This document shows, one piece after another, positions 1-64,000 of a stretch of 64,000 nucleotides of DNA; position 1 is the first letter of the stretch; every line of letters starts with the position of its first letter. The stretch spans positions 310,001 through 374,000 of the forward strand of contig NZ_JALPRE010000009.1 in NCBI RefSeq assembly GCF_023195925.1. The letters run 5' to 3'. A program made the position numbers and the translations under genes. Source of the stretch: Aquimarina acroporae (GTDB lineage Bacteria; Bacteroidota; Bacteroidia; Flavobacteriales; Flavobacteriaceae). A model generated the notes under the pieces. The model did no database searches and was not told the origin of the DNA. It was given only the letters and a program-made list of their open reading frames with translations.

Positions 1-250
1 TTATAGTGTTATACCATGGCATCTCAATAGGAGCTATCCCATTAAAACCTGCGTACGAAACCAAATGAGCTTCGTGAGCCGTAGATACATGAGCAACAGT
101 TTCTTTCCAGATAGCTCCAGGAGTAGTAAAACCTGGTAGATATATTACAGGATTTCCTTTTCCTATAACTTCTACTTTAATTGAGGATGATTGACTATAT
201 CCTAAACTTACAATTGCGAATAAAAGGAATGTAATTTTTAGTGCTTTCAT
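1..250 (-). CDS. Secreted alpha/beta-hydrolase-like protein, 3' end beyond window
   Basis: This reading frame starts at the ATG complementary to 248-250 and runs off the left edge, so only about 83 N-terminal residues are visible. Residues 1-18 form a signal peptide (MKAL, then a hydrophobic run ending GYSQ). The mature part begins with a short strand and then VIYLPGFTTPG, which resembles the first strand and oxyanion-hole loop of alpha/beta hydrolases. A segment with HEAHLVSYAGF follows, like the second strand of such folds. The nucleophile elbow is outside the window, so activity cannot be judged. A periplasmic or exported hydrolase is the most likely reading. The fold call rests on this short stretch only. 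Confidence 0.6.
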   Translation of the reverse strand, partial: MKALKITFLLFAIVSLGYSQSSSIKVEVIGKGNPVIYLPGFTTPGAIWKETVAHVSTAHEAHLVSYAGFNGIAPIEMPWYNTI

Positions 251-347
251 GATATTTTATGTTTTGTTTTTCCCTTTGATACAAAAAGCTCGAAATTGTT
301 ACAGGTGATCAAAAAAAATATAAAATACGGTCTAAAAATGCTCTGTC

Positions 348-986
348 TTATTGTTTTACTTTCCTATTCCAATAGATAATATAGAACGTTCCGAGAATTG
401 AAGGTGTAATCCATGCTATAAGACTTCCGATTCCGATTCCAGCAACTATAAATGCGGTTATAGAAGCTATAAATGCTCCTATCATTTTTCCTATATGATT
501 TTTGAGCCATGCATTTTTCGATGTTGAGAAAGTAGTATAAAACTTAAAATCTTTTATCGTCATGAAAGCTCCGAAAACTCCAAAAAATAAAAACAATACA
601 CTATTATCTATGGCATTTGTAATACCGTAAATACCTATAATAATCATAACTATTGAAAAGAATAGCATGGCACCTGAAATAAGTTTATCTAAAAGGTTAG
701 CTCCTTTTTTATGTTTGTTTTTGAATGAAAGTGCTCTGTTGCCGGCTAAAACCAGATAAATAGTAAATAATCCTATTAAAAAAAGAAATAGATTTTTATG
801 ATTTGGTAACCAGCAAATAGGCAACGATATGAGTGAGCTACCAATCATTCCTATTGAAAATAGTTTTCCAAATTTTTTATGAAAAGAACTACCTTTTTTG
901 GTGATGACACTGAATAATCCAGATATTAAACCAAGTCCCCCTAGAAAAGCATGAATGTAAATTAAAATTGTTATTGTTTGTTCCAT
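348..986 (-). CDS. Multipass inner-membrane protein, DUF2306-like
   Basis: This 212-residue protein has about seven hydrophobic segments, near residues 5-28, 42-60, 67-88, 98-122, 128-147, 165-184 and 186-207. No catalytic motif is visible. The first helix (TITILIYIHAFLGGLGLISG) and the following basic loop before a second helix resemble small Bacteroidota membrane proteins of the DUF2306 type, whose function is not known. The gene stands alone, with about 97 bp to the partial hydrolase downstream and 166 bp to the nitrilase gene upstream, so it is probably its own transcription unit. The family label is a resemblance from memory and is uncertain. That it is an integral membrane protein is clear. 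Confidence 0.6.
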   Translation of the reverse strand: MEQTITILIYIHAFLGGLGLISGLFSVITKKGSSFHKKFGKLFSIGMIGSSLISLPICWLPNHKNLFLFLIGLFTIYLVLAGNRALSFKNKHKKGANLLDKLISGAMLFFSIVMIIIGIYGITNAIDNSVLFLFFGVFGAFMTIKDFKFYTTFSTSKNAWLKNHIGKMIGAFIASITAFIVAGIGIGSLIAWITPSILGTFYIIYWNRKVKQ

Positions 987-1152
987 AGATATTTTTGACG
1001 GTTGTTTACTTATGGAACCAAAGATTGGGTTTTAGTTTTGAATTTCAATATTTTAATTACCGAATTGTAGATATTTATAGACAAACAGTAGATTATATAA
1101 AATTTTCTCTGTAGAAGTGTGAAACTACTATAAAAGAAAAATCCTTGCCCTT

Positions 1153-2076
1153 TTATTTTTCATGTTTTATATCAGGCTGACCTTTTATTTCTAAATGAAA
1201 TATATCATCCCTTGAATAATGTCCGATAACATCAAAATCTAATTTACTCTGTTGTATTTCTTCCAGATTCAATTCGGCTACGAGTACACCTGTGCTATTA
1301 AATAATGGGCCTTTAATGACTTTTCCCAAGGGAGAAACGATTATGCTCCCTCCGGGACACATATTTTCAGGTTCCTCATGTACTAAATGCTGATATTCTT
1401 TAGGGTACATAGATTTTGTGAAGTATTGATTACAACCAAGTACAAAACACCTTCCTTCTAATGCGATGTGTTTCATGGTAGATGTCCATTCCTCTCGTGA
1501 ATCTGCGGTAGGAGCAATATAAATTTCTACTCCTTGTTTATACATCGACATTCTGGCCAATGGCATATAATTCTCCCAACAAATAAGTCCACCTAATTTT
1601 CCAATGTTAGTTTTGAATGTGACCAAAGAATCACCAGCAGCTTCACCCCAGATTACTCTTTCGGTGCCGGTAGGTTTAATTTTTCTGTGTACACCTAGTA
1701 GACCTTCTTTAGGAGAAATATAAAGCATAGAACAATACAAACTGCCGTTGCTGTCTATTTTTTCGGTAACTCCTACTACCAGGTATATGTTCTGCGATTT
1801 TGATAATTTTTCTAATCTGATAAGGTCATTACTATTAATATCAAAACTATTTTGGTAATATTTTGAATATAGAGCTCTTCCTTCCTTGGTTCTACTTCCA
1901 ATAATAGCTCCAAACGAAAAACCTCTAGGATATCCTGGGATAAATGATTCTGGAAATACCAATAGTTCACATCCTGTTGCAGCCTGTTCCTTAGTAATGG
2001 CTTCGATTTTTTGTAATGTTTTTTCTTTATCAAAAAAAACAGGACTATCTTGAACTAAACCTACTTTAACTTTCAT
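1153..2076 (-). CDS. Nitrilase-family carbon-nitrogen hydrolase
   Basis: This 307-residue cytoplasmic enzyme belongs to the nitrilase superfamily. The catalytic triad is visible: Glu43 in FPESFIPGYPRG, Lys132 in HRKIKPT, and Cys166 in GGLICWENY. The PGYPRG segment after the Glu and the CWENYMPL context match true nitrilases (R-CN to carboxylate plus ammonia) better than amidases or carbamoylputrescine hydrolases. The substrate cannot be told. It is the last gene of a tight minus-strand block, 28 bp after an arginase-fold gene, so two ammonia- or urea-releasing hydrolases lie side by side downstream of a transporter. This suggests a nitrogen-compound salvage role. The length is normal for the family. 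Confidence 0.88.
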   Translation of the reverse strand: MKVKVGLVQDSPVFFDKEKTLQKIEAITKEQAATGCELLVFPESFIPGYPRGFSFGAIIGSRTKEGRALYSKYYQNSFDINSNDLIRLEKLSKSQNIYLVVGVTEKIDSNGSLYCSMLYISPKEGLLGVHRKIKPTGTERVIWGEAAGDSLVTFKTNIGKLGGLICWENYMPLARMSMYKQGVEIYIAPTADSREEWTSTMKHIALEGRCFVLGCNQYFTKSMYPKEYQHLVHEEPENMCPGGSIIVSPLGKVIKGPLFNSTGVLVAELNLEEIQQSKLDFDVIGHYSRDDIFHLEIKGQPDIKHEK

Positions 2077-2104
2077 AATCTAAGATATCTTTAAATAAAA
2101 ATCA

Positions 2105-2914
2105 TTAGTCTTTTATTAATAGTTGAATAATACCTTCGATAGGTTTTAATTCGTTCGATTTGGTAGTTATAGACTCCAAAACACTGCTTCCTACGATTTC
2201 AAAGGTGTCAGTAAGTGCTGTAATACAAGCTTCTGCCTCAGCAATAGAAATGCCTTTGGGTACCTGATAATAGGTTTTGTCATAGTCCTGAGGCTCTAAA
2301 CAATCAAAATCAAAATGAAGATATAATTGAGTAATGTTTTTAGAAGATAACAGAGCTATTAGTTCTTGAATGTTAGTTTTTTTAGGAGCGTATATACCAT
2401 CTTTTTGTATTCGGTTTAATTCGGTATTATCGATATCTCTGAGTCCTACATAATGAATTTGTGATGCATCTATGGCTGAAAAAAGCAAGTTATTCATGCT
2501 AGGTTCACCTTCACCCAAAAGGGTTCTAAGTGGCATACCATGAAAATTACAGCTGGGAGAATCGCAAGGGCGATTAATATCTGCATGGGCATCAAACCAA
2601 ATAACTCCTAAATTAGGATACTTATAATTTAAATAAGAAACAGGAACAATCTCTAATCCACAATCACCACCAATAGTTTTTATCCAATCGGGTTGATTTA
2701 AATATATTTCTTGCTTTAGCCTTCCCAATTGTTCCACAATAGCATCATAATTATTGATGTAATGTTTTTGAATACCCGTTGAGCCGGCAGTAATATCTGA
2801 TAATGAAATATTGATAAAATCAGGATCATTTACATATTGCAATATCGTATATGCACCAGATTCGATATGCTCTCCTGTACCTGAACCTTGCCATTGCGGG
2901 AAATAAATTTTCAT
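2105..2914 (-). CDS. Arginase/agmatinase-fold ureohydrolase with altered metal site
   Basis: This 269-residue protein has the ureohydrolase fold. The second metal motif is intact at residues 108-112 (DAHAD), and the third is present as Asp202 and Asp204 in HFDFDCLEP, with Glu247 further on. The first motif, normally GGDHS and carrying a manganese-ligand His, reads GGDCG here, placing Cys85 at the ligand position. Arginases hydrolyse arginine and agmatinases hydrolyse agmatine, both releasing urea. The changed ligand could mean a different metal, lower activity or a different guanidino substrate. It sits 11 bp after a DUF2867 gene and 28 bp before the nitrilase. The fold is secure, the reaction is not. 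Confidence 0.82.
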   Translation of the reverse strand: MKIYFPQWQGSGTGEHIESGAYTILQYVNDPDFINISLSDITAGSTGIQKHYINNYDAIVEQLGRLKQEIYLNQPDWIKTIGGDCGLEIVPVSYLNYKYPNLGVIWFDAHADINRPCDSPSCNFHGMPLRTLLGEGEPSMNNLLFSAIDASQIHYVGLRDIDNTELNRIQKDGIYAPKKTNIQELIALLSSKNITQLYLHFDFDCLEPQDYDKTYYQVPKGISIAEAEACITALTDTFEIVGSSVLESITTKSNELKPIEGIIQLLIKD

Positions 2915-2925
2915 AAACTATTGAT

Positions 2926-3444
2926 CTAACGTTCTAATTCTTTTAATGTTCTTTTTAGCATATTTCTTACGATTATTTTATGGAAAGGCTTTACGGGTAA
3001 AAAATACAATTTACCTAACCAGTTATTAAATGTAACTAATGTAGAAATAGTTAGCGCTTTTTGATCGTTCTGTGGTTGAAGTAATAGAGATACTCTAAAA
3101 TCAAGATGGCTATCATCTTCTCCCATTATGATTTCATTTTCGTTTTTATCATATATTTTGAAAATACCAACCGATTGCCCTTTTTTAAAATCAAAATCCT
3201 CATTTTGCAGGTTTCTTTTAGTAATGGAGCCTCCTGTTTTAAGTCCGAAAACTGATACGATAGTATTGCGTAATGTCATAAGCGCACCTACCCATTTGGG
3301 GGCTGATAGAAAAAAAGCTTTTCCCAACTCCTTCTGGGTAATAACTTCAGAAGAAGAAAAATTACTCTTATAGCTATCGGCATAGTCAAAAGCTGTTCCA
3401 AACAATATAGAATTCTCAGGCAAGGTGGTTTTAAAAACCTTCAT
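2926..3444 (-). CDS. DUF2867 family protein
   Basis: This 172-residue soluble protein has no signal peptide or membrane helix. The pattern of an N-terminal half with YADSY, then KWVGALMTLRNTIVSVFGLK, and a C-terminal TLVTFNNWLGKLYFLPVKPFHKIIVRNML segment is that of DUF2867 proteins. These are thought to have a lipid- or ligand-binding (START-like) fold and have no assigned reaction. It lies 2 bp after the M1 peptidase-like gene and 11 bp before the arginase-fold gene, so it is almost surely co-transcribed with them. Nothing in the sequence indicates a specific role in the operon. Confidence 0.7.
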   Translation of the reverse strand: MKVFKTTLPENSILFGTAFDYADSYKSNFSSSEVITQKELGKAFFLSAPKWVGALMTLRNTIVSVFGLKTGGSITKRNLQNEDFDFKKGQSVGIFKIYDKNENEIIMGEDDSHLDFRVSLLLQPQNDQKALTISTLVTFNNWLGKLYFLPVKPFHKIIVRNMLKRTLKELER

Positions 3445-3446
3445 CT

Positions 3447-5066
3447 TTATGATTTTATATTGACATAAAAATTAGTATCAATTTGGATTGTATTTCCTTT
3501 AAAACTTTTGGTTTGCCATTTAGCATTTGGGTGTATCCAATATGGATTTTCATCTACAAAAATGCGTACAGGCATATTAAATTTTTCAACAATATTAGTA
3601 TATCGATAATTCAGTTCTCCGTTCTTAAAGGTATATTCAAGTACAGGGATTTTCGTAGTTCTAAGGTATTGATTAAAGAACTCGGTTAAATCAATATTAG
3701 TAGCTTTACTGATGTAATCTTCAATCTGCTTGGTAGTAACCGTCTGGTGATAAAAATCTTTATTAAGGCCTCTTAGAATAGATCTCCATTTTTCATCATC
3801 CTCGATAAGTTGTCTTAAGGTATGCAACATATTGGCACCTTTATAATACATATCACTAGATCCTTCTTGGTTCACATTATAGGTGCCAATAATAGGGCGG
3901 TCATTTTGGATATTTCTTCTTGTACCTATAACATATTCTGCAGAAGCTTTTTTTCCGTGATAATAATCGAGGAAGAGGTTCTCTGAGTATGCTGTAAATC
4001 CTTCATGAATCCACATGTCTGCGGCATCTTTATGGGTGATGTTATTAGCAAACCATTCATGGCCAGCTTCATGAATGATGATAAAATCAAATTTCAATCC
4101 CCATCCACTACCAGAAAGATCTCGGCCAAGATATCCATTCTTATATTTATTTCCATAGGTGACAGAACTTTGATGTTCCATACCTAAATAAGGCACTTCT
4201 ACCAACTTAAAACTATCCTCATAAAAGGGATAAGGTCCAAACCAATGTTCGAAGGCTTTCATCATTTTTGGTGCGTCCTTAAATTGTTTTTTAGCTTTTT
4301 CTAAATTGTCTTTTAGAACATAATAATCCATATCCAGAGTTCCTTTTTCTCCTTCATATTTTTCTCCAAAATGAACATAATCACCAATATTGATATTTAC
4401 TCCGTAGTTGTTGATAGGGTTATTTACAAACCAATGGAAAGTTTTGGTATCATCATCGAGTTCTTCAATTTTACGAAGACGACCATTAGAAATATTCATT
4501 AACTCTTTGGGAACATTAACACTAATAAGTAAACTATCTACTTCATCGTACATATGATCTTTATTAGGCCACCAAACACTGGCTCCAAGACCTTGACAAG
4601 AAGAGGCTATAAAGTGTTTTCCATTTGTGTCTTTTTTCCATGAAATTCCTCCGTCCCACGGGGCATTTACAGCTTCTCTAGGCTTTCCGCTGTAATAAAC
4701 TTCAATCGCATTTACCTTGTTTTTCTCCTGATCTTTGACCAGAGTAATGAAATGCGCATTTCCATCAGAAGTGACCACTAGTTCTTTATTATCTTGAAGT
4801 ACTTTTTCAATCTTCAATGGCGGTTGAAGATCGATTTGTATTTTTTGATGTGGCTTGAGAACCCTATATTGAATAGTGTTTTTTCCGCTTATAGTTTTTT
4901 GATCAGGATCCACTTTTATATCCAAATGGTAATATGTGAGGTCCCACCAAATTCTTTCGGGAGTAATGGAACCTCGAAGGGTATCTTGTTTGCTAAATTT
5001 TGTTTCTTGAGCAAACATTGTCGATACTATACATGTAGTTATTAGATACAGATATAGTTTATTCAT
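3447..5066 (-). CDS. M1-family zinc metallopeptidase, exported
   Basis: This 539-residue protein has an N-terminal signal peptide of about 20 residues ending MFAQ, followed by the M1 N-terminal beta domain. The gluzincin site is complete: His332, Glu333 and His336 in HEAGHEWF, and the third ligand Glu355 in WIHEGFTAY. The exopeptidase motif, usually GAMEN, reads GMEHQ at 295-299, a variant seen in Bacteroidota M1 proteins. At 539 residues it lacks the long C-terminal helical domain of larger aminopeptidases. It would act in the periplasm or at the surface, releasing N-terminal residues from peptides. It lies 17 bp downstream of a Na+/solute symporter gene, which may import the products. Confidence 0.88.
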   Translation of the reverse strand: MNKLYLYLITTCIVSTMFAQETKFSKQDTLRGSITPERIWWDLTYYHLDIKVDPDQKTISGKNTIQYRVLKPHQKIQIDLQPPLKIEKVLQDNKELVVTSDGNAHFITLVKDQEKNKVNAIEVYYSGKPREAVNAPWDGGISWKKDTNGKHFIASSCQGLGASVWWPNKDHMYDEVDSLLISVNVPKELMNISNGRLRKIEELDDDTKTFHWFVNNPINNYGVNINIGDYVHFGEKYEGEKGTLDMDYYVLKDNLEKAKKQFKDAPKMMKAFEHWFGPYPFYEDSFKLVEVPYLGMEHQSSVTYGNKYKNGYLGRDLSGSGWGLKFDFIIIHEAGHEWFANNITHKDAADMWIHEGFTAYSENLFLDYYHGKKASAEYVIGTRRNIQNDRPIIGTYNVNQEGSSDMYYKGANMLHTLRQLIEDDEKWRSILRGLNKDFYHQTVTTKQIEDYISKATNIDLTEFFNQYLRTTKIPVLEYTFKNGELNYRYTNIVEKFNMPVRIFVDENPYWIHPNAKWQTKSFKGNTIQIDTNFYVNIKS

Positions 5067-5083
5067 TTGTTATGTAATGAAAG

Positions 5084-7024
5084 TTATAAAATAGTCGCTT
5101 TAATTTTCTTCCACAACTTAGTTAAAATGTAGGTAGCAACTATAACAACTATTGTTAAAATAATTGCAAAAGTGTACTGCCCATAAATCCAATATCCCAT
5201 CGCAAAAAGCACACCATAGATTAAAATACAACCAACGATCATTGCCAGAATACCTGAAGGAACACTCCATGTGCTGTTACCGTTTTGAATATTTTCTTGT
5301 TGTTTTTGAGCTTTTTGTAGGGTATTTTTCCAACCTGGGCCACCTGGTTGAATTTTCTTATAAAAGTCAAATAGTACTTTGTCGTCTTCAGGTTTCGTTA
5401 AAAAAGTAACAAGTAACCAAATGATCGAAGTGATCCCTACTACCATAGGGTATTTGGACCAGCCAGGAAGCATTCCTTCTCCAAATAAGGCAAGATTAAC
5501 AGTTTCTAAACTAAAAACAATGGAAACGATTCCAGAAGCAAACATTGCTGATATTTCACTCCAGGCATTAATTCTCCACCAAAACCAACGTAATATAAAG
5601 ATTAGTCCCGTTCCTGCACCAAACATGATGATATAGTCAAATAATTGTTTGGCGTTGGTAAGTAATAATGCTAAAGCGGCACTAAGAACCATTAATATGG
5701 CTGTCGAAATTCTACCAACAAGTACCAATTCTTTTTCTGATGCTTTTTTGTTGATTTGTTGGGTGTAAAAATCATTTACAATATAGGAAGATCCCCAGTT
5801 AAGATGCGTAGAGATGGTCGACATAAAAGCTGCGATAAGGGAGGCTAATACAATACCTAGTAGCCCAGATGGTAATCTGGTAAGCATTGCAGAATAGGCA
5901 ATGTCATGCCCGATTTTATCTTTTTGAACTTTGTCTTCGGGAAAAGCTTCTCGAATGGCAGTTAACCCCTCAGAAGCAAAGTAATATGTATCCATCCGTT
6001 TTTGTTCTTCGTCTGTAAGCGATCTTGTTTCGGCCAATTTTTGCATTTCAATATAATTGTGTTTGGCAGCTTCCATCGTATTTTGGTCATCTTTTGGATA
6101 CAATACCAGAGAGGCTAGTGCTACCAAAATCCACGGCCATGGTCGAATGGCATAATGCATTATGTTAAAGAAAAATGTTGCACCTATGGCATGATTTTCA
6201 TTTTTGGCAGCAAGCATTCTTTGCGCGATGTATCCACCACCTCCTGGCTCTGCACCGGGATACCAGGCACTCCACCATTGTACTGCTAAGGGTATGATAA
6301 GAAGAGAAATAAGTAATTCCGTATCATTGAAATCTGGTAATAGTGAAATTTTATCCGCTACTTGAGGATGTGTAATAAGATTTGTAACACCATCTACTTC
6401 TGGTAAATTAACGATATAATAAGCCGCGCCTATTGCACCAATCATTGCTGTAAAAAATAAGATGAAATCCGTATATACAACACCTTTGAAACCTCCTATA
6501 GCACTAAAAACAACAGTTACCACAGAAGCGATTCCCACGGTTTCCAGAGCAGTAAGTCCTAGCATCACTTGCCCAATTTTTATAGCTGCCAACGTAACTC
6601 CAGACATAGCAAGAACATTAAACACCACCCCTAAATATACAGCACGGAATCCTCGAAGAAAGTGAGCAGGTTTTCCGCCATATCTAAGATCATAAAATTC
6701 AATATCAGTATTTACATTAGATTTCCTCCATAACTTAGCATATACAAAAACTGTTAGTAATCCTGTAATTAAAAAAGCCCACCAGGCCCAGTTACCAGAA
6801 ACACCACCTTTTCTAACAATATCTGTAACCAAGTTAGGAGTATCTGTAGAAAACGTTGTTGCTACCATAGATAAACCTAATAGCCACCAAGGCATATTTC
6901 TACCTGATAAGAAAAATTCGCTTGTATTTTTTCCCGATTTTTTAGAAACGACAATTCCGATAATTAAAGTAAGGGTAAAAAAAGAAAATATTAGAACTAG
7001 GTCTAAAGTTGATAGTGTGATCAT
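5084..7024 (-). CDS. Sodium/solute symporter (SSS family)
   Basis: This 646-residue integral membrane protein has roughly 13-14 hydrophobic segments. The N-terminus shows the family pattern: a first helix, then SEFFLSGRNMPWW and FSTDTPNLV in the second helix region. Members co-transport Na+ with sugars, amino acids, vitamins or other small solutes. There is a hydrophilic insert of about 70 residues near 305-375, and an extra C-terminal pair of helices after a polar linker. The gene is 11 bp downstream of a LytTR regulator and 17 bp upstream of an M1 peptidase gene. The context fits amino-acid, peptide-derived or guanidino/nitrile solute uptake. GlcNAc import is an alternative, because the chitin locus starts next door. 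The substrate is not readable from sequence. Confidence 0.88.
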   Translation of the reverse strand: MITLSTLDLVLIFSFFTLTLIIGIVVSKKSGKNTSEFFLSGRNMPWWLLGLSMVATTFSTDTPNLVTDIVRKGGVSGNWAWWAFLITGLLTVFVYAKLWRKSNVNTDIEFYDLRYGGKPAHFLRGFRAVYLGVVFNVLAMSGVTLAAIKIGQVMLGLTALETVGIASVVTVVFSAIGGFKGVVYTDFILFFTAMIGAIGAAYYIVNLPEVDGVTNLITHPQVADKISLLPDFNDTELLISLLIIPLAVQWWSAWYPGAEPGGGGYIAQRMLAAKNENHAIGATFFFNIMHYAIRPWPWILVALASLVLYPKDDQNTMEAAKHNYIEMQKLAETRSLTDEEQKRMDTYYFASEGLTAIREAFPEDKVQKDKIGHDIAYSAMLTRLPSGLLGIVLASLIAAFMSTISTHLNWGSSYIVNDFYTQQINKKASEKELVLVGRISTAILMVLSAALALLLTNAKQLFDYIIMFGAGTGLIFILRWFWWRINAWSEISAMFASGIVSIVFSLETVNLALFGEGMLPGWSKYPMVVGITSIIWLLVTFLTKPEDDKVLFDFYKKIQPGGPGWKNTLQKAQKQQENIQNGNSTWSVPSGILAMIVGCILIYGVLFAMGYWIYGQYTFAIILTIVVIVATYILTKLWKKIKATIL

Positions 7025-7035
7025 AAAAATGATAT

Positions 7036-7761
7036 TTAAATATGTAAATCTTTGTTGTTGCTAAAAATGGTTTCTTTTACATGTTTAGCATAATTACGTC
7101 CAATAGGAATTCTTTTAGCATCTATTTCTACCAAATTTCCTTCAATAGATTTTATTTTATCTATAGCAATGGTGTAAGATCTATGAACGCGTATAAAATT
7201 AGAATTAGGTAATTCTTCAGTAATACCGGTAAGAGATTTATGGACAAGATAATTACCATGAGTCGTGATTACCTTGATGTAATCTTTAAGACTTTCTATG
7301 AATAGAATATCTTTTAAAAGTATTTTTACCAGTTTTTTGTCAACCTTAAGAAAAATAAAAGGTTCTTTGTTGCCCTGATATTCTTCATTTTTAGATTGAT
7401 TTTTATTTATAACCTGATTTAGTTTATTGATCGTTTTCAAAAAGCGATTAAAAGGAATGGGTTTAACCAAATAATCTAGAACATCTAATTCAAAACTTTC
7501 TACTGCGTATTCCCTGTAGGCTGTTGTGATAATAATTTGATAGTTGTTTCTACTGTTTTTTATGAAGTCTAATCCGTTCATACCGGGCATATTGATGTCA
7601 AGGAAAATTGCATCTACTTCCCCTTGTTCAATAATTTCTAAAGCTTCCAACGGATTATTAAAGGACCCGATTAGTTCTATGTTTTTAAATGAAGCTAAAT
7701 GCGATTCAATTACTTTTATCGCAAAAGGTTCATCATCGATTATAATGCATTTGACAATCAT
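7036..7761 (-). CDS. LytTR-family response regulator
   Basis: This 241-residue regulator has a receiver domain (about 1-120) and a LytTR DNA-binding domain (about 135-235). The receiver has the acidic pair Asp9-Asp10, phosphoacceptor Asp55 in FLDINMPG, Thr79 and Lys99 in LVKP. LytTR proteins bind direct repeats in promoter DNA through beta strands. The start codon overlaps the end of the sensor kinase gene by 4 bp, so the two are translationally coupled partners. The pair lies between the symporter operon it heads and the divergent susCD genes. Its targets are probably one or both of these units. Confidence 0.92.
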   Translation of the reverse strand: MIVKCIIIDDEPFAIKVIESHLASFKNIELIGSFNNPLEALEIIEQGEVDAIFLDINMPGMNGLDFIKNSRNNYQIIITTAYREYAVESFELDVLDYLVKPIPFNRFLKTINKLNQVINKNQSKNEEYQGNKEPFIFLKVDKKLVKILLKDILFIESLKDYIKVITTHGNYLVHKSLTGITEELPNSNFIRVHRSYTIAIDKIKSIEGNLVEIDAKRIPIGRNYAKHVKETIFSNNKDLHI

Positions 7762-8807
7762 ACTATGGGGATTTTTAGTAATACGTTAAACGTATCATCT
7801 ATTATTTTGGTCTCTAAAGAGTATTTGTTTTTATATAATAACTCTAATCTTCTTCTAACATTCTCAATACCAATACCTCGTTTTTTATCATTTATTTGAT
7901 TAGAGTTGAAATTGTTTTTTGCAGTAAAAATAAGTTGTTCATTTTTACTATTCTCAAAGTGAATATCTAGTTTTACGTTTTCATTGTTTCTGCTGCCATG
8001 TTTGAAACAATTTTCAATAAAAGGAAGTAGTAAAAGGGGAGGGATGGTAATATCATCTATATTTCCTTTTATTTGAATTTCTGAATTAACCTTTTCCCCA
8101 TGCCTAAGTCGTTCTAGTTCTAGATAACTTTGTATATAGTTAATTTCATTTAACAATCCTATTTTAGGTTCTTTAACGTCATATAGGACGTATTGCATAA
8201 TTTCTGATAGTTTTAAAACCACATCAGAGGCCTTCTCAGATTTCTCTATAGTTAGATAGTAAAGGTTGTTTAAGGTGTTAAAAAAGAAATGAGGTTGAAT
8301 TTGAGATTTTAAATATTTTAATTCTGTTTTGAGTTGAAGTTGTTTTAATTGAGCATTCTTTTTTCTTTCGGCAATCCAATCCATAGTAAGTTTTATAGCA
8401 GTGGCAAGAGCGACTACATAGACTTCACCGATAGTTACCGCAACAACATGATTGAAACTATATGCTTTTTGAGTTCCAATAGCTTCTGGCCAAATATTGC
8501 TGGTAACCAGTAAAAGGTTTAATTCAGTTCTAACAATATAGGCCACAGCAAGCGTTAATACAGAAGCCACAAAATAGACCGATATTTTCCTTTTTACGAT
8601 TAGTTTAGGAATTAGATAGTATATGTGAAAATAGGTAATAGGTATATGAATAAAAAACTCTACCAAATTTGATTTTAGAGAATATATATAATCATTAAAA
8701 TAACTTCCCCATCGAACAAAATTGATCAAAAAGTACCCAGCCCAAAATATAAAATGATACTTTATTGGCATACTGTTATCTTCATTTTTTACGTTCCATC
8801 CAAGCAT
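7758..8807 (-). CDS. LytS-type (HisKA_7TM/His_kinase family) sensor histidine kinase
   Basis: This 349-residue membrane kinase has four N-terminal transmembrane segments within residues 15-145, then a short coiled region rich in Lys, Gln and Leu. The phosphoacceptor box QIQPHFFFNTLNNL near 170 and the N-box PFIENCFKHG are present. The glycine-rich GIGIENVRRRLELLY motif completes the ATPase. There is no large extracellular sensing domain, so the stimulus may be sensed in the membrane or through a partner. It partners the overlapping LytTR regulator. ATG at 8807 is used. A second ATG at codon 13 (8771) is a reasonable alternative. Confidence 0.9.
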   Translation of the reverse strand: MLGWNVKNEDNSMPIKYHFIFWAGYFLINFVRWGSYFNDYIYSLKSNLVEFFIHIPITYFHIYYLIPKLIVKRKISVYFVASVLTLAVAYIVRTELNLLLVTSNIWPEAIGTQKAYSFNHVVAVTIGEVYVVALATAIKLTMDWIAERKKNAQLKQLQLKTELKYLKSQIQPHFFFNTLNNLYYLTIEKSEKASDVVLKLSEIMQYVLYDVKEPKIGLLNEINYIQSYLELERLRHGEKVNSEIQIKGNIDDITIPPLLLLPFIENCFKHGSRNNENVKLDIHFENSKNEQLIFTAKNNFNSNQINDKKRGIGIENVRRRLELLYKNKYSLETKIIDDTFNVLLKIPIV

Positions 8808-9045
8808 AGCGTTACGCTGTTTTTTATGATAAATTGTTAAAAAACGTGAAAAAATTATGTGTTTTTTTACTGAAAAACAAAATACTTTAGAGAATATTTC
8901 AAAAAGTACTCAATTCAAAAAACACTGATCTTAAGAAACGTGTCGTTTATTGTTTTTTTGGTGTTGTTTAGATATTTAATTTCTTTTTCCAGTTTATTCA
9001 TAAAACCTTTAAAACTGAAATAATCAAACAAATCAATTTAATTTC
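8808..9045. promoter_or_regulatory. Divergent control region between LytS/LytTR operon and susC
   Basis: This 238 bp AT-rich gap must carry the promoters for the minus-strand kinase operon and the plus-strand susCD genes. The heptamer AAACGTG occurs twice, at 8842-8848 and 8936-8942. The second copy is part of a perfect inverted repeat AAACG-TGT-CGTTT at 8936-8948. These are candidate regulator sites. No good TAnnTTTG -7 box was found for susC, which could mean an activator is needed. The operator role is inference. Confidence 0.4.
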
Positions 9046-12000
9046 ATGAAAAGAACTATTCTAGTTTTTTCTGTGTTTTTATCTCTTTTAATGATACAAC
9101 AGATAAAGGCACAGGAAAAGACGATTTCGGGAACAGTAACTTCTGCAGGCGACAATTCAATGCCGCTGCCAGGGGTTAATGTTATTGTAAAGGGAACAAC
9201 AACAGGAGCACAAACAGATTTTGATGGCCGTTATACAATTAATGCATCTGTGGGAGATGTTTTAGAGTTTAGTTATGTCGGTCTTTTATCAGTTACAGTA
9301 ACGGTAGGAACATCAAATACTATCGATGTTTCTATGGAGGAAAATTTAGAACAACTTGACGATGTGGTCGTAACAGCCTTGGGAATTGCAAAGAGCCGAA
9401 AATCTCTTACTTATGCGGCTCAAGATATTAATGCCGATGAGCTTAATAGAGTAAAGCAAACCAATCCGGTAAATAGCCTTTCTGGTAAAGTATCGGGTGT
9501 TGTAATCAATCGAAGCTCATCTGGGGCAGGAGGATCTGTAAAAGTAACGCTAAGAGGAAACTCCTCATTAGGGAACAACCAACCGTTATATGTGGTAGAC
9601 GGAGTACCGTTATCAAATCCAACCGGAGGACAACCGCAAAATACTTTTGGAGATATTAACGGAGGTAACAGGGATGGTGGAGATGTTTTGTCTCTTATTA
9701 ATCCCGATGATATAGAATCCTTAACCGTATTAAAAGGAGCATCGGCTTCTGCACTTTATGGTAGTGCCGGTTTAAATGGGGTTATATTAATAACAACTAA
9801 GAAGGGAAGAACAGGAAGCTTTAAGGTAGATGCTTCTTCAAATATATTAGTTGAATCTGCTGCCTATTATATTGATTTAAATGATAGAGCAGAGAAAGAT
9901 ATTGAGGATTTCTTTAATACAGGGGTCACCAATATAAATTCTGTATCCTTATCTGGAGGTAGTGAAAATGCTCAAACATATTTTTCATACTCCAATACTT
10001 TCGCTTCGGGAATTTTACCAACCAATAACTTAAGCCAGCATACTATTAACCTGAGGGAAAATGCAACCTTTTTCGATGGTGTCTTAACCGCAAACGCTAG
10101 CGTGTTAGCAACCACTCAAAGTATTGATAACCGACCTGTTTCTGGTTTGTATTTTAATCCATTGGTAGGAGCTTATAATTTTGATTCTCCCGGAGAGCGA
10201 CTATCTAATTACGAAAATTTTGAAGAATTAGACCCTAACAGAAACATTCAGAGTCAAAGATGGTTTAGAGCAACTTCAGATATCGAACAAAATCCGTATT
10301 GGATATTGAATAGAAATGCAAGTGAAGATGTAAGTAGAAAGTTTTTAGCATCTATGAGTTTGAAATTTAAAGTTAATAATTGGTTTTCTGTTCAAACACG
10401 AGGAACCTACGATCAAACTTTTTTAGGTTTCGAAAAAAAAGTGCACGCTACTACCGAAGCTACGCTTGCACCTCCCAACGGTAGATATATTTTTAATGAA
10501 CAAGATATTAGACAGTTATATGGCGATATTATAGCCACTATAAATAAACAATTTAATAACATCACTTTATCTGCTAATATTGGAACAAGTACAACCAGAA
10601 CTACCTTAGAAGTGCTAAATGCAGATTCTGGAACAAATGGAGGTTTACAGTTTGCAAATGTATTTTCTGTCCAGAATTTTAATGCGAACCCACAAGTATC
10701 TATATTTCAGAATTCTTTAGATAAGCAGGTGAACTCTGTTTTTGCCAGTGCAACTGTTGGTTTTAACGAAAAAGTATTTGTTGATCTTACTGCACGTAAC
10801 GATTGGTCTTCATCATTACCATCAGGTAATAATTCTTATTTCTATCCATCGGTAGGGGTAACTGGTATTTTGACTGAAATGTTTGATATGGGAGACCGTA
10901 TATCCTTTGCAAAAATTAGGGGGTCTTATGCCGAGGTAGGAAATGATCTTCCTGCAAATACTGTATTTCCTGAAAGACAAATTCTTTTTGGAGGAGGATT
11001 GAGCCCACTAGACCCAGTAAGACCATTGGGAGAAGTTCGACCAGAACAACAGCGTTCTTTTGAGATTGGAACAGAATGGAGGTTTTTTGATAATCGTTTT
11101 GGATTCGATTTTGGCTACTATCAAACCAGCACTATCGATCAATATTTTCAGGTTCCGGTTTCTACAGGAACAGGATCTGTAACCGTGGGAGTAAATTCTG
11201 GAGATATTATTAATGAAGGATTTGAAGCTTCAATTTTTATCACTCCAATACAGACAGATAATTTTAAATGGACATCAAATATCAACTTCGCAGCCAATGA
11301 CAATGTGGTAGAAGAAATAAGTAATCCTTCAGATGATGTTCAAATAGATAATCAAGTGATCTCTCCTCCGGGAGTAAATACTTTTGCTTCTTATTTGGTC
11401 GAAGGAGGATCCTATGGAGACATCTATGCGCAGGTGGTAAAACGAGATGCCAATGGTAGACCGGTAGTAGATGCTGGAGCTATTGTTATTAATGATGAAA
11501 ACCCTGATAACACTATTGCAGGCCTTGAGAAAATAGGAAATGCGAATCCAGATTTTACACTAGGATGGAATAACTCATTTAGCTATAAGAATATAAGTCT
11601 TGACTTTTTAATTGATGGGAAGTTTGGTGGAGAAACTATTAGTATGACTGAAGCTATAGTTGAAGGGTTGAGTAACAATACTCAAAGGGAAACTACAAAT
11701 GCTCCAGTTGAGGTAGTAAGTCCTACAGGAACCGTTTCAACATTAACTGCGCAGGAGTATTACGGGTTAGTTGGTGGTAGAAACGGATTTACGGGGGAAT
11801 ATGTTTATAGTGCAACCAATGTAAGATTGGCAGAATTTGCTTTGGGATACAATTTTAAGCTGTCTGAGAATTCTTTCTTTAGAACTATTAAAGCATCACT
11901 TATCGGGAATAATTTGTTCTTTTTCTATAAAGATGCTCCTCATGATCCTAATGTATCCTTAAGTACTGGAAATGCATTGCAAGGAGTAGATGTACTAGGA

Positions 12001-12048
12001 CTGCCTTCAACTAGAAGTTGGGGATTAAACTTTAATTTAACTTTTTAA
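9046..12048 (+). CDS. SusC/RagA-family TonB-dependent outer-membrane transporter
   Basis: This 1000-residue protein starts with a signal peptide (about 1-22, ending IKAQ). A carboxypeptidase-regulatory-like beta domain follows (about 24-105, with the SGTVTSAG and DFDGRYTINA patterns). Next comes the TonB plug (about 107-235, with DDVVVTALG, SLSGKVSGVVINRSSS and LYVVDGVPL), and then a C-terminal beta-barrel ending in the aromatic strand GLNFNLTF. It imports oligosaccharides across the outer membrane with energy from TonB/ExbBD. The adjacent SusD gene starts 10 bp downstream. The position at the head of a chitinase and glucanase gene run makes chito-oligosaccharides the most likely cargo, by inference. 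Confidence 0.95.
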   Translation: MKRTILVFSVFLSLLMIQQIKAQEKTISGTVTSAGDNSMPLPGVNVIVKGTTTGAQTDFDGRYTINASVGDVLEFSYVGLLSVTVTVGTSNTIDVSMEENLEQLDDVVVTALGIAKSRKSLTYAAQDINADELNRVKQTNPVNSLSGKVSGVVINRSSSGAGGSVKVTLRGNSSLGNNQPLYVVDGVPLSNPTGGQPQNTFGDINGGNRDGGDVLSLINPDDIESLTVLKGASASALYGSAGLNGVILITTKKGRTGSFKVDASSNILVESAAYYIDLNDRAEKDIEDFFNTGVTNINSVSLSGGSENAQTYFSYSNTFASGILPTNNLSQHTINLRENATFFDGVLTANASVLATTQSIDNRPVSGLYFNPLVGAYNFDSPGERLSNYENFEELDPNRNIQSQRWFRATSDIEQNPYWILNRNASEDVSRKFLASMSLKFKVNNWFSVQTRGTYDQTFLGFEKKVHATTEATLAPPNGRYIFNEQDIRQLYGDIIATINKQFNNITLSANIGTSTTRTTLEVLNADSGTNGGLQFANVFSVQNFNANPQVSIFQNSLDKQVNSVFASATVGFNEKVFVDLTARNDWSSSLPSGNNSYFYPSVGVTGILTEMFDMGDRISFAKIRGSYAEVGNDLPANTVFPERQILFGGGLSPLDPVRPLGEVRPEQQRSFEIGTEWRFFDNRFGFDFGYYQTSTIDQYFQVPVSTGTGSVTVGVNSGDIINEGFEASIFITPIQTDNFKWTSNINFAANDNVVEEISNPSDDVQIDNQVISPPGVNTFASYLVEGGSYGDIYAQVVKRDANGRPVVDAGAIVINDENPDNTIAGLEKIGNANPDFTLGWNNSFSYKNISLDFLIDGKFGGETISMTEAIVEGLSNNTQRETTNAPVEVVSPTGTVSTLTAQEYYGLVGGRNGFTGEYVYSATNVRLAEFALGYNFKLSENSFFRTIKASLIGNNLFFFYKDAPHDPNVSLSTGNALQGVDVLGLPSTRSWGLNFNLTF

Positions 12049-12058
12049 TAAGCACGAC

Positions 12059-13642
12059 ATGAAAAATATAAATATTATCTGTTTGGGATTCATGCTGCTT
12101 TCTGTCTTTTCTTGTTCTGAAGGACTTGAAGATCTTGACGGAAATCCCAGAAATATTACCGACGAACAATTAGCCGTAGATTTTCAGAATGTAGGGTCTT
12201 TGTATAAGCCCATGTTTGAAAATATTTATCAATATACTCCGCCGTGGTCATACCAGTTGCAGCAAAACCTAAATGCAGATGTGTTTTCAGGATATATGAC
12301 TAACCCAAGGCCATTTGTAGCAGGAGCTAATAATACTACTTACAATCTTGTGAGTGGTTGGAATAACTTCATTTGGAGTGTGCCTTATTCTAATGTAATG
12401 AATAACGCCAAAACCATAGAAAATGAGACTAAAGATGAATTTCCTGAGTTATTCGCGGTGTCTCAAATTCTTAAGGTAACTGCAATGCATAGGGTAGCCG
12501 ATGTATTTGGTCCTATTGTTTATACAAAGTTTGGAGAGTCTGCGACAACAAGTGAGTATGACTCACAAGAAGAAGCATATAATGCATTTTTTACTGACCT
12601 AGAAGAAGCTATTCAGATTTTGTCAGACAATATCGATAGTCCAAGATTTACAGCTTTCGATTTGGCATACGGAGGAAACTATGAGAGCTGGATTAAGTAT
12701 GCCAATTCACTTCGGTTGCGATTGGCGATTCGAATTTCTAAAGTAGCTCCTGCAAAAGCAAAATCTGAAGGAGAAAAATCACTAAGTCACCCAGTAGGTG
12801 TGATTGAAGCGAATGCCGATAGCTTTTTTGTGAATGGAACTCTAGATCACCCTATCAAAACAATTAATAACTCCTGGGGAGATATTAGAATGAACGCTTC
12901 TATGGAATCTATATTGGTCGGCTATGAAGATCCTAGAGCAGAGAGTTATTTTAATATGTCAGAAGTGGTCGAAGGGGCCTTTAAAGGAATCCGCAATGGT
13001 CTTCCTCTATTAACAGGATATGATGATGAACTAGCTCAGAAAGCAGATTATATTACCTTCTCTCTATTGTCTGATGAAGTATTGACCCCTAGTATTCAGT
13101 TAATGACTGCAGCAGAAGTATATTTCTTAAAAGCAGAAGCTGGTTTACGAGGATGGACAGGAGCAGGAGGAGTGCAAGCGAACTATGAACAAGGAATTAC
13201 GGCTTCTTTTCAACAATATAGTTTGCCTGGTGTTTCAGATTATATATCTAATACTACTCGCACTCCTATCGACTATGTAGATCCGGTAACACCTGCAAAT
13301 AACATTGCAGCTTTAAGTGATATCACTATTGCCTGGAATGAGGCAGCTACCAACGAGGAGAAATTAGAGAGAATCATCACTCAAAAATGGATTGCAATGT
13401 TTCCCGAAGGTCAGGAAGCATGGAGCGAGTACCGCCGTACTGGCTATCCTAAAATATTCCCGGTTGTTAGCAATCAAAGTGGTGGAGTTGTAGATACTGA
13501 TTTACAAATTAGAAGAATTCCATTTGTCGATAGCGAATTGCAAACTAATCCTGATGGTGTTGCAAACGCAGTAACCAAATTAGGAGGTCCAGATAATGCG
13601 GGTACCCGTTTGTGGTGGGATACTCCCGGCGGAAATTTTTAA
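12059..13642 (+). CDS. SusD/RagB-family surface glycan-binding lipoprotein
   Basis: This 527-residue lipoprotein has a short signal and lipobox FSC with acylated Cys19. The body is the SusD-like TPR fold, closest to the second SusD group (SusD-like_2): LKVTAMHRVADVFGPIVYTKFGE near 140-165 and the late AAEVYFLKAEAGLRGW and WIAMFPEGQEAWSEYRRTGYP segments are typical. It forms the lid over the SusC barrel and captures oligosaccharides. It is 10 bp behind susC and is followed by a strong hairpin, so susC and susD form a core unit with read-through or a separate promoter for the chitinase behind them. Confidence 0.95.
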   Translation: MKNINIICLGFMLLSVFSCSEGLEDLDGNPRNITDEQLAVDFQNVGSLYKPMFENIYQYTPPWSYQLQQNLNADVFSGYMTNPRPFVAGANNTTYNLVSGWNNFIWSVPYSNVMNNAKTIENETKDEFPELFAVSQILKVTAMHRVADVFGPIVYTKFGESATTSEYDSQEEAYNAFFTDLEEAIQILSDNIDSPRFTAFDLAYGGNYESWIKYANSLRLRLAIRISKVAPAKAKSEGEKSLSHPVGVIEANADSFFVNGTLDHPIKTINNSWGDIRMNASMESILVGYEDPRAESYFNMSEVVEGAFKGIRNGLPLLTGYDDELAQKADYITFSLLSDEVLTPSIQLMTAAEVYFLKAEAGLRGWTGAGGVQANYEQGITASFQQYSLPGVSDYISNTTRTPIDYVDPVTPANNIAALSDITIAWNEAATNEEKLERIITQKWIAMFPEGQEAWSEYRRTGYPKIFPVVSNQSGGVVDTDLQIRRIPFVDSELQTNPDGVANAVTKLGGPDNAGTRLWWDTPGGNF

Positions 13643-13660
13643 GATTAATGTGATTTATAT

Positions 13661-13690
13661 AAGGGACTGGAAGTACGCTTCTGGTCCTTT
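13661..13690 (+). terminator. Hairpin after susD
   Basis: A stem of 13 pairs (including three G-T pairs) closes a TACG tetraloop: AAGGGACTGGAAG / CTTCTGGTCCTTT. It follows the susD stop by 18 bp and has only a short T run. It may act as a partial terminator or as an mRNA-stabilising 3' end that sets susCD above the downstream chitinase. Confidence 0.65.
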
Positions 13691-13766
13691 AATGCTCATT
13701 ATTCGTATTTACTCTAAAGAAATCTATATGATATAAAATTACCTAACACAAATCTCTAATTATATT

Positions 13767-15614
13767 ATGAAACCACTTAAAAACATTGTTTCGTTATTCA
13801 TGCTATTTGCATTATTGTATTCTTGCAGTAATGAAAATTTTGTAAATGATCTTCAGGAAGAAGATATTTCTATTCAAATAAATAATAAGACAACGCTTAC
13901 ACAACCAATTATTTTAGGATATTTTCCTTCATGGTCAGAGAGTTGGACAACAACTGGCCAAGGATCAAAGCTAAGGGATATCCCTAAACATGTTACTCAC
14001 GTTTTTTTGGCTTTTGCAAGACCAAATTTACGATATCAAAAAGGATCTTTAGATATCACTAATACTGGTATACAAACTCCATATGGTGGAGCTACCTTAA
14101 AGGAATCTGTATCCATTTTAAAAGAAAAAGGAATCAAAGTAATTTTATCTGTAGGAGGAGAAACTTACTGGGGTTCAGATGCAGCCTATGATATTAACTA
14201 CCAACAAATCAAAGATCTTGTAGATGATATGGGGTTCGAAGGTATCGATTGGGATTTTGAGCCCAACGGAAGCTTTGCGACCATCGGAGAGCCAATTAAT
14301 GTGCAAAGATTTATAGACTTTTTTAATAATTCGAGAGCCATAATGCCAAAAGGGCAATATTTATTGGCATGTGCTCCAGCAGGTGTAGGTGCATTAGGTG
14401 GTTTAAATAATGATGATCCAGCATCTCCATTTGCGTATGCTAATAGAAATAGTGTCACAGGAGAATCAGATGCTAACCTTTATAATGCTACCTCTCCAAA
14501 TCAAGCAATTAGTTTATATGGTTTTGCAACAACAGGTCATATGATCCCAGTTATGAAAGCTGTAGGGGATAAAATCGATTTAATCGCATATCAAGGGTAT
14601 AACACCGGCGCAGCTAGTAATAGAAAAATAATGTATGATGCGTATAAGCACTATGCAGATCAATATGGTTTTTCTATTGCAGCAGGAACACATTATCCCA
14701 ACGAACCATGGGGACCTTATTATACATATACCTATCAGAATATGGCAGAACTGTCTGGGCATATTGGTGCTAATAATGCGAACAATGATGGTATCATGAT
14801 TTGGCAATTATTGTTAGGAGATGGTTCATCTTCTGCCTATGGATATTTATATGTAGCAAGTCAGGTCTTAGGTGGTGTTTCACAAGCTCAGGCTATATCT
14901 AATGCCGAAAACTACCCAGAGTCACCTTATACCGGAGGAGATGGTGGTGGAGATGGTGGAGGTGATGGTACTGTCTGTAATGCGGCACCGTGGAATGCTA
15001 CAACAGCATATACCGGTGGTCAAGAAGTAGTATACCAAAACCAATTGTATCGCGCAAAATGGTGGACTCAAGGAGACACCCCCTCTTCGAATACTGGTAA
15101 TGGTAAGCCATGGGAATTAGTTCAAGATTGTGGTGATGGCGGAGGAACCGGAGATAATCAATTACCTTCGGTAACGATAACTTCTCCATCCAACAATAAC
15201 AATTTTACTCAAGGGACAACGATTACGATTACTGCAGATGCATCAGATAGCGATGGTACAATAGCTAAGGTAGAATTCTTTGAAGGAAGTAATAAATTAG
15301 GTGAAGATAGTACTAGCCCTTTTAGCTTTTCATGGTCAAATGCAAATACAGGTAGCTACTCTATAGTTGCAGTGGCAACCGATAATTCTGGAGGAACTAA
15401 GACCTCTAATGGGGTAAGTATTACTGTGCAATCTGATGGAGGAGGAAGTGGTTCTTGTAGCGGAGTTGCAAGTTGGGAAGCATACCCAACAATATATAAT
15501 CAAGGAGATAGAGTAGTATACCAGGGAGCACTTTATGAGGCTCAAACAGGGCCAATATGGGTGACTCCAGGAAGTGGAGAACACTGGTGGAAGACTATAG
15601 GTACATGTAATTAA
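13767..15614 (+). CDS. Surface lipoprotein GH18 chitinase with two CBM5/12 modules
   Basis: This 615-residue protein has lipobox YSC (Cys20). The GH18 barrel spans about 45-385, with SVGG at 128-131 and catalytic motif EGIDWDFE. Asp161, Asp163 and proton donor Glu165 are intact, but the first Asp of DxxDxDxE is Glu158. A Gly/Asp linker (GGDGGGDGGGDG) leads to a chitin-binding CBM5/12 (about 408-452, with YRAKWWTQGD), an Ig-like Big module (about 462-552) and a second CBM5/12 (about 558-614, with VYQGALYEA). It hydrolyses beta-1,4 bonds in chitin. Unlike the large chitinases nearby it has no T9SS tail, so lipid anchoring keeps it on the cell, probably beside SusCD. Confidence 0.93.
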   Translation: MKPLKNIVSLFMLFALLYSCSNENFVNDLQEEDISIQINNKTTLTQPIILGYFPSWSESWTTTGQGSKLRDIPKHVTHVFLAFARPNLRYQKGSLDITNTGIQTPYGGATLKESVSILKEKGIKVILSVGGETYWGSDAAYDINYQQIKDLVDDMGFEGIDWDFEPNGSFATIGEPINVQRFIDFFNNSRAIMPKGQYLLACAPAGVGALGGLNNDDPASPFAYANRNSVTGESDANLYNATSPNQAISLYGFATTGHMIPVMKAVGDKIDLIAYQGYNTGAASNRKIMYDAYKHYADQYGFSIAAGTHYPNEPWGPYYTYTYQNMAELSGHIGANNANNDGIMIWQLLLGDGSSSAYGYLYVASQVLGGVSQAQAISNAENYPESPYTGGDGGGDGGGDGTVCNAAPWNATTAYTGGQEVVYQNQLYRAKWWTQGDTPSSNTGNGKPWELVQDCGDGGGTGDNQLPSVTITSPSNNNNFTQGTTITITADASDSDGTIAKVEFFEGSNKLGEDSTSPFSFSWSNANTGSYSIVAVATDNSGGTKTSNGVSITVQSDGGGSGSCSGVASWEAYPTIYNQGDRVVYQGALYEAQTGPIWVTPGSGEHWWKTIGTCN

Positions 15615-15642
15615 GGTAGTTTAAATTAGTTTTTAATTGTGG

Positions 15643-15685
15643 AACCTCTGTAATAGTGTGGCTGCTATTATAGAGGTTTTTGTTT
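15643..15685. terminator. Bidirectional terminator between GH18 lipoprotein and VCBS gene
   Basis: A 14-pair stem AACCTCTGTAATAG / CTATTATAGAGGTT (one G-T pair) at 15643-15678 is followed by TTTTTG on the plus strand and preceded by a short A run for the minus strand. The minus-strand VCBS gene stop codon (15668-15670) lies inside the hairpin. It separates two convergent genes. Confidence 0.8.
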
Positions 15686-18600
15686 AAAATCCCATTTTAA
15701 AAATTTAAGTTCTCCGTTTTTGTTGAAAAGCAAAATATATTTTTCCCCTTGTATATTTATAAATTCCATGGCTTTCGGTTGTAACGATGTTAGTTTATTG
15801 CATAGAAAGGTAGATGAGAACAGGTTGTTTTTCTGTTTTTTGTCGCTAAACGAGAAGTACCCCTTATTACTATCATACCGAATGGTTTCTACTTCAGCTT
15901 CATACAATGAACCGATACCAAAAATGTCTAAATGACCATCTAAATTAAAATCTTCAATTAAAAAATCAGTTGTTGGACCAAATTGTGCTTCAATAGGTAA
16001 TGCTATGATATCAAAATTTCCATTTCCATTATTTTTTAAAAGTGAAGTTGTAAAATAGGTTGAAGTGTAGTGCAGTGCGTTTTCTAGATTTTGTTTTCCG
16101 TAGATATCGTTCAATGATGCAGAAGCAAATGAATTATAGGTTTTAAATTTATGCGATAGCCGAGGGACTTGTTGTGAAGAGCATTCTTTTCCTCTCACTG
16201 GTAAAAGTAATCCTTCTTTAGAGGATTTACTTAATACAATGTCCATACTTCCGTTACTATCAAAATCGGCAGCATAAATGTGTAAAGGTTTGGTGATTGA
16301 GGGTTTAAATTTATTATTATCCCCAAGGTTTCCTACTACATAATCGATATCCCCATCTTGATCAATATCTGAAGGGGCTATGGTATTAAACCAACCAGAT
16401 AATTTATCTGTAGAGGTGTTTTTTTTAATTGAAAATTTACCATTGGTATTGTCAAAAATAAGTATTGGTGACCACTCTCCAACTATAAATAGATCTTGAT
16501 CTCCATCATTATCATAATCTGAAAAAATGGCATCGTTAACAACTTTTGTGCTCTTAAGGTCTTTAGCTAAAGATGAGGTTTGATCTACAAATTTTCCATT
16601 TTCATTTTGTAGTATATATGAGGAATATGAAGATGGATATTTACCGGGTATAACACCACTACCAATGAATATATCTAGATCACCATCGTTGTCGATATCT
16701 GCAAAGGCAACAGTACTTGTAACAGACCTTTTAATTGGTAAAGCGTTTTCTTTATGGATAAAGTTTCCTAAACCATCATTTTCATATAATCTGTCTCGAA
16801 GAGTATCACTTGCTTCTGAATCTTCATAGCTTCCGGAGGCAACAAACAAATCTAGATCTCCATCATTATCATAATCAAAAAATAGGGACTTTCGATCTTC
16901 AAAATCTCTATCATTTTTAAAAACTTGAGTATTAGAGAGATCAAAAGTGCCTTTGTCGTTTTGAATATATAAAGCAGGTACTGCGCCTTTTGCATTGCCA
17001 ACAAAAAAATCATCTTTACCATCATTGTTTACATCTGCCACTGCAATAGGAATCCCTTTTTCACTTTGTTTTTGAGGGAGTAATAGTTGTAAAGCATAAT
17101 CGTCAAAAAGTTGTTCTTCATGTTTATAATGCACCCCAAATTCATTACTATTATAAACGGTAATATTTTCTGGAGATTTGGTTATAGGAGAATTGGAATG
17201 GGTATGATCCTCTTTATTAATGTGTAGTTTTTTATTTGCCTTTATATTGCTAAGATGTGTCGACTTTCCATCGGGCCAATAAACCATTATACTATCAACT
17301 TGGTTTGCATCTCCTAAACCAAAGTGAAGCGCTTTTGTTACAGAAGATTGAAACCCTCTGCAGGAGTACAATTTTTTTATTTGTTTTTGATTTTGGTAAT
17401 ATAAAAATACAGAAGTTCCTATCGTTGTTCCTTCTTTTTTAGAACTATTCAGTGAAATCGTTAGAAAATTATTGGTCTGGTTATTTTTATAAATAGTTGC
17501 AATATCATCCTGATTATTAATAATTATGTCTAAATCTCCATCATTATCAAGATCTGAATAGGCTGCGCCATTAGAATTTATTTTTTGATCAAATCCCCAT
17601 TCTTCTGAAACAGTTTTAAAAGTAGCATCACGATTATTTAGAAACATTTTATTGGGTAGTTTGGTTGCGGGCATCATTTGTATCGCTTGCTGTAATGTCA
17701 CTTTTTTACGATTGATGATATTTGACTTCATCCGATTTCTGAAATCTTGGTTAGACAGATCATGTTTTATACCATTGGTAACAAATAGGTCATTAAATCC
17801 GTCGTTATTGAAATCAGCAATTAGAGGAGCCCAACTCCAGTCAGTTTTGGCAATACCAGATAACTGTGCTATTTCACTATAGGTACCTTTCCCTAAATTT
17901 ATTTGCAGCATGTTCGACATATATTGATGATGATACCCCTTTTCAACAAGAAAATTGAAGTTATCAGTACTCATAGTTGCCATATTTTCTTTGCTTCTTT
18001 GATGATCCTCTGAGAGCATGTCTAACACGATAAGATCAGGCTTTAAATCGTTGTTAATATCGGCATAATCAGAGCCCATACTGTTAGCAGAGATATGATC
18101 AAAAGTTTCGAGGATTTTGTTCGTAAACGTATTGTTTTTGTTGTTGATATATAAAAAATCAGGCTCCAGAAAGTCATTAGCTACGTATATATCTGGCCAG
18201 CCATCTTCATTAAAATCTCCAATCGATGCACTTAAACCCCATGCTTTGTTTAATATCCCGGATTCTGGAGTAATGTCTTTAAAAGTACCATTGTCATTTA
18301 CAAAAAGCTGATCACTACTTTCTAAACTAAAGTCATTTTGAATTTTTGGATCAATTATGACATTGTTATTAAAATCTGTGCGATGATTTACCAGATAAAT
18401 ATCTACATCACCATCCTTGTCAAAATCTAAATAATAGGCTTGTGTAGAGAAAGCTTCAGAATCGAGCCCAAACTGACGAGCTTGTTCTAGAAAAGTCCCA
18501 TCTTTTTGGTTTATGTAGAGTTTGTTTTTTCGTTTTTTAGGTTCTTTTAGTTCACCAGATTTGCAAACATAGATATCTAGCCATCCGTCACCATTTATAT

Positions 18601-19000
18601 CAATCATAGAAACGCCGGTAGTCCATCCAATTTCATCTGTGACCATTGCAATTTCTGTGATGTCTTCAAAAATGAAATCACCTTTGTTGAGGTATAATTT
18701 ATTGCTAGCCTGATTTGAGCCGAAATAGATGTCATCGAGTCCGTCGTTGTTAATGTCTCCTACTGCAACCCCTCCACCATTATAGATGTATGAATAGTTT
18801 AAAAAATTAAAAGCTAATGTTTCAGAAATGGTGTTTTCAAAATTTATGTTGGATACTGTTGGAGAGATCATCTCAAACATTTTGTTTTTTTCAGAAAACA
18901 CGTCTTCAGTTTTAGTTCGACGGTTGCAAGAGAGAACAGTCACAAGAAGCAATACTATGCATGCTTTTTTTATCATGGTCGTATAGGATTTTAAATGCAT
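15668..19000 (-). CDS. VCBS/FG-GAP repeat lipoprotein with ASPIC/UnbV domain
   Basis: This 1110-residue exported lipoprotein has lipobox LSC at residues 23-25. Translation may start at the second ATG (codon 9, 18976), which gives a neater signal peptide. About fourteen calcium-loop repeats of the DxNxDGxxDI type (DINNDGLDDI, DFDKDGDVDI, DYDNDGDLDL and others) form a beta-propeller-like body. An ASPIC/UnbV domain (about 500-600, with GTSVFLYY and FGLGDANQVDSIMVYWPDG) splits the repeats. Proteins of this type are common in Bacteroidota polysaccharide loci and are believed to help surface binding or assembly, but no reaction is known. It lies opposite in strand to the surrounding enzymes and is flanked by a bidirectional terminator and a 293 bp gap. 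Confidence 0.85.
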   Translation of the reverse strand: MHLKSYTTMIKKACIVLLLVTVLSCNRRTKTEDVFSEKNKMFEMISPTVSNINFENTISETLAFNFLNYSYIYNGGGVAVGDINNDGLDDIYFGSNQASNKLYLNKGDFIFEDITEIAMVTDEIGWTTGVSMIDINGDGWLDIYVCKSGELKEPKKRKNKLYINQKDGTFLEQARQFGLDSEAFSTQAYYLDFDKDGDVDIYLVNHRTDFNNNVIIDPKIQNDFSLESSDQLFVNDNGTFKDITPESGILNKAWGLSASIGDFNEDGWPDIYVANDFLEPDFLYINNKNNTFTNKILETFDHISANSMGSDYADINNDLKPDLIVLDMLSEDHQRSKENMATMSTDNFNFLVEKGYHHQYMSNMLQINLGKGTYSEIAQLSGIAKTDWSWAPLIADFNNDGFNDLFVTNGIKHDLSNQDFRNRMKSNIINRKKVTLQQAIQMMPATKLPNKMFLNNRDATFKTVSEEWGFDQKINSNGAAYSDLDNDGDLDIIINNQDDIATIYKNNQTNNFLTISLNSSKKEGTTIGTSVFLYYQNQKQIKKLYSCRGFQSSVTKALHFGLGDANQVDSIMVYWPDGKSTHLSNIKANKKLHINKEDHTHSNSPITKSPENITVYNSNEFGVHYKHEEQLFDDYALQLLLPQKQSEKGIPIAVADVNNDGKDDFFVGNAKGAVPALYIQNDKGTFDLSNTQVFKNDRDFEDRKSLFFDYDNDGDLDLFVASGSYEDSEASDTLRDRLYENDGLGNFIHKENALPIKRSVTSTVAFADIDNDGDLDIFIGSGVIPGKYPSSYSSYILQNENGKFVDQTSSLAKDLKSTKVVNDAIFSDYDNDGDQDLFIVGEWSPILIFDNTNGKFSIKKNTSTDKLSGWFNTIAPSDIDQDGDIDYVVGNLGDNNKFKPSITKPLHIYAADFDSNGSMDIVLSKSSKEGLLLPVRGKECSSQQVPRLSHKFKTYNSFASASLNDIYGKQNLENALHYTSTYFTTSLLKNNGNGNFDIIALPIEAQFGPTTDFLIEDFNLDGHLDIFGIGSLYEAEVETIRYDSNKGYFSFSDKKQKNNLFSSTFLCNKLTSLQPKAMEFINIQGEKYILLFNKNGELKFLKWDFKQKPL

Positions 19001-19293
19001 AAAATAAAGAACTATATACAGGTAGAATCATTTAGGCTACAGACAACATATTTCTATCGACATACAACAAAATGGAGGTTACGGCTAGGTATTTGGTTAT
19101 TCAAATTAGAAGTGTCTTTAGAAAGAAAAGATTTGCATCCTTAGGTTAAATTAGGCTAACAGTCATATGGTTGATTTTTCTTGTCATTTATGATTGCTTT
19201 CATGTCATCTGTCGAAAAACTTTTCTTAAGAAGTATTTAGGTTATAGTTTCATTACTTCATAAGCTATTAAACAACATAACTTACGTTAAAAA

Positions 19294-21261
19294 ATGAATA
19301 CAGACGCAAAGTATAATACTGCAAGCAGTACCCATACAGGTCCTTATTATAAAGATATTAGCTATCGTGAAGCTGGTAAATTTGAAGAAACGAGATATGA
19401 AAAAATTCATAATGTTATTTTCAAAAGTTCAGATTATGCCTCAATTATTGTAGCTCAGGAGATTGCTAATCTAATAAAAGAAAAACAAGCAAAACAAGAA
19501 TGTTGTGTTTTGGGGCTGGCTACCGGTTCTTCGCCCATCAAAGTATATGAAGAATTGGTACGGCTCCATAAGGAAGAAGGCTTAAGTTTTGCAAATGTGG
19601 TTACCTTCAATCTTGATGAGTATTATCCTATGGAGAAGGGTAATGTACAAAGCTACTATTACTTTATGCATGAGCATTTATTTGATCATGTAGATATTTT
19701 GCCGGATAACATTCATATTCCTGATGGTACGGTGTTACAAGAAAACCTTCATCAATACTGCATCGACTATGAACTAAAAATTAACTCATTTGGAGGTTTA
19801 GACTTTCAGCTTCTCGGAATAGGACGAACAGGGCATATTGGATTTAATGAACCGGGATCTCACTATAATTCTGTAACCAGGAGTATAACCTTAGATCACC
19901 TCACGCGTTCAGATGCGGCTCCAGCTTTTTTTGGTATCGAAAATGTTCCTAAAAAAGCGATTACCATGGGGATAGGTACTATTAAAAAAGCAAAACGTAT
20001 AGTGATCATGGCCTGGGGGCATAAAAAGGCTGAAGTGGTAAAACAAACTATCGAAGATGATATTACTGCAGATGTGCCAGCTTCCTATCTACAAAAACAT
20101 CACAATACAACTTTTGTACTCGATGAAGAGGCTGCCGAAGAATTAACAAGAATTAAAACTCCATGGTTAGTGGGGCCTTGCAGATGGAATGATAAAATCA
20201 GAAATAAAGCTATTGTTTGGTTGAGTCAAGAGGTGAAAAAGCCTATTCTGAAACTTACAGATAAAGACTATAATGATCACGGTATGTCTGGTCTATTGGC
20301 TGAAGAGGGCTCTTCATACGAACTTAATATACGTATGTTTAATCATCTGCAACATACCATAACAGGTTGGCCGGGAGGAAAACCGAATGCAGATGATACA
20401 TATCGTCCAGAACGCAATACACCGCATAAAAAAAGAGTATTAGTACTAAGTCCTCATCCCGATGATGATGTTATTTCTATGGGAGGTACATTTCTTCGAT
20501 TAATAGAACAAGATCATTTGGTGCACGTAGCTTATCAAACTTCGGGAAATATTGCGGTTTCAGATGAAGAAGCCACGAAGTACGCCGAAGTGATAAAAAA
20601 AATGACATCAGAAAGTGATAAAGAGGCTATAGATGCTATCATCTTAGAATTGAGGAAAAAACAAGAAAAAGCAATAGACTCATTAGAACTAAGGCGTTTA
20701 AAAGCTTTGATAAGACGAGGAGAGTCTTATGGTGCTACTCGTTTTTTTGGCCTTCCAGATGCTTACGTTAATTTTCTCGATCTACCTTTCTATGAAACGG
20801 GAACCGTAAGAAAGAAACCTTATGGAGAAGACGATAAGGCTATTCTTAAAAAACTTATAAAGAAAATAAAACCGCACCAGATATATGCTGCCGGAGATTT
20901 AGCAGATCCTCATGGTACTCATAAGGTTTGTTTAGATATTCTTTTTGATGTTTTAGAAGATCTTAAACATGAGGAATTTATGAGCGATTGTTGGGTTTGG
21001 TTGTATAGAGGAGCTTGGCAAGAGTGGGATATTCATGATATTGAAATGGCGGTACCTCTTAGTCCAGATGAGGTAATTAAAAAACGTAAAGCCATATTCT
21101 TTCATCAATCTCAAAAAGATGGGGTGATGTTTCAAGGTGACGATACCAGAGAATTTTGGGTAAGAGCCGAGGAAAGAAACCAACAAACAGCCTTAAAATA
21201 TCACGAATTAGGTTTTGCAGAATATGAAGCTATAGAAGCATTTAAGAGATATCATTTTTAA
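19294..21261 (+). CDS. nagB: Glucosamine-6-phosphate deaminase fused to PIG-L/LmbE deacetylase domain
   Basis: This 655-residue cytoplasmic protein has two domains. Residues about 35-300 are NagB: GLATGSSP at 74-81, catalytic Asp108 in NLDEYYPM, and GIGRTGHIGFNEPGS at 175-189 with His181. Residues about 380-650 are a PIG-L/LmbE deacetylase: PHPDDD at 387-392 for zinc, and His540/His543 in DPHGTH. NagB turns glucosamine-6-phosphate into fructose-6-phosphate plus ammonia, and LmbE-type domains remove acetyl from GlcNAc groups. This fusion is known in Bacteroidota. It could join deacetylation and deamination of GlcNAc-derived substrate in one chain, which would explain the lack of a separate nagA here; that step is inference. 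GH20 follows 9 bp downstream. Confidence 0.92.
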   Translation: MNTDAKYNTASSTHTGPYYKDISYREAGKFEETRYEKIHNVIFKSSDYASIIVAQEIANLIKEKQAKQECCVLGLATGSSPIKVYEELVRLHKEEGLSFANVVTFNLDEYYPMEKGNVQSYYYFMHEHLFDHVDILPDNIHIPDGTVLQENLHQYCIDYELKINSFGGLDFQLLGIGRTGHIGFNEPGSHYNSVTRSITLDHLTRSDAAPAFFGIENVPKKAITMGIGTIKKAKRIVIMAWGHKKAEVVKQTIEDDITADVPASYLQKHHNTTFVLDEEAAEELTRIKTPWLVGPCRWNDKIRNKAIVWLSQEVKKPILKLTDKDYNDHGMSGLLAEEGSSYELNIRMFNHLQHTITGWPGGKPNADDTYRPERNTPHKKRVLVLSPHPDDDVISMGGTFLRLIEQDHLVHVAYQTSGNIAVSDEEATKYAEVIKKMTSESDKEAIDAIILELRKKQEKAIDSLELRRLKALIRRGESYGATRFFGLPDAYVNFLDLPFYETGTVRKKPYGEDDKAILKKLIKKIKPHQIYAAGDLADPHGTHKVCLDILFDVLEDLKHEEFMSDCWVWLYRGAWQEWDIHDIEMAVPLSPDEVIKKRKAIFFHQSQKDGVMFQGDDTREFWVRAEERNQQTALKYHELGFAEYEAIEAFKRYHF

Positions 21262-21270
21262 TTATACTGA

Positions 21271-23319
21271 ATGAAAAAAATACGTATTACTCTATTACTA
21301 TTAATATTTATACAATCAATCATAGCACAATCTACCAATCATAATTCATATAATTTGATGCCTTGGCCAAAAGAAATTACTTCTGGTCAAGGTATGTATA
21401 TTATTAAAGAAGATTTTACGATCTCCCTATCAGAGAATTCCACTAATCGCTTGTATGATGCCGCTACTCGTTTTTTGAGGCGGCTTAGCGGAAGAACAGG
21501 TGTGTTTTTTGAAGAGGGCTTTCCTCAAAATACAGAAAACACACCTTCTTTGATGATAAAGATAGATCGCGTAGGAGAATTGAAATTGAATGAAGATGAA
21601 TCCTACAAAATGACGATTTCAAATACAGGGGTACAGATAAACTCTGTAACCGATATAGGAGCTCTAAGAGGGTTAGAAACTTTGTTGCAATTAACTACGG
21701 CAGATAATTCTTTCTTTTATTTTCCTTCCGTAACCATTGAAGATACACCACGTTTTGCATGGAGGGGGTTGATGATTGATGTAGCCAGACATTATCAACC
21801 TTTGGATGTGATAAAGAGAAACCTTGATGCAATGGCTGCTGTTAAGTTGAATGTGTTTCATTGGCATTTAACCGATGATCAAGGGTTTCGAATGGAATCT
21901 AAGTCACACCCTAAGTTACATGAGTTAGGATCTGATGGGCAATATTATACTCATGAAGAGATTAGAGATATAATTAGGTATGCTGGAGAAAGGGGAATCA
22001 GAGTTATTCCAGAATTAGATGTTCCAGGTCATGCTTCAGCACTATTAACGGCTTATCCGGAGTTAGGGAGTAAAGAAAATCAAGTCTATACAATAGAAAG
22101 ATATGCTGGGGTATTTGATCCAACGTTAGACCCAACTAACGAAAAGACCTATGAGTTGCTTTCTGATATATTTACTGAGGTTGCACAATTATTTCCAGAT
22201 CCGTATGTGCATATTGGTGGTGACGAAAATGAAGGTAAACATTGGGATGAAAACCCTAAAATACAGGATTTTAAAAAGAAAAATGCTCTTGCTTCGAACC
22301 ACGATTTGCAAACTCATTTTAATCTACGATTACAGAAAATTCTTCAAAAACTGAATAAAAAACTAGTCGGATGGGAAGAAATTATGACACCGAATATGCC
22401 CACAACGGCAGTGATACATTCATGGAGAGGAGTTGAAGAAGGGTTGCAGCCCGGAGAGTCCCTTATAAAAGCAGCAAAAAAAGGGCATTACTCTATTTTG
22501 TCGACGGGCTATTATATTGATAGGATGCATGATATAACTCATCATTATCTGGTTGATCCACTTCCAAAATCTTCTAATCTATCAAAAGATGAACGTAAGA
22601 AAATTTTGGGAGGCGAAGTAACAATGTGGGGTGAATTGGTTACACCATTAACCATAGATTCTAGAATTTGGCCAAGAACGGCTGCAATTGCAGAAAGGTT
22701 CTGGTCCCAAGCTTCAGTAACAGATTTGGATCATATGCGAAAGCGTCTTTCGGTTTTGAGTTTTCGACTCGAAGAATTGGGGCTTACACATCTTAAAAAC
22801 CGAAACGTGATATTACGCAACATTGCAAATGGATATGATACTGATGCACTTATGAAACTAACTCAGGTTTGCCAACCTTTACAAAAATATAGTCGCAACA
22901 AAGGAGGGACAGAGTATAAATCATATTCTCCATTTACATTGTTCGCAGATGCCTGTACTACAGACTCGCCTGACGCATATCAATTTGAAAGTTTGGTAAA
23001 TGAATTCATAAGTAGTCCCAAATCATCTCAAAAGGGAATAGAATCGATGTTATTTGAGTGGAAAGAAAATCATGAAGAATTATTAGTACTTAGAGGTAAA
23101 ACACCATTAGTATCAGAAATATTAAAATTATCATCTGGACTTAACGATATTTCCGCGTTCTTTCTTAGAATTTTAGATCAGGAGGGAGTATCAAAAGTTG
23201 ATATTAACGAATTCAATAGGCTGATAAATAATGTAAAAGCACCTCATGCCGATGTAGAAATAGCAGTATCTGAGACGTTTGTTAAACTATTTGATCATTT
23301 AAAAAAGAATGAACTTTAA
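21271..23319 (+). CDS. GH20 beta-N-acetylhexosaminidase, exported
   Basis: This 682-residue enzyme has a signal peptide (about 1-20, ending IIAQ), an N-terminal GH20b domain (about 25-155) and the catalytic barrel (about 160-510). The barrel starts at RFAWRGLMIDVARHY, contains HWHLTDDQGFR, and carries the catalytic pair Asp318-Glu319 in HIGGDEN. It cuts terminal GlcNAc from chito-oligosaccharides by substrate-assisted catalysis, most likely in the periplasm after SusCD import. The C-terminal 150 or so residues are helical and not assigned to a domain. It follows nagB by 9 bp, so the genes for GlcNAc release and GlcN-6-P deamination are co-transcribed. Confidence 0.93.
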   Translation: MKKIRITLLLLIFIQSIIAQSTNHNSYNLMPWPKEITSGQGMYIIKEDFTISLSENSTNRLYDAATRFLRRLSGRTGVFFEEGFPQNTENTPSLMIKIDRVGELKLNEDESYKMTISNTGVQINSVTDIGALRGLETLLQLTTADNSFFYFPSVTIEDTPRFAWRGLMIDVARHYQPLDVIKRNLDAMAAVKLNVFHWHLTDDQGFRMESKSHPKLHELGSDGQYYTHEEIRDIIRYAGERGIRVIPELDVPGHASALLTAYPELGSKENQVYTIERYAGVFDPTLDPTNEKTYELLSDIFTEVAQLFPDPYVHIGGDENEGKHWDENPKIQDFKKKNALASNHDLQTHFNLRLQKILQKLNKKLVGWEEIMTPNMPTTAVIHSWRGVEEGLQPGESLIKAAKKGHYSILSTGYYIDRMHDITHHYLVDPLPKSSNLSKDERKKILGGEVTMWGELVTPLTIDSRIWPRTAAIAERFWSQASVTDLDHMRKRLSVLSFRLEELGLTHLKNRNVILRNIANGYDTDALMKLTQVCQPLQKYSRNKGGTEYKSYSPFTLFADACTTDSPDAYQFESLVNEFISSPKSSQKGIESMLFEWKENHEELLVLRGKTPLVSEILKLSSGLNDISAFFLRILDQEGVSKVDINEFNRLINNVKAPHADVEIAVSETFVKLFDHLKKNEL

Positions 23320-23498
23320 GATCTGATACTTTATTACCTTTTTTCTACCCTTTGATTAAGTTTTTGATGTATATGCTATTAGTAATAAAAATAAAGTCGT
23401 TTAGCTATCAATTTACACCTTCCGTATAAAAAATTACGCATTAGCCAGGCTTGTTAATATTTTTATAAATACTTAATACAAACACAAATCTTTAACTC

Positions 23499-26400
23499 AT
23501 GAAACCAATCAACTTTAAGGGGTGGTTAGAGGGTGTGATACCCAAAAAACCAATCCGAAATTTCAGATTTTTAACGATCACATTATTTCTTTTTGTGTGT
23601 AATTTAGCTCTAGCTCAGGTAAATACAGGAGGTAGTGCTACAACATCCAATCACAATAAGCAAATCATTGGGTATATTACCAATTGGGATGCCTGGAAAG
23701 CAGCTAGTGCTGGTGTTCCCTCTGCGGGAGCATTAACACAACTTAATATTGATTATTCAAAATATACTATTCTTAATTTTTCGTTTTTTGGAGTAGCTGT
23801 AGATGGTTCCTTGCACAGTGGAGATCTTCGAAACAAACAAATTTATCAAGAGGGTCAGGTGCAACAACCCGGTGATTTGTTGTACGGAGATGTCTATAGT
23901 AGCTGGGATTTTTATATCCTTTTTGGAGAAATAGAACCAATACAGTGGATTAATGAAGAGGTTAAACAGAGAGCAGAAGCTTTAGGCTTTCAGGTTGAAG
24001 TAGGAGGGAATACCTGGACTCACCCAGAGTGGGGGTTAAGTGGTGTACTACCTCTTCCTTTACCTAAAGAAGGTAGTGGTGGTAAAGGTTTACTAGAACT
24101 TGCGCATGATAATGGGGTAAAAGTGATGGCGTCTATTGGTGGATGGAGTATGTGTAAACATTTTCCTGAAATGGCAGCAGATCCGGTAAAAAGAACTCGT
24201 TTTATCGAAGATTGTAAAAAACTTATAAATATGGGGTTTGATGGGATCGATCTTGATTGGGAATATCCCGGACCTTATGCAGGAATGAATTTTACAGGAA
24301 CAAATGCCGATTTTGCCAATTTTGCCACACTGGTTCAAGAAATTAGAAACGCAATTGGTCCCGATAAACTGATTACAGCGGCAATGTCTGCTGATCCTGC
24401 AAAATTAGATGGATTCAACTGGCCTCAACTAGTTAGTACAATGGACTACTTCAATATGATGACGTACGATTTTAATGGAGGATGGTCAAATATTGCTGGG
24501 CATAATGCTCCTATTTATCCATATGATGGAGCAGAAGCTCCAGATTTTAACTGGCAATCAACATTTAATAAACTCATGTCATTGGGAGTTCCTTCTACCA
24601 AGATTAATATGGGAATTCCATTTTATGGTAGAGGAGTAGTTACTGATGGTGATGCTGCACTCAATGCACCTACTACTAAAAGAAATGTGACCATCCAACC
24701 CGATGGTCCTGTAAGTACAGCTGCAGATTATACCAACTGGCCTTTAGATGTGTATGATGGTACGCCTAATTACTTTTTTATTAAACAAAAAACTGGCACA
24801 GGAAGTGGATGGACACGTCAATGGGATGATCAAGCAAAAGTACCGTACATGACTAAAGGAAACTTCTTTTTAAGTTATGATGATGAAGAATCTATTGGTC
24901 TAAAAGCCCAATATATAAATGATAATAATCTAGGAGGAACCATTGTATGGACTGTTTTTGGAGATCTTGAGATATCAGGAACTGCTCAATCTTTTGGAAA
25001 CAAATTGAAAAGATGGTCAAATGTAAAATCCCCTTTAGTTAATAAGGTAAATGAAATATTTGCAACGGGTGGAGGAAATATTACACCAACAGTAACGATT
25101 ACCTCTCCTACCAACAATACCGAGTATAATGCTGGTGATAATGTAACTATAGAAGCCAATGCAAATGATAGTGATGGAACGATCACCAAAGTGGAGTTTT
25201 ATGCAGGAACAACGTTTCTGGGCGAAGATTCTACAGCTCCATATTCTTATACTTGGCAAGATGCACCTTTAGGACCATATACTCTGGTAGCTAAAGTATA
25301 TGATAACGAAGGTGCGAGCGCAACATCTTCAGTTGCAATAATTGTTGGCGATATAGATGTTGAAAATCAATTACCACAGGTATCTATTACAACCCCTCAG
25401 GAGGGAGCTTCTTTCTCTACAGGAGAAGTAATTACAATTTCTGCAAACGCTACAGATGAGGATGGTACAATAAGTAAAGTAGAATTCTATGACGGTAACG
25501 TTCTTTTAGGAGAAGATACTAGTAGTCCTTATAATTATACATGGAATAATGCTACGGCCGGAACTCATACAGTTAGGGTAGTGGCAACAGATAATAGAAA
25601 CGGTACAGGTGTCGACAATGTTTCTGTTTCGGTTACAGGGGGAAATTCGTGTTCGGTGCCAGCTTATGTAGATGGGCAGGTATACACAGGTGGAGACCGA
25701 GTTTCATATCAGGGAAATGAATATGAAGCCAAATGGTGGACACAAAATAATGACCCGGTTACCAATAAAGAAAATGTATGGAAATTGATAGGTCCGTGCG
25801 GAGATGGACAAAGTGCTCCTGAAGTAACAATTACTTCGCCAGTAGCTGGGCAATCATTTGTAGCTGGAAGTGTAGTAATCATAAATGCAAATGCTTCAGA
25901 TGCAGATGGAAACATAACTAAAGTAGAATTCTTTGTTGATGGAAGTAAAATTGGAGAAGATACTACTGCTCCATATTTGGCTAACTGGACTAGTACTGTA
26001 GGAAATCATACGATTTCGGTTAAAGCAACGGATGATTCTAATGCCTCAACAACATCAGCATCAATAGCTATTACTGTAAATTCTGATGGAGGATGCGACA
26101 CAAGCGGATTCAAAGTTGTTGGATACATGCCGAGCTGGCAAGGTGATGCAAATGCTATTCAATATGATAAATTGACACATATTAATTATTCTTTTCTTTT
26201 GCCAAATAGCGATGGTAGCTTAAGGCCATTAGAAAATGCCTCCAAAATGCAACAAATTGTCTCACTTGGTCATGCTCAAGGCGTAAAAGTGTTGATTGCT
26301 GTGGGAGGATGGATGGATGGTAATGATGCTCCATTTACACAATTGGCAGCAAATACTTCTACAAGAACTGCATTCGTGAATAATCTAGTTAATTTTGTTA

Positions 26401-29036
26401 ATCAATATAACTTAGACGGGGTAGATATGGATTGGGAATACCCTCGTGAAGGTAATGAGCCCCAAAATTTTGAATTACTAATGCAGGAACTAGGACAAGC
26501 CCTGCATAGTAGAGGTAAATTGCTAACCGCAGCAGTGGTGGTTTCGGGATGGAATGCCGATGGAGTATCAAATGGAGTGTTTGATGATGTAGATTTCTTA
26601 AATATCATGGCTTATGATGGTCCTGAGCATTCTACAATGGCTCAAGCCGAAGGTGGATTAAATTATTGGCTAGGAAGAGGATTACCTAAAGAAAAAGCTA
26701 TACTTGGTGTTCCATTTTATAGTCGTCCACAAGCGCAAAGTTATGCATCATTATTAGCACAAGGAGCTAGCCCAAATAGTGATTCTTTTCAAGGAAACAA
26801 CTATAACGGGGTTCCTACGATCAAAGCAAAGACACAAATGGCACTGGATCGGGCAGGTGGAGTTATGATGTGGGAACTATCTCATGATACTACCGATCCT
26901 AATACATCTCTTCTGGCGGCTATTAATTCTGTTATCGGAAATCCATGCACACCAGATAATAGTGCTCCTCAAGTTTCGGTTACTTCGCCTCAAGGGGGAG
27001 ATTCTTTCGAAGTGGGTAACAGTATTGCTATAACGGCTTCGGCAACAGATACAGATGGTACAGTAAACAAAGTAGAATTTTTTGTAGATGGTACTATGAT
27101 AGCCGAAGATACATCAGCTCCCTATACTGCAAGTTGGACAGCAATAGCAGGAAATCACACCATATCTGCTAAAGCTATAGATAATGAAGGAGCGTCAACT
27201 ACTTCAACTGGTATTACTATTTCTGTACAAGCAGACACAGGAGGTTCGTGCAATGACCCTCAATATGTTGAAAACGGAGGATATGTTGCAGGTAGTGTAG
27301 TACAAAATAATGGAAACCTTTATGAATGTAAACCACATCCTTTCTCCGGTTGGTGTAATGGAGCAGCATGGGCATATGCCCCTGGCGAAGGAACATATTG
27401 GGAAGATGCATGGACTTTGGTAGGAGAATGTAGTGGTGGTAACCCTCCAGGAAATGAAGTGCCTACAACTACCATTACTCAACCTGGTTCTGGACAGACG
27501 TTTACAGCTGGTAGTACAATTACCATTAATGCTTCGGCAACAGATAGTGACGGTACTATAACAAAAGTTGAATTCTTTAGTAATGGAACCAAAATAGGTG
27601 AAGATAATAGTAGCCCGTATAGTTATACCTGGAATAATGTAAATACAGGGAATTATAGTTTAACAACAATTGCAACCGATAATGATAATGCCACAGGAAC
27701 TTCATCAGCAGTACCTATTTCTGTAGGATCTACAAACCCACCAAATCCTGGAGGAGATTTACCAAAAAGAATTTTGGTGGGGTACTGGCACAATTTTGAT
27801 AATAATTCATCTATTCCTAAACTTAGAGATATATCAGATAAATGGGATGTAATTAATGTTTCATTTGCGATACCCACGGTTCCAAATGGTGCTACAATGA
27901 CCTTTACACCAGATCCTGCGATATACAGTAGTGTTCAGGAATTTAAAAATGATGTGGCGCTATTGCAGAGCCGAGGCAAGAAAGTATTAATTTCTATGGG
28001 AGGCGCAACTGGTGCAGTCGATGTTGATAGTCCTGCAGATGCTCAAGCTTTTAGTAGTTCTATGACTAGTATTATAAATGAGTATGGTTTCGATGGGATG
28101 GATATTGATTTTGAAGGTAGTTCTGTTTCCTTGGCAGCAGGAGATACAGACTTTATGAATCCTACTTCACCTAAAATTGTGAATTTGATTAATGCGTGTA
28201 GAGCGATTTTAGGACAGTACAGTTCAGATTTTGTATTATCGATGGCTCCGGAAACCTTATTTGTGCAAGGTGGATTTAGCGGCTACGGAGGACCTAGTGG
28301 AGCTTATTTACCTATTATTTATGCACTTCGAAATGAGATGGATTATATTCATGTACAGCATTATAATACTGGATGTATGCTAGGGCTTGATGGATTGTGT
28401 TATGGTTCTGGAAACGCCGATTTCCAAGTGGCGATGGCAGATATGTTACTACAGGGATTTCCGGTAGCCGGAGGACAGCAGTTCCCAGCACTTCGCCAAG
28501 ATCAGGTGGCAATAGGATTGCCTGCAAACCCATCGGCGGCGGGTAGTGGATATACCGAACCATCAGAGGTACATAAGGCCTTAGATTATATCATCAAAGG
28601 ACAATCTTTTGGTGGGCGATATACGCTTAGAAATCCATCGGGTTATCCTAATTTTAGAGGATTAATGACATGGTCGATCAATTGGGATATTGTATCTGGA
28701 TTTGGATTTTCAAATCCTCATCGAGCATATCTTGATGGTTTGGATACTAGGGCTAGCCTTGTGCAAACCCAAAGTATCGAAGAAGTAACGCTGTCACCAA
28801 ATCCTGTGAACGGAGATGTTATAAATGTGAGTGTTAAAAACAAAGGATTAAACCCAACACTTGATCTAAAAATATTTAATGCCACAGGTATTCTGGTGCT
28901 GCAATATAAGGATGCCAAACTTCAGAAAGGAAGTAATCTTACCACTTTTGATGTGAGCACCTTAGAAGAAGGTCTTTATTTCTATACGATTTCAACTTCC
29001 AAAGGAAATACTACAGGTAAGCTTATTAAACGTTAA
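23499..29036 (+). CDS. Giant T9SS-secreted chitinase with three GH18 domains
   Basis: This 1845-residue protein has a signal peptide ending LALAQ (about residue 40). Modules in order: GH18-1 (about 54-510; Asp248, Asp251, Asp253, Glu255 in DGIDLDWEYPG), two Big Ig-like modules (about 529-712), CBM5/12 (about 716-768), Big (771-865), GH18-2 (868-1148; Glu980 in DGVDMDWEYP), Big (1155-1245), a CBM5/12-like module with an insert (1250-1312), Big (1319-1412), GH18-3 (1421-1748; Glu1539 in DGMDIDFEG), and a T9SS sorting domain (1759-1845, SPNPVNG through GKLIKR). All three sites look intact. Flavobacterium johnsoniae ChiA is known to carry two GH18 domains; this one has three of different subtype, suggesting combined exo/endo attack on crystalline chitin. 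It would be surface-exposed or released. Confidence 0.94.
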   Translation: MKPINFKGWLEGVIPKKPIRNFRFLTITLFLFVCNLALAQVNTGGSATTSNHNKQIIGYITNWDAWKAASAGVPSAGALTQLNIDYSKYTILNFSFFGVAVDGSLHSGDLRNKQIYQEGQVQQPGDLLYGDVYSSWDFYILFGEIEPIQWINEEVKQRAEALGFQVEVGGNTWTHPEWGLSGVLPLPLPKEGSGGKGLLELAHDNGVKVMASIGGWSMCKHFPEMAADPVKRTRFIEDCKKLINMGFDGIDLDWEYPGPYAGMNFTGTNADFANFATLVQEIRNAIGPDKLITAAMSADPAKLDGFNWPQLVSTMDYFNMMTYDFNGGWSNIAGHNAPIYPYDGAEAPDFNWQSTFNKLMSLGVPSTKINMGIPFYGRGVVTDGDAALNAPTTKRNVTIQPDGPVSTAADYTNWPLDVYDGTPNYFFIKQKTGTGSGWTRQWDDQAKVPYMTKGNFFLSYDDEESIGLKAQYINDNNLGGTIVWTVFGDLEISGTAQSFGNKLKRWSNVKSPLVNKVNEIFATGGGNITPTVTITSPTNNTEYNAGDNVTIEANANDSDGTITKVEFYAGTTFLGEDSTAPYSYTWQDAPLGPYTLVAKVYDNEGASATSSVAIIVGDIDVENQLPQVSITTPQEGASFSTGEVITISANATDEDGTISKVEFYDGNVLLGEDTSSPYNYTWNNATAGTHTVRVVATDNRNGTGVDNVSVSVTGGNSCSVPAYVDGQVYTGGDRVSYQGNEYEAKWWTQNNDPVTNKENVWKLIGPCGDGQSAPEVTITSPVAGQSFVAGSVVIINANASDADGNITKVEFFVDGSKIGEDTTAPYLANWTSTVGNHTISVKATDDSNASTTSASIAITVNSDGGCDTSGFKVVGYMPSWQGDANAIQYDKLTHINYSFLLPNSDGSLRPLENASKMQQIVSLGHAQGVKVLIAVGGWMDGNDAPFTQLAANTSTRTAFVNNLVNFVNQYNLDGVDMDWEYPREGNEPQNFELLMQELGQALHSRGKLLTAAVVVSGWNADGVSNGVFDDVDFLNIMAYDGPEHSTMAQAEGGLNYWLGRGLPKEKAILGVPFYSRPQAQSYASLLAQGASPNSDSFQGNNYNGVPTIKAKTQMALDRAGGVMMWELSHDTTDPNTSLLAAINSVIGNPCTPDNSAPQVSVTSPQGGDSFEVGNSIAITASATDTDGTVNKVEFFVDGTMIAEDTSAPYTASWTAIAGNHTISAKAIDNEGASTTSTGITISVQADTGGSCNDPQYVENGGYVAGSVVQNNGNLYECKPHPFSGWCNGAAWAYAPGEGTYWEDAWTLVGECSGGNPPGNEVPTTTITQPGSGQTFTAGSTITINASATDSDGTITKVEFFSNGTKIGEDNSSPYSYTWNNVNTGNYSLTTIATDNDNATGTSSAVPISVGSTNPPNPGGDLPKRILVGYWHNFDNNSSIPKLRDISDKWDVINVSFAIPTVPNGATMTFTPDPAIYSSVQEFKNDVALLQSRGKKVLISMGGATGAVDVDSPADAQAFSSSMTSIINEYGFDGMDIDFEGSSVSLAAGDTDFMNPTSPKIVNLINACRAILGQYSSDFVLSMAPETLFVQGGFSGYGGPSGAYLPIIYALRNEMDYIHVQHYNTGCMLGLDGLCYGSGNADFQVAMADMLLQGFPVAGGQQFPALRQDQVAIGLPANPSAAGSGYTEPSEVHKALDYIIKGQSFGGRYTLRNPSGYPNFRGLMTWSINWDIVSGFGFSNPHRAYLDGLDTRASLVQTQSIEEVTLSPNPVNGDVINVSVKNKGLNPTLDLKIFNATGILVLQYKDAKLQKGSNLTTFDVSTLEEGLYFYTISTSKGNTTGKLIKR

Positions 29037-29051
29037 GCATTTACAAATAAT

Positions 29052-29090
29052 TACCCGATAAGACCTTAATATCTTATCGGGTATTTTTTT
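29052..29090 (+). terminator. Rho-independent terminator after giant chitinase
   Basis: A 12-pair stem TACCCGATAAGA / TCTTATCGGGTA with loop CCTTAATA is followed directly by seven T. It is the clearest intrinsic terminator in the window. It lies between the three-GH18 gene and the GH5-GH18 gene, so the second needs its own promoter or read-through. Confidence 0.93.
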
Positions 29091-29130
29091 ACCTCTTTTT
29101 CGAGGATCATTCTAACTTAAAACCTAACTC

Positions 29131-32100
29131 ATGAAAATACAAAATACATTAGCCAAATATGTTGTTTTGATACCTTTTGTGTTCAGCATACTCTTTAGTT
29201 CTACTACCTTAGCACAGAATACCCCTGTAGCCCAAAATGGTCAGCTAAAAGTATGCGGGACACAACTTTGTAATCAGTATAACCAACCCATACAACTAAG
29301 AGGAATGAGTACCCATGGCATACAATGGTATGGGTGGGGAGATTGTTTAACAGAATCTTCTCTAGACGCATTGGCCTATGATTGGGAAGCTGATATTCTT
29401 CGTATTTCACTATATGTTCAAGAAGGCGGCTACGAAACAGACCCGACAGGATTTACAAATCAAGTAACCCGATTAATTGACGAAGCTACAGAAAGGGGAA
29501 TGTACGCGCTTGTAGACTGGCATCAGCTTACTCCCGGTGATCCTAATGCAAATCTTGAAAATGCAAAACGATTCTTTACAGATATTGCAAATCTTCATAA
29601 AAACAACAACAATATTATTTATGACGTATGTAACGAACCCAATGGAACCGGTGTAAACTGGAATCGTATTAAAACTTATGCAGACCAAATTATTCCTGTA
29701 ATTAGAGGAATTGATAATGATGCTGTAGTTTTGGTAGGAACTCAAGGTTGGGCAACTTTTGGAGTATCTGGAGAGGGAAATCTACAAGACGTGATAAACA
29801 ACCCGTTGCAGTTTGAGAATGTAATGTACACATTTCACTTTTATGCTAAAAGTCACCAAGATGCTTATTTAACTACTTTGGATCAGGCTTCAAGTCAATT
29901 ACCAGTTTTTGTCACAGAATTTGGTAGTCAGGAATTTACAGGAGATGGACCAAATGATTTTGTAATGACCCAACGTTTTATTGATTTAATGAGGGAAAAA
30001 AAAATAAGCTGGACCAGTTGGAATTATTCTGATGATACAAGATCTGGAGCTGCCTGGCAACCTGGTACATGTTCTGGAGGGCCGTGGAATATAAACAGAT
30101 TAAAAGAGGCTGGAAGTTGGATAAGAGATAAAATTAAATTTCCAGCAGATAATTTCCCGGGAGGAGGTACAGGAGATACTCAGTCTCCATATCTGGGAAC
30201 TCCAGCCACCATTCCAGGAATAATTGAAGCAGAAAACTATGATTTAGGAGGATCTACAATAGCGTATAATGATCTTACTTCTGCAAATCAAGGAAATTCA
30301 TATCGTACTGATGAGGTAGATATCGAACCGTGTTCAGAAGGTGGTTATAATGTTGGTTGGATTAGTGATGGGGAATGGTTAGAATACACAGTCAATGTTC
30401 AGGAGGCAAGAAACTATACGTTTGAAGCTAGAGTAGCAGCAATAACCGAGGGTAGACAATTTCATCTTGAAGTAAATAATCAAGATGTTAGTGGAGCTTT
30501 AGTGGTTCCAAATACAGGTGGATGGCAAATCTGGCAAACGGTTTCTGCAAATATTACTCTTAATGCAGGGGAGCAAGTAATTCGAGTGGTTATGGATAGT
30601 AATGATTTTAACTTACATCGTATGACCTTTAAAAATGAAACTACTTCCGACAATATTCCTCCTTCTGTAACCCTTACGGCTCCACAACAAGGAGCTAGCT
30701 ACACCGAAGGACAGATGATAGCCATTTCGGCAAATGCCTCTGATACCGATGGTAGTGTAGACCTTGTTTCATTTTTTGTTGATGGAAATAAAATTGGAGA
30801 AGATACTTCTGCTCCTTATGAGATTACATGGGTTTCAACTTCAGGAAATCATTCAATTTCTGCAACGGCAATTGATAATAATAATATAAGCGCCACTTCT
30901 GAAACGATATCTATTTCTGTAAATAGTGACTCAGGAGGCACTGGTTGCAGTGAACCGCAATATGAAGAAAATGGAGGTTACCAAGCAGGTAGTATTGTTC
31001 AAAATAATGGTAGTACTTATGAATGTAAACCTTATCCATTTTCAGGATGGTGTAATGGAGCTGCTTGGGCTTATGCTCCGGGAGAAGGGACATATTGGCA
31101 AGATGCTTGGGTGTTAATAGGGGAGTGCGACGGAGGAAATCCTCCAGATGGAAATGAATCTCCTTCGGTTGTAATTACACAACCCATTAATGGCCAATCG
31201 TTTTCAAATGGAAGCACAATTACGATTACGACTTCTGCCTCAGATACTGATGGTACTATTACCAAAGTAGAATTTTTGAGTAATGGTGTAAAAATAGGGG
31301 AAGATACCGTTGCTCCTTATAGTTTTAATTGGGGTAATGTTTCTAACGGAAACTATACTTTATCAGCTCTGGCCACAGATGACGATAATGCAACAACCAC
31401 ATCTTCCCCGATTACAATTTCGGTAGGATCAGTTACTCCACCGCCAACTACAGATCTTCCTGCAAGAATTTTGAATGGGTATTGGCATAATTTTCAAAAT
31501 GGATCTGGATTAATAAAATTACGAGATGTGTCTCCCAATTGGGATGTGATTAATGTTTCTTTTGCTGTATCTAAAGTATCACCTACCGATGGAGAAATTG
31601 AGTTTAAGCTGGACCCTGAATTTGGAACTATTAATTATGATGTGAGTGAATTTAAGTCTGACATTAAGTTTCTACAAAGTCAAGGTAAGAAAGTGATTAT
31701 TTCTATTGGCGGTGCAGAGGGACAAGTACAATTGAATACAACATCTGCAAGAGATAAATTTATTTCTTCGATGATTTCGATTATTGAGGAATATGGATTC
31801 GATGGTATGGATATCGATTTCGAAGGTCAATCACTTTCTTTTAATCTTGGTGATACCGATTTCGAAAATCCAACTACCCCTGTAATTGTAAATACCATCG
31901 ATGCCGTAAGAGATGTATGTAATCATTTTGGGAACGATTTTATTCTAACTATGGCTCCAGAAACGTTTTTCGTGCAGTTGGGATATTCTTTTTATGGAGG
32001 TATTTCTGCCGGAGCCGATAGAAGAGCAGGAGCCTATTTACCTTTAATTCATGCACTACGAGATAAACTTACTTTTCTACAAGTGCAGTATTACAACTCA

Positions 32101-32763
32101 GGGTCAATTACAGCTTTGGATGATCAATTTTATGGTATGGGGAATTCAGATTTTTATGTGTCCTTGGTAGATATGTTACTTAAAGGTTTTCCTATTACCA
32201 GAGATCAGAATAAGTTTTTTCCAGCATTACGACCAGATCAAATCCTTATTGGCGTACCAGCTACAGTTAACGCAGGTAATGGGCATACAGGTGCACAAGG
32301 AGTGATTACAGCATTAGATTATTTAATTAAAGGAGAATCATTTGGTGGCCAATATAATCTTGCTCAAACCTATCCGGGTTTAAGGGGGGTAATGAGTTGG
32401 TCGATTAATTGGGATGCATTTGAAAATAAAAACTTTTCAAATGAGGTAAGAGACTATCTTGATGGGCTTGATGATAAAAGTTCTCCAGCCAATTCAGTAA
32501 AAATAATAGATGAGGTTACTCTTGCTTTGTTTCCTAATCCGGTTACAAAATATCTACATATCATTCAGAAAACACCTATAACCGATTTTGAAGTTATCAT
32601 ATATAATATCCATGGGAGTCAGGTGTACAAAGAAATGGGTTTAAAAACAGAAAAATCAACCAAATCTATTACTCTGGATTTGGAGCGGTTAGAACAAGGA
32701 ATGTATTTCTATACTACAAGGGTAAACGGCAAGGAATACAAAGGAAAGTTGATTAAGGAATAG
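29131..32763 (+). CDS. T9SS-secreted GH5-CBM6-GH18 chimera
   Basis: This 1210-residue protein has a signal peptide to about residue 29 (TLAQ). It carries a GH5 barrel (about 38-335, acid/base Glu169 in NEP, nucleophile Glu263 in VTEFGS, cellulase-like GH5_2 pattern), a CBM6 (about 358-500), Big (508-600), CBM5/12-like (605-668), Big (672-765), GH18 (776-1105, DGMDIDFEG with Asp894, Asp896, Glu898) and a T9SS tail (1127-1210, LFPNPVTK). The Big-CBM-Big-GH18 part closely resembles the last third of the preceding giant chitinase. GH5 would cut a beta-glucan (or possibly chitosan) while GH18 cuts chitin, which fits a mixed-polymer wall. GH16 follows 28 bp downstream. Confidence 0.93.
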   Translation: MKIQNTLAKYVVLIPFVFSILFSSTTLAQNTPVAQNGQLKVCGTQLCNQYNQPIQLRGMSTHGIQWYGWGDCLTESSLDALAYDWEADILRISLYVQEGGYETDPTGFTNQVTRLIDEATERGMYALVDWHQLTPGDPNANLENAKRFFTDIANLHKNNNNIIYDVCNEPNGTGVNWNRIKTYADQIIPVIRGIDNDAVVLVGTQGWATFGVSGEGNLQDVINNPLQFENVMYTFHFYAKSHQDAYLTTLDQASSQLPVFVTEFGSQEFTGDGPNDFVMTQRFIDLMREKKISWTSWNYSDDTRSGAAWQPGTCSGGPWNINRLKEAGSWIRDKIKFPADNFPGGGTGDTQSPYLGTPATIPGIIEAENYDLGGSTIAYNDLTSANQGNSYRTDEVDIEPCSEGGYNVGWISDGEWLEYTVNVQEARNYTFEARVAAITEGRQFHLEVNNQDVSGALVVPNTGGWQIWQTVSANITLNAGEQVIRVVMDSNDFNLHRMTFKNETTSDNIPPSVTLTAPQQGASYTEGQMIAISANASDTDGSVDLVSFFVDGNKIGEDTSAPYEITWVSTSGNHSISATAIDNNNISATSETISISVNSDSGGTGCSEPQYEENGGYQAGSIVQNNGSTYECKPYPFSGWCNGAAWAYAPGEGTYWQDAWVLIGECDGGNPPDGNESPSVVITQPINGQSFSNGSTITITTSASDTDGTITKVEFLSNGVKIGEDTVAPYSFNWGNVSNGNYTLSALATDDDNATTTSSPITISVGSVTPPPTTDLPARILNGYWHNFQNGSGLIKLRDVSPNWDVINVSFAVSKVSPTDGEIEFKLDPEFGTINYDVSEFKSDIKFLQSQGKKVIISIGGAEGQVQLNTTSARDKFISSMISIIEEYGFDGMDIDFEGQSLSFNLGDTDFENPTTPVIVNTIDAVRDVCNHFGNDFILTMAPETFFVQLGYSFYGGISAGADRRAGAYLPLIHALRDKLTFLQVQYYNSGSITALDDQFYGMGNSDFYVSLVDMLLKGFPITRDQNKFFPALRPDQILIGVPATVNAGNGHTGAQGVITALDYLIKGESFGGQYNLAQTYPGLRGVMSWSINWDAFENKNFSNEVRDYLDGLDDKSSPANSVKIIDEVTLALFPNPVTKYLHIIQKTPITDFEVIIYNIHGSQVYKEMGLKTEKSTKSITLDLERLEQGMYFYTTRVNGKEYKGKLIKE

Positions 32764-32791
32764 TGGTAATAACTTTTAAAACCCAACGATT

Positions 32792-34489
32792 ATGAAAATA
32801 ATTAAAATACAAATTCTGCTATTTTTTCTAATTAGTATTTGCAGTCATTTAACAATGGCTCAGAACTGGACTTTGGTCTGGCAGGATGAATTTACGAATG
32901 GAATTAGTCCCGATTGGGTGTTCGAAACTGGCAACGGAAATTCAGGATGGGGTAATAACGAACTGCAGTATTACCGAAGAGAGAATGCTACGGTAGAAAA
33001 TGGTCATTTGGTTATTACAGCTAGAAGAGAGAGTATAGGTGGGTATAATTACACATCATCAAGAATGAAAACCCAGGGAAAGAAATCCTGGAAATATGGT
33101 AAGGTAGAAGCTCGAATTTCGGTTCCTGCATTTCTTGGATCATGGCCAGCATTTTGGATGTTAGGTGATAACATTTCAACTATTGGTTGGCCTGCATGTG
33201 GAGAAATAGATATTATGGAGCATGTGAATACTGAAGCACAAACGCACGGTACCATTCATTGGCAGGATCATAACAATGCATATGCAAGTTATACCGGATC
33301 AACATCAGTGAACTCTGTTACCAATTTTCATACATATACCATAGAATGGGATGAATTGGCAATTAAATGGTTTGTAGATGGAAATCTGTATCATGAAGCT
33401 AGCATTGAAAACGGAGTAAATGGCACCTCTGAATTTCATAATAACTTTTTCATTCTTCTCAATATGGCTATAGGAGGAAACTGGCCCGGTTTCAATATCG
33501 ATAATACCGCATTTCCTGCACGTATGTTAGTGGATTATGTTCGCATTTATCAAAAAACTGGAACTTCTTCAGGACCAGTAAGTTTATTTCAGCATTGCGA
33601 TTTTGACGGGTATTCTGTAGCGCTACAGGAAGGGAGTTATACGATGAGTCAATTACAATCTTTAGGGCTTGTAGATAACGATATTTCTTCTTTAAAAGTA
33701 CAAGAAGATTTTCAAATCAGGTTATATGAGCATGATAATTTTACTGGAGCTTCAATAGTGAAAACTAGTGATGATACTTGTTTGGTAAATGATGGGTTTA
33801 ACGATATTATGAGTTCTGCTATTGTGTCTGGGGTACAATCTTCATGGTTAACACAGATTGAAGCAGAAGACTATATTGTTCAATCAGGAACGCAAACCGA
33901 AGCCTGCTCTGAAGGCGGACTTAATGTCGGTTGGATAGATACCAACGATTGGTTGGTATGGAATGTAAACATACCTAATGCAGGGAGTTATTTAATCGAA
34001 TACCGTGTTGCAAGTCCAAATAATGGAGGCGTACTTCAGCTTGAAAAAGCCGGTGGCATCCCAGTCTATGGTTCATTAACCATTCCCAATACCGGAGGAT
34101 GGCAAAACTGGACTTCGATATCACATGCAGTTAATTTAGATGGAGGGGCACAAGAAATTGCAATCAAAGCACCTGCCGGAGGCTGGAATATTAACTGGCT
34201 AAAAATTAGCAGTACCTCAAACGGGATAAAATCTATGATAAGGGAGACGGTTTCCAAGAGCGATGATCTTATTGTTTTTCCAGTTCCTGCCAAAGATGTT
34301 TTAACCATACAAGGAACCAGCCTCAAATCTTCTTTAGGAATATATTCTATCGATGGAAAACTTATTCGTGAGACAGATACAAAGGGGAAAGATGGAGCAA
34401 CGATTTTAGATGTACAAGAACTAAAATCTGGATTATATGTTATTAAAGATTTTAAGACTGGTAAAACTACCCGTTTTTCCAAAGAATAA
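32792..34489 (+). CDS. T9SS-secreted GH16 beta-1,3-glucanase (laminarinase)
   Basis: This 565-residue protein has a signal peptide ending TMAQ (about 24). The GH16 jelly roll spans about 25-255, with the laminarinase motif GEIDIMEHV: nucleophile Glu138, Asp140, acid/base Glu143, and a typical WPAFWML before it. Next are a beta-gamma-crystallin-like module (about 262-350, with LFQHCDFDGYSV and a later SSLKV), a CBM6 (about 352-473, IEAEDY to NINWLKI) and a T9SS tail (about 490-565, VFPVPAKD to RFSKE). It would cut internal beta-1,3-glucan bonds. Co-transcription with the GH5-GH18 gene (28 bp) and GH64 gene (13 bp) is likely. Confidence 0.94.
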   Translation: MKIIKIQILLFFLISICSHLTMAQNWTLVWQDEFTNGISPDWVFETGNGNSGWGNNELQYYRRENATVENGHLVITARRESIGGYNYTSSRMKTQGKKSWKYGKVEARISVPAFLGSWPAFWMLGDNISTIGWPACGEIDIMEHVNTEAQTHGTIHWQDHNNAYASYTGSTSVNSVTNFHTYTIEWDELAIKWFVDGNLYHEASIENGVNGTSEFHNNFFILLNMAIGGNWPGFNIDNTAFPARMLVDYVRIYQKTGTSSGPVSLFQHCDFDGYSVALQEGSYTMSQLQSLGLVDNDISSLKVQEDFQIRLYEHDNFTGASIVKTSDDTCLVNDGFNDIMSSAIVSGVQSSWLTQIEAEDYIVQSGTQTEACSEGGLNVGWIDTNDWLVWNVNIPNAGSYLIEYRVASPNNGGVLQLEKAGGIPVYGSLTIPNTGGWQNWTSISHAVNLDGGAQEIAIKAPAGGWNINWLKISSTSNGIKSMIRETVSKSDDLIVFPVPAKDVLTIQGTSLKSSLGIYSIDGKLIRETDTKGKDGATILDVQELKSGLYVIKDFKTGKTTRFSKE

Positions 34490-34502
34490 ATAAAAAGCAA
34501 AA

Positions 34503-36659
34503 ATGAAGACTAACACAAACTCAATATATAAAAGGTATATTAAATATTCTATTGTCATATTCATGGTGATGTGCCAATACGGCTTAGTTTCACAAACATT
34601 ACCTTATGAAGTAGAAAATAATTCAGATTTTCCCGACGATCAAGTGTATATAGCTATTGTAGGGATTACAGACGGACATGTTTGGGTGGATCCGGTAACT
34701 GGTCAGGTAAATCAAATGAGTGTTTCAGATAATACTGTTCCAGGTCCTGTGATTGGTGGAAATCAAGGTCCTGGTAATAACGCACTGTATGCCAACTGTT
34801 TTAGAAAACTTAGTGATATTCCTAATAAGACAATTAATATTCCTAAGATAGCAGGTTGTAGAATGATGCTTTCTTTCGGAAGTCAATTGTATTTGTACTT
34901 CTTTGGCCACTCTGGTGATCCAAGTGGTTACGCAGCACCTAACTTGTCTAATCCAACTGATCCTAATCAAGGGATCAAATATGAACTTATAGAGTTAACC
35001 TTTAATGATTTTGGACTTTGGTGTAATACAACACGAGTAGATTCATATCAATACCCTATGGGACTTGAAGTTTGGGGAGGTAATAATTTTTACAAAAGAG
35101 TAGGAGAACTGAAAACACATCAGGATATCTTATCGGAATGGCAATCTGCGGCACCTTCAGAATTTCAAAGTTTAGTAGATGTATCTGAAGGAATCATACA
35201 TTTTCCAACTAAGACTACCACCTTTCCTACCAATTTTTTTCAGTCTTATATAGATGCTATATGGAGTAAGTACAGAACCGATGAATTGGTATTTAATTCG
35301 GGTCAAGCTGGAGTATGGCGTGGAAGAGTGAACGGGAATGAATTTGTGTTTACCAGAGATGGTGATGGGCAAATAGCCAGAATACCGGGTAAACCTACAA
35401 CACTTGAAGCTATGGAAGGAAGTGGGGTATTGGCCTCTGGTGATAGATGGGATTTGGTAGTTCAAGCACAATTTGTGGCTGCCATCACAAGACATGCAAT
35501 AGATCTTAATGTGCCTTCGGGAGTGTATCAGGATTTTGGAGATACTTCAAAATATTATCAGACATGGCCTTATAATTGGTACTCCAAGTTTTTTCATAGA
35601 TCAGATATTAGTCAAGACAGTCAGACATACACTTTTGCATATGATGATGTATTTGATCAGTCGGCTACAGTTCACACTCCAAACCCCACAAATATAAAAA
35701 TTACGATTGGTGGTTTTTTTGGATCTACATCACCCGATTTAGGAGTGGTAACACTTTTTCAACATTGTAATTATAGTGGATCTTCTGTTTCGCTTTCCGA
35801 AGGGAGTTATACACTTGGTCAACTTCAGGAAAAAGGAATTACAAACGATGATATTTCTTCAATAAGGGTACAAAACGGATACGAAGTAACGCTGTATCAA
35901 GATGACAACTTTACGGGACGTTCTTTGATTAAAACCGCAGATGATACTTGTCTGGTTGATGACAATTTTAATGATGAAATAAGTTCTTTAGGGATTTCTA
36001 AAGTAAGCTCATCTCAGTCTATTATGATTGAAGCAGAAGATTTTGTAGCAGAGTCAGGTGTACAAACTGAGCCTTGTTCTGAAGGAGGTCTAAATGTAGG
36101 TTATATAGATGCTGATGATTGGCTAGTTTGGGATGTAGATATTCCAACAGGAGGAAGTTACTTGGTAGAATATAGAGTGGCCAGCCCAAATATAGGAGGT
36201 ACGCTTCAACTGGAAAAAGGAGGAGGAGCCCTGGTTTATGGAAATATGACTGTACCCAATACCGGAGGATGGCAAAATTGGAGTACTATTCAACATACTG
36301 TAAATCTGGAGTCTGGAGTACAACAAATAGCAATTAAAGCCCTTGTTGGTGGCTGGAATATCAACTGGTTAAAAATTAGTGCTACTTCAAATAGTATAAA
36401 AGCTAGTAAAAACGATGTAAGTATTAGTAATGAAGGTTTTATAGCATTTCCTATACCTACAACAAAGGTTTTAAATGTAATCGGTTTATCACCTCAATCT
36501 CATATCGGAATTTATAATATGAATGGAAATATTATTCAGGAAACCGAAACAAAAGTAAGAGACGGTAGAACAATATTAGATGTGCAACATCTAAAACCTG
36601 GATTATATATAATAAAAGATTTCAAAACAAATAAAACCATACGTTTTGTAAAGCAATAA
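34503..36659 (+). CDS. T9SS-secreted GH64 beta-1,3-glucanase
   Basis: This 718-residue protein has a signal region to about residue 32 (LVSQ). The GH64 catalytic domain (about 33-405) has YIAIVG near the N-terminus. The segment LIELTFNDFGLWCNTTRVD places Glu164 and Asp180 sixteen residues apart, as in the Glu154/Asp170 catalytic pair recalled for the Streptomyces laminaripentaose-producing enzyme. A beta-gamma-crystallin module (about 416-505), CBM6 (about 507-630) and T9SS tail (about 640-718) follow, closely paralleling the GH16 neighbour. GH64 enzymes cut long beta-1,3-glucan chains into pentasaccharides, complementing GH16. A strong hairpin follows the gene. Confidence 0.9.
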   Translation: MKTNTNSIYKRYIKYSIVIFMVMCQYGLVSQTLPYEVENNSDFPDDQVYIAIVGITDGHVWVDPVTGQVNQMSVSDNTVPGPVIGGNQGPGNNALYANCFRKLSDIPNKTINIPKIAGCRMMLSFGSQLYLYFFGHSGDPSGYAAPNLSNPTDPNQGIKYELIELTFNDFGLWCNTTRVDSYQYPMGLEVWGGNNFYKRVGELKTHQDILSEWQSAAPSEFQSLVDVSEGIIHFPTKTTTFPTNFFQSYIDAIWSKYRTDELVFNSGQAGVWRGRVNGNEFVFTRDGDGQIARIPGKPTTLEAMEGSGVLASGDRWDLVVQAQFVAAITRHAIDLNVPSGVYQDFGDTSKYYQTWPYNWYSKFFHRSDISQDSQTYTFAYDDVFDQSATVHTPNPTNIKITIGGFFGSTSPDLGVVTLFQHCNYSGSSVSLSEGSYTLGQLQEKGITNDDISSIRVQNGYEVTLYQDDNFTGRSLIKTADDTCLVDDNFNDEISSLGISKVSSSQSIMIEAEDFVAESGVQTEPCSEGGLNVGYIDADDWLVWDVDIPTGGSYLVEYRVASPNIGGTLQLEKGGGALVYGNMTVPNTGGWQNWSTIQHTVNLESGVQQIAIKALVGGWNINWLKISATSNSIKASKNDVSISNEGFIAFPIPTTKVLNVIGLSPQSHIGIYNMNGNIIQETETKVRDGRTILDVQHLKPGLYIIKDFKTNKTIRFVKQ

Positions 36660-36698
36660 AAATTACTGCTGTAGACTTTACTTCAGAATTAATACATG

Positions 36699-36741
36699 CC
36701 TAGGGTGTATAGAATTACACCTTAGGTTTGATTTCGTTTTT
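36699..36741 (+). terminator. Terminator after GH64 gene
   Basis: An 11-pair stem CCTAGGGTGTA / TACACCTTAGG at 36699-36726 is followed by a T-rich tail (TTTGATTTCGTTTTT). It ends the GH5-GH18, GH16, GH64 unit. Confidence 0.82.
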
Positions 36742-36800
36742 AAGATTTCCTATCCTTAATAACCCCTACTCATTATGTCTAATCTAAAATTTATGAAGTC

Positions 36801-38093
36801 ATGAAAAGAATCAGTTTTTTCTTGTTTCTATTGTTCCTTATGAGTCTTTCTCAATATGTGTTTTCACATGGCACTGTAATTTGGCCTCCAAGTCGAATTT
36901 ATAATTGTTATACCAATCCCTCTACAGATGTTTGTCAGCCTTGCGGCAATGCAATTTATAATTGGATGGGTGTTTTACAACCAGATACCAATTTTGGGAG
37001 ACATCAAGATTATGTTCCAGATGGTCAAATTGCTAGTGGAGGTAATGGTAGTGGGATTGATTTTAGCTGTCTTGATGCTTTAACTACTGCTTGGCCTGCT
37101 ACAAGAGTTAATCATGGATACATCGATGTAAAATGGGAAAACACAGCCCCTCATAAAACACAATATTATAAGGTGTATATTACTCCTCTAAATTGGGATC
37201 CCACAAAACCCTTACTTTGGAATGAACTGCTCGAGATTGGTCATGTTGGTCAAAGCCCAGCTGCATCTTTCACGACCATTAGATCTTTTATTCCAGATTC
37301 ATATGTAGGTAAAAGAGCTGCTCTGGTTAGTGTTTGGCAGAGAGATTATAACGAAAGTCATGAAGCATTTTACGCTGTAAGTGATATACTGGTTGATGGC
37401 CAGGGTAGTTGTAATACGGGGGATACCGTAGGAATTACTTTTACCAACACTACAAATTGTGATCTGCAGTATTTTCAGAATGATATTGTACAAGGTTCAG
37501 CAAGCGCGGGAGACACTTATACTACAGAAGCCATAGTAGGTAGTGAGTGGCAAGCCAAGGATACCTCAGGAACTACAATTGATAATTTTACAGTGATTTG
37601 TGAACAGACGAACTATACTTCAACAGGGAATTGTACAGGAGGTGATCATGGTTGCAATGGTATACCAACTTGGTCTTCTTCCTATATCTATGTGGGTGGA
37701 GACACTGTAACCTATAATGGAGTAGAATATCAAGCAAAATGGTGGACCAAAGGAGACAATCCCGAAGAGAATTCTGGTCAATGGGATGTTTGGAAGAACA
37801 TTGGTGACTGTATTAATACTAGCTCAAAAGAATCACTTAAAATCACAAGTATATTAGGTTCAAGAGGAAGAATTTCTACTATACATTTCCAAGTAGATGT
37901 TACAAGGAAATTGACTATGACCATTCGTAATTTGTCAAATCAAGTAATGTTGACAGTGTTTGAGAATGAACCTAAATTATCTGGTAAACATAAACATTCC
38001 TTTGATTCGAAAAGTTTACCTTCAGGAATTTATATATGCGTTTTGGAAGGTTATAATGGAGGCTTTACATCGCAGAAAATTATTATTAAATAA
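36801..38093 (+). CDS. AA10 lytic polysaccharide monooxygenase with CBM5/12 and T9SS tail
   Basis: In this 430-residue protein, signal cleavage after residue 22 (YVFS) exposes His23 as the mature N-terminus, needed for the copper histidine brace. The second brace residue is His118 in TAPHKTQYY. The AA10 domain spans about 23-200. A module at about 201-277 (FTNTTNCDLQYF to GSEWQAKDTSG) resembles VHL-beta-like domains and is not a usual LPMO partner. A CBM5/12 (about 285-335, YQAKWWTKGD) and a T9SS tail (about 342-430, ending KIIIK) complete it. It oxidatively breaks crystalline chitin and helps the GH18 enzymes. It is a single transcription unit between two terminators. Confidence 0.93.
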   Translation: MKRISFFLFLLFLMSLSQYVFSHGTVIWPPSRIYNCYTNPSTDVCQPCGNAIYNWMGVLQPDTNFGRHQDYVPDGQIASGGNGSGIDFSCLDALTTAWPATRVNHGYIDVKWENTAPHKTQYYKVYITPLNWDPTKPLLWNELLEIGHVGQSPAASFTTIRSFIPDSYVGKRAALVSVWQRDYNESHEAFYAVSDILVDGQGSCNTGDTVGITFTNTTNCDLQYFQNDIVQGSASAGDTYTTEAIVGSEWQAKDTSGTTIDNFTVICEQTNYTSTGNCTGGDHGCNGIPTWSSSYIYVGGDTVTYNGVEYQAKWWTKGDNPEENSGQWDVWKNIGDCINTSSKESLKITSILGSRGRISTIHFQVDVTRKLTMTIRNLSNQVMLTVFENEPKLSGKHKHSFDSKSLPSGIYICVLEGYNGGFTSQKIIIK

Positions 38094-38140
38094 GAAATGA
38101 TCTGGACTTAGTTGTTCAAAAAAAACCGAATACTAAAAGA

Positions 38141-38194
38141 ATGCCTGCAAATTCTAGATAATGTCGCAACCATAGGTTTGCAGGTATTTATTTT
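38141..38194 (+). terminator. Terminator after LPMO gene
   Basis: An 11-pair stem ATGCCTGCAAA / TTTGCAGGTAT at 38141-38187 (one G-T pair) encloses a loop of about 25 nt and is followed by TTATTTTAT. Confidence 0.72.
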
Positions 38195-38276
38195 ATAGTT
38201 ATAAACAGTAAGTACTTTTTATAAAGTGCCAACCTAATTCTATAAACCAAACACAAACTCAAACGTAACTACAGTC

Positions 38277-39296
38277 ATGAAAAAGACAATCACACAGTCA
38301 TTACTCATGGGGCTAATGATAGCCGCATGTACCAATGAAAAATTTGATGATGTAATCGCTACAGATACATTAAAAAATGATACAGTAGAAATGGCGTATC
38401 CTGAAGAAACAGGTAAAGTCACCGAAATGTATCATGCTGGGGAAAAACTTGCTATTGAAGAAATTAATGGAGAATATATCTTTGAAGGAGATATTATTTT
38501 CACAAAAGACATGTTATTAAAAACAGCTGAAAAGGTTGTTTTTGAACCGGGAGAAGCCTCATCTACCAAAAGTGTAGGTAGAACTGGAGGTCGCTGGCCA
38601 AATAATACGGTATATTATACCATAGATAGCGGTCTGCCTAAACAATATAGGGTTACCGATGCAATTGCCCACTGGGAAGCTAATACTGCTTTAAGATTTG
38701 TACAACGAACAAATCAAAACAATTACATTCGATTTAGAAAAGGATCTGGATGTTCTTCTAGTGTAGGTATGATAGGGGGGCGTCAAAATATTAATCTAGC
38801 AGATGGGTGTTCAACTGGAAGCACTATTCATGAAATTGGCCATGCGGTTGGATTGTGGCATGAGCAAAGCCGAGCAGATCGCGAGAACTGGATTACTATA
38901 CAATGGCAAAATATACAATCGGGCAAAGAGCATAATTTTCAAACGTACGTGCAAAGAGGACGAGACGGAGACGAATATACCAATAGTCTCGATTTTGGAT
39001 CTATAATGATGTATAGTTCGAAAGCTTTTTCTAAAAACGGACAACGTACGATTACCAGAAAAGACGGAAGCGGATATAGTACTCAGCGTAATGGGTTATC
39101 CTCTAGCGACCTAGAAGGGATTAATAAAATGTATCCTGCCAATGGTGGTGGTGAAGAATATGAAAACGGGAATTATTACACTATCCATGGGGTACGCGTA
39201 TATCGTTGGAATAACCAATGGTGGTATTACGATAGTAGTCAGAGCCGCTGGAGGCGTGTAGAATTGAGAGGAACAACTTGGTACTACATTAGTTAA
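38277..39296 (+). CDS. Astacin-like (M12A) zinc metalloprotease lipoprotein
   Basis: This 339-residue protein has lipobox AAC (Cys18), a propeptide-like region to about 100 and an astacin catalytic domain (about 104-288). The site HEIGHAVGLWHEQSR gives ligands His185, His189 and His195 and catalytic Glu186. The Met-turn is SIMMYSS. After a GGGEEYENG linker, the last 45 residues are rich in Trp, Tyr and Arg, with a repeated WNNQWWYYD / RWRRV / TWYYIS pattern that may bind a surface or ligand. It would digest proteins outside the cell, which fits the protein that coats chitin or fungal walls. It lies between terminators and is a single-gene unit. Confidence 0.92.
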   Translation: MKKTITQSLLMGLMIAACTNEKFDDVIATDTLKNDTVEMAYPEETGKVTEMYHAGEKLAIEEINGEYIFEGDIIFTKDMLLKTAEKVVFEPGEASSTKSVGRTGGRWPNNTVYYTIDSGLPKQYRVTDAIAHWEANTALRFVQRTNQNNYIRFRKGSGCSSSVGMIGGRQNINLADGCSTGSTIHEIGHAVGLWHEQSRADRENWITIQWQNIQSGKEHNFQTYVQRGRDGDEYTNSLDFGSIMMYSSKAFSKNGQRTITRKDGSGYSTQRNGLSSSDLEGINKMYPANGGGEEYENGNYYTIHGVRVYRWNNQWWYYDSSQSRWRRVELRGTTWYYIS

Positions 39297-39325
39297 GTAA
39301 ACTATAAGCAATGTTTTTTATAGAT

Positions 39326-39362
39326 CCCTGAATTGGTAGACGGTTCAGGGGTTTTCTCTTTT
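39326..39362 (+). terminator. Terminator after astacin gene
   Basis: A stem CCCTGAA / TTCAGGG at 39326-39350 is followed by GTTTTCTCTTTT. It closes the polysaccharide locus. Confidence 0.82.
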
Positions 39363-39477
39363 ACAACCTTACAGACCATTCAGATAACCAATAATATAAA
39401 TCATAAGAGAATCTATATAAAAGTTCTAGATGTCTTTGTTCAAAATAATAGTATTACTTTTCTTCATTTATAATCTA

Positions 39478-39485
39478 TAGCTTTG
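39478..39485 (+). promoter_or_regulatory. -7 box TAGCTTTG before DUF4442 gene
   Basis: TAGCTTTG matches the Bacteroidota TAnnTTTG -7 consensus and ends 29 nt before the start codon, giving a normal short leader. No strong -33 TTG is visible. Confidence 0.5.
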
Positions 39486-39514
39486 CAGCCTGACGAAGTA
39501 AGAAAACTAAGTAT

Positions 39515-40042
39515 ATGTCTATTTATCAAAAAATAGCCGAAATAGGTACAAAGTACCTAGGAAAGGATATTCTCTTTAAGTACGGTTTTAATTTATCGCC
39601 AATGTACCGAAGAAGTACTGGTAGAATTATTGAAGTTTCAAAAGATATCCTTAAGGTAAAAATAAAACTAAGGATAAGTTATAAAAACCGTAACTATGTA
39701 AATTCTATTTTTGGAGGGAGTATGTTTTCTGCAGTTGACCCTATTCCGATGGTACAGTTGATCAACCTTATTGGCGATGATTATGTAGTTTGGGATAAAT
39801 CTGCTCAGGTTTTTTTTAAAAGACCTGCCAAAGAGCATTTGTATGCCGAGTTTATATATACACCTGAGGAGTTAGAAGAAATTAAAGCAAGAGTAGCTCA
39901 AGAAAAGGAAATAGAAATTGAAAAAATTACATTATTAACCAATAAAGAGACCTCCAAAACCTTTTGTGAAGTTAGAAAGGTTATATATGTAGCCGATAAA
40001 TCTTTTTATAAAGAGAAACGAAAGAAAGTAAAACAGGTATAG
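39515..40042 (+). CDS. DUF4442 hotdog-fold protein
   Basis: This 175-residue cytoplasmic protein has the DUF4442 pattern: N-terminal helix, then VKIKLRISYKNRNYVNSIFGGSMFSAVDPIPMVQL, which resembles the central helix and strand of hotdog thioesterases (PaaI-like). The C-terminus is Lys-rich. Family members are presumed acyl-CoA or acyl-ligand binders with no firm reaction. It is preceded by a good -7 box, and the next gene starts 48 bp downstream. Confidence 0.75.
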   Translation: MSIYQKIAEIGTKYLGKDILFKYGFNLSPMYRRSTGRIIEVSKDILKVKIKLRISYKNRNYVNSIFGGSMFSAVDPIPMVQLINLIGDDYVVWDKSAQVFFKRPAKEHLYAEFIYTPEELEEIKARVAQEKEIEIEKITLLTNKETSKTFCEVRKVIYVADKSFYKEKRKKVKQV

Positions 40043-40090
40043 CCTAAGTTTTATTTATTACATTTATAAGTGGATACAACCACTGATTGA

Positions 40091-40615
40091 ATGAACGAAA
40101 TCAAAATTTATAAATCTCCCTGGAAAGCCATCAAACTAGTACTTTTGTGCTCCATATTTGTTGGTTTAGGAATTTGGTTGCTAACTACCGACTCGCCTAA
40201 ATGGATTAGTTGGTTAGGTATTGGTTTTTTCGGTTTGGGATATCCTGTAGGTATTTTTAATCTTTTAGATCGAAGACCCCAGATTATCATCAATAAAATT
40301 GGAATTTTTGATCGAACTGCCCATAACGAATTCATCAATTGGGAACTTATTCAAGATGCATATCCGATAAGTATTAGTGGGCAAGAGTTCGTATGTTTGG
40401 TTATTGATGAAGAATTCAAACCTTCGCGTACCAAAAATGCTTTTAGAAAAAATGTTGTAAAGTGGAACGAAGCGCTGGGAGCACAAGAACTCAATATTAA
40501 TTTGGGTCAGGTAAAGATGAAAGCCGTAGAACTTGCCATCTTTATAAGTGCTATCCATAATGCAGAAGCAGATACAAGAAACCAACTTATAAAAACACTT
40601 CCGTTAAAAACATAG
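40091..40615 (+). CDS. STM3941-like membrane protein
   Basis: This 174-residue protein has two transmembrane helices (about 14-33 and 38-58) followed by a beta-rich soluble part (about 65-125) of PH-like appearance and a C-terminal amphipathic helix. The arrangement and motifs such as DRRPQIIINKIGIFDR match the STM3941 family, whose function is not established. It is probably co-transcribed with the DUF4442 gene 48 bp upstream. Confidence 0.6.
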   Translation: MNEIKIYKSPWKAIKLVLLCSIFVGLGIWLLTTDSPKWISWLGIGFFGLGYPVGIFNLLDRRPQIIINKIGIFDRTAHNEFINWELIQDAYPISISGQEFVCLVIDEEFKPSRTKNAFRKNVVKWNEALGAQELNINLGQVKMKAVELAIFISAIHNAEADTRNQLIKTLPLKT

Positions 40616-40628
40616 ATTGCATTATTAC

Positions 40629-40650
40629 TGCAATATCTGTGATTTGTGTT
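40629..40650 (+). promoter_or_regulatory. Repeated operator-like element upstream of AraC gene
   Basis: TGCA at 40629-40632 followed by GTGATTTGTGTT at 40639-40650. The same 12-mer, with TGCA 11 bp before it, occurs upstream of the SDR gene at 41651-41673. Both copies end exactly 44 bp before the first base of a TAnnTTTG-like box, suggesting a shared activator site. Confidence 0.5.
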
Positions 40651-40693
40651 AGGTATAGTATATTTTCTGTTTAAGTTTACTGGCGATGATACA

Positions 40694-40701
40694 TATCTTT
40701 G
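40694..40701 (+). promoter_or_regulatory. -7 box TATCTTTG of AraC-family gene
   Basis: A perfect TAnnTTTG match 27 nt before the ATG at 40729. The -33 position is poor, which agrees with activator dependence. Confidence 0.55.
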
Positions 40702-40728
40702 TGTTAAGATGTATTAATCTAAGAGAAG

Positions 40729-41637
40729 ATGAGCGAAGAAATTTTAAGAATAAGATCTATAAGTCAATTACACGAAGTATGTGGTTTTGATAAACCTACA
40801 CACCCACTTATTAGTATTGTTGATGTTTCTCAATGGGAGATAGGTGAGGAATGGATAGGAGTAAAAACTACTCATGATTTATATTCTATTGCATTAAAAG
40901 ATAGGGGGTGCGGGTTGCAATACGGAAGAAATTCTTATGATTTTGATGAAGGAGTACTCATTTTTACAGCTCCTAGTCAAGTGGTATCACTAGATAAACC
41001 CCAAAAATTGAATGAGGTACAAGGTTGGATGCTCTTTTTTCATCCTGATCTGATTCGTAGTACTGCATTGGGACAACGGATTGATGGGTATAAATTCTTT
41101 TCTTATGATGTGCATGAGGCGTTACATTTGTCAGATACAGAACAAAATACAATTACCGAATGTATTAATCTTATAAAAAACGAGATCAAAGAGCGTATAG
41201 ATAATCATAGTCAAATTGTGATTTCTTCTACTTTAGAGTTATTACTCAATTATTCATCTAGATATTATGAACGACAATTCAATACGCGATCTGCACAAAA
41301 TTCAGATACCATATCAATGTTTACGGCTATCCTAAAAACATACTACAAAGAAGGAAAGTTGAGTACAGATGGGGTGCCTTCAATAGATTATTTTGCCGAA
41401 AAAGTACATCTTTCTCCTAATTACTTGAGCGATCTCTTAAAAAAGGAGACAGGTTACAGTGCCAAAGATCATATCCATAATTTCATAGTAGAAAAAGCAA
41501 AAACATTATTGTGGAGTACTACAGATTCTATTAGTGGTGTCGCGTATACGTTAGGGTTTAATTATCCCCATTATTTTAGCCGGTTATTCAAATCTAAAAC
41601 CGGAATGACTCCTCAGGAATATAGACAGTTGAATTGA
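40729..41637 (+). CDS. AraC-family transcriptional regulator
   Basis: This 302-residue regulator has an N-terminal cupin-like sensing half (about 1-180) and a C-terminal double helix-turn-helix (about 200-300). The C-terminal half shows YFAEKVHLSPNYLSDLLKKETG for the first HTH and VAYTLGFNYPHYFSRLFKSKTGMTPQEYRQ for the second. The ligand is unknown. A repeated element in its own promoter region and in that of the next gene suggests it controls itself and the SDR reductase. The 112 bp gap to the SDR gene contains the second copy. Confidence 0.9.
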   Translation: MSEEILRIRSISQLHEVCGFDKPTHPLISIVDVSQWEIGEEWIGVKTTHDLYSIALKDRGCGLQYGRNSYDFDEGVLIFTAPSQVVSLDKPQKLNEVQGWMLFFHPDLIRSTALGQRIDGYKFFSYDVHEALHLSDTEQNTITECINLIKNEIKERIDNHSQIVISSTLELLLNYSSRYYERQFNTRSAQNSDTISMFTAILKTYYKEGKLSTDGVPSIDYFAEKVHLSPNYLSDLLKKETGYSAKDHIHNFIVEKAKTLLWSTTDSISGVAYTLGFNYPHYFSRLFKSKTGMTPQEYRQLN

Positions 41638-41650
41638 TTATAACATAAAT

Positions 41651-41673
41651 TGCAGTAATCAGTGATTTGTGTT
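41651..41673 (+). promoter_or_regulatory. Second copy of operator-like element, upstream of SDR gene
   Basis: TGCA at 41651-41654 and GTGATTTGTGTT at 41662-41673, identical in the 12-mer to the copy at 40639-40650 and at the same distance from the downstream -7-like box. Confidence 0.5.
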
Positions 41674-41716
41674 TGTGTTTCAGGAGTTCATGCTCCTTAT
41701 TCATGGGCAATACTTC

Positions 41717-41724
41717 GATATTTG
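41717..41724 (+). promoter_or_regulatory. -7-like box GATATTTG of SDR gene
   Basis: Seven of eight bases match TAnnTTTG. It ends 25 nt before the ATG at 41750 and sits 44 bp from the operator-like repeat. It supports the ATG at 41750 as start, because an upstream ATG at 41669 would lie before the promoter. Confidence 0.45.
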
Positions 41725-41749
41725 TAGTGTATTAAATATCAAAAGAATA

Positions 41750-42817
41750 ATGACACAAATAGATAAAACAAAACCAGTACTTGTAACTGGAGCCAATGGG
41801 TATGTAGCCAGTTGGTTGGTTAAAAAACTTGTAGATGAAGGAATTACAGTGCATGCTGCTGTAAGGAGTCCAGAAAATAATAAAAAAGTGGGGCATTTGA
41901 AAGCCGCTGCTGCGCTGGCCAAAGGAGAAATAAAATTTTTTAAAGCTGATTTGTTAGAGGCGGGTTCATACAAAGAAGCGATGCAGGGGTGTGAATTGGT
42001 ATATCATACGGCGTCTCCATTTGTGACCGATGTAAAAGACCCCCAAAGAGACTTAGTCGACCCTGCTGAAAAAGGTACTGCCAATGTATTAGAGACGGCA
42101 AAGGAAATATCTTCAGTAAAAAGAGTAGTGGTAACTAGTAGTTGTGCTGCAATTTATACCGATGCTATTGATTCTATCAATGCTCCGGGAGGAAGACTTA
42201 CCGAACAGGTTTGGAATACCACTGCATCATTAAATTACCAACCTTATTCGTATTCTAAAACCCTGGCTGAGCAAAAGGCATGGGAGCTTGTAAACTCTCA
42301 ATCTCAATGGGATTTGGTGACTATTAATCCCTGTTTGGTTCTTGGTCCTGCTTTAAATCCGCAACATAGCACTTCAGAAAGCGTAAATATTCTTAAAATG
42401 TTAGGTGGAGGCGATATGAAAATGGGAGCACCCAAAATAGGGATGGGAGTAGTAGATGTAAGAGATGTAGCAGAGGCACATTATCGAGCTGGATTTATGC
42501 CAAATGCAGATGGTAGATACATCACTGCTGCTCATGAGACCGATTTTTTAGAAATGGGTACTACCCTATTAGGTACTTATGGTGACAAATTTCCTTTACC
42601 TAGAAAAGCATTACCCAAATGGTTACTTATGATTATTGGCCCTATGACAAACAAACTATTTACCCGAAAGTTTATTCGCAATAATGTAAACATTCCCTGG
42701 AGAGCAGATAACTCAAAAATTAAGAATGATTTGCAGATGAACTTCCTACCTCTTAAAAAAACGATGGAAGACGCTTTTCAGGTGCTTATTGATAATGGAG
42801 CGTTGAAAGCAAAATAA
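41750..42817 (+). CDS. Extended SDR oxidoreductase, dihydroflavonol-4-reductase-like
   Basis: This 355-residue NAD(P)H-dependent reductase has a Rossmann glycine motif (VTGANGYVAS) near residues 14-23, a VVTSSCAAIY segment with the catalytic Ser, and the YSYSKTLAEQ active-site Tyr-xxx-Lys. Related proteins reduce aldehydes or ketones. The open frame extends 27 codons upstream to 41669, but the promoter evidence and the position of the glycine motif favour 41750. The adjacent AraC gene is its probable regulator. Substrate unknown. Confidence 0.88.
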   Translation: MTQIDKTKPVLVTGANGYVASWLVKKLVDEGITVHAAVRSPENNKKVGHLKAAAALAKGEIKFFKADLLEAGSYKEAMQGCELVYHTASPFVTDVKDPQRDLVDPAEKGTANVLETAKEISSVKRVVVTSSCAAIYTDAIDSINAPGGRLTEQVWNTTASLNYQPYSYSKTLAEQKAWELVNSQSQWDLVTINPCLVLGPALNPQHSTSESVNILKMLGGGDMKMGAPKIGMGVVDVRDVAEAHYRAGFMPNADGRYITAAHETDFLEMGTTLLGTYGDKFPLPRKALPKWLLMIIGPMTNKLFTRKFIRNNVNIPWRADNSKIKNDLQMNFLPLKKTMEDAFQVLIDNGALKAK

Positions 42818-42843
42818 GTTACTTTATTCAAATTCGTGGGTTG

Positions 42844-42878
42844 TGGGCTTCGAGAGCCTCAGCCCATGTTGATTTTAT
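42844..42878 (+). terminator. Possible terminator after SDR gene
   Basis: A perfect 6-pair stem TGGGCT / AGCCCA at 42844-42866 with an 11 nt loop, followed by a mixed T-rich stretch (TGTTGATTTTATT). Weak as an intrinsic terminator. Confidence 0.35.
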
Positions 42879-43005
42879 TGTAATAAGGCTTGATTTGTCG
42901 ACAGAATAGAGAAATATTCTAGATGTACCTTCGATATCATAAGGAGAATCGCGTTGTTTTCAATATAGCTTTTGTAATTTTATATAGATAACAAAAGATA
43001 GATAC

Positions 43006-43383
43006 ATGAATTTGGAAAATAATAAAAGACATGCAATCGCATTCTATAAAATGGCCTATGAAGGAAATCCTAAGGAGGCAATAAAGCGATATGTCGGAGA
43101 AGAGTATATACAGCATAATCCAGATGTGGCTGACGGTACCCATGGATTTATTGATTATTTTGAGCGTATGCAACGTGAGTATCCTAAAAAGTCTATAGAA
43201 TTTGTTCGCTGCATTGCCGAGGGAGACCTTGTGGCATTACATACTCACCAAACCTGGCCTGGGAATGATCAATATGTTACTATGGATTTCTTTAGGTTTG
43301 ATGTGTACGGTAAAATTTGTGAACATTGGGATGCGATTCAACAAATTCCAAAATCCTCTGCCAACCCTAATACCATGTATTAA
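43006..43383 (+). CDS. SnoaL-like/NTF2-fold protein
   Basis: This 125-residue cytoplasmic protein has the SnoaL-like polyketide cyclase pattern: AIAFYKMAYEGNPKEAIKRYVGEEYIQHNP, then GFIDYFERMQREYP, then a C-terminal MDFFRFDVYGKICEHWDAIQ. Such small cone-shaped proteins bind or isomerise diverse small molecules, and many are uncharacterised. It is a single gene with gaps of about 188 and 133 bp on its sides. Confidence 0.85.
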   Translation: MNLENNKRHAIAFYKMAYEGNPKEAIKRYVGEEYIQHNPDVADGTHGFIDYFERMQREYPKKSIEFVRCIAEGDLVALHTHQTWPGNDQYVTMDFFRFDVYGKICEHWDAIQQIPKSSANPNTMY

Positions 43384-43516
43384 ACTTGGAACTATATTGG
43401 TATTGTAAAATAGAATTTTCTAGCTTAAAAATATTCATCAATACAAAAGGTAACATCTTATCTCCTTAAGACACCTATATAAGATATAGATGGAAGATTG
43501 ATATATCATTTGAGCT

Positions 43517-43816
43517 ATGATGAATAACATAAACTTTCGGGAGTGGGCGTTTCGTTTTGTGGTATGGGATTTTATTATTCAGGTGATCACATTTCTGTTA
43601 ACGATAAACTATATAGATTTTAGTAGCACCGCTTATAGCGTTTCCATAACTTTATTCTATTTAAATACCTTGTCTGGTGCTCTACTAATATTGAGTGTTA
43701 TTTTTATTATTATCAGTAGTATAGAAAAAGAAAAGAAGAACTATCAATATTGGGGTACTATTATCGGGATTTTTCTTTTTGGGGTTTTCCCGAAAATTGT
43801 AGGTGTGTTTTTGTAA
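43517..43816 (+). CDS. Small three-helix membrane protein, unknown
   Basis: I do not recognise this 99-residue protein. It has three hydrophobic segments near residues 12-30, 38-67 and 78-98, with a charged loop (EKEKKNYQYW) between the second and third. No motif is visible. It starts at the ATG at 43517, and a Crp/Fnr regulator follows about 120 bp downstream. Confidence 0.6.
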   Translation: MMNNINFREWAFRFVVWDFIIQVITFLLTINYIDFSSTAYSVSITLFYLNTLSGALLILSVIFIIISSIEKEKKNYQYWGTIIGIFLFGVFPKIVGVFL

Positions 43817-43897
43817 AACATTTAGGGTTGAGTTGTAAAGCTATACACAATAACTTTTGTAAAACGCTTGTAATTCAGTAGTTTGAGTTAAAACCTG

Positions 43898-43905
43898 TAC
43901 ATTTG
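43898..43905 (+). promoter_or_regulatory. -7 box TACATTTG of Crp/Fnr gene
   Basis: A perfect TAnnTTTG match ending 32 nt before the ATG at 43938. It overlaps the first bases of the longer reading frame from 43905 and so argues for the 43938 start. Confidence 0.5.
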
Positions 43906-43937
43906 TGTTGTATGCTTTAGGAGTTAACTTTTTTTTT

Positions 43938-44516
43938 ATGAATACTGAAAACTTATTGGTTGAATATTTTTCCCAATACATGTCTCTTACTGAAGAAGAG
44001 ATAAAGCTTATTAAAAAAGAAGATATTATAAGGGAATATAAGAAGGACCATATTTTATTGGAAGAAGGGCAGATCGCAAAAGTTTGCTTTTTGGTACTTA
44101 AAGGTTGCGTAAAGCGATATTATCTTGAAGATGGTGAAGAAAGGATTATGGAATTCTATACCGAAAACGATCCTATCGCTCCGGTGAGTTATGTAAATCA
44201 GGAACCATCTAAATATTACCTTTCTTGTGTTGAACCTTGCATTATTTCTACGGGGAATGAAGAAAGTACACAACGATTTATACAAAATTTCCCTCAGTTT
44301 GTCCCTATGTTCATTAAAATTGGAGATAGTCTTTCTGTAAAAAAACAAATGTCTTTCGATGATTTTAAAAATCTGTCTCCAGAAGATCGTTATCAAAAAC
44401 TTGTAGCTACACGCCCCGATCTAATTCATAGAGTGCCACAGTATATGATTGCAAGCTACTTAGGAATCAAACCTGAGTCCTTGAGCAGAATTCGTAAGAG
44501 ATTGTCTACCAAATAA
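43938..44516 (+). CDS. Crp/Fnr-family transcriptional regulator
   Basis: This 192-residue protein has a cyclic-nucleotide-binding beta-roll (about 22-115, with DHILLEEGQIAKVCFLVLKGCVKRYY) and a C-terminal winged helix (about 145-190, QYMIASYLGIKPESLSRIRKRL as recognition helix). There are no Fe-S cysteine clusters, so it is not a classical Fnr. Many Bacteroidota members of this type have no known ligand. The start at 43938 was chosen from the -7 box and because the upstream extension is hydrophobic and atypical. The following small gene lies 113 bp downstream. Confidence 0.88.
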   Translation: MNTENLLVEYFSQYMSLTEEEIKLIKKEDIIREYKKDHILLEEGQIAKVCFLVLKGCVKRYYLEDGEERIMEFYTENDPIAPVSYVNQEPSKYYLSCVEPCIISTGNEESTQRFIQNFPQFVPMFIKIGDSLSVKKQMSFDDFKNLSPEDRYQKLVATRPDLIHRVPQYMIASYLGIKPESLSRIRKRLSTK

Positions 44517-44629
44517 AGCAGGTTACAGTTTTTATATACTTTTTTCATTTCTTAACCCAAGTCAATGCATGACAGAAAGCTTCTGTTCATCTTTGCAACT
44601 TCATTTTTTAAACTTAAAATCAATTAGTT

Positions 44630-45031
44630 ATGAACGTTGTGAAAATTACAGCAGTTACAAGCTGTTGCGTTATATTGGTAGTATTGCTCTTAACCATCCT
44701 TACAAAAAAAGAGAATGATACTTTATACAATGAGACTTTAGAAATTTTAAAAACTCGAGAAAACTTATCATCTGCTCAGGAAGTTTTGGAGTGTTTCCCT
44801 AAACTAAAAATAATTAAATCAAAGCAGAAACGTATAGCGTGTTTACAAAGAAGTATTCACAGTCTTACAGGTGGTCCTGCTCCCAACTTGTCAAGTAAGG
44901 ATCAGGTGCAATTACGAAAGTATACTCGAGAAATAGAACAGTTACGAGTTAGTATACAGCATAAACTTGCTGAACTTCAAGCCTACGGTGAAAAAGAAAC
45001 TGCCCTTGCAGACTATGTTTCAGAAAAATAA
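44630..45031 (+). CDS. Membrane-anchored coiled-coil protein, unknown
   Basis: This 133-residue protein has one N-terminal transmembrane helix (about 6-25) and a mainly helical, charged remainder. The last 50 residues (LRKYTREIEQLRVSIQHKLAELQ) have a heptad-like pattern typical of coiled coils. No family is recognised. The next membrane protein starts 18 bp downstream, so the two form a small operon behind the Crp/Fnr gene. Confidence 0.6.
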   Translation: MNVVKITAVTSCCVILVVLLLTILTKKENDTLYNETLEILKTRENLSSAQEVLECFPKLKIIKSKQKRIACLQRSIHSLTGGPAPNLSSKDQVQLRKYTREIEQLRVSIQHKLAELQAYGEKETALADYVSEK

Positions 45032-45049
45032 TAATATCAGAAAAAAATT

Positions 45050-45463
45050 ATGAAGATCAATTCTATAACAATACCGACACTTCTTTCTACTCTTTGGGTA
45101 TTTATTTTGTTTAATATGATTTTTAGAGATTTACATCAATTTCTTGCCATAGGATATATTGAAGAAATGATGGCTCTTACTATTTCTGATACTAATATGC
45201 TTTTATATGGTGTGATTTTGGAAATTCCAATTCTCATGGTTTTACTCTCCAGAGTATTGCCTAATATAGCCAACAAATGGGTAAATAGTATTGCTGCTAT
45301 TATAATCATGTTAGGAGTAATAAGTACATTACCCAATGGCGATTTAGATGATACTTTTTTTGCTCTCATAGAGATTATTTCCTTTATAACAATCATTAGA
45401 TTGGCTTGGAAATTACCAACGGATGATTTGCAAATTCACAATCATCTGAAGAAGAAATTATAG
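45050..45463 (+). CDS. Four-helix membrane protein, unknown
   Basis: This 137-residue protein has four hydrophobic segments (about 8-26, 49-66, 77-93 and 103-120). I do not recognise the family. It is probably co-transcribed with the coiled-coil protein gene 18 bp upstream. No enzymatic motif is visible. Confidence 0.6.
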   Translation: MKINSITIPTLLSTLWVFILFNMIFRDLHQFLAIGYIEEMMALTISDTNMLLYGVILEIPILMVLLSRVLPNIANKWVNSIAAIIIMLGVISTLPNGDLDDTFFALIEIISFITIIRLAWKLPTDDLQIHNHLKKKL

Positions 45464-45772
45464 AAGAATAAAGAGTATAAGTAGTATTTCTATAGTTAAA
45501 AGTAACGATGTAGGGAATGTATTGATGATTATTACAAGAACGTCAAATCGAACTTGGATGCAGATGTCCCTATTTGGAGAATATTTGCTGATATTTTAAT
45601 GGGAGCTGTGAAGTATGAATAGAACAACATTAATTAGTATCTCCAAATAGTAATAACCAAAATTTTAATTTGATTAAGTCAGTGCAGAGAATTTTTGTAA
45701 CATACGGCAAAATAATCTGTATTTAAGTAATGAAACATTGAAAGATTATATTTTTTTATAAAACACTAATCA
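45464..45772. other. 309 bp gap with an inverted repeat and a possible gene remnant
   Basis: No intact gene. An 11 bp perfect inverted repeat, CTATTTGGAGA at 45570-45580 and TCTCCAAATAG at 45640-45650, encloses 59 bp. A 35-codon open stretch (45506-45616) with protein-like composition ends inside this repeat. The remainder is AT-rich and probably holds the promoter of the AraC-type membrane regulator. Confidence 0.4.
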
Positions 45773-46930
45773 TTGATTTTAGTAACCATTCTTAATATTG
45801 CAATTTTTCAAGGACTTGTTTTAGGGTTAATAATTTTTAAGTCTCCCATATTTAAAAGTCATGCTAATACATATTTGGCATATGCTATTTTTTTGCTTTC
45901 AGTTTTGTTATTAAATCTTGTATTCGAAGTTACCAATATTTATGAATACCTCCCATGGTTGCTATATATTGATAATATCGGGTTAGAATTACTTTTCCCA
46001 GTCTTCATTTTCTTATTTATAATTCATCAGGTTGATCATCCTATTAAAAGTTCTAAACATCTTCGTTGGTTTTATGTTCCTTTTGCATATACGATGGTAT
46101 TGAATACATTTGAAAACTTTGAAACTGTTTTGAACGTGTACTCATGGAGTTTTCATGAACCAATACTTGAGTTCTTAAATTTTGTGCAAGTACTATTAAC
46201 TCTATTTTTTATACCAGGTATTTTATTATATGCTCGTACCTTTATTGGATTTTCGAAAAATTCTAATGAAAAAAAATGGCTTACCCATCTTTGGTTGCAG
46301 GTTTTTGTCTTTTTTGTGTCCTTTGTGTTTGTAATTGTATTTAGTATCATTTTTGGAATATTTTCGGATTATGATGTATTTGATCCAACAATGAAAGGTC
46401 TAGCGGTACTTTCAACCTTTTTGATTCATTGGACTGTGTATTATGGTATTTTTAAATATAAATTGGCCGAAGATAAAGAAGAGATAAAAGCCTTAATAGA
46501 TAGGCAAAGGTTAATGACCACCGATCGAGATTCATCAAAAAATCAGCATATAAAAGCTAACGATCATGAGAAAGCGGAAACGCTAACGAAAGAAAATGTG
46601 TATTTCAGGCAATTGGAGGAACTCTTTGTTAACGAGCACATCTATAGAGACAGCTCTTTAGACAGAGATAAAGTAGCTGAGAAATTAGGAATCAGTACGG
46701 GCTATGTTTCGCAAATAATAAATACCATTACAGGAGATAATTTTTCAACATACATGAACAAATATCGTGTAGAAGCAGTTAAAGATATTATAGTTAATTC
46801 TGAGTTCGAAAACTATAGCCTTTTGGCTATAGGTCTTGAATGCGGATTTTCCTCAAAAACGACTTTTCATAATGCTTTTAAAAAAATTACCGGAATGACA
46901 CCCAATATGTATCGATTAAAATATAAATAA
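45773..46930 (+). CDS. Membrane-bound AraC-family regulator
   Basis: This 385-residue protein has about seven N-terminal transmembrane helices (residues 1-215), then a charged linker (about 220-280) and a C-terminal AraC helix-turn-helix (about 285-384): VAEKLGISTGYVSQIINTITGDNF and LLAIGLECGFSSKTTFHNAFKKITGMTPNMYR. Such proteins sense a signal in the membrane and bind DNA directly in one chain. The start is a TTG at 45773, because no in-frame ATG precedes the first helix. The true start is therefore somewhat uncertain. It may act on the beta-lactamase-like gene downstream. Confidence 0.85.
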   Translation: MILVTILNIAIFQGLVLGLIIFKSPIFKSHANTYLAYAIFLLSVLLLNLVFEVTNIYEYLPWLLYIDNIGLELLFPVFIFLFIIHQVDHPIKSSKHLRWFYVPFAYTMVLNTFENFETVLNVYSWSFHEPILEFLNFVQVLLTLFFIPGILLYARTFIGFSKNSNEKKWLTHLWLQVFVFFVSFVFVIVFSIIFGIFSDYDVFDPTMKGLAVLSTFLIHWTVYYGIFKYKLAEDKEEIKALIDRQRLMTTDRDSSKNQHIKANDHEKAETLTKENVYFRQLEELFVNEHIYRDSSLDRDKVAEKLGISTGYVSQIINTITGDNFSTYMNKYRVEAVKDIIVNSEFENYSLLAIGLECGFSSKTTFHNAFKKITGMTPNMYRLKYK

Positions 46931-47009
46931 GTTCGGATTTGTACGATTTTAAGATATTGATACTTCCTAAACTTTTGAATCATTTAGGTTTGAAGTAAAA
47001 TTATTAGGT

Positions 47010-48206
47010 ATGAATATCATTAAATCAAAAAACATGAAAATTTTTAGACAAGCGTATTTTTTAAAAAAAACAAAGAGCGACTTAGTAAAAGATTTGAGTT
47101 TGTTATCTGTAATTATCTGCGTTGCCGTATTGTTTTTGACAGGTTGTAGTAACGATGATTCTGTTGCTATAGAAAGTACCTTGAGTGATGATATCTCTAA
47201 TCAGGAATTTGTAAAGATCATAGAGAGTCATGCGTCCGATTTTCCAGTTAGTACTCAAATTGCTATTGCAATTATCGATAATGCATCTACTGAGTTCATT
47301 GGTGTTGTGAATAATAACAGGGTGTTAAGAAGAACAAATATTGAAGATAAGATTTTTGAAATTGGCTCGATAACCAAGGTGTTTACAGGGGTGTGTTTAT
47401 CTAAATTAATAGCTACTAATGAAGCTATGCCAACTGAAACTTTGCAGAGTCAATTTGATTTTCCCATGCAAAATGGTCAAGATATTAATTTATTACAATT
47501 GGCCAATCACACTTCTGGTTTACCTCGTTTACCAACCAATACTCATGAAATTATAGACTTAGATATCAACGACCCTTATGCTAGCTTTACTGTAAGTAAT
47601 TTTGAAAGCTATTTTCAGAATCATGTGTTTTTAAATTCTGAAAGCGGTACAAACTATGAATACTCAAATTTGGGATTCGGAACTCTCGGGTATATTTTAG
47701 CTCAAAAAAGAGGTACTTCATTTGAAGGGTTATTAGGAGATCTAATTTTTGAACCTCTGAAGATGACAAGTTCTACGACACTCTTGGAAAAAGTAGATAT
47801 TTCTAAACTAATACCAGCACTTGGCCCAGAAGGGAACACCACTTTAAATTGGAATTTTAGGGATACGATGTCGGGAGCGGGATCCATCAAATCTTCAGTA
47901 ATTGATCTTGAAAAATTTGTAAGAAAGAATTTTGAGGATGATGAAGAGTATAATTTACCACAACAAGCTACATTCGAAAGGGTAAAAGGTTTATCAATAG
48001 GATTGGGGTGGGAAATTCTCGAAAGTGAAGGTTTTAGAATATTAAGCCATGGAGGAGGTACAGGAGGTTATTCTTCTTATTTAACTATGGATAAGAACAA
48101 TAAGAAAGCTGTGATCGTATTATCTAATGTTTCTGGGGTGGGACCACTGGCAGGAAAAATTGGCGATTTAGCGACTTCTTTGTTAGAAAACATATCACTT
48201 CGATAA
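47010..48206 (+). CDS. Serine beta-lactamase-like lipoprotein (class C/esterase family)
   Basis: This 398-residue protein has an unusually long n-region, then a hydrophobic run and lipobox TGC (Cys46). The penicillin-binding fold motifs are Ser120-xx-Lys123 in GSITK, Tyr218-Ser-Asn in YEYSN, and His347-Gly-Gly in SHGGG. This set fits the broad beta-lactamase/transpeptidase-like group, which includes esterases and D-amino peptidases, so beta-lactam hydrolysis should not be assumed. A second ATG at codon 9 (47034) is possible. A hairpin follows the gene. Confidence 0.88.
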   Translation: MNIIKSKNMKIFRQAYFLKKTKSDLVKDLSLLSVIICVAVLFLTGCSNDDSVAIESTLSDDISNQEFVKIIESHASDFPVSTQIAIAIIDNASTEFIGVVNNNRVLRRTNIEDKIFEIGSITKVFTGVCLSKLIATNEAMPTETLQSQFDFPMQNGQDINLLQLANHTSGLPRLPTNTHEIIDLDINDPYASFTVSNFESYFQNHVFLNSESGTNYEYSNLGFGTLGYILAQKRGTSFEGLLGDLIFEPLKMTSSTTLLEKVDISKLIPALGPEGNTTLNWNFRDTMSGAGSIKSSVIDLEKFVRKNFEDDEEYNLPQQATFERVKGLSIGLGWEILESEGFRILSHGGGTGGYSSYLTMDKNNKKAVIVLSNVSGVGPLAGKIGDLATSLLENISLR

Positions 48207-48564
48207 ACACTAGAGGTATACTTTAGAATAACTTATAAATAGTGGTTGGATAATAAGTTCGACCGCTATTTTGTTTTAAAGTTTAAAAGCACAAGCATTT
48301 TGATTTTTAAAAAAGGTAGCATTTTTTCCTTTTCTATAATTAAAAATACAAGGTAATTAGTATTAATATATACTTAACCAGACTAAGATTAATTTTTAAC
48401 AAAGAGAGAAGAAAGCTATAAGATTTTAATAAATTGTTTTTCAGGTATTTTGATCGAAAGGAAAGAGGAAATCTTAAAAATGTTTATGTTACTAATAATG
48501 ATTTTCCTTTAAAGAAGTAGTTTGTTTTGTCACGGTTTATAAAAAGTATTAGTCCTTTTAGCAT
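48207..48564. other. 358 bp AT-rich gap
   Basis: Apart from the terminator at 48238-48277 just after the beta-lactamase-like gene, I see no reading frame or clear repeat. The right part must hold the promoter of the small secreted protein at 48565, but no TAnnTTTG box stands out. Confidence 0.5.
48238..48277 (+). terminator. Terminator after beta-lactamase-like gene
   Basis: A 9-pair stem AATAGTGGT / ACCGCTATT (one T-G pair) at 48238-48270 is followed by TTGTTTT. Confidence 0.72.
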
Positions 48565-49047
48565 ATGAAAAGTTTAGTTTGTCTAATATTCTTGATTTTT
48601 GGAGTACATTGTTTTGCTCAGGATGGAAAAGAGATTAAAAATGAATATAATTTACTTTTAAATTATGCTCCTAAATCAATTAAAATCGATTCCTCATTAA
48701 AGGATCTTTCTAAAAAACTTGACTCTCCATTAAATACCATTATTACCTTAAAAATATTCTATGAATTTCAAAAATGGTTTCGACTTAATCAGAAAGAAAT
48801 CGAGTTAATAGAACATAGAATAGACCAACTTGCGATAGCATTATTTTCTATTGGTAAACCTGTACTTATTAAAAAAGTCGGAGGATACTCTGGATGTCCG
48901 GAAAAAATGATTTACAATAGAATAAAAAATGGAAAGAAAGTTATTATTTTAAACTTTTGTTTTAGTTGTACAGATTTTACTAATGAAGCTTATAACTTTA
49001 TTAAGATTTTTAATAGTAGAATGGAAAAATTATTGAAATTACCCTAA
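48565..49047 (+). CDS. Small secreted protein, unknown
   Basis: This 160-residue protein has a signal peptide (about 1-19, ending CFAQ). The mature part is Lys-rich and mostly helical, with four cysteines near the C-terminal half (SGCPEKM and NFCFSCTDF). I do not recognise the family. It is a single gene with a large gap upstream, and the next gene starts about 70 bp downstream. Confidence 0.6.
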   Translation: MKSLVCLIFLIFGVHCFAQDGKEIKNEYNLLLNYAPKSIKIDSSLKDLSKKLDSPLNTIITLKIFYEFQKWFRLNQKEIELIEHRIDQLAIALFSIGKPVLIKKVGGYSGCPEKMIYNRIKNGKKVIILNFCFSCTDFTNEAYNFIKIFNSRMEKLLKLP

Positions 49048-49116
49048 TCAAGAAGTGACGGTAAACCGAGTGTTAAATTAAAAAGATCAAATTTGTATCT
49101 AAAATAAGTATATCAA

Positions 49117-50415
49117 ATGCAAGAGAGATTTAACTTGATAGTTCTGATATTCCTTTTCTGTGCCAACGGACATTCTCAGGAAGCAGAAATCGTTAAGGAT
49201 TGGACAGCCTATTCACAATCTGTTGATGTTTCAAAATATGAAAATAAGGAGTTTAGAGTTTCAGCCTATCTGAGAAAAGAAGGAGATATTAACAAAGGAA
49301 AATCAGCTTTATGGGCTAGAATTGATAAGAAAAATGGGACTGTAGGGTTTTTCAAAAATGATGTATATAATAAAAATTTAATGGTATCTAATGATTGGAA
49401 GATTTTTACTATCTCAGGTAAAATCGATAAAGGCGCTGGTAAGTTATATTTTGGAGCTTTTTGTCAAGGGAATGGAGCTTTTTATTTTGACGATTTCAAT
49501 ATAGAAATTAAGTCCAATACTGGCGAATGGGAAAGTTTAAAAATTGGAAATAAAAGTTTTGAAGAAACTTTATCTGAGGATTCTTGGCAGGAAGGAATTC
49601 GTAAAAGTAAAATGTCTAAGGTTAAAAATTTTGAGATTATTTATTCAAAAAATCAACCTTTTCATGGGCAACAGTCATTACTTATCAAAGGTAGCGGTAT
49701 TATTGGAAATAACGATCATGGAAAATTTGTTGAGGTTAATAACGTAAAGTTATATTATGAGACTTATGGAGAGGGACAACCTCTGCTTTTGCTACATGGT
49801 AATGGACAATCGATTAGCGCTTTTATAAATCAGGTAGAAGAGTTTTCCAAATTATACAAAGTGATACTTGTAGATTGTAGAGGACGAGGAAATTCGAGCT
49901 TTGATTACGAAACCGAACTTACCTATACGCTGGAAGCAAAGGATATTAAATTGTTTTTAGATAAAATTGGAGTAAAAAAAACACATATTCTGGGATGGAG
50001 TGATGGAGGAATAATAGGATTAATAATGGCAATTAATTTCCCCGAAAAAATAAGTAAACTAATTGCTGTAGGTGCAAATATTAATCCGAAAGGATTAATT
50101 GGGTTAGAAGAAATGAAAAATACCATAGAAGAACTTGAGAAAAACAACCGAGGAAATGATAATGACCTTTTTATATCTCTTTATAAACTTATGGCCAATT
50201 ATCCTAAATTACAGTATGAGGATTTAAAAGCGATTAAATCTAAAACTTTGATAATGGCCGGAGATCATGATGAGATTAAAAATATTCATACGATTAAAAT
50301 GTATGAAGCAATAGATGATGCTCAACTGGCAATTTTACCTAATGAAACTCATTATTTCCCTTCAGAAAACCCAAAGTTTTTCAATAAATTAGTCTTGGAT
50401 TTTTTGAAGGAATAG
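49117..50415 (+). CDS. Secreted alpha/beta hydrolase with N-terminal jelly-roll-like domain
   Basis: This 432-residue protein has a signal peptide (about 1-21, GHSQ). Residues 22-200 form a beta-rich domain with a carbohydrate-binding-like pattern (VSAYLRKEG, KLYFGAFCQGNGAFYFDDFNIE). Residues about 205-432 are an alpha/beta hydrolase: LLLHGNGQS oxyanion loop, nucleophile Ser295 in GWSDGG, acid near Asp383 (AGDHDE) and His412 in NETHYF. The substrate is unknown. The N-terminal domain suggests a glycan or cell-wall ester target, by inference. Confidence 0.85.
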   Translation: MQERFNLIVLIFLFCANGHSQEAEIVKDWTAYSQSVDVSKYENKEFRVSAYLRKEGDINKGKSALWARIDKKNGTVGFFKNDVYNKNLMVSNDWKIFTISGKIDKGAGKLYFGAFCQGNGAFYFDDFNIEIKSNTGEWESLKIGNKSFEETLSEDSWQEGIRKSKMSKVKNFEIIYSKNQPFHGQQSLLIKGSGIIGNNDHGKFVEVNNVKLYYETYGEGQPLLLLHGNGQSISAFINQVEEFSKLYKVILVDCRGRGNSSFDYETELTYTLEAKDIKLFLDKIGVKKTHILGWSDGGIIGLIMAINFPEKISKLIAVGANINPKGLIGLEEMKNTIEELEKNNRGNDNDLFISLYKLMANYPKLQYEDLKAIKSKTLIMAGDHDEIKNIHTIKMYEAIDDAQLAILPNETHYFPSENPKFFNKLVLDFLKE

Positions 50416-50460
50416 TGTTGTTATTATAACTCTTTTTCTACCTAATCGAATGTTTCTAAA

Positions 50461-51039
50461 ATGAGGTTTATTTTTATTTGTTTAGCGATTCTATTTACAA
50501 GTACTGGAGATCTGAGGAAGAGAGATTTTCCATATTATTCAATTATAGGAGCAGCTGATATAATTGTAGAAGGACAAATGCAGGAGAAGTGGCAAATCCA
50601 CAACAATATTGGATATCTTTTTGATGTCGATGGTTTTCTGAAAGGAAAGATTTCAAGAAAGACTATTAAAGTTAAGACCTTTAAAGGTTGGGTTTGCGAT
50701 CCTAGAGATTATTCAAAAATGAAGAAAGGCGAGAAGTTGTTACTTTTTCTAACGGAGAATGGCAACGGGATTTACGAGGTGATTAATGGTAGTAGAGGTG
50801 AAATATTTGCCGAAACTAACAAAGTCAGGGTCGATTTTGGATATTATGATTACGATACTTTCACATTGGGAATTAAGGAGATATGTAAACACTTTAGCTA
50901 CAAAGGACCATTAGATGTGCAAAAAGCAGATAATCCGACATTTCAGAGGGTTGCAGGAACTAAGAATGCTTCTTTGGAACAAGATAATAAGTTTTACAAA
51001 GATTTTGTTAGATATATAAAATCATTAATTGTCGATTGA
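50461..51039 (+). CDS. Secreted protein, unknown
   Basis: This 192-residue protein has a short N-terminal hydrophobic signal (about 1-16). The middle is beta-rich (IIVEGQMQEKW, GYLFDVDGFLKGKI, KTIKVKTFKGWVCDPRDYSKMKKGEKLLLFL), recalling small Bacteroidota exported proteins whose strands alternate with charged turns. I cannot name a family. It follows the hydrolase gene by 45 bp and may be co-transcribed. Confidence 0.6.
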   Translation: MRFIFICLAILFTSTGDLRKRDFPYYSIIGAADIIVEGQMQEKWQIHNNIGYLFDVDGFLKGKISRKTIKVKTFKGWVCDPRDYSKMKKGEKLLLFLTENGNGIYEVINGSRGEIFAETNKVRVDFGYYDYDTFTLGIKEICKHFSYKGPLDVQKADNPTFQRVAGTKNASLEQDNKFYKDFVRYIKSLIVD

Positions 51040-51132
51040 GGTTTAAAAGCTAAGTATGTTTAAGAGAACTCGGAGTTGTGAAGAATAGTGGGTAAGTTCT
51101 ATGGCTAAACACATCTAACAGAATTTATATTT

Positions 51133-51729
51133 ATGAGAATAAGCTTTTTAATATTGATTACAGGCATGCTTATCACAAGTTGTTCTTCTAATTCTAGAAA
51201 AGAATATAACCTAGCTTCCCTAGATGAACAAAACCAGTTGCAGTTAGATACACTTAAGTTGACCAATGGATTTGATTTTCCGGTGGGAAAACCAAATGCT
51301 ACTAAGTATTACAATGCTCAAAAGTTTGGAGAAAATAATCACTTAGGTGATGATTGGAATGGTGTGAGAGGAGGTAATACTGATTTTGGAGATCCAATAT
51401 ATGCAATTGGGAATGGTTATGTTACTCATGCTAAGAATATACACGGAGGCTGGGGTAATGTGATTAGAATCGTTCATTATATAGGTAAAGAGCGTATGGT
51501 GGAGTCGTTATATGCACATTGCAATGAAATCTTAGTCAAGAAAGGTGCATTCGTAAAAAAAGGTCAAAAAATAGGAACCATAGGAAATAACGACGGTCAA
51601 TATCTAGCACATTTACATTTTGAAATAAGGAGTAAGGTGGGAATGCCAATAGGAGCGGGTTATTCTTCGAATACCGAGGGATATATTGATCCGACTAAGT
51701 TTATAAAAAATAATAGATCGATAAAGTAA
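51133..51729 (+). CDS. M23-family (LytM) metallopeptidase lipoprotein
   Basis: This 198-residue protein has lipobox TSC (Cys17). The LytM core (about 65-190) shows His-Leu-Gly-Asp-Asp (HxxxD) near the start and the HLHFEIR motif, with AHC between them. M23 enzymes cut peptidoglycan cross-bridges or lysostaphin-like peptides. In lipoprotein form it could shape the cell wall or activate an amidase. It begins about 93 bp after the preceding gene. Confidence 0.9.
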   Translation: MRISFLILITGMLITSCSSNSRKEYNLASLDEQNQLQLDTLKLTNGFDFPVGKPNATKYYNAQKFGENNHLGDDWNGVRGGNTDFGDPIYAIGNGYVTHAKNIHGGWGNVIRIVHYIGKERMVESLYAHCNEILVKKGAFVKKGQKIGTIGNNDGQYLAHLHFEIRSKVGMPIGAGYSSNTEGYIDPTKFIKNNRSIK

Positions 51730-51780
51730 TTTTATTTTACTTTATAAGTAACGAAACGAATGCTAATTCGTCATGATACT

Positions 51781-52995
51781 ATGCATACAATTATTAAGTT
51801 TATTCTTTTAGGAGTTTTTTTACTTATATCTTTTTTCATAACTGGGCAACAAGATGTAAAAACGATAACAGGAAGAGTTTTGGATGAAGAAGATAAAAAA
51901 CCTATTCCTTTTGCATCGATTTACTTAAAAGATAAGGGTATAGGTACTACTTCTAATGAAGAAGGGGATTTTAGTTTTTATATCAAAAACGTAAGTAATA
52001 CTAGCATCGTAGTTATATCTAGTATAGGGTATGGAACGATTGAGAGAAGAATTGATGATTTTACTATAAAAGAGAATATCTTACTTAGCAGAGAAGTTAG
52101 TCCACTTGATGAAGTTATAATTACCGCTACTAAAAAGAAAAAATTCACTGCAAAACAAATTGTTAGAAAGGCTTATAATGCCATAGCAAGTAACTACCCT
52201 GATACACCTTTTATCTTAGAAGGTTTTGTTCGTGATCTACAAAAAGAAGACGGTAATTATGTAGAATATCTCGAATGTGCCGCAAAGTTTTATAATAAAC
52301 CAATCTCGGTAGAGAAAGAAGCCAATGTAGAATTGGTAGGGATAAGGAGTAGCTATATATCTGATAAGAACCCCTGGAATAAAAAGTGGGATAGAAAAAA
52401 TGCTATTATGGATCTCATTGAAGATGATTTTATCAGATTTGATTATGGACCAATTAAAGGAAAAGGAGGATGGAATTATAGGCTAATAGATATTATACCT
52501 TTCAATAATAGGCTGGTTTATAAAATCGAGGGAGAAGATGTTCCTTTCCAAAAAGCAACATTATTTATAGATACCGAGTCTTTTGCCTTTATTAGAATGG
52601 AACTTACAAGAACCGCTCATAAAGGTAAATCCTGGAAAAGAAGATTAAGTAACGGACAGGAACAGGTTTATTACAATGTTATTTTTGAATATCAAGAGTA
52701 TAACGATAAAATGTATCTTAAATATCAAAAGGAAGAGGATACTTGGAACATATATGATACTACTAATCCTAAGAAATTACTATTTACAAAAGAACCTAAA
52801 AAAGAGTTGTTTATTAATAATATTATTGTCGAAGGTGTAGAGATATATCCTTTTTCGCAAAATATGGATTCGGGAAGTAGTCTCGAAAATCAAAAAGAAG
52901 CTTACAATCCTGATTTTTGGACTAATTACAACGCTCCTCAACAAACCAAAGAGATCAGTAAAATAGAACAATACTTAAAAGATATAATCGATTAG
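51781..52995 (+). CDS. Exported carboxypeptidase-regulatory-like domain protein
   Basis: This 404-residue protein has a signal peptide (about 1-22, FITGQ), followed by a CarboxypepD_reg-like beta domain (about 25-110: ITGRVLDEEDKKPIPFASIYLKDKGIGTTSNEEGDFSF) and a DUF5686/unknown-type C-terminal part of about 280 residues. It lacks the beta-barrel of SusC proteins. Such proteins sit in the periplasm or outer membrane and have no known reaction. The ATG at 51781 is preferred to an upstream one at 51760 because it gives a normal signal peptide. Confidence 0.75.
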   Translation: MHTIIKFILLGVFLLISFFITGQQDVKTITGRVLDEEDKKPIPFASIYLKDKGIGTTSNEEGDFSFYIKNVSNTSIVVISSIGYGTIERRIDDFTIKENILLSREVSPLDEVIITATKKKKFTAKQIVRKAYNAIASNYPDTPFILEGFVRDLQKEDGNYVEYLECAAKFYNKPISVEKEANVELVGIRSSYISDKNPWNKKWDRKNAIMDLIEDDFIRFDYGPIKGKGGWNYRLIDIIPFNNRLVYKIEGEDVPFQKATLFIDTESFAFIRMELTRTAHKGKSWKRRLSNGQEQVYYNVIFEYQEYNDKMYLKYQKEEDTWNIYDTTNPKKLLFTKEPKKELFINNIIVEGVEIYPFSQNMDSGSSLENQKEAYNPDFWTNYNAPQQTKEISKIEQYLKDIID

Positions 52996-53095
52996 AGGAG
53001 GAATAGGTCTATATAGAACTATAGATAAGCGAAATATTATGACTTCCATAAGTTATAATTAAATAGTACCTTTATTTTCGTTGAGTTCTACTACA

Positions 53096-53872
53096 ATGCA
53101 AACTTCTTTAAGAGAGAAAATTAGATTTCTTGTCACAACCTACATCATTACAATAGTGTTATGGAGTATGGTAACGCATTTGTCCGCATACTTTTCCACT
53201 AGGTTTAGTGATGTTAATTGGTTAGTTGTTTTAGCGAATCTTGATCGATATAAGATTGTTATTATCCTCCTACTTATTCATGTATTAGGTAGGTGGCTAA
53301 ATAAACAACCTAAATTATTTTATATTCCTTTATTACTTTTTTATACTTTGGTAGGTATTCTTATTGTAGTATGTGTAAATATACGATGGGGAATTGATCC
53401 TTATGCTTCAGAGTATTTTTCTTATTGCTATATGATGATTGTAGTGCTACTTATAGCTCAAACTATAAGAATTATTTTTCTTGTCTTTTTAGATCAAAAA
53501 AACAATATGTTGCATAAATATGGAGATGTAATTGCAAGATTAGTTTTTGTTTTAATTATAGGGCTGGTTGTTTATTTTGTATTTACAATTTCTGAACGAT
53601 CCAATGATAATCCAACTATTTTGGGTATAGATAATGCGATAATTAATTATCTCAAATATCCACTTTTATTGCTAGTTTTTATGGCAGATTATGCATTTAC
53701 ATCAAGTAGACCTACGTTCAAAAGTCTTCCGTATAATTTGTATGGTATAAAAGTGAACGAACCTATGAAGGCAGCTGGAATGAGATTGTGTTTTTTAATA
53801 CTGATATATGTGTTTGTTGCAGGGAGTATATTGTCTAGCGGAATGTTAAGGAATACTTTTACAGAGTACTAA
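53096..53872 (+). CDS. Multipass membrane protein, unknown
   Basis: This 258-residue protein has about six transmembrane helices (about residues 10-32, 45-61, 73-95, 108-130, 145-165 and 223-247). No motif or family recognised. The ATG at 53096 is chosen over a TTG at 53081. It stands 100 bp downstream of the carboxypeptidase-regulatory-like gene, and the VOC gene starts 58 bp downstream of its end. Confidence 0.6.
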   Translation: MQTSLREKIRFLVTTYIITIVLWSMVTHLSAYFSTRFSDVNWLVVLANLDRYKIVIILLLIHVLGRWLNKQPKLFYIPLLLFYTLVGILIVVCVNIRWGIDPYASEYFSYCYMMIVVLLIAQTIRIIFLVFLDQKNNMLHKYGDVIARLVFVLIIGLVVYFVFTISERSNDNPTILGIDNAIINYLKYPLLLLVFMADYAFTSSRPTFKSLPYNLYGIKVNEPMKAAGMRLCFLILIYVFVAGSILSSGMLRNTFTEY

Positions 53873-53930
53873 ATGGGCCAATATCTTAAGGTATAATGAT
53901 TATGATCCTAAAATGTATAATTAAGTAATA

Positions 53931-54578
53931 ATGGAAATAGACCATATTTTTATATTTTCTAATCAAGGTGGAGTAGAGGCCAATGATCTCATTGATTTTG
54001 GTTTTACTGAAGGAAGTAATCGAAGACATCATGGTCAAGGAACCATCAATAGAAAGTTCTATTTTGATAATTTCTTTCTTGAAATTTTGTGGGTAATTGA
54101 TGAGGAAGAGATTAATAATACAACTACAGCTGTGACCAAACTTTGGGAACGTTCTCAATTTCAGAATAATACATATTCTCGTTTTGGGTTATGTTTGGTA
54201 AATACAGCTGTAACCGATTCACTTTTTGAAGATAGTAGAACATATTCTCCAGCATATTTTCCCAGGGGGATGTCTATAAATATGATTGTAAATGAAAATA
54301 ACCCACAATTGCCTTGTACATTTAGACTTCCGTATAGAGGAAGAAAAAATAATCATAACGAACCTATCAAACATAAAAATGGTATAAAAACCTTAACCCG
54401 GGCAGAGTTTGAAATACCTGAGTACAGTATTAAAAACAGTTTTATAAAGAACTTTGACGAATTTGATCATATTAAGTATACATCGAGTAATCGTATACAT
54501 CTTACCTTGGAGTTTGACCACAATCATAAAGGTAAAAAAAAGACCTTCGAGACTCTTAACTTAACTTTAAAATATTAA
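53931..54578 (+). CDS. VOC-superfamily (glyoxalase-like) protein
   Basis: This 215-residue cytoplasmic protein starts MEIDHIFIFSN, with His5 in the usual first metal-ligand place of the vicinal oxygen chelate fold, and FFLEILWVIDEEEI as a second strand carrying an acidic ligand. It resembles glyoxalase-like domain proteins of unknown substrate. The length fits two beta-alpha-beta modules. It is followed 42 bp later by a small lipoprotein gene. Confidence 0.75.
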   Translation: MEIDHIFIFSNQGGVEANDLIDFGFTEGSNRRHHGQGTINRKFYFDNFFLEILWVIDEEEINNTTTAVTKLWERSQFQNNTYSRFGLCLVNTAVTDSLFEDSRTYSPAYFPRGMSINMIVNENNPQLPCTFRLPYRGRKNNHNEPIKHKNGIKTLTRAEFEIPEYSIKNSFIKNFDEFDHIKYTSSNRIHLTLEFDHNHKGKKKTFETLNLTLKY

Positions 54579-54620
54579 ATGCTTATCAAAAAATACTAGC
54601 AAATTGTTGATGATGTTATA

Positions 54621-55220
54621 ATGGACAGAAAAATTATCATTTTGATTGGCTCACTTATTTTGAGCTCTTGTTTTTCTACTACTTTTAATAAAGGTAGGTT
54701 TAAGAAGTTTGTACCCGTGCAATCTCAGAATCATCTTCTTAAAAAGAATGGGTATTATTTCTATGAAACAGGAGTTTATAGACATAACAACTATGTGCCA
54801 TACGGTACGGGAGCAGTACCTTTAGATAGTACTCGTATTAAAGTAATTGATGGAATAATCTTTTATGAGAATGCAAAGGTTTACATCACCAACCATTTTG
54901 ATGGATTGTTATTTGAAAAGGAAAATAGTTTGGAAGTTGCACAAGAAAAGTTAGAAAACAGAATAGATGCTTATAATCTAAAAGGAATAGATACAATGAA
55001 TACTCATATCTCTACTCTTGGGAAATATGAGATACGTAACGATACAATTACAATTCAGTATTTTAGATTTTCATTCGGCGATAGATTTTTAACCGAAGTG
55101 AAAGGAATCTTAAAAGACAGCAATAATTTTCATTTATTTGAAAGGACAGATTTTTCTAATTCTTGGTCAAAACCAAAACCGTATGCTATTAACAAAAAAT
55201 ATACTTTTAAAGAATATTAA
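54621..55220 (+). CDS. Lipoprotein, unknown
   Basis: This 199-residue protein has a lipoprotein signal (about 1-17; lipobox SSC). The mature part has YRHNNYVPYGTGAVPLDSTRIKVIDGIIFYENAKVYI, alternating beta strands and charged turns. No family is recognised. Its frame overlaps the TTG-initiated longer form of the next gene; I take the next gene to start at the ATG at 55228, giving a 7 bp gap. Confidence 0.6.
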   Translation: MDRKIIILIGSLILSSCFSTTFNKGRFKKFVPVQSQNHLLKKNGYYFYETGVYRHNNYVPYGTGAVPLDSTRIKVIDGIIFYENAKVYITNHFDGLLFEKENSLEVAQEKLENRIDAYNLKGIDTMNTHISTLGKYEIRNDTITIQYFRFSFGDRFLTEVKGILKDSNNFHLFERTDFSNSWSKPKPYAINKKYTFKEY

Positions 55221-55227
55221 GAGAACC

Positions 55228-55707
55228 ATGATAAATTTAAATCATAGTATGAACACGAAACACATAAAGATTTTGGGGACATTTATTTTTTTACTTGTAG
55301 TTATAACCGCACAAGGACAAACCCCAAAAGATTCGTTAGAGATTAAACAAGTTGCACTTGATTACATCGAGTCGCAACATAGTGTAAAACCAGAACAATT
55401 TGAACGAGCGGCTCATCCCAGAATGGTAAAGCGTACGTTTTGGACCAATAAAAAGACTGGTAAAGAATATTTGAGAGAAACATTTACAGATGCAATGGTG
55501 TTGCTTGCCGAAACCTATAATACAAAGGGAGATAAGTTTCCAGAAAACCCCAAAAAGGAAGTAATCATATTGGATATTTATGATAAAACTGCATCGGTAA
55601 AACTCATCGCCGACGAATGGATCGACTATATGCACATAGTAAAACTAAATGGTAAGTGGCAATTGGTAAATGTACTATGGCAGTTTAATGATTCTGGAAA
55701 GCACTAA
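55228..55707 (+). CDS. Exported lumazine-binding-like (NTF2-fold) protein
   Basis: This 159-residue protein has a signal peptide (ending TAQGQ) and a domain matching the Lumazine_bd_2/NTF2-like group: LDYIESQH, HPRMVKRTFW, VIILDIYDKTASVKLIADEWIDYMHIVKLNGKWQLVNVLW. Proteins of this type in Bacteroidota are exported and their ligand is unknown. A later ATG at 55249 gives a shorter n-region and is nearly as likely. An upstream TTG start at 55138 would overlap the lipoprotein gene and is rejected. Confidence 0.75.
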   Translation: MINLNHSMNTKHIKILGTFIFLLVVITAQGQTPKDSLEIKQVALDYIESQHSVKPEQFERAAHPRMVKRTFWTNKKTGKEYLRETFTDAMVLLAETYNTKGDKFPENPKKEVIILDIYDKTASVKLIADEWIDYMHIVKLNGKWQLVNVLWQFNDSGKH

Positions 55708-55813
55708 TTTTTTTTAAACCTTTTGAATATAGAAACTGATTTAAGAGGTAACCTTTTAGCTTTTTGTGATACTTATATAGTGAGATCATAAACGAAACAC
55801 ATTATTACTCATC

Positions 55814-56668
55814 TTGGAAAATACTAAACATATACTAAAGCTAGGTAATAACTCTAAATTTAACGAAGCTAACATTTATAGGTTATCAGAGCTAAAACCG
55901 GCAGGAACAAAATTAATCTTAGAACCTGATACAGATTTGATAGAGCTTATCAAATTGACTCTATTCGATTTGATTTTAAAACAAGTTTTAGTTGTAAAAA
56001 AAGAGCTCAAAAAATCGCATCCCAGGGATCCTCATTTTAGAGAATATACAATTGTTGAAACCGGTAAGAATTTCGCAAAGTATGAGCCTTGTACTTTTGA
56101 AAATTACTTTTTGAGTAGAATAGATGAGGATAGTTATTTTATTTTAAAATCGTACCTAAGAGTTATTTATAAAGAAATACCATCAGAATATAGATATAAA
56201 AAGGAAATTGTAGAAGGGGTAAAGTTAGAAGACTTATTTAAGAGTAATGTAATGTTAAGTATTCTATCCCTTCTAAAGACGAATCAAAAAGGAGAAGAAC
56301 TTAGAAAAGATATCACCGAATATTTAACCGATGTTGATGCTACGATTGGTGGCCTAATAAAGCGGGAACCACAAAAGGCTCTAGAAATCATATTATTCCT
56401 GAAGGGCAACATTTTCTTACTTAAAAACTTAAAATTTGAAAGCTTAGAAAGGCTCAAAATAGACACCTCTATAACGGGTGGGGTTGATAATGAGCATAGT
56501 GATTGGTTTTGGATGGATTATTTGTATTACTCAGATGGGTTAGATTCAGATTTTATGTCAGAGGTATCTGATGTGTTTGATACAATTGATGATTACTTTG
56601 ACTTTGACAATGGCGTCGATTGGGGAGGAGGTGATGATGATTTTGATTATGGTTTTGATTTTGATTAG
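55814..56668 (+). CDS. Cytoplasmic protein with acidic C-terminal tail, unknown
   Basis: This 284-residue protein begins at a TTG (55814). The N-terminal two-thirds are helical and charged, with winged-helix-like stretches (LTLFDLILKQVLVV followed by KKELKK, and a second ENYFLSRIDEDSYFILKSYLRVIYK). The last 30 residues are mostly Asp, Phe and Gly (VFDTIDDYFDFDN, DWGGGDDDFDYGFDFD), a strongly acidic low-complexity tail. It resembles eukaryotic-like GOLPH3/winged-helix arrangements only loosely. No function is assigned. Confidence 0.6.
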   Translation: MENTKHILKLGNNSKFNEANIYRLSELKPAGTKLILEPDTDLIELIKLTLFDLILKQVLVVKKELKKSHPRDPHFREYTIVETGKNFAKYEPCTFENYFLSRIDEDSYFILKSYLRVIYKEIPSEYRYKKEIVEGVKLEDLFKSNVMLSILSLLKTNQKGEELRKDITEYLTDVDATIGGLIKREPQKALEIILFLKGNIFLLKNLKFESLERLKIDTSITGGVDNEHSDWFWMDYLYYSDGLDSDFMSEVSDVFDTIDDYFDFDNGVDWGGGDDDFDYGFDFD

Positions 56669-56736
56669 TTTGCAGTAAATTGGTGATACCTTGTCACCGA
56701 TACTATAAATGTCATAAGAGAATATTTGAAAGAAAA

Positions 56737-57429
56737 TTACATATCTCCAAAAAGTCGTTTTAGATGATGTTTATAGGTTTGACCAATGGGAATAATATGA
56801 TCCTTAATATTAATTCTATTTCCCTCGATTGATTTTATATGGTGAGTTGCTACAATAAAAGATTTATGCACCCTAAAAAAATCTGAAGTCGGTAACAAAA
56901 TTTCCATGGTAGAGATTTTTTCATGGCTTACTATCATTTCATCAGTTAAAAAGACTTTAGTATAGTTTCCATAAGCTTCAATATATAAGATGTCATCGGT
57001 ATGTACTTGATGCATTTTTTTATCTCCTTTTAAGAAAAAACGATCTTTTTTTTGTCTCCCAGTGTTCGGTAAAATCTTAGTTTGACTTTCCTGTACTTTT
57101 TGAATTGCCTGTAAAAAACGTTCAAAAGAAAAGGGTTTGAGTAGGTAATCAGAAACATTTAACTCATATCCTTCTAGGGCAAATTCTTTATATGCTGATG
57201 TTACAACTACTTTGGGAGAGCTCTGCATGGTTTTTAATAGATCAAACCCAGAGAGTTTAGGCATATTAATATCTAGGAATAGCATATCGACCTTATTTTT
57301 TTGTAATAAGGCAATAGCTTCAAAGGCGTCATAGCAATTTCCCACCTTTTGCAAGTAAGGTAGGTTTTCGCAATACCCTTCAATAATTCTATGTGCTATA
57401 GGTTCATCATCAATAATACAATATTTCAT
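56737..57429 (-). CDS. LytTR-family response regulator (second pair)
   Basis: This 230-residue regulator has a receiver (about 1-115) with Asp7-Asp8, phosphoacceptor Asp53 in FLDINMPK, and Lys in YLLKPF. The LytTR DNA-binding domain occupies about 130-228 (DILYIEAYGNYTKVFL, SFIVATHHIKSIEGNRI). It overlaps its sensor kinase gene by 4 bp, indicating a coupled two-gene operon. It is a paralogue of the regulator at 7036-7761 and faces an alpha/beta hydrolase gene in the opposite direction. Confidence 0.92.
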   Translation of the reverse strand: MKYCIIDDEPIAHRIIEGYCENLPYLQKVGNCYDAFEAIALLQKNKVDMLFLDINMPKLSGFDLLKTMQSSPKVVVTSAYKEFALEGYELNVSDYLLKPFSFERFLQAIQKVQESQTKILPNTGRQKKDRFFLKGDKKMHQVHTDDILYIEAYGNYTKVFLTDEMIVSHEKISTMEILLPTSDFFRVHKSFIVATHHIKSIEGNRINIKDHIIPIGQTYKHHLKRLFGDM

Positions 57430-58547
57430 ACGAGTTTAAGATTAAGCTGTACTTTGTATATAGATTCTTTTTTCTCAATAATTAATTCATGATTATTAGG
57501 GAATGAATAGGCTAGCCTTTTTTTCAAGTTCTCCAGCCCAATTCCTTGCGTATGATGCACCTCTGAGCTATCAAAATTATTTTCGATAGTACAAAAAAGT
57601 GCATTTCCTTCAGATTTCATATCAAGAAAAATATACGCACCTTGCCTTATTTTTTCGACACCATGCTTAAAGGCATTTTCCAGCAAAATAATAAATAACA
57701 ATGGAGGAACTTTGAGGGTTTCATCAACATCATATATAAAGGTAATATCTACTGTTTTCTGATATCTTATTTTATGAAGTTCAATATAATTCTTGAGATA
57801 ATTAATTTCGTCTTTTAATAAAATCAACTCCTCCTTACCTTCATAGATGGTATATCTCATCATTTCAGACAGTTTTAAAACCATTTCGGGGGCGTTATCA
57901 GATTTTTCTACCACTAAACCGTAGAGATTATTTAAGGTATTAAAGAAAAAATGCGGATTAATTTGTGTCTTGAGTAGTGCTAATTCTGCACTTGCCTTAT
58001 CGGCCTTTAACATCTTTAGCCATCGCCATTGTTCATACAGCCATAACGCAGCAAAAAAAGGAATTGGGATTAAGATAAAATGAGCAAAATGCTCCCTATT
58101 GTTTTGGGTATAATTTATGGTGGTGATAAAATCGAAAAAAAAGTAGGAGATGACCAATCCGTAAACAATGAGAATAGCAATTTTATATTTTCTGAAAAAT
58201 TGAGGAAGTATAAGAAAAGTCACACCAATCCAAAAAAGTATCACCAGTGGGATTGTAATTAAGTTATCAGTGAATGGGAGATAGAGCTCTGCAAGTATTG
58301 CAACAACGAGTAATGATACAATACCAAGAATCTTATACAAAGGGAACTTACTAATTACCAAAGAAACGAGTAGCCAAAAAAAGAGTAAACTAATTAGATT
58401 TATGCTAGTATACAGAAAAGGTGAAACTGAATCGGGATTAACTACAAAAAAATGTATTTGACTATACCTTAAAAAAAGCATTACCAAAATAGTAACAATT
58501 CCACCAATAAGCAGTGCCTTATAGTTTTTAGTTAAAAAAAGATTCAT
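57426..58547 (-). CDS. LytS-type sensor histidine kinase (second pair)
   Basis: This 373-residue kinase has about six N-terminal transmembrane segments (within residues 9-175). The phosphoacceptor box QINPHFFFNTLNNL, N-box LLENAFKHG and GIGLENLKKRLAYSF are present. The reading frame opens at 58604, but I chose the second ATG at 58547. A near-consensus promoter (TTG, 20 bp, TACTTTTG) lies immediately before it, and the short form starts just ahead of the first helix. This predicts an almost leaderless mRNA. Confidence 0.88.
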   Translation of the reverse strand: MNLFLTKNYKALLIGGIVTILVMLFLRYSQIHFFVVNPDSVSPFLYTSINLISLLFFWLLVSLVISKFPLYKILGIVSLLVVAILAELYLPFTDNLITIPLVILFWIGVTFLILPQFFRKYKIAILIVYGLVISYFFFDFITTINYTQNNREHFAHFILIPIPFFAALWLYEQWRWLKMLKADKASAELALLKTQINPHFFFNTLNNLYGLVVEKSDNAPEMVLKLSEMMRYTIYEGKEELILLKDEINYLKNYIELHKIRYQKTVDITFIYDVDETLKVPPLLFIILLENAFKHGVEKIRQGAYIFLDMKSEGNALFCTIENNFDSSEVHHTQGIGLENLKKRLAYSFPNNHELIIEKKESIYKVQLNLKLV

Positions 58548-58551
58548 ACTA

Positions 58552-58582
58552 CAAAAGTATGCTTCCATATAGCTACTTACAA
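58552..58582 (-). promoter_or_regulatory. Promoter of second LytS/LytTR operon
   Basis: On the minus strand TTG (58582-58580), 20 bp, TACTTTTG (58559-58552): the best promoter match in the window to the Bacteroidota -33/-7 consensus. It overlaps a perfect palindrome with 6 bp arms (CATACT-ACAAA-AGTATG, 58545-58561), which could be an operator. Confidence 0.6.
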
Positions 58583-58721
58583 CCTTTTTGATAAACACCA
58601 GCATTTTTGCGTCGAACGCTATCTTTTTTAGGTCAAGTGCAATTGAAATCTATGTAATATCTATGTGTGTTGTTTTTTATAGGGTTGGTCATAATTATTA
58701 GAACCGAGAACCTGAACCAAT

Positions 58722-58729
58722 TATGTTTG
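58722..58729 (+). promoter_or_regulatory. -7 box TATGTTTG before alpha/beta hydrolase gene
   Basis: A perfect TAnnTTTG match ending 28 nt before the ATG at 58758. No clear TTG at -33. Confidence 0.5.
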
Positions 58730-58757
58730 AATCGAATTCATCAAACTAAAAACAACT

Positions 58758-59741
58758 ATGAAATTATTTAGGAGGATTATAAAATGGATCGGAAAATTTC
58801 TTGGAATGGTTATAGTATTAATCATTTTAGCGGGGCTTATTTTTCGATTGTTTATGCATACTGAAGCGCCCGAAGGAGAACTGATAAATATTGGAAAATT
58901 CAAACTACACATTAACAGTTCGGGAGAAAAATCTAATAAACCTACAGTAGTTATTGAAGGTGGGGCTGGGTTATCTACAGAATTTTATCATTGGTTGAAT
59001 CAGGGACTTAAAGATAGTTTACGTGTTGTACGGTATGATCGTGCCGGACTTGGGTATAGTGATGCATGTGTTACTCCACGTGATCCCGAAACTATAGCTC
59101 GTGAATTACACACTTTGTTAGAAAAATCGGGAGAATCACCTCCATATATAATGATGGGTCATTCTTTAGGAGGTCCATATATCAGAGTGTTTACAGAACT
59201 ATACCCCGATGAGGTGGTAGCAATGTTTTTTCTTGATGCTACCCATCATGATCATATAGAACGATATAATGCTCCCAAAGCATCCTCGTTCAGGTTCAAA
59301 GGGTTTATGGCGTTTACTGGATTACAAGCAACCGTAGCAGACATGGGTATTTTGTCGTTATTTGATAGACTTGTAGGAACACCGTATTACGGGGAGGGAT
59401 TACCAGATGAAATTAATAGTCGTATAAAAGGGCTTTTAAACAATGGGAAATCTTTTAGAGGATATAAACAAGAAATGAAACATTATTACGCCACATTAAA
59501 ACGTTCTGCACAAACTGATGATTTTGGGTCGTTGCCTATTAGATCATTTACAGCGATTCGTGAACATTCGGAAAATGAAAGCCCAGAGGAAGACAAAAAA
59601 TATAGAGAGTTTGAAGATTTATCGACAAATGGTAAACATTTCGGAATTGTAGGAAATCATGTTACCATATTTTCTAAAAAGGAAAATGCAAATGTTATTT
59701 GTAAAGAAGTTCTTCGAGTAGTGAATACTTTGAAAGATTAG
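58758..59741 (+). CDS. Membrane-anchored alpha/beta hydrolase
   Basis: This 327-residue protein has one N-terminal transmembrane helix (about 12-33). The hydrolase domain starts with VVIEGGAG, then nucleophile Ser136 in GHSLGG and a C-terminal His301 in GNHVTIF. The sequence YDRAGLGYSD before the nucleophile is typical of the alpha/beta hydrolase-1 family. The helix would hold it at the inner membrane facing the periplasm or in the cytoplasm. Divergent from the second LytS/LytTR pair. Confidence 0.88.
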   Translation: MKLFRRIIKWIGKFLGMVIVLIILAGLIFRLFMHTEAPEGELINIGKFKLHINSSGEKSNKPTVVIEGGAGLSTEFYHWLNQGLKDSLRVVRYDRAGLGYSDACVTPRDPETIARELHTLLEKSGESPPYIMMGHSLGGPYIRVFTELYPDEVVAMFFLDATHHDHIERYNAPKASSFRFKGFMAFTGLQATVADMGILSLFDRLVGTPYYGEGLPDEINSRIKGLLNNGKSFRGYKQEMKHYYATLKRSAQTDDFGSLPIRSFTAIREHSENESPEEDKKYREFEDLSTNGKHFGIVGNHVTIFSKKENANVICKEVLRVVNTLKD

Positions 59742-59810
59742 TTTTTCATGGTGATATAAATCAGATATATAGAAAATATAGTACGTTCAAAACCCCTATA
59801 TTTGAATGAT

Positions 59811-60227
59811 ATGATTTTCAAAATTGCTCAGTTGAACAACAAGTACAAAAATTCGCATTTGGCATTATCGGCAATTGTTGTTTTTAGTGTATCGCTAATA
59901 TATGGTGCCAATCCGAATAAGATTTTACCCTTGTTTTTTGATTTTAGGGTAGATAATCTGGAACTTAAAAATATATTTAGAGCCATTATGGGACTTTATA
60001 TGGGGTTCGCTATTTATTGGGTGGTTGGGATTAAAAAACCTGAATATTGGAAAGGCGCTACATTAAGTAATGTGATTTTTATGGGAGGTTTGGTTTTTGG
60101 TAGATTGGTAAGTACCGCTTTAGACGGAATTTCAGTACAATACACCATAGGTTTGTTCTTAGAGGTTTTAGTAATGTTTTGGGGCATTTATAATTTGAAA
60201 AAAGATAAACAAGCGGTAACCAAATAA
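59811..60227 (+). CDS. DUF4345 membrane protein
   Basis: This 138-residue protein has four hydrophobic segments (about 16-32, 51-70, 81-100 and 106-125) and the pattern LFFDFRVDNLELKNIFRAIMGLYMGFAIYWVVG of DUF4345 proteins. The function is unknown. The ATG at 59811 is preferred to the TTG at 59802, which would lie in a -7-like TATATTTG. It is a short intergenic distance (69 bp) from the hydrolase gene. Confidence 0.72.
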   Translation: MIFKIAQLNNKYKNSHLALSAIVVFSVSLIYGANPNKILPLFFDFRVDNLELKNIFRAIMGLYMGFAIYWVVGIKKPEYWKGATLSNVIFMGGLVFGRLVSTALDGISVQYTIGLFLEVLVMFWGIYNLKKDKQAVTK

Positions 60228-60368
60228 GGGTGATTAACAACCACAAAAGTATCTCCGAAATCCTTCATTGATATGTTATTATTTTGTTACTTGACAACTT
60301 CATGAATAGCCATATGCTTATCTTTAGTGAATATAAAATACCATAAAGGTGTGACAAAAAATATTCGA

Positions 60369-61511
60369 ATGAAATTTGCGATCATAGGCGCTGGAATAGG
60401 AGGGTTAGCAACAGCGCTAGCTTTTGAAAAAAAAGGAATCGATTATCAGATTTTTGAAGCAACACCTCAATTTAGAGAAGTAGGTGCGGGCATTTGGTTA
60501 GCGCCAAACGCATTACAGGTTTTAGAATCCTTAGGGATTTTGGAGGAAGTTAAAACAAAAGGGAATACAATAGATAGAATTACCTTAGGAAAAGCTGATC
60601 TTTCTCCGCTCTCAGATACCTATCAAAATACTGTAAAAGAAAAATTTGGGTATACCACCGTAGCCATTCATAGAGCCGCATTACAACATATACTTTTTAA
60701 TAAAATACCGAGTAACAAAATTCATTTGGGCAAATCTTTCGGTAGTTATGCCCATACAGAAGATGAAAAGATCAAAGTTGTGTTTGAAGACAAAAGTGAA
60801 TATGAAACCGACTATATTATTGGTGCCGATGGTATACATTCAAAAGTAAGGAAACAACTTTTTCCTAATAGTACTACCAGATATACCGGGCAAACCTGTT
60901 GGCGGGGAGTTGCCACTATAGATATGCCTCAAGAATTTCATCATCGAGGTATAGAACTTTGGGGAGATCAGGTACGATTCGGAGTTTCTAAAATTGCAGA
61001 TAACAAGGTGTATTGGTTTGCGGTAGCTTTGGATCAGCCAAATCAGAAAGACAATGCAGAGACAATTCAACAAAAACTTCTAAATATGTTTAATGGGTTT
61101 CATCCTATAATTAAAGAGTTAATTCGAGCTACTCCTACCGAACTCATACTTAGAAATGATATTATCGATTTAAAACCTATGAAGACTTGGTATAAGGAGA
61201 ATATTTGTCTCATTGGAGATGCCGGGCATGCAACTACACCCAATATGGGACAAGGTGGTGCCCAGGCAATTGAAGATGCCTATTACCTTAGTGAATTGAT
61301 AGCCAATAATCCTGATCAAAATATATTCGAAAAATTTCTACAAAAAAGGCAACCTAAGGTTAATGATATAGTGAACCAATCTTGGTCTACCGGAAAAATG
61401 GCGCATTGGAAATATGGAAAAAGTATCAGAAACTTCTTTTTAAAGAATATTCCTCAAAGAATGGTTCAAAAAAAAATGATGGAAATGTATACCATTGAAA
61501 AGGTAATATAA
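60369..61511 (+). CDS. FAD-dependent aromatic-type monooxygenase
   Basis: This 380-residue flavoprotein has the FAD motif GAGIGG at residues 8-13, the ADGIHSKVR (DG) motif, and the second FAD motif GDAGHATTPNMGQGGAQAIEDA. This matches the single-component salicylate-hydroxylase-like class, which hydroxylates aromatics or related compounds with NAD(P)H and O2. An upstream GTG at 60327 is open but would extend the protein by 14 residues ahead of the Rossmann strand, so the ATG at 60369 is preferred. The substrate is unknown. Confidence 0.9.
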   Translation: MKFAIIGAGIGGLATALAFEKKGIDYQIFEATPQFREVGAGIWLAPNALQVLESLGILEEVKTKGNTIDRITLGKADLSPLSDTYQNTVKEKFGYTTVAIHRAALQHILFNKIPSNKIHLGKSFGSYAHTEDEKIKVVFEDKSEYETDYIIGADGIHSKVRKQLFPNSTTRYTGQTCWRGVATIDMPQEFHHRGIELWGDQVRFGVSKIADNKVYWFAVALDQPNQKDNAETIQQKLLNMFNGFHPIIKELIRATPTELILRNDIIDLKPMKTWYKENICLIGDAGHATTPNMGQGGAQAIEDAYYLSELIANNPDQNIFEKFLQKRQPKVNDIVNQSWSTGKMAHWKYGKSIRNFFLKNIPQRMVQKKMMEMYTIEKVI

Positions 61512-61682
61512 CATTTAATACGCTAAGAATTCTTCCTTATTCCGTAAGTACATCAAAACTATGATAATTGGTTCCTCTTATTATCTTAAAATTATAGTAA
61601 ACTTTTGTTATTGTCTTTTACCAACAGATAGATATACTTACTTTAGTCGTACCTTCTTATTGGACAAAGAAAATACCAAATT

Positions 61683-62411
61683 ATGAGCTTCCTGAAAGCA
61701 GAATGGAGAAAACTGGCATTGGCCAATTATAGTATAGACCCAAGTATACTGCAAAAATATGTTCCTGCGGGAACCGAATTAGATTTATGGAACGGGAACT
61801 GCTATGTGAGTTTGGTGGGTTTTATGTTTTTGAATACTAAACTTTTGGGAATAAAAATACCGTTTCATACAGATTTTGAAGAGGTTAATTTAAGGTTTTA
61901 TGTGAAGCACCAGGAGCAAGGGGAATCGAAGAGGGGAGTAGTTTTTATTAAGGAAATTGTACCAAAACCTGCCCTTACATGGGTTGCCAATACAGTGTAC
62001 AACGAAAACTATGAAACGATGCCCATGAATCATGTATGGAAGGTAGAAAGTGATCAAAGAACAGTGCAATATACCTGGAAAAAGAAATCAAAATGGAATT
62101 CTTTTATGGTTAAAGCAAGTGAACAAAAATTCAAAATTCAACCGAATAGCGAAACAGAGTTTATTACTGAACATTATTGGGGATATGCCAAGGTTAATGG
62201 TTATACATCTAACGAATATGAAGTAACTCATCCTAAATGGGAAGTATACCAAGTCAATAATTATGAAATTGATGTGGATTTTGGTCTTGTTTATGGAAAA
62301 GAATTCGATTTCCTGAATACAGCTATACCTTTTTCGGTTATGCTTGCTGAAGGTTCAGAAATTACTGTAGAAAATAAAAAAACAATAAAATTAATTGATC
62401 ATAATGTTTAA
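61683..62411 (+). CDS. DUF2071 (YqjF-like) protein
   Basis: This 242-residue cytoplasmic protein matches the DUF2071/YqjF pattern: FLKAEWRKLALANYSIDPSILQKYVPAGTELDLWNGNCYVSLVGFMF at the start, VNLRFYVK in the middle. No reaction is established for this family. The last 8 bp overlap the start of the following gene, so the two are translationally coupled. Confidence 0.85.
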   Translation: MSFLKAEWRKLALANYSIDPSILQKYVPAGTELDLWNGNCYVSLVGFMFLNTKLLGIKIPFHTDFEEVNLRFYVKHQEQGESKRGVVFIKEIVPKPALTWVANTVYNENYETMPMNHVWKVESDQRTVQYTWKKKSKWNSFMVKASEQKFKIQPNSETEFITEHYWGYAKVNGYTSNEYEVTHPKWEVYQVNNYEIDVDFGLVYGKEFDFLNTAIPFSVMLAEGSEITVENKKTIKLIDHNV

Positions 62412-63648
62412 GAATCGTATCCTATGTTTTGCTTTCTTCTTGTCCTTCTTTATTTCTTTTGGTCAAGAGTTTTCTGATAAAATAGGCTCTATTCAAAACC
62501 TGGAGCTAGAGTCTGAGTATTTAAAGGAAAAAAGAACCTTAGAAATATATCTTCCACCTAGTTATAATGATGATAAGAGAAAAAAGTATCCTGTTATGTA
62601 TGTAATGGATGGACAAGAGTATTTTTTGCATCCCGTTACATATCAAAGGATGTTACGATTCAAAGATAAAACACCAGAATTTATTGTAATAGGAATCAAT
62701 TCTGATCGACAAAAAAGAAGAGTGCTTTATGATAAAGAAGCATTACAGTTTATCAACTTTTTAAAAAATGAACTTGTACCGTTTGTTGATGATAGCTATA
62801 GAACATTAAAAGAGAAAGAACGTATTTATTTCGGTTGGGAAATGGCTGGGGGTATGGGGCTTGAGATTTTTTCTAAGCATCCAGGTATATTCAACGCTTT
62901 TTTTATGGCAAGCCCAACACATTTTACAGAAGAACGACTTATGACTTTTAATGAGTCTTTGGGTAGTATGAATGATAGAAAATCCTACCTATATTTTTCT
63001 AAAGCCCCAGAAGAAACATATATAGAAAAGTCTATTCAGAAAGCAGATAGTATTCTAAAAAGCAAGCATTCAAAAAAGATCACTTGGAAAGTCGATAATC
63101 TCTTAAATGAAGATCATTATACTACTTCTCTTAAAACCATAAATAATGGATTACGAAACCACTTTGGAGATTATAACACTTTACGGTTCTATAGCTTGAA
63201 AGAATTTGATGCTTTTGGAAATTTAGAGGATATAAAGAATTATTATCGTGATAGAGGGAATAGATATCAAATTGCTACGGATGTTCACAGAACTACAAAG
63301 CATTTTTTATTGCTTAATGCGATGAATGAAAATAAACTTGAACGTTTTGTGATATATGCTCAAGAGTTTAGAGAATTTTTGTTGGCACCTTCGAGAGAAA
63401 TTTGGCCAGTTCGGTTCGGAGGATATTTAGCAGAGAATGGCAAGTATACAGAAGCATTAGCTATTTATGAATCTGGTTTAAAGAAATTTCCAGAATCTGC
63501 TTCAATTCATAATGCTGTGGGTACTTTGTATAAGAACAAGGAAAACAAAGAAATGGCAAGGTCATACTATGAAAAAGCCATTGAATTTGCAGAAAAAAAT
63601 AAGGACTCGAATATTGAGAAATATAAAATCAGTTTGAAGGAATTATAA
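62404..63648 (+). CDS. Exported esterase-fold protein lacking nucleophile Ser, with C-terminal TPR
   Basis: This 414-residue protein has a signal peptide (about 1-21, SFGQ) and an esterase D-type alpha/beta domain (about 25-270; LEIYLPPSYNDDKRKKYPVMYVMDGQEYF, VIGINSDR). The nucleophile elbow, normally GxSxGG, reads GWEMAGG at 144-150, with Glu146 in place of Ser. His238 in NEDHY is kept. Residues about 330-414 contain two TPR repeats (LAIYESGLKKFPESASIHNAVGTLY). The Glu suggests a non-catalytic or altered role. The start at 62404 overlaps the DUF2071 gene by 8 bp. Confidence 0.85.
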   Translation: MFKNRILCFAFFLSFFISFGQEFSDKIGSIQNLELESEYLKEKRTLEIYLPPSYNDDKRKKYPVMYVMDGQEYFLHPVTYQRMLRFKDKTPEFIVIGINSDRQKRRVLYDKEALQFINFLKNELVPFVDDSYRTLKEKERIYFGWEMAGGMGLEIFSKHPGIFNAFFMASPTHFTEERLMTFNESLGSMNDRKSYLYFSKAPEETYIEKSIQKADSILKSKHSKKITWKVDNLLNEDHYTTSLKTINNGLRNHFGDYNTLRFYSLKEFDAFGNLEDIKNYYRDRGNRYQIATDVHRTTKHFLLLNAMNENKLERFVIYAQEFREFLLAPSREIWPVRFGGYLAENGKYTEALAIYESGLKKFPESASIHNAVGTLYKNKENKEMARSYYEKAIEFAEKNKDSNIEKYKISLKEL

Positions 63649-63705
63649 ATATTTTACTATTTTACTTCAAAGGCATATTGCAATGTTCATCCAAGTAAAA
63701 ATATT

Positions 63706-64000
63706 ATGAAATATATATACTATTCTTTTATAACTATAATGTTGATTTCTTGTGGGAATTCCTCTAATACAAAAGTAAATAAAGAGGGGGGTGATACGGA
63801 GACAGAAATGTCTCTATTTCGAATTAAAAATGCACAGGATATCAATGTGTCTGATTTTGAATTTGAAGGTGAAATTGTAAATAAGAAAGTTTGGCAAGAT
63901 GATAATGGCGAAAATGTAGTTCTATTTGCAATAAAAGAAAGAGAAGAGTTATTTGTTTACCATTACGCAAGTGAATTTAATCAGACAAGATTATTGAGAA
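63706..64000 (+). CDS. Lipoprotein, partial at right edge
   Basis: The first 98 codons are in the window. MKYIYYSFITIMLISCGN gives a lipobox ISC (Cys16). The mature part has charged beta-strand-like stretches (FEFEGEIVNKKVWQDDNGENVVLFAIKE). The family is not recognisable from this part. The stop codon is beyond 64000. Confidence 0.6.
   Translation, partial: MKYIYYSFITIMLISCGNSSNTKVNKEGGDTETEMSLFRIKNAQDINVSDFEFEGEIVNKKVWQDDNGENVVLFAIKEREELFVYHYASEFNQTRLLR

Follow-up and report, generated by a model that had tools for sequence, protein, structure and literature searches.

The 64,000-nucleotide stretch of Aquimarina acroporae DNA analyzed here (the window) probably carries an Aquimarina chitin utilization locus into which a beta-1,3-glucanase cassette has been inserted; the main job of the cassette would be to expose chitin in composite walls. 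The makeup is that of a Bacteroidota polysaccharide utilization locus: SusC and SusD lie next to each other and are accompanied by a regulator and glycan-active enzymes. All genes named in the initial annotation (SusC, SusD, GH20, GH5, GH16, GH64, AA10, and astacin) were recovered as intact open reading frames at the coordinates given below, and their families were borne out by NCBIfam for SusC and by Pfam for the others.

Chitin utilization core

Judged by its gene content, the core is an Aquimarina chitin utilization locus of the Flavobacterium johnsoniae type, comprised of a LytTR two-component system, SusC, SusD, a GH18 lipoprotein, a NagB-PIG-L protein, GH20, and a triple-GH18 protein. 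The LytTR response regulator and histidine kinase, assigned by Pfam, are encoded by overlapping genes (7036-8807, minus strand) divergent to SusC, and this pair adjoins SusC in most of the relatives' loci examined. Behind the regulator, the Pfam scan placed an SSF symporter (5084-7024). The SusC-type TonB-linked transporter (9046-12048, plus strand) was identified by Pfam and by NCBIfam TIGR04056 (581 bits), and is followed by a SusD-type lipoprotein (12059-13642, plus strand; Pfam). The best PDB match of the latter was 8j0p, 'Chitin binding SusD-like protein / AqSusD' (1067.9 bits), ahead of 5j90 (533 bits). AqSusD (8j0p, 8jxz) is thus the nearest solved relative, with an alignment that spans end to end, which points to a SusD of the chitin-binding type.

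The five GH18 catalytic domains counted in the initial annotation were all recovered: three in a triple-GH18 protein of 1845 amino acids with CBM5/12, Ig domains, and a T9SS tail (23499-29036, plus strand), one in the GH5 protein (29131-32763), and a divergent one in a lipoprotein with CBM5/12 (13767-15614, plus strand). The divergent domain was missing from the single-protein Pfam scan and was found above cut-off (35.8 bits) by a six-frame profile search of the genome. The GH18 signature DxxDxDxE is present, the lipoprotein having E in place of its first D. This and the other catalytic signatures given here were read in the sequence, and a regular expression was run over the relatives. A GH20 hexosaminidase (21271-23319, plus strand; Pfam) has the signature GGDE. 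The AA10 protein (36801-38093, plus strand; Pfam) carries CBM5/12, a T9SS tail scoring under the cut-offs, and a histidine at the predicted mature N-terminus; its nearest solved relatives include one named as cellulose-binding (82.7 bits) and one as chitin-binding (80.2 bits).

Three features were absent from the initial annotation: a NagB-PIG-L glucosamine-6-phosphate deaminase-like protein (19294-21261, plus strand; Pfam and NCBIfam PRK02122, 1046 bits), an FG-GAP/UnbV protein (15668-19000, minus strand; Pfam) that occupies the same position in seven of the relatives' loci examined, and the crystallin-CBM6 tails described below.

The F. johnsoniae chitin utilization locus (ChiUL) and the window have in common a two-component system, SusCD, GH20, glucosamine-6-phosphate deaminase, a GH18 lipoprotein, and a multi-GH18 T9SS chitinase, and the window SusD can be aligned to FjCusDI (5j90) of the ChiUL (PMC7426924). 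The ChiUL has two SusCD pairs, compared with one among the open reading frames scanned in the window, and its ChiA has two GH18 domains where the window counterpart has three; the ChiUL also has an inner-membrane transporter (PMC7426924), for which the SSF symporter of the window would be a candidate counterpart. In the part of the source available, none of the four ChiUL enzymes is a glucanase, GH5, AA10, or protease (PMC7426924).

Transcription units

The division into four transcription-defined blocks proposed in the initial annotation holds only roughly. Of three terminator-like hairpins, one with a T run (29052-29083, plus strand) stands between the triple-GH18 gene and the run of GH5, GH16, and GH64, and the others follow GH64 (36698-36727, plus strand) and astacin (39322-39354, plus strand). 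Terminators taken singly (4 found, 7.2 expected) and a scan for sigma-70-type promoters (41 found, 47.5 expected) gave no evidence alone, and the hairpin that follows the triple-GH18 gene carries weight only because it recurs, in 14 of 19 loci against 1.9% in randomized controls. G019, G045, G049, G022, and L007 lacked it. A DNA alignment of the hairpin region was set aside as its ends matched poorly. The motif TANNTTTG, which we take to be the Flavobacterium-type box, was rejected as proof of the blocks (69 matches, 90 expected).

When the window was scanned with a matrix built from the promoters of triple-GH18 genes in other genomes, a candidate for a shared promoter element emerged ahead of SusC (8960-8986, plus strand). 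Its score of 14.9, second-best in the window over both strands, is borderline, since the maxima of 20 randomized windows reach 15.6. The candidate element upstream of the triple-GH18 gene (23393-23419, plus strand) is orthologous to the training sites. A match at NagB (19201) ranked seventh, at chance level, and the matrix scan of the window found no copy ahead of the GH5-GH16-GH64 run. Co-regulation of the glucanases with the chitin genes is plausible.

The GH16-GH64 pair

The glucan-specific part of the locus, as predicted from its enzyme families, is a pair of adjacent genes assigned by Pfam and encoding a GH16 protein of the endo-beta-1,3-glucanase type (32792-34489, plus strand) and a GH64 protein of the beta-1,3-glucanase type (34503-36659, plus strand), each with crystallin and CBM6 domains and a T9SS tail. 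Both are positive by profile and signature, consistent with the two different beta-1,3-glucanase families named initially. GH16 contains the signature GEIDIME; the GH64 profile is covered in full (1-370 of 370, 243.8 bits), with a glutamate and an aspartate sixteen residues apart, presumably the spacing of the LPHase catalytic pair. The tails are common to both proteins (184 of 303 residues identical); the catalytic domains are not alike. A search covering the GH3 family found no such beta-glucosidase on the window's contig stretch, and separate GH16-GH3 neighbors occur elsewhere in the same genome. A GH17 search of this genome gave no match, nor did the controls. Use of the glucan fragments probably falls to a different locus.

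Among 27 genomes of the genus with a window-type SusD, 19 are without any GH64, four have it elsewhere, and four have GH16-GH64 in the locus. In a test across genera, 14 of 25 genomes had a GH64 no more than 20 kb from a GH18, where 0.51 would be expected. Four genomes of the genus hold GH64 in SusC/GH16 clusters of laminarin type without GH18. The cassette is also frequent in g128, another genus of the same family, and crystallin-CBM6 peptidases are present in L007, G023, and other genera.

The closest precedent is the FCWUL of Chitinophaga pinensis, a similar cluster published in 2023 from a soil bacterium. It supports the initial claim that chitin and beta-1,3-glucan are attacked from a single locus, being a characterized locus of the same logic (PMC10449523). 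As in the FCWUL, GH18 chitinases and a GH16-CBM6 glucanase occur together in the window, and SusCD, a multi-GH18 T9SS chitinase with CBM5, a CBM6-bearing chitinase, and a peptidase are also common to both (PMC10449523). The FCWUL differs in having an ECF sigma/anti-sigma pair instead of a LytTR two-component system, a glucan-binding SusD where that of the window is chitin-type by sequence, and a putative crystallin lysyl endopeptidase where the window has an astacin without a crystallin domain (PMC10449523). Relative to it, the window adds GH64, GH5, AA10, GH20, and NagB; the available portion of the FCWUL text mentions no GH64, GH5, or LPMO (PMC10449523).

GH5 and astacin

The GH5 protein (29131-32763, plus strand; Pfam and synteny) has the architecture GH5-CBM6-Ig-CBM5-like-Ig-GH18 with a T9SS tail and contains the signatures NEP and TEFG. 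An astacin-family lipoprotein (38277-39296, plus strand; Pfam) contains the signature HEIGHAVGLWHE; against NCBIfam LegP it scored under cut-off (238.2 versus 300) and no assignment was made. The initial annotation had counted GH5 and the protease among the signs of whole fungal or oomycete-type walls as the target. This is not supported, since both are also present in loci without glucanases, the astacin in eight relatives' loci lacking the GH16-GH64 pair; nor do the two speak for beta-glucan.

GH5 fills one slot of the locus in 13 loci; in three relatives a GH8 resembling chitosanases takes its place, with its closest match in chitosanase 1v5c (350 bits versus 125 for cellulase CelA). The partner fused in this slot is GH18 in six loci, GH19 in six, and none in four, so that every fused partner is a chitinase. 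GH5 relatives outside chitin loci (61-65% identity) were found in G008, G064, G016, and G023. NagB-PIG-L adjoins the relative in G008 and G064, and that of G064 carries a fused polysaccharide deacetylase domain; the Pfam scan covered the G008 and G064 proteins and the larger of two in G023. The GH5 of G028, more distant at 44%, shares its protein with GH9 and CBM3, a setting that suits a cellulase. These contexts, set against one another, slightly raise confidence in a chitin locus with an inserted cassette.

The GH8 exchange, chitinase partner, and deacetylase and NagB-PIG-L contexts point to chitosan, and with the occurrence of GH5 and astacin without glucanases they assign both to a chitin/chitosan program. 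From context, GH5 is most likely a chitosanase, perhaps an endoglucanase too; a plain cellulase is less likely. Its best solved match was T. fusca endoglucanase E-5, with the GH5_2 representative 2a3h also among the matches. A role as beta-1,3-glucanase was rejected because GH5 endoglucanases are the nearest solved structures and no beta-1,3-glucanase is named among the 43 matches listed. Chitosanases have been reported among GH5_2 enzymes, with which the window GH5 shares the catalytic glutamate motifs (PMC3526467), its own chitosan activity being suggested by context.

Proposed function and alternatives

Families, signatures, architecture, synteny, and recurrence are observed in the sequence; from them we infer substrates, the unveiling role, and co-induction. 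Chitin would be cut by the secreted multi-GH18 chitinases, the GH18 lipoprotein, and AA10, and chito-oligosaccharides would be imported through SusCD and processed by GH20 and NagB. The GH18-fused GH5 would cut deacetylated stretches and astacin would remove matrix protein. GH16 and GH64, which both bear the crystallin-CBM6 tail, would cut the beta-1,3-glucan surrounding chitin and so mainly unveil it. Composite walls of the fungal type are the likeliest target and best match, with fungal and oomycete walls not separated by sequence. The initial composite-wall reading stands insofar as chitinases and GH64, often with GH16, co-occur far above chance across genera; GH5 and astacin fall away as evidence for it.

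Several observations weigh against this explanation. The glucanase run lies 3' of a terminator-like hairpin without a candidate promoter element, the solved structures closest to GH5 are endoglucanases and a distant GH5 has the GH9/CBM3 fusion, and GH64 occurs in the four GH18-free clusters of the genus. In addition, the FCWUL SusD binds beta-1,3-glucan though chitinases make up most of the enzymes, so a chitin-type SusD is no proof of the inducer (PMC10449523).

It is doubtful that this is a single locus for whole fungal or oomycete walls, with GH5, GH16, GH64, and the protease recruited together and glucan and chitin fragments both harvested. GH64, GH16, GH18, and metallopeptidases with shared tails do recur in other genera, the FCWUL is a precedent, and oomycete walls also contain cellulose, a possible substrate of a GH5 endoglucanase; GH5 and astacin, however, are present without the pair, the GH5 contexts are chitosan-type, SusD is chitin-type, and GH3, the beta-glucosidase family searched, is absent from the contig stretch. 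An unlikely target is the chitin-protein cuticle of crustaceans, on which the glucanases would act on fungal or other growth or be incidental. Aquimarina spp. have been reported in crustacean shell disease lesions (PMC10946978), and AA10, the chitosanase-like GH5, and astacin in the chitin core would suit such a substrate. Yet five Aquimarina loci keep GH16-GH64 within the operon, other genera have the pair next to chitinases, and cuticle is not known to contain beta-1,3-glucan. Diatom or other algal material with chitin fibers and storage beta-1,3-glucan is very improbable: the genus is marine, diatoms contain chitin and chrysolaminarin, and GH64 lies in laminarin-type clusters of four genus genomes, but a soluble storage glucan would not call for a chitosanase-like GH5, AA10, and astacin, and the cassette is also frequent in g128.

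As a tentative extension of the chitin-exposing explanation, a mobile wall-unveiling cassette may be spreading in Bacteroidota, having joined chitin loci more than once; a locus that senses and takes up chitin fragments alone would then strip glucan that it does not harvest. The crystallin-CBM6-T9SS tail, which GH16, GH64, and GH18 have in common with an M12B-like peptidase and with an unnamed domain that contains a GH16-like motif, would direct unlike enzymes to one beta-1,3-glucan matrix. An unnamed N-terminal domain is present in L033 (8001-9980) and L123 (14190-16061). A single clade was rejected for chitin-linked GH64 (6 rows versus 10, excluding G020; p-AU 0.0004) and, with less force, for chitin-linked GH16 (weakly; 7 rows versus 6; p-AU 0.029), p-AU values that are not strict as the groups were chosen after the first trees were viewed. 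Alternatively, the cassette may have joined once and afterwards moved or been transferred.

The mixed locus can be parted: the GH16-GH64 pair marks a composite-wall target, and GH5 and astacin do not. From their exchange ahead of a chitinase, GH5 and GH8 are both predicted to act as chitosanases, and near relatives that share the chitin core with or without the glucanases make the idea that these enzymes serve only to expose chitin a testable one.

Gene content of the locus

Each gene named by the initial annotation in the 9046-39296 locus, which it had read as combining attack on chitin, beta-1,3-glucan and protein, was confirmed as an intact ORF at its assigned coordinates, and the enzyme families were in agreement with Pfam and NCBIfam. 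The five GH18 domains reported for the locus were recovered, the whole 5.18 Mb genome (G000), of which the window is part, yielding seven; they include that of a lipoprotein (13767-15614), above the GH18 cut-off in a six-frame search only (35.8 bits). Catalytic motifs of the locus enzymes were present by sequence reading and regular expression. In the GH18 lipoprotein the first D of DxxDxDxE is replaced by E, a swap detected in 20 of 21 GH18a-type proteins checked by regular expression; this search found no DxxDxDxE-type pattern in the remaining protein (locus L014).

An FG-GAP/UnbV protein (15668-19000, minus strand), perhaps active in surface glycan binding, occupies the same position in seven fetched loci (genomes G000, G065, G057, G052, G050, G027, and G010). 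Immediately behind the LytTR regulator lie minus-strand genes (1153-7024) for an SSF symporter, an M1-like peptidase, DUF2867, an arginase-like protein, and CN_hydrolase. Another histidine kinase-LytTR pair is encoded in the window at 56737-58604.

Chitin core, GH5, and astacin

The core of the locus is a chitin locus. Its SusD aligned end to end (1067.9 bits) with PDB 8j0p (AqSusD), named as a chitin-binding SusD-like protein, followed by 5j90 (533 bits), the Flavobacterium johnsoniae CusDI of PMC7426924. A two-component system, a GH18 lipoprotein, NagB-PIG-L, GH20, and a T9SS-tailed multi-GH18 protein are features common to this locus and the F. johnsoniae chitin utilization locus described there. 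The present locus differs in its single SusCD pair and in the large protein, which contains three GH18 domains.

SusD orthologs (E up to 1e-60) were present at 28 places in 27 of 66 genus genomes. Stretches were fetched around 27 of these places (the second G021 place was left out) and around GH5 and GH64 places, and were annotated by phmmer with the window domains as queries; some stop at contig ends, and eight named loci duplicating fetched genomes were excluded from counts. One genome (G012, L096-L097) carries a chitin locus copy in decay, with SusC, SusD, NagB, and the large GH18 gene each split over several frames.

Both GH5 and astacin are part of the chitin core. Sixteen loci encode a slot protein with the same CBM6, bearing GH5 in 13 and GH8 in three (G050, G010, and locus L002), and the two never occur together within the fetched stretches. 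The second catalytic domain fused in this slot (Pfam was run on five fused proteins) is a chitinase whenever present: GH18 in six, GH19 in six, none in four. For the slot GH8, chitosanase 1v5c scored highest (350 bits) and cellulase CelA far lower (125 bits). In G023 the same GH5 bears two CBM5 modules and adjoins a double-GH18 protein. Relatives of the GH5 with 61-65% identity occur outside these loci in G008, G064, G016, and G023; NagB-PIG-L adjoins those of G008 and G064, and the G064 protein also has a polysaccharide deacetylase domain. A more distant GH5 (G028, 44%) is fused to GH9 and CBM3, a cellulase setting, and the nearest match of the window GH5 is endoglucanase E-5. According to PMC3526467, most GH5_2 members are endoglucanases, and chitosanases are also reported, among them a Streptomyces griseus enzyme. 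We infer that the window GH5 is a chitosanase, perhaps also an endoglucanase. Astacin occurs without the GH16-GH64 pair at eight loci (G057, G003, G052, G027, G010, G011, G028, and G022).

In the fetched stretch L136, a GH5-deacetylase fusion (9949-14322) adjoins NagB-PIG-L (14611-16536), an arrangement suggestive of a cluster for chitosan use. The GH5 of a related stretch, L135, is preceded by a 1345-aa hybrid two-component regulator.

The GH16-GH64 pair

The GH16 (32792-34489) and GH64 (34503-36659) pair is an addition to the chitin core. The closest structures were 6jh5 LamCAT for GH16 (498 bits) and 5h4e for GH64 (207 bits). Both proteins end in crystallin, CBM6, and T9SS modules, identical at 184 of 303 residues, versus 60 of 232 for the catalytic parts under a forced global alignment; the GH64 CBM6 resembles those of 1uxz (cellulase B) and 5fui (GH16 endo-1,3-beta-glucanase).

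GH64 was present in 16 of 66 genus genomes. Among the 27 with SusD, 19 have no GH64, four have it outside the SusD locus (G003, G007, G023, and G057), and four have the pair inside it (G000, G065, G004, and G005). The pair is also close to a triple-GH18 gene in L002 (Aquimarina) and L007 (Flavivirga), the latter with a crystallin-CBM6 protein between GH16 and GH64 whose M12B (reprolysin-like) similarity is weak and below the Pfam cut-off. No GH18 accompanies the pair in the stretches fetched for G003, G007, and L012, a point that the short L009 contig leaves undecided for its own pair. In four genus genomes (G051, G024, G049, and G006) GH64 lies in a SusC/GH16 cluster without GH18. Chitin-linked GH16 and GH64 copies did not form one clade in trees, with groups picked after the trees were seen.

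Two proteins in GH64 clusters (L033:8001-9980 and L123:14190-16061) carry the same CBM6-T9SS tail and a crystallin domain. Their N-terminal domains, 56% identical to each other, had no Pfam match and contain SELDFE and SEMDIIE, respectively, resembling the GH16 ExDxxE motif; judged by sequence, this domain is perhaps an unrecognised GH16-like enzyme.

Transcription of the glucanase genes

Only 28 bases separate the GH5-GH18 gene (29131-32763) from GH16, and 13 bases separate GH16 from GH64. Downstream of the triple-GH18 gene (23499-29036), 14 of 19 loci have a terminator-like hairpin, versus 1.9% in randomised controls. Transcription of the glucanase run must therefore either continue through this hairpin from upstream or start at a separate promoter. 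Further such hairpins in the window follow GH64 and astacin. A candidate element common to the SusC and triple-GH18 promoters was of borderline significance and was not seen ahead of the glucanase run.

Proximity of GH64 and GH18 across genera

At E up to 1e-30, few genomes carry GH64: 8 of 397 in the family and 12 of 395 in the phylum, with G000 and two others counted in both sets. Of 32 GH64-bearing genomes overall, 25 were tested for GH18 proximity; those with divergent or weak GH64 were left out (G013, G033, G057, and G060 in the genus; G243, G259, and G416 outside), and no GH18-like match was found in the fetched stretches of six of these seven, G060 not being among those fetched. In 14 of 25 genomes, against 0.51 expected, GH18 lay within 20 kb of the best GH64 place: 4 of 12 in the genus and 10 of 13 outside it. 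Nine of those 13 come from one other genus of the family (g128), so the cases do not count as independent. Each of the three outside genomes that lack such a neighbour has one GH18 or none; G051, scored as a miss, has a second, weak GH64 place less than 1 kb from GH18. Clusters in G208, G539, and G734 contain GH16, GH18, and an M12B-like protein, all with the same tails, and a SusCD-NagB-GH20 set adjoins the GH64 cluster in G539 and G734. In G361, GH64 and GH16 form a single protein beside a double-GH18 protein.

Fate of the glucan and precedent

Beyond this locus, the G000 genome encodes GH16 at three more places; GH3 occurs at seven, all on other contigs than that of the window, and a GH16 (C23:558943) and a GH3 (C23:559777) adjoin each other. 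Another locus probably uses the glucan fragments. Among the literature matches listed, judged by title and opening of the abstract in a collection without most subscription journals, none concerned this Aquimarina locus or the GH16-GH64 pair in chitin loci. Chitinases, SusCD, a GH16-CBM6 beta-1,3-glucanase, and a peptidase of putative crystallin type already stand together in the Chitinophaga pinensis FCWUL (PMC10449523). The coupling of chitinases and a GH16-CBM6 glucanase with SusCD is, on that account, already known, and the Aquimarina locus is a variant of it.
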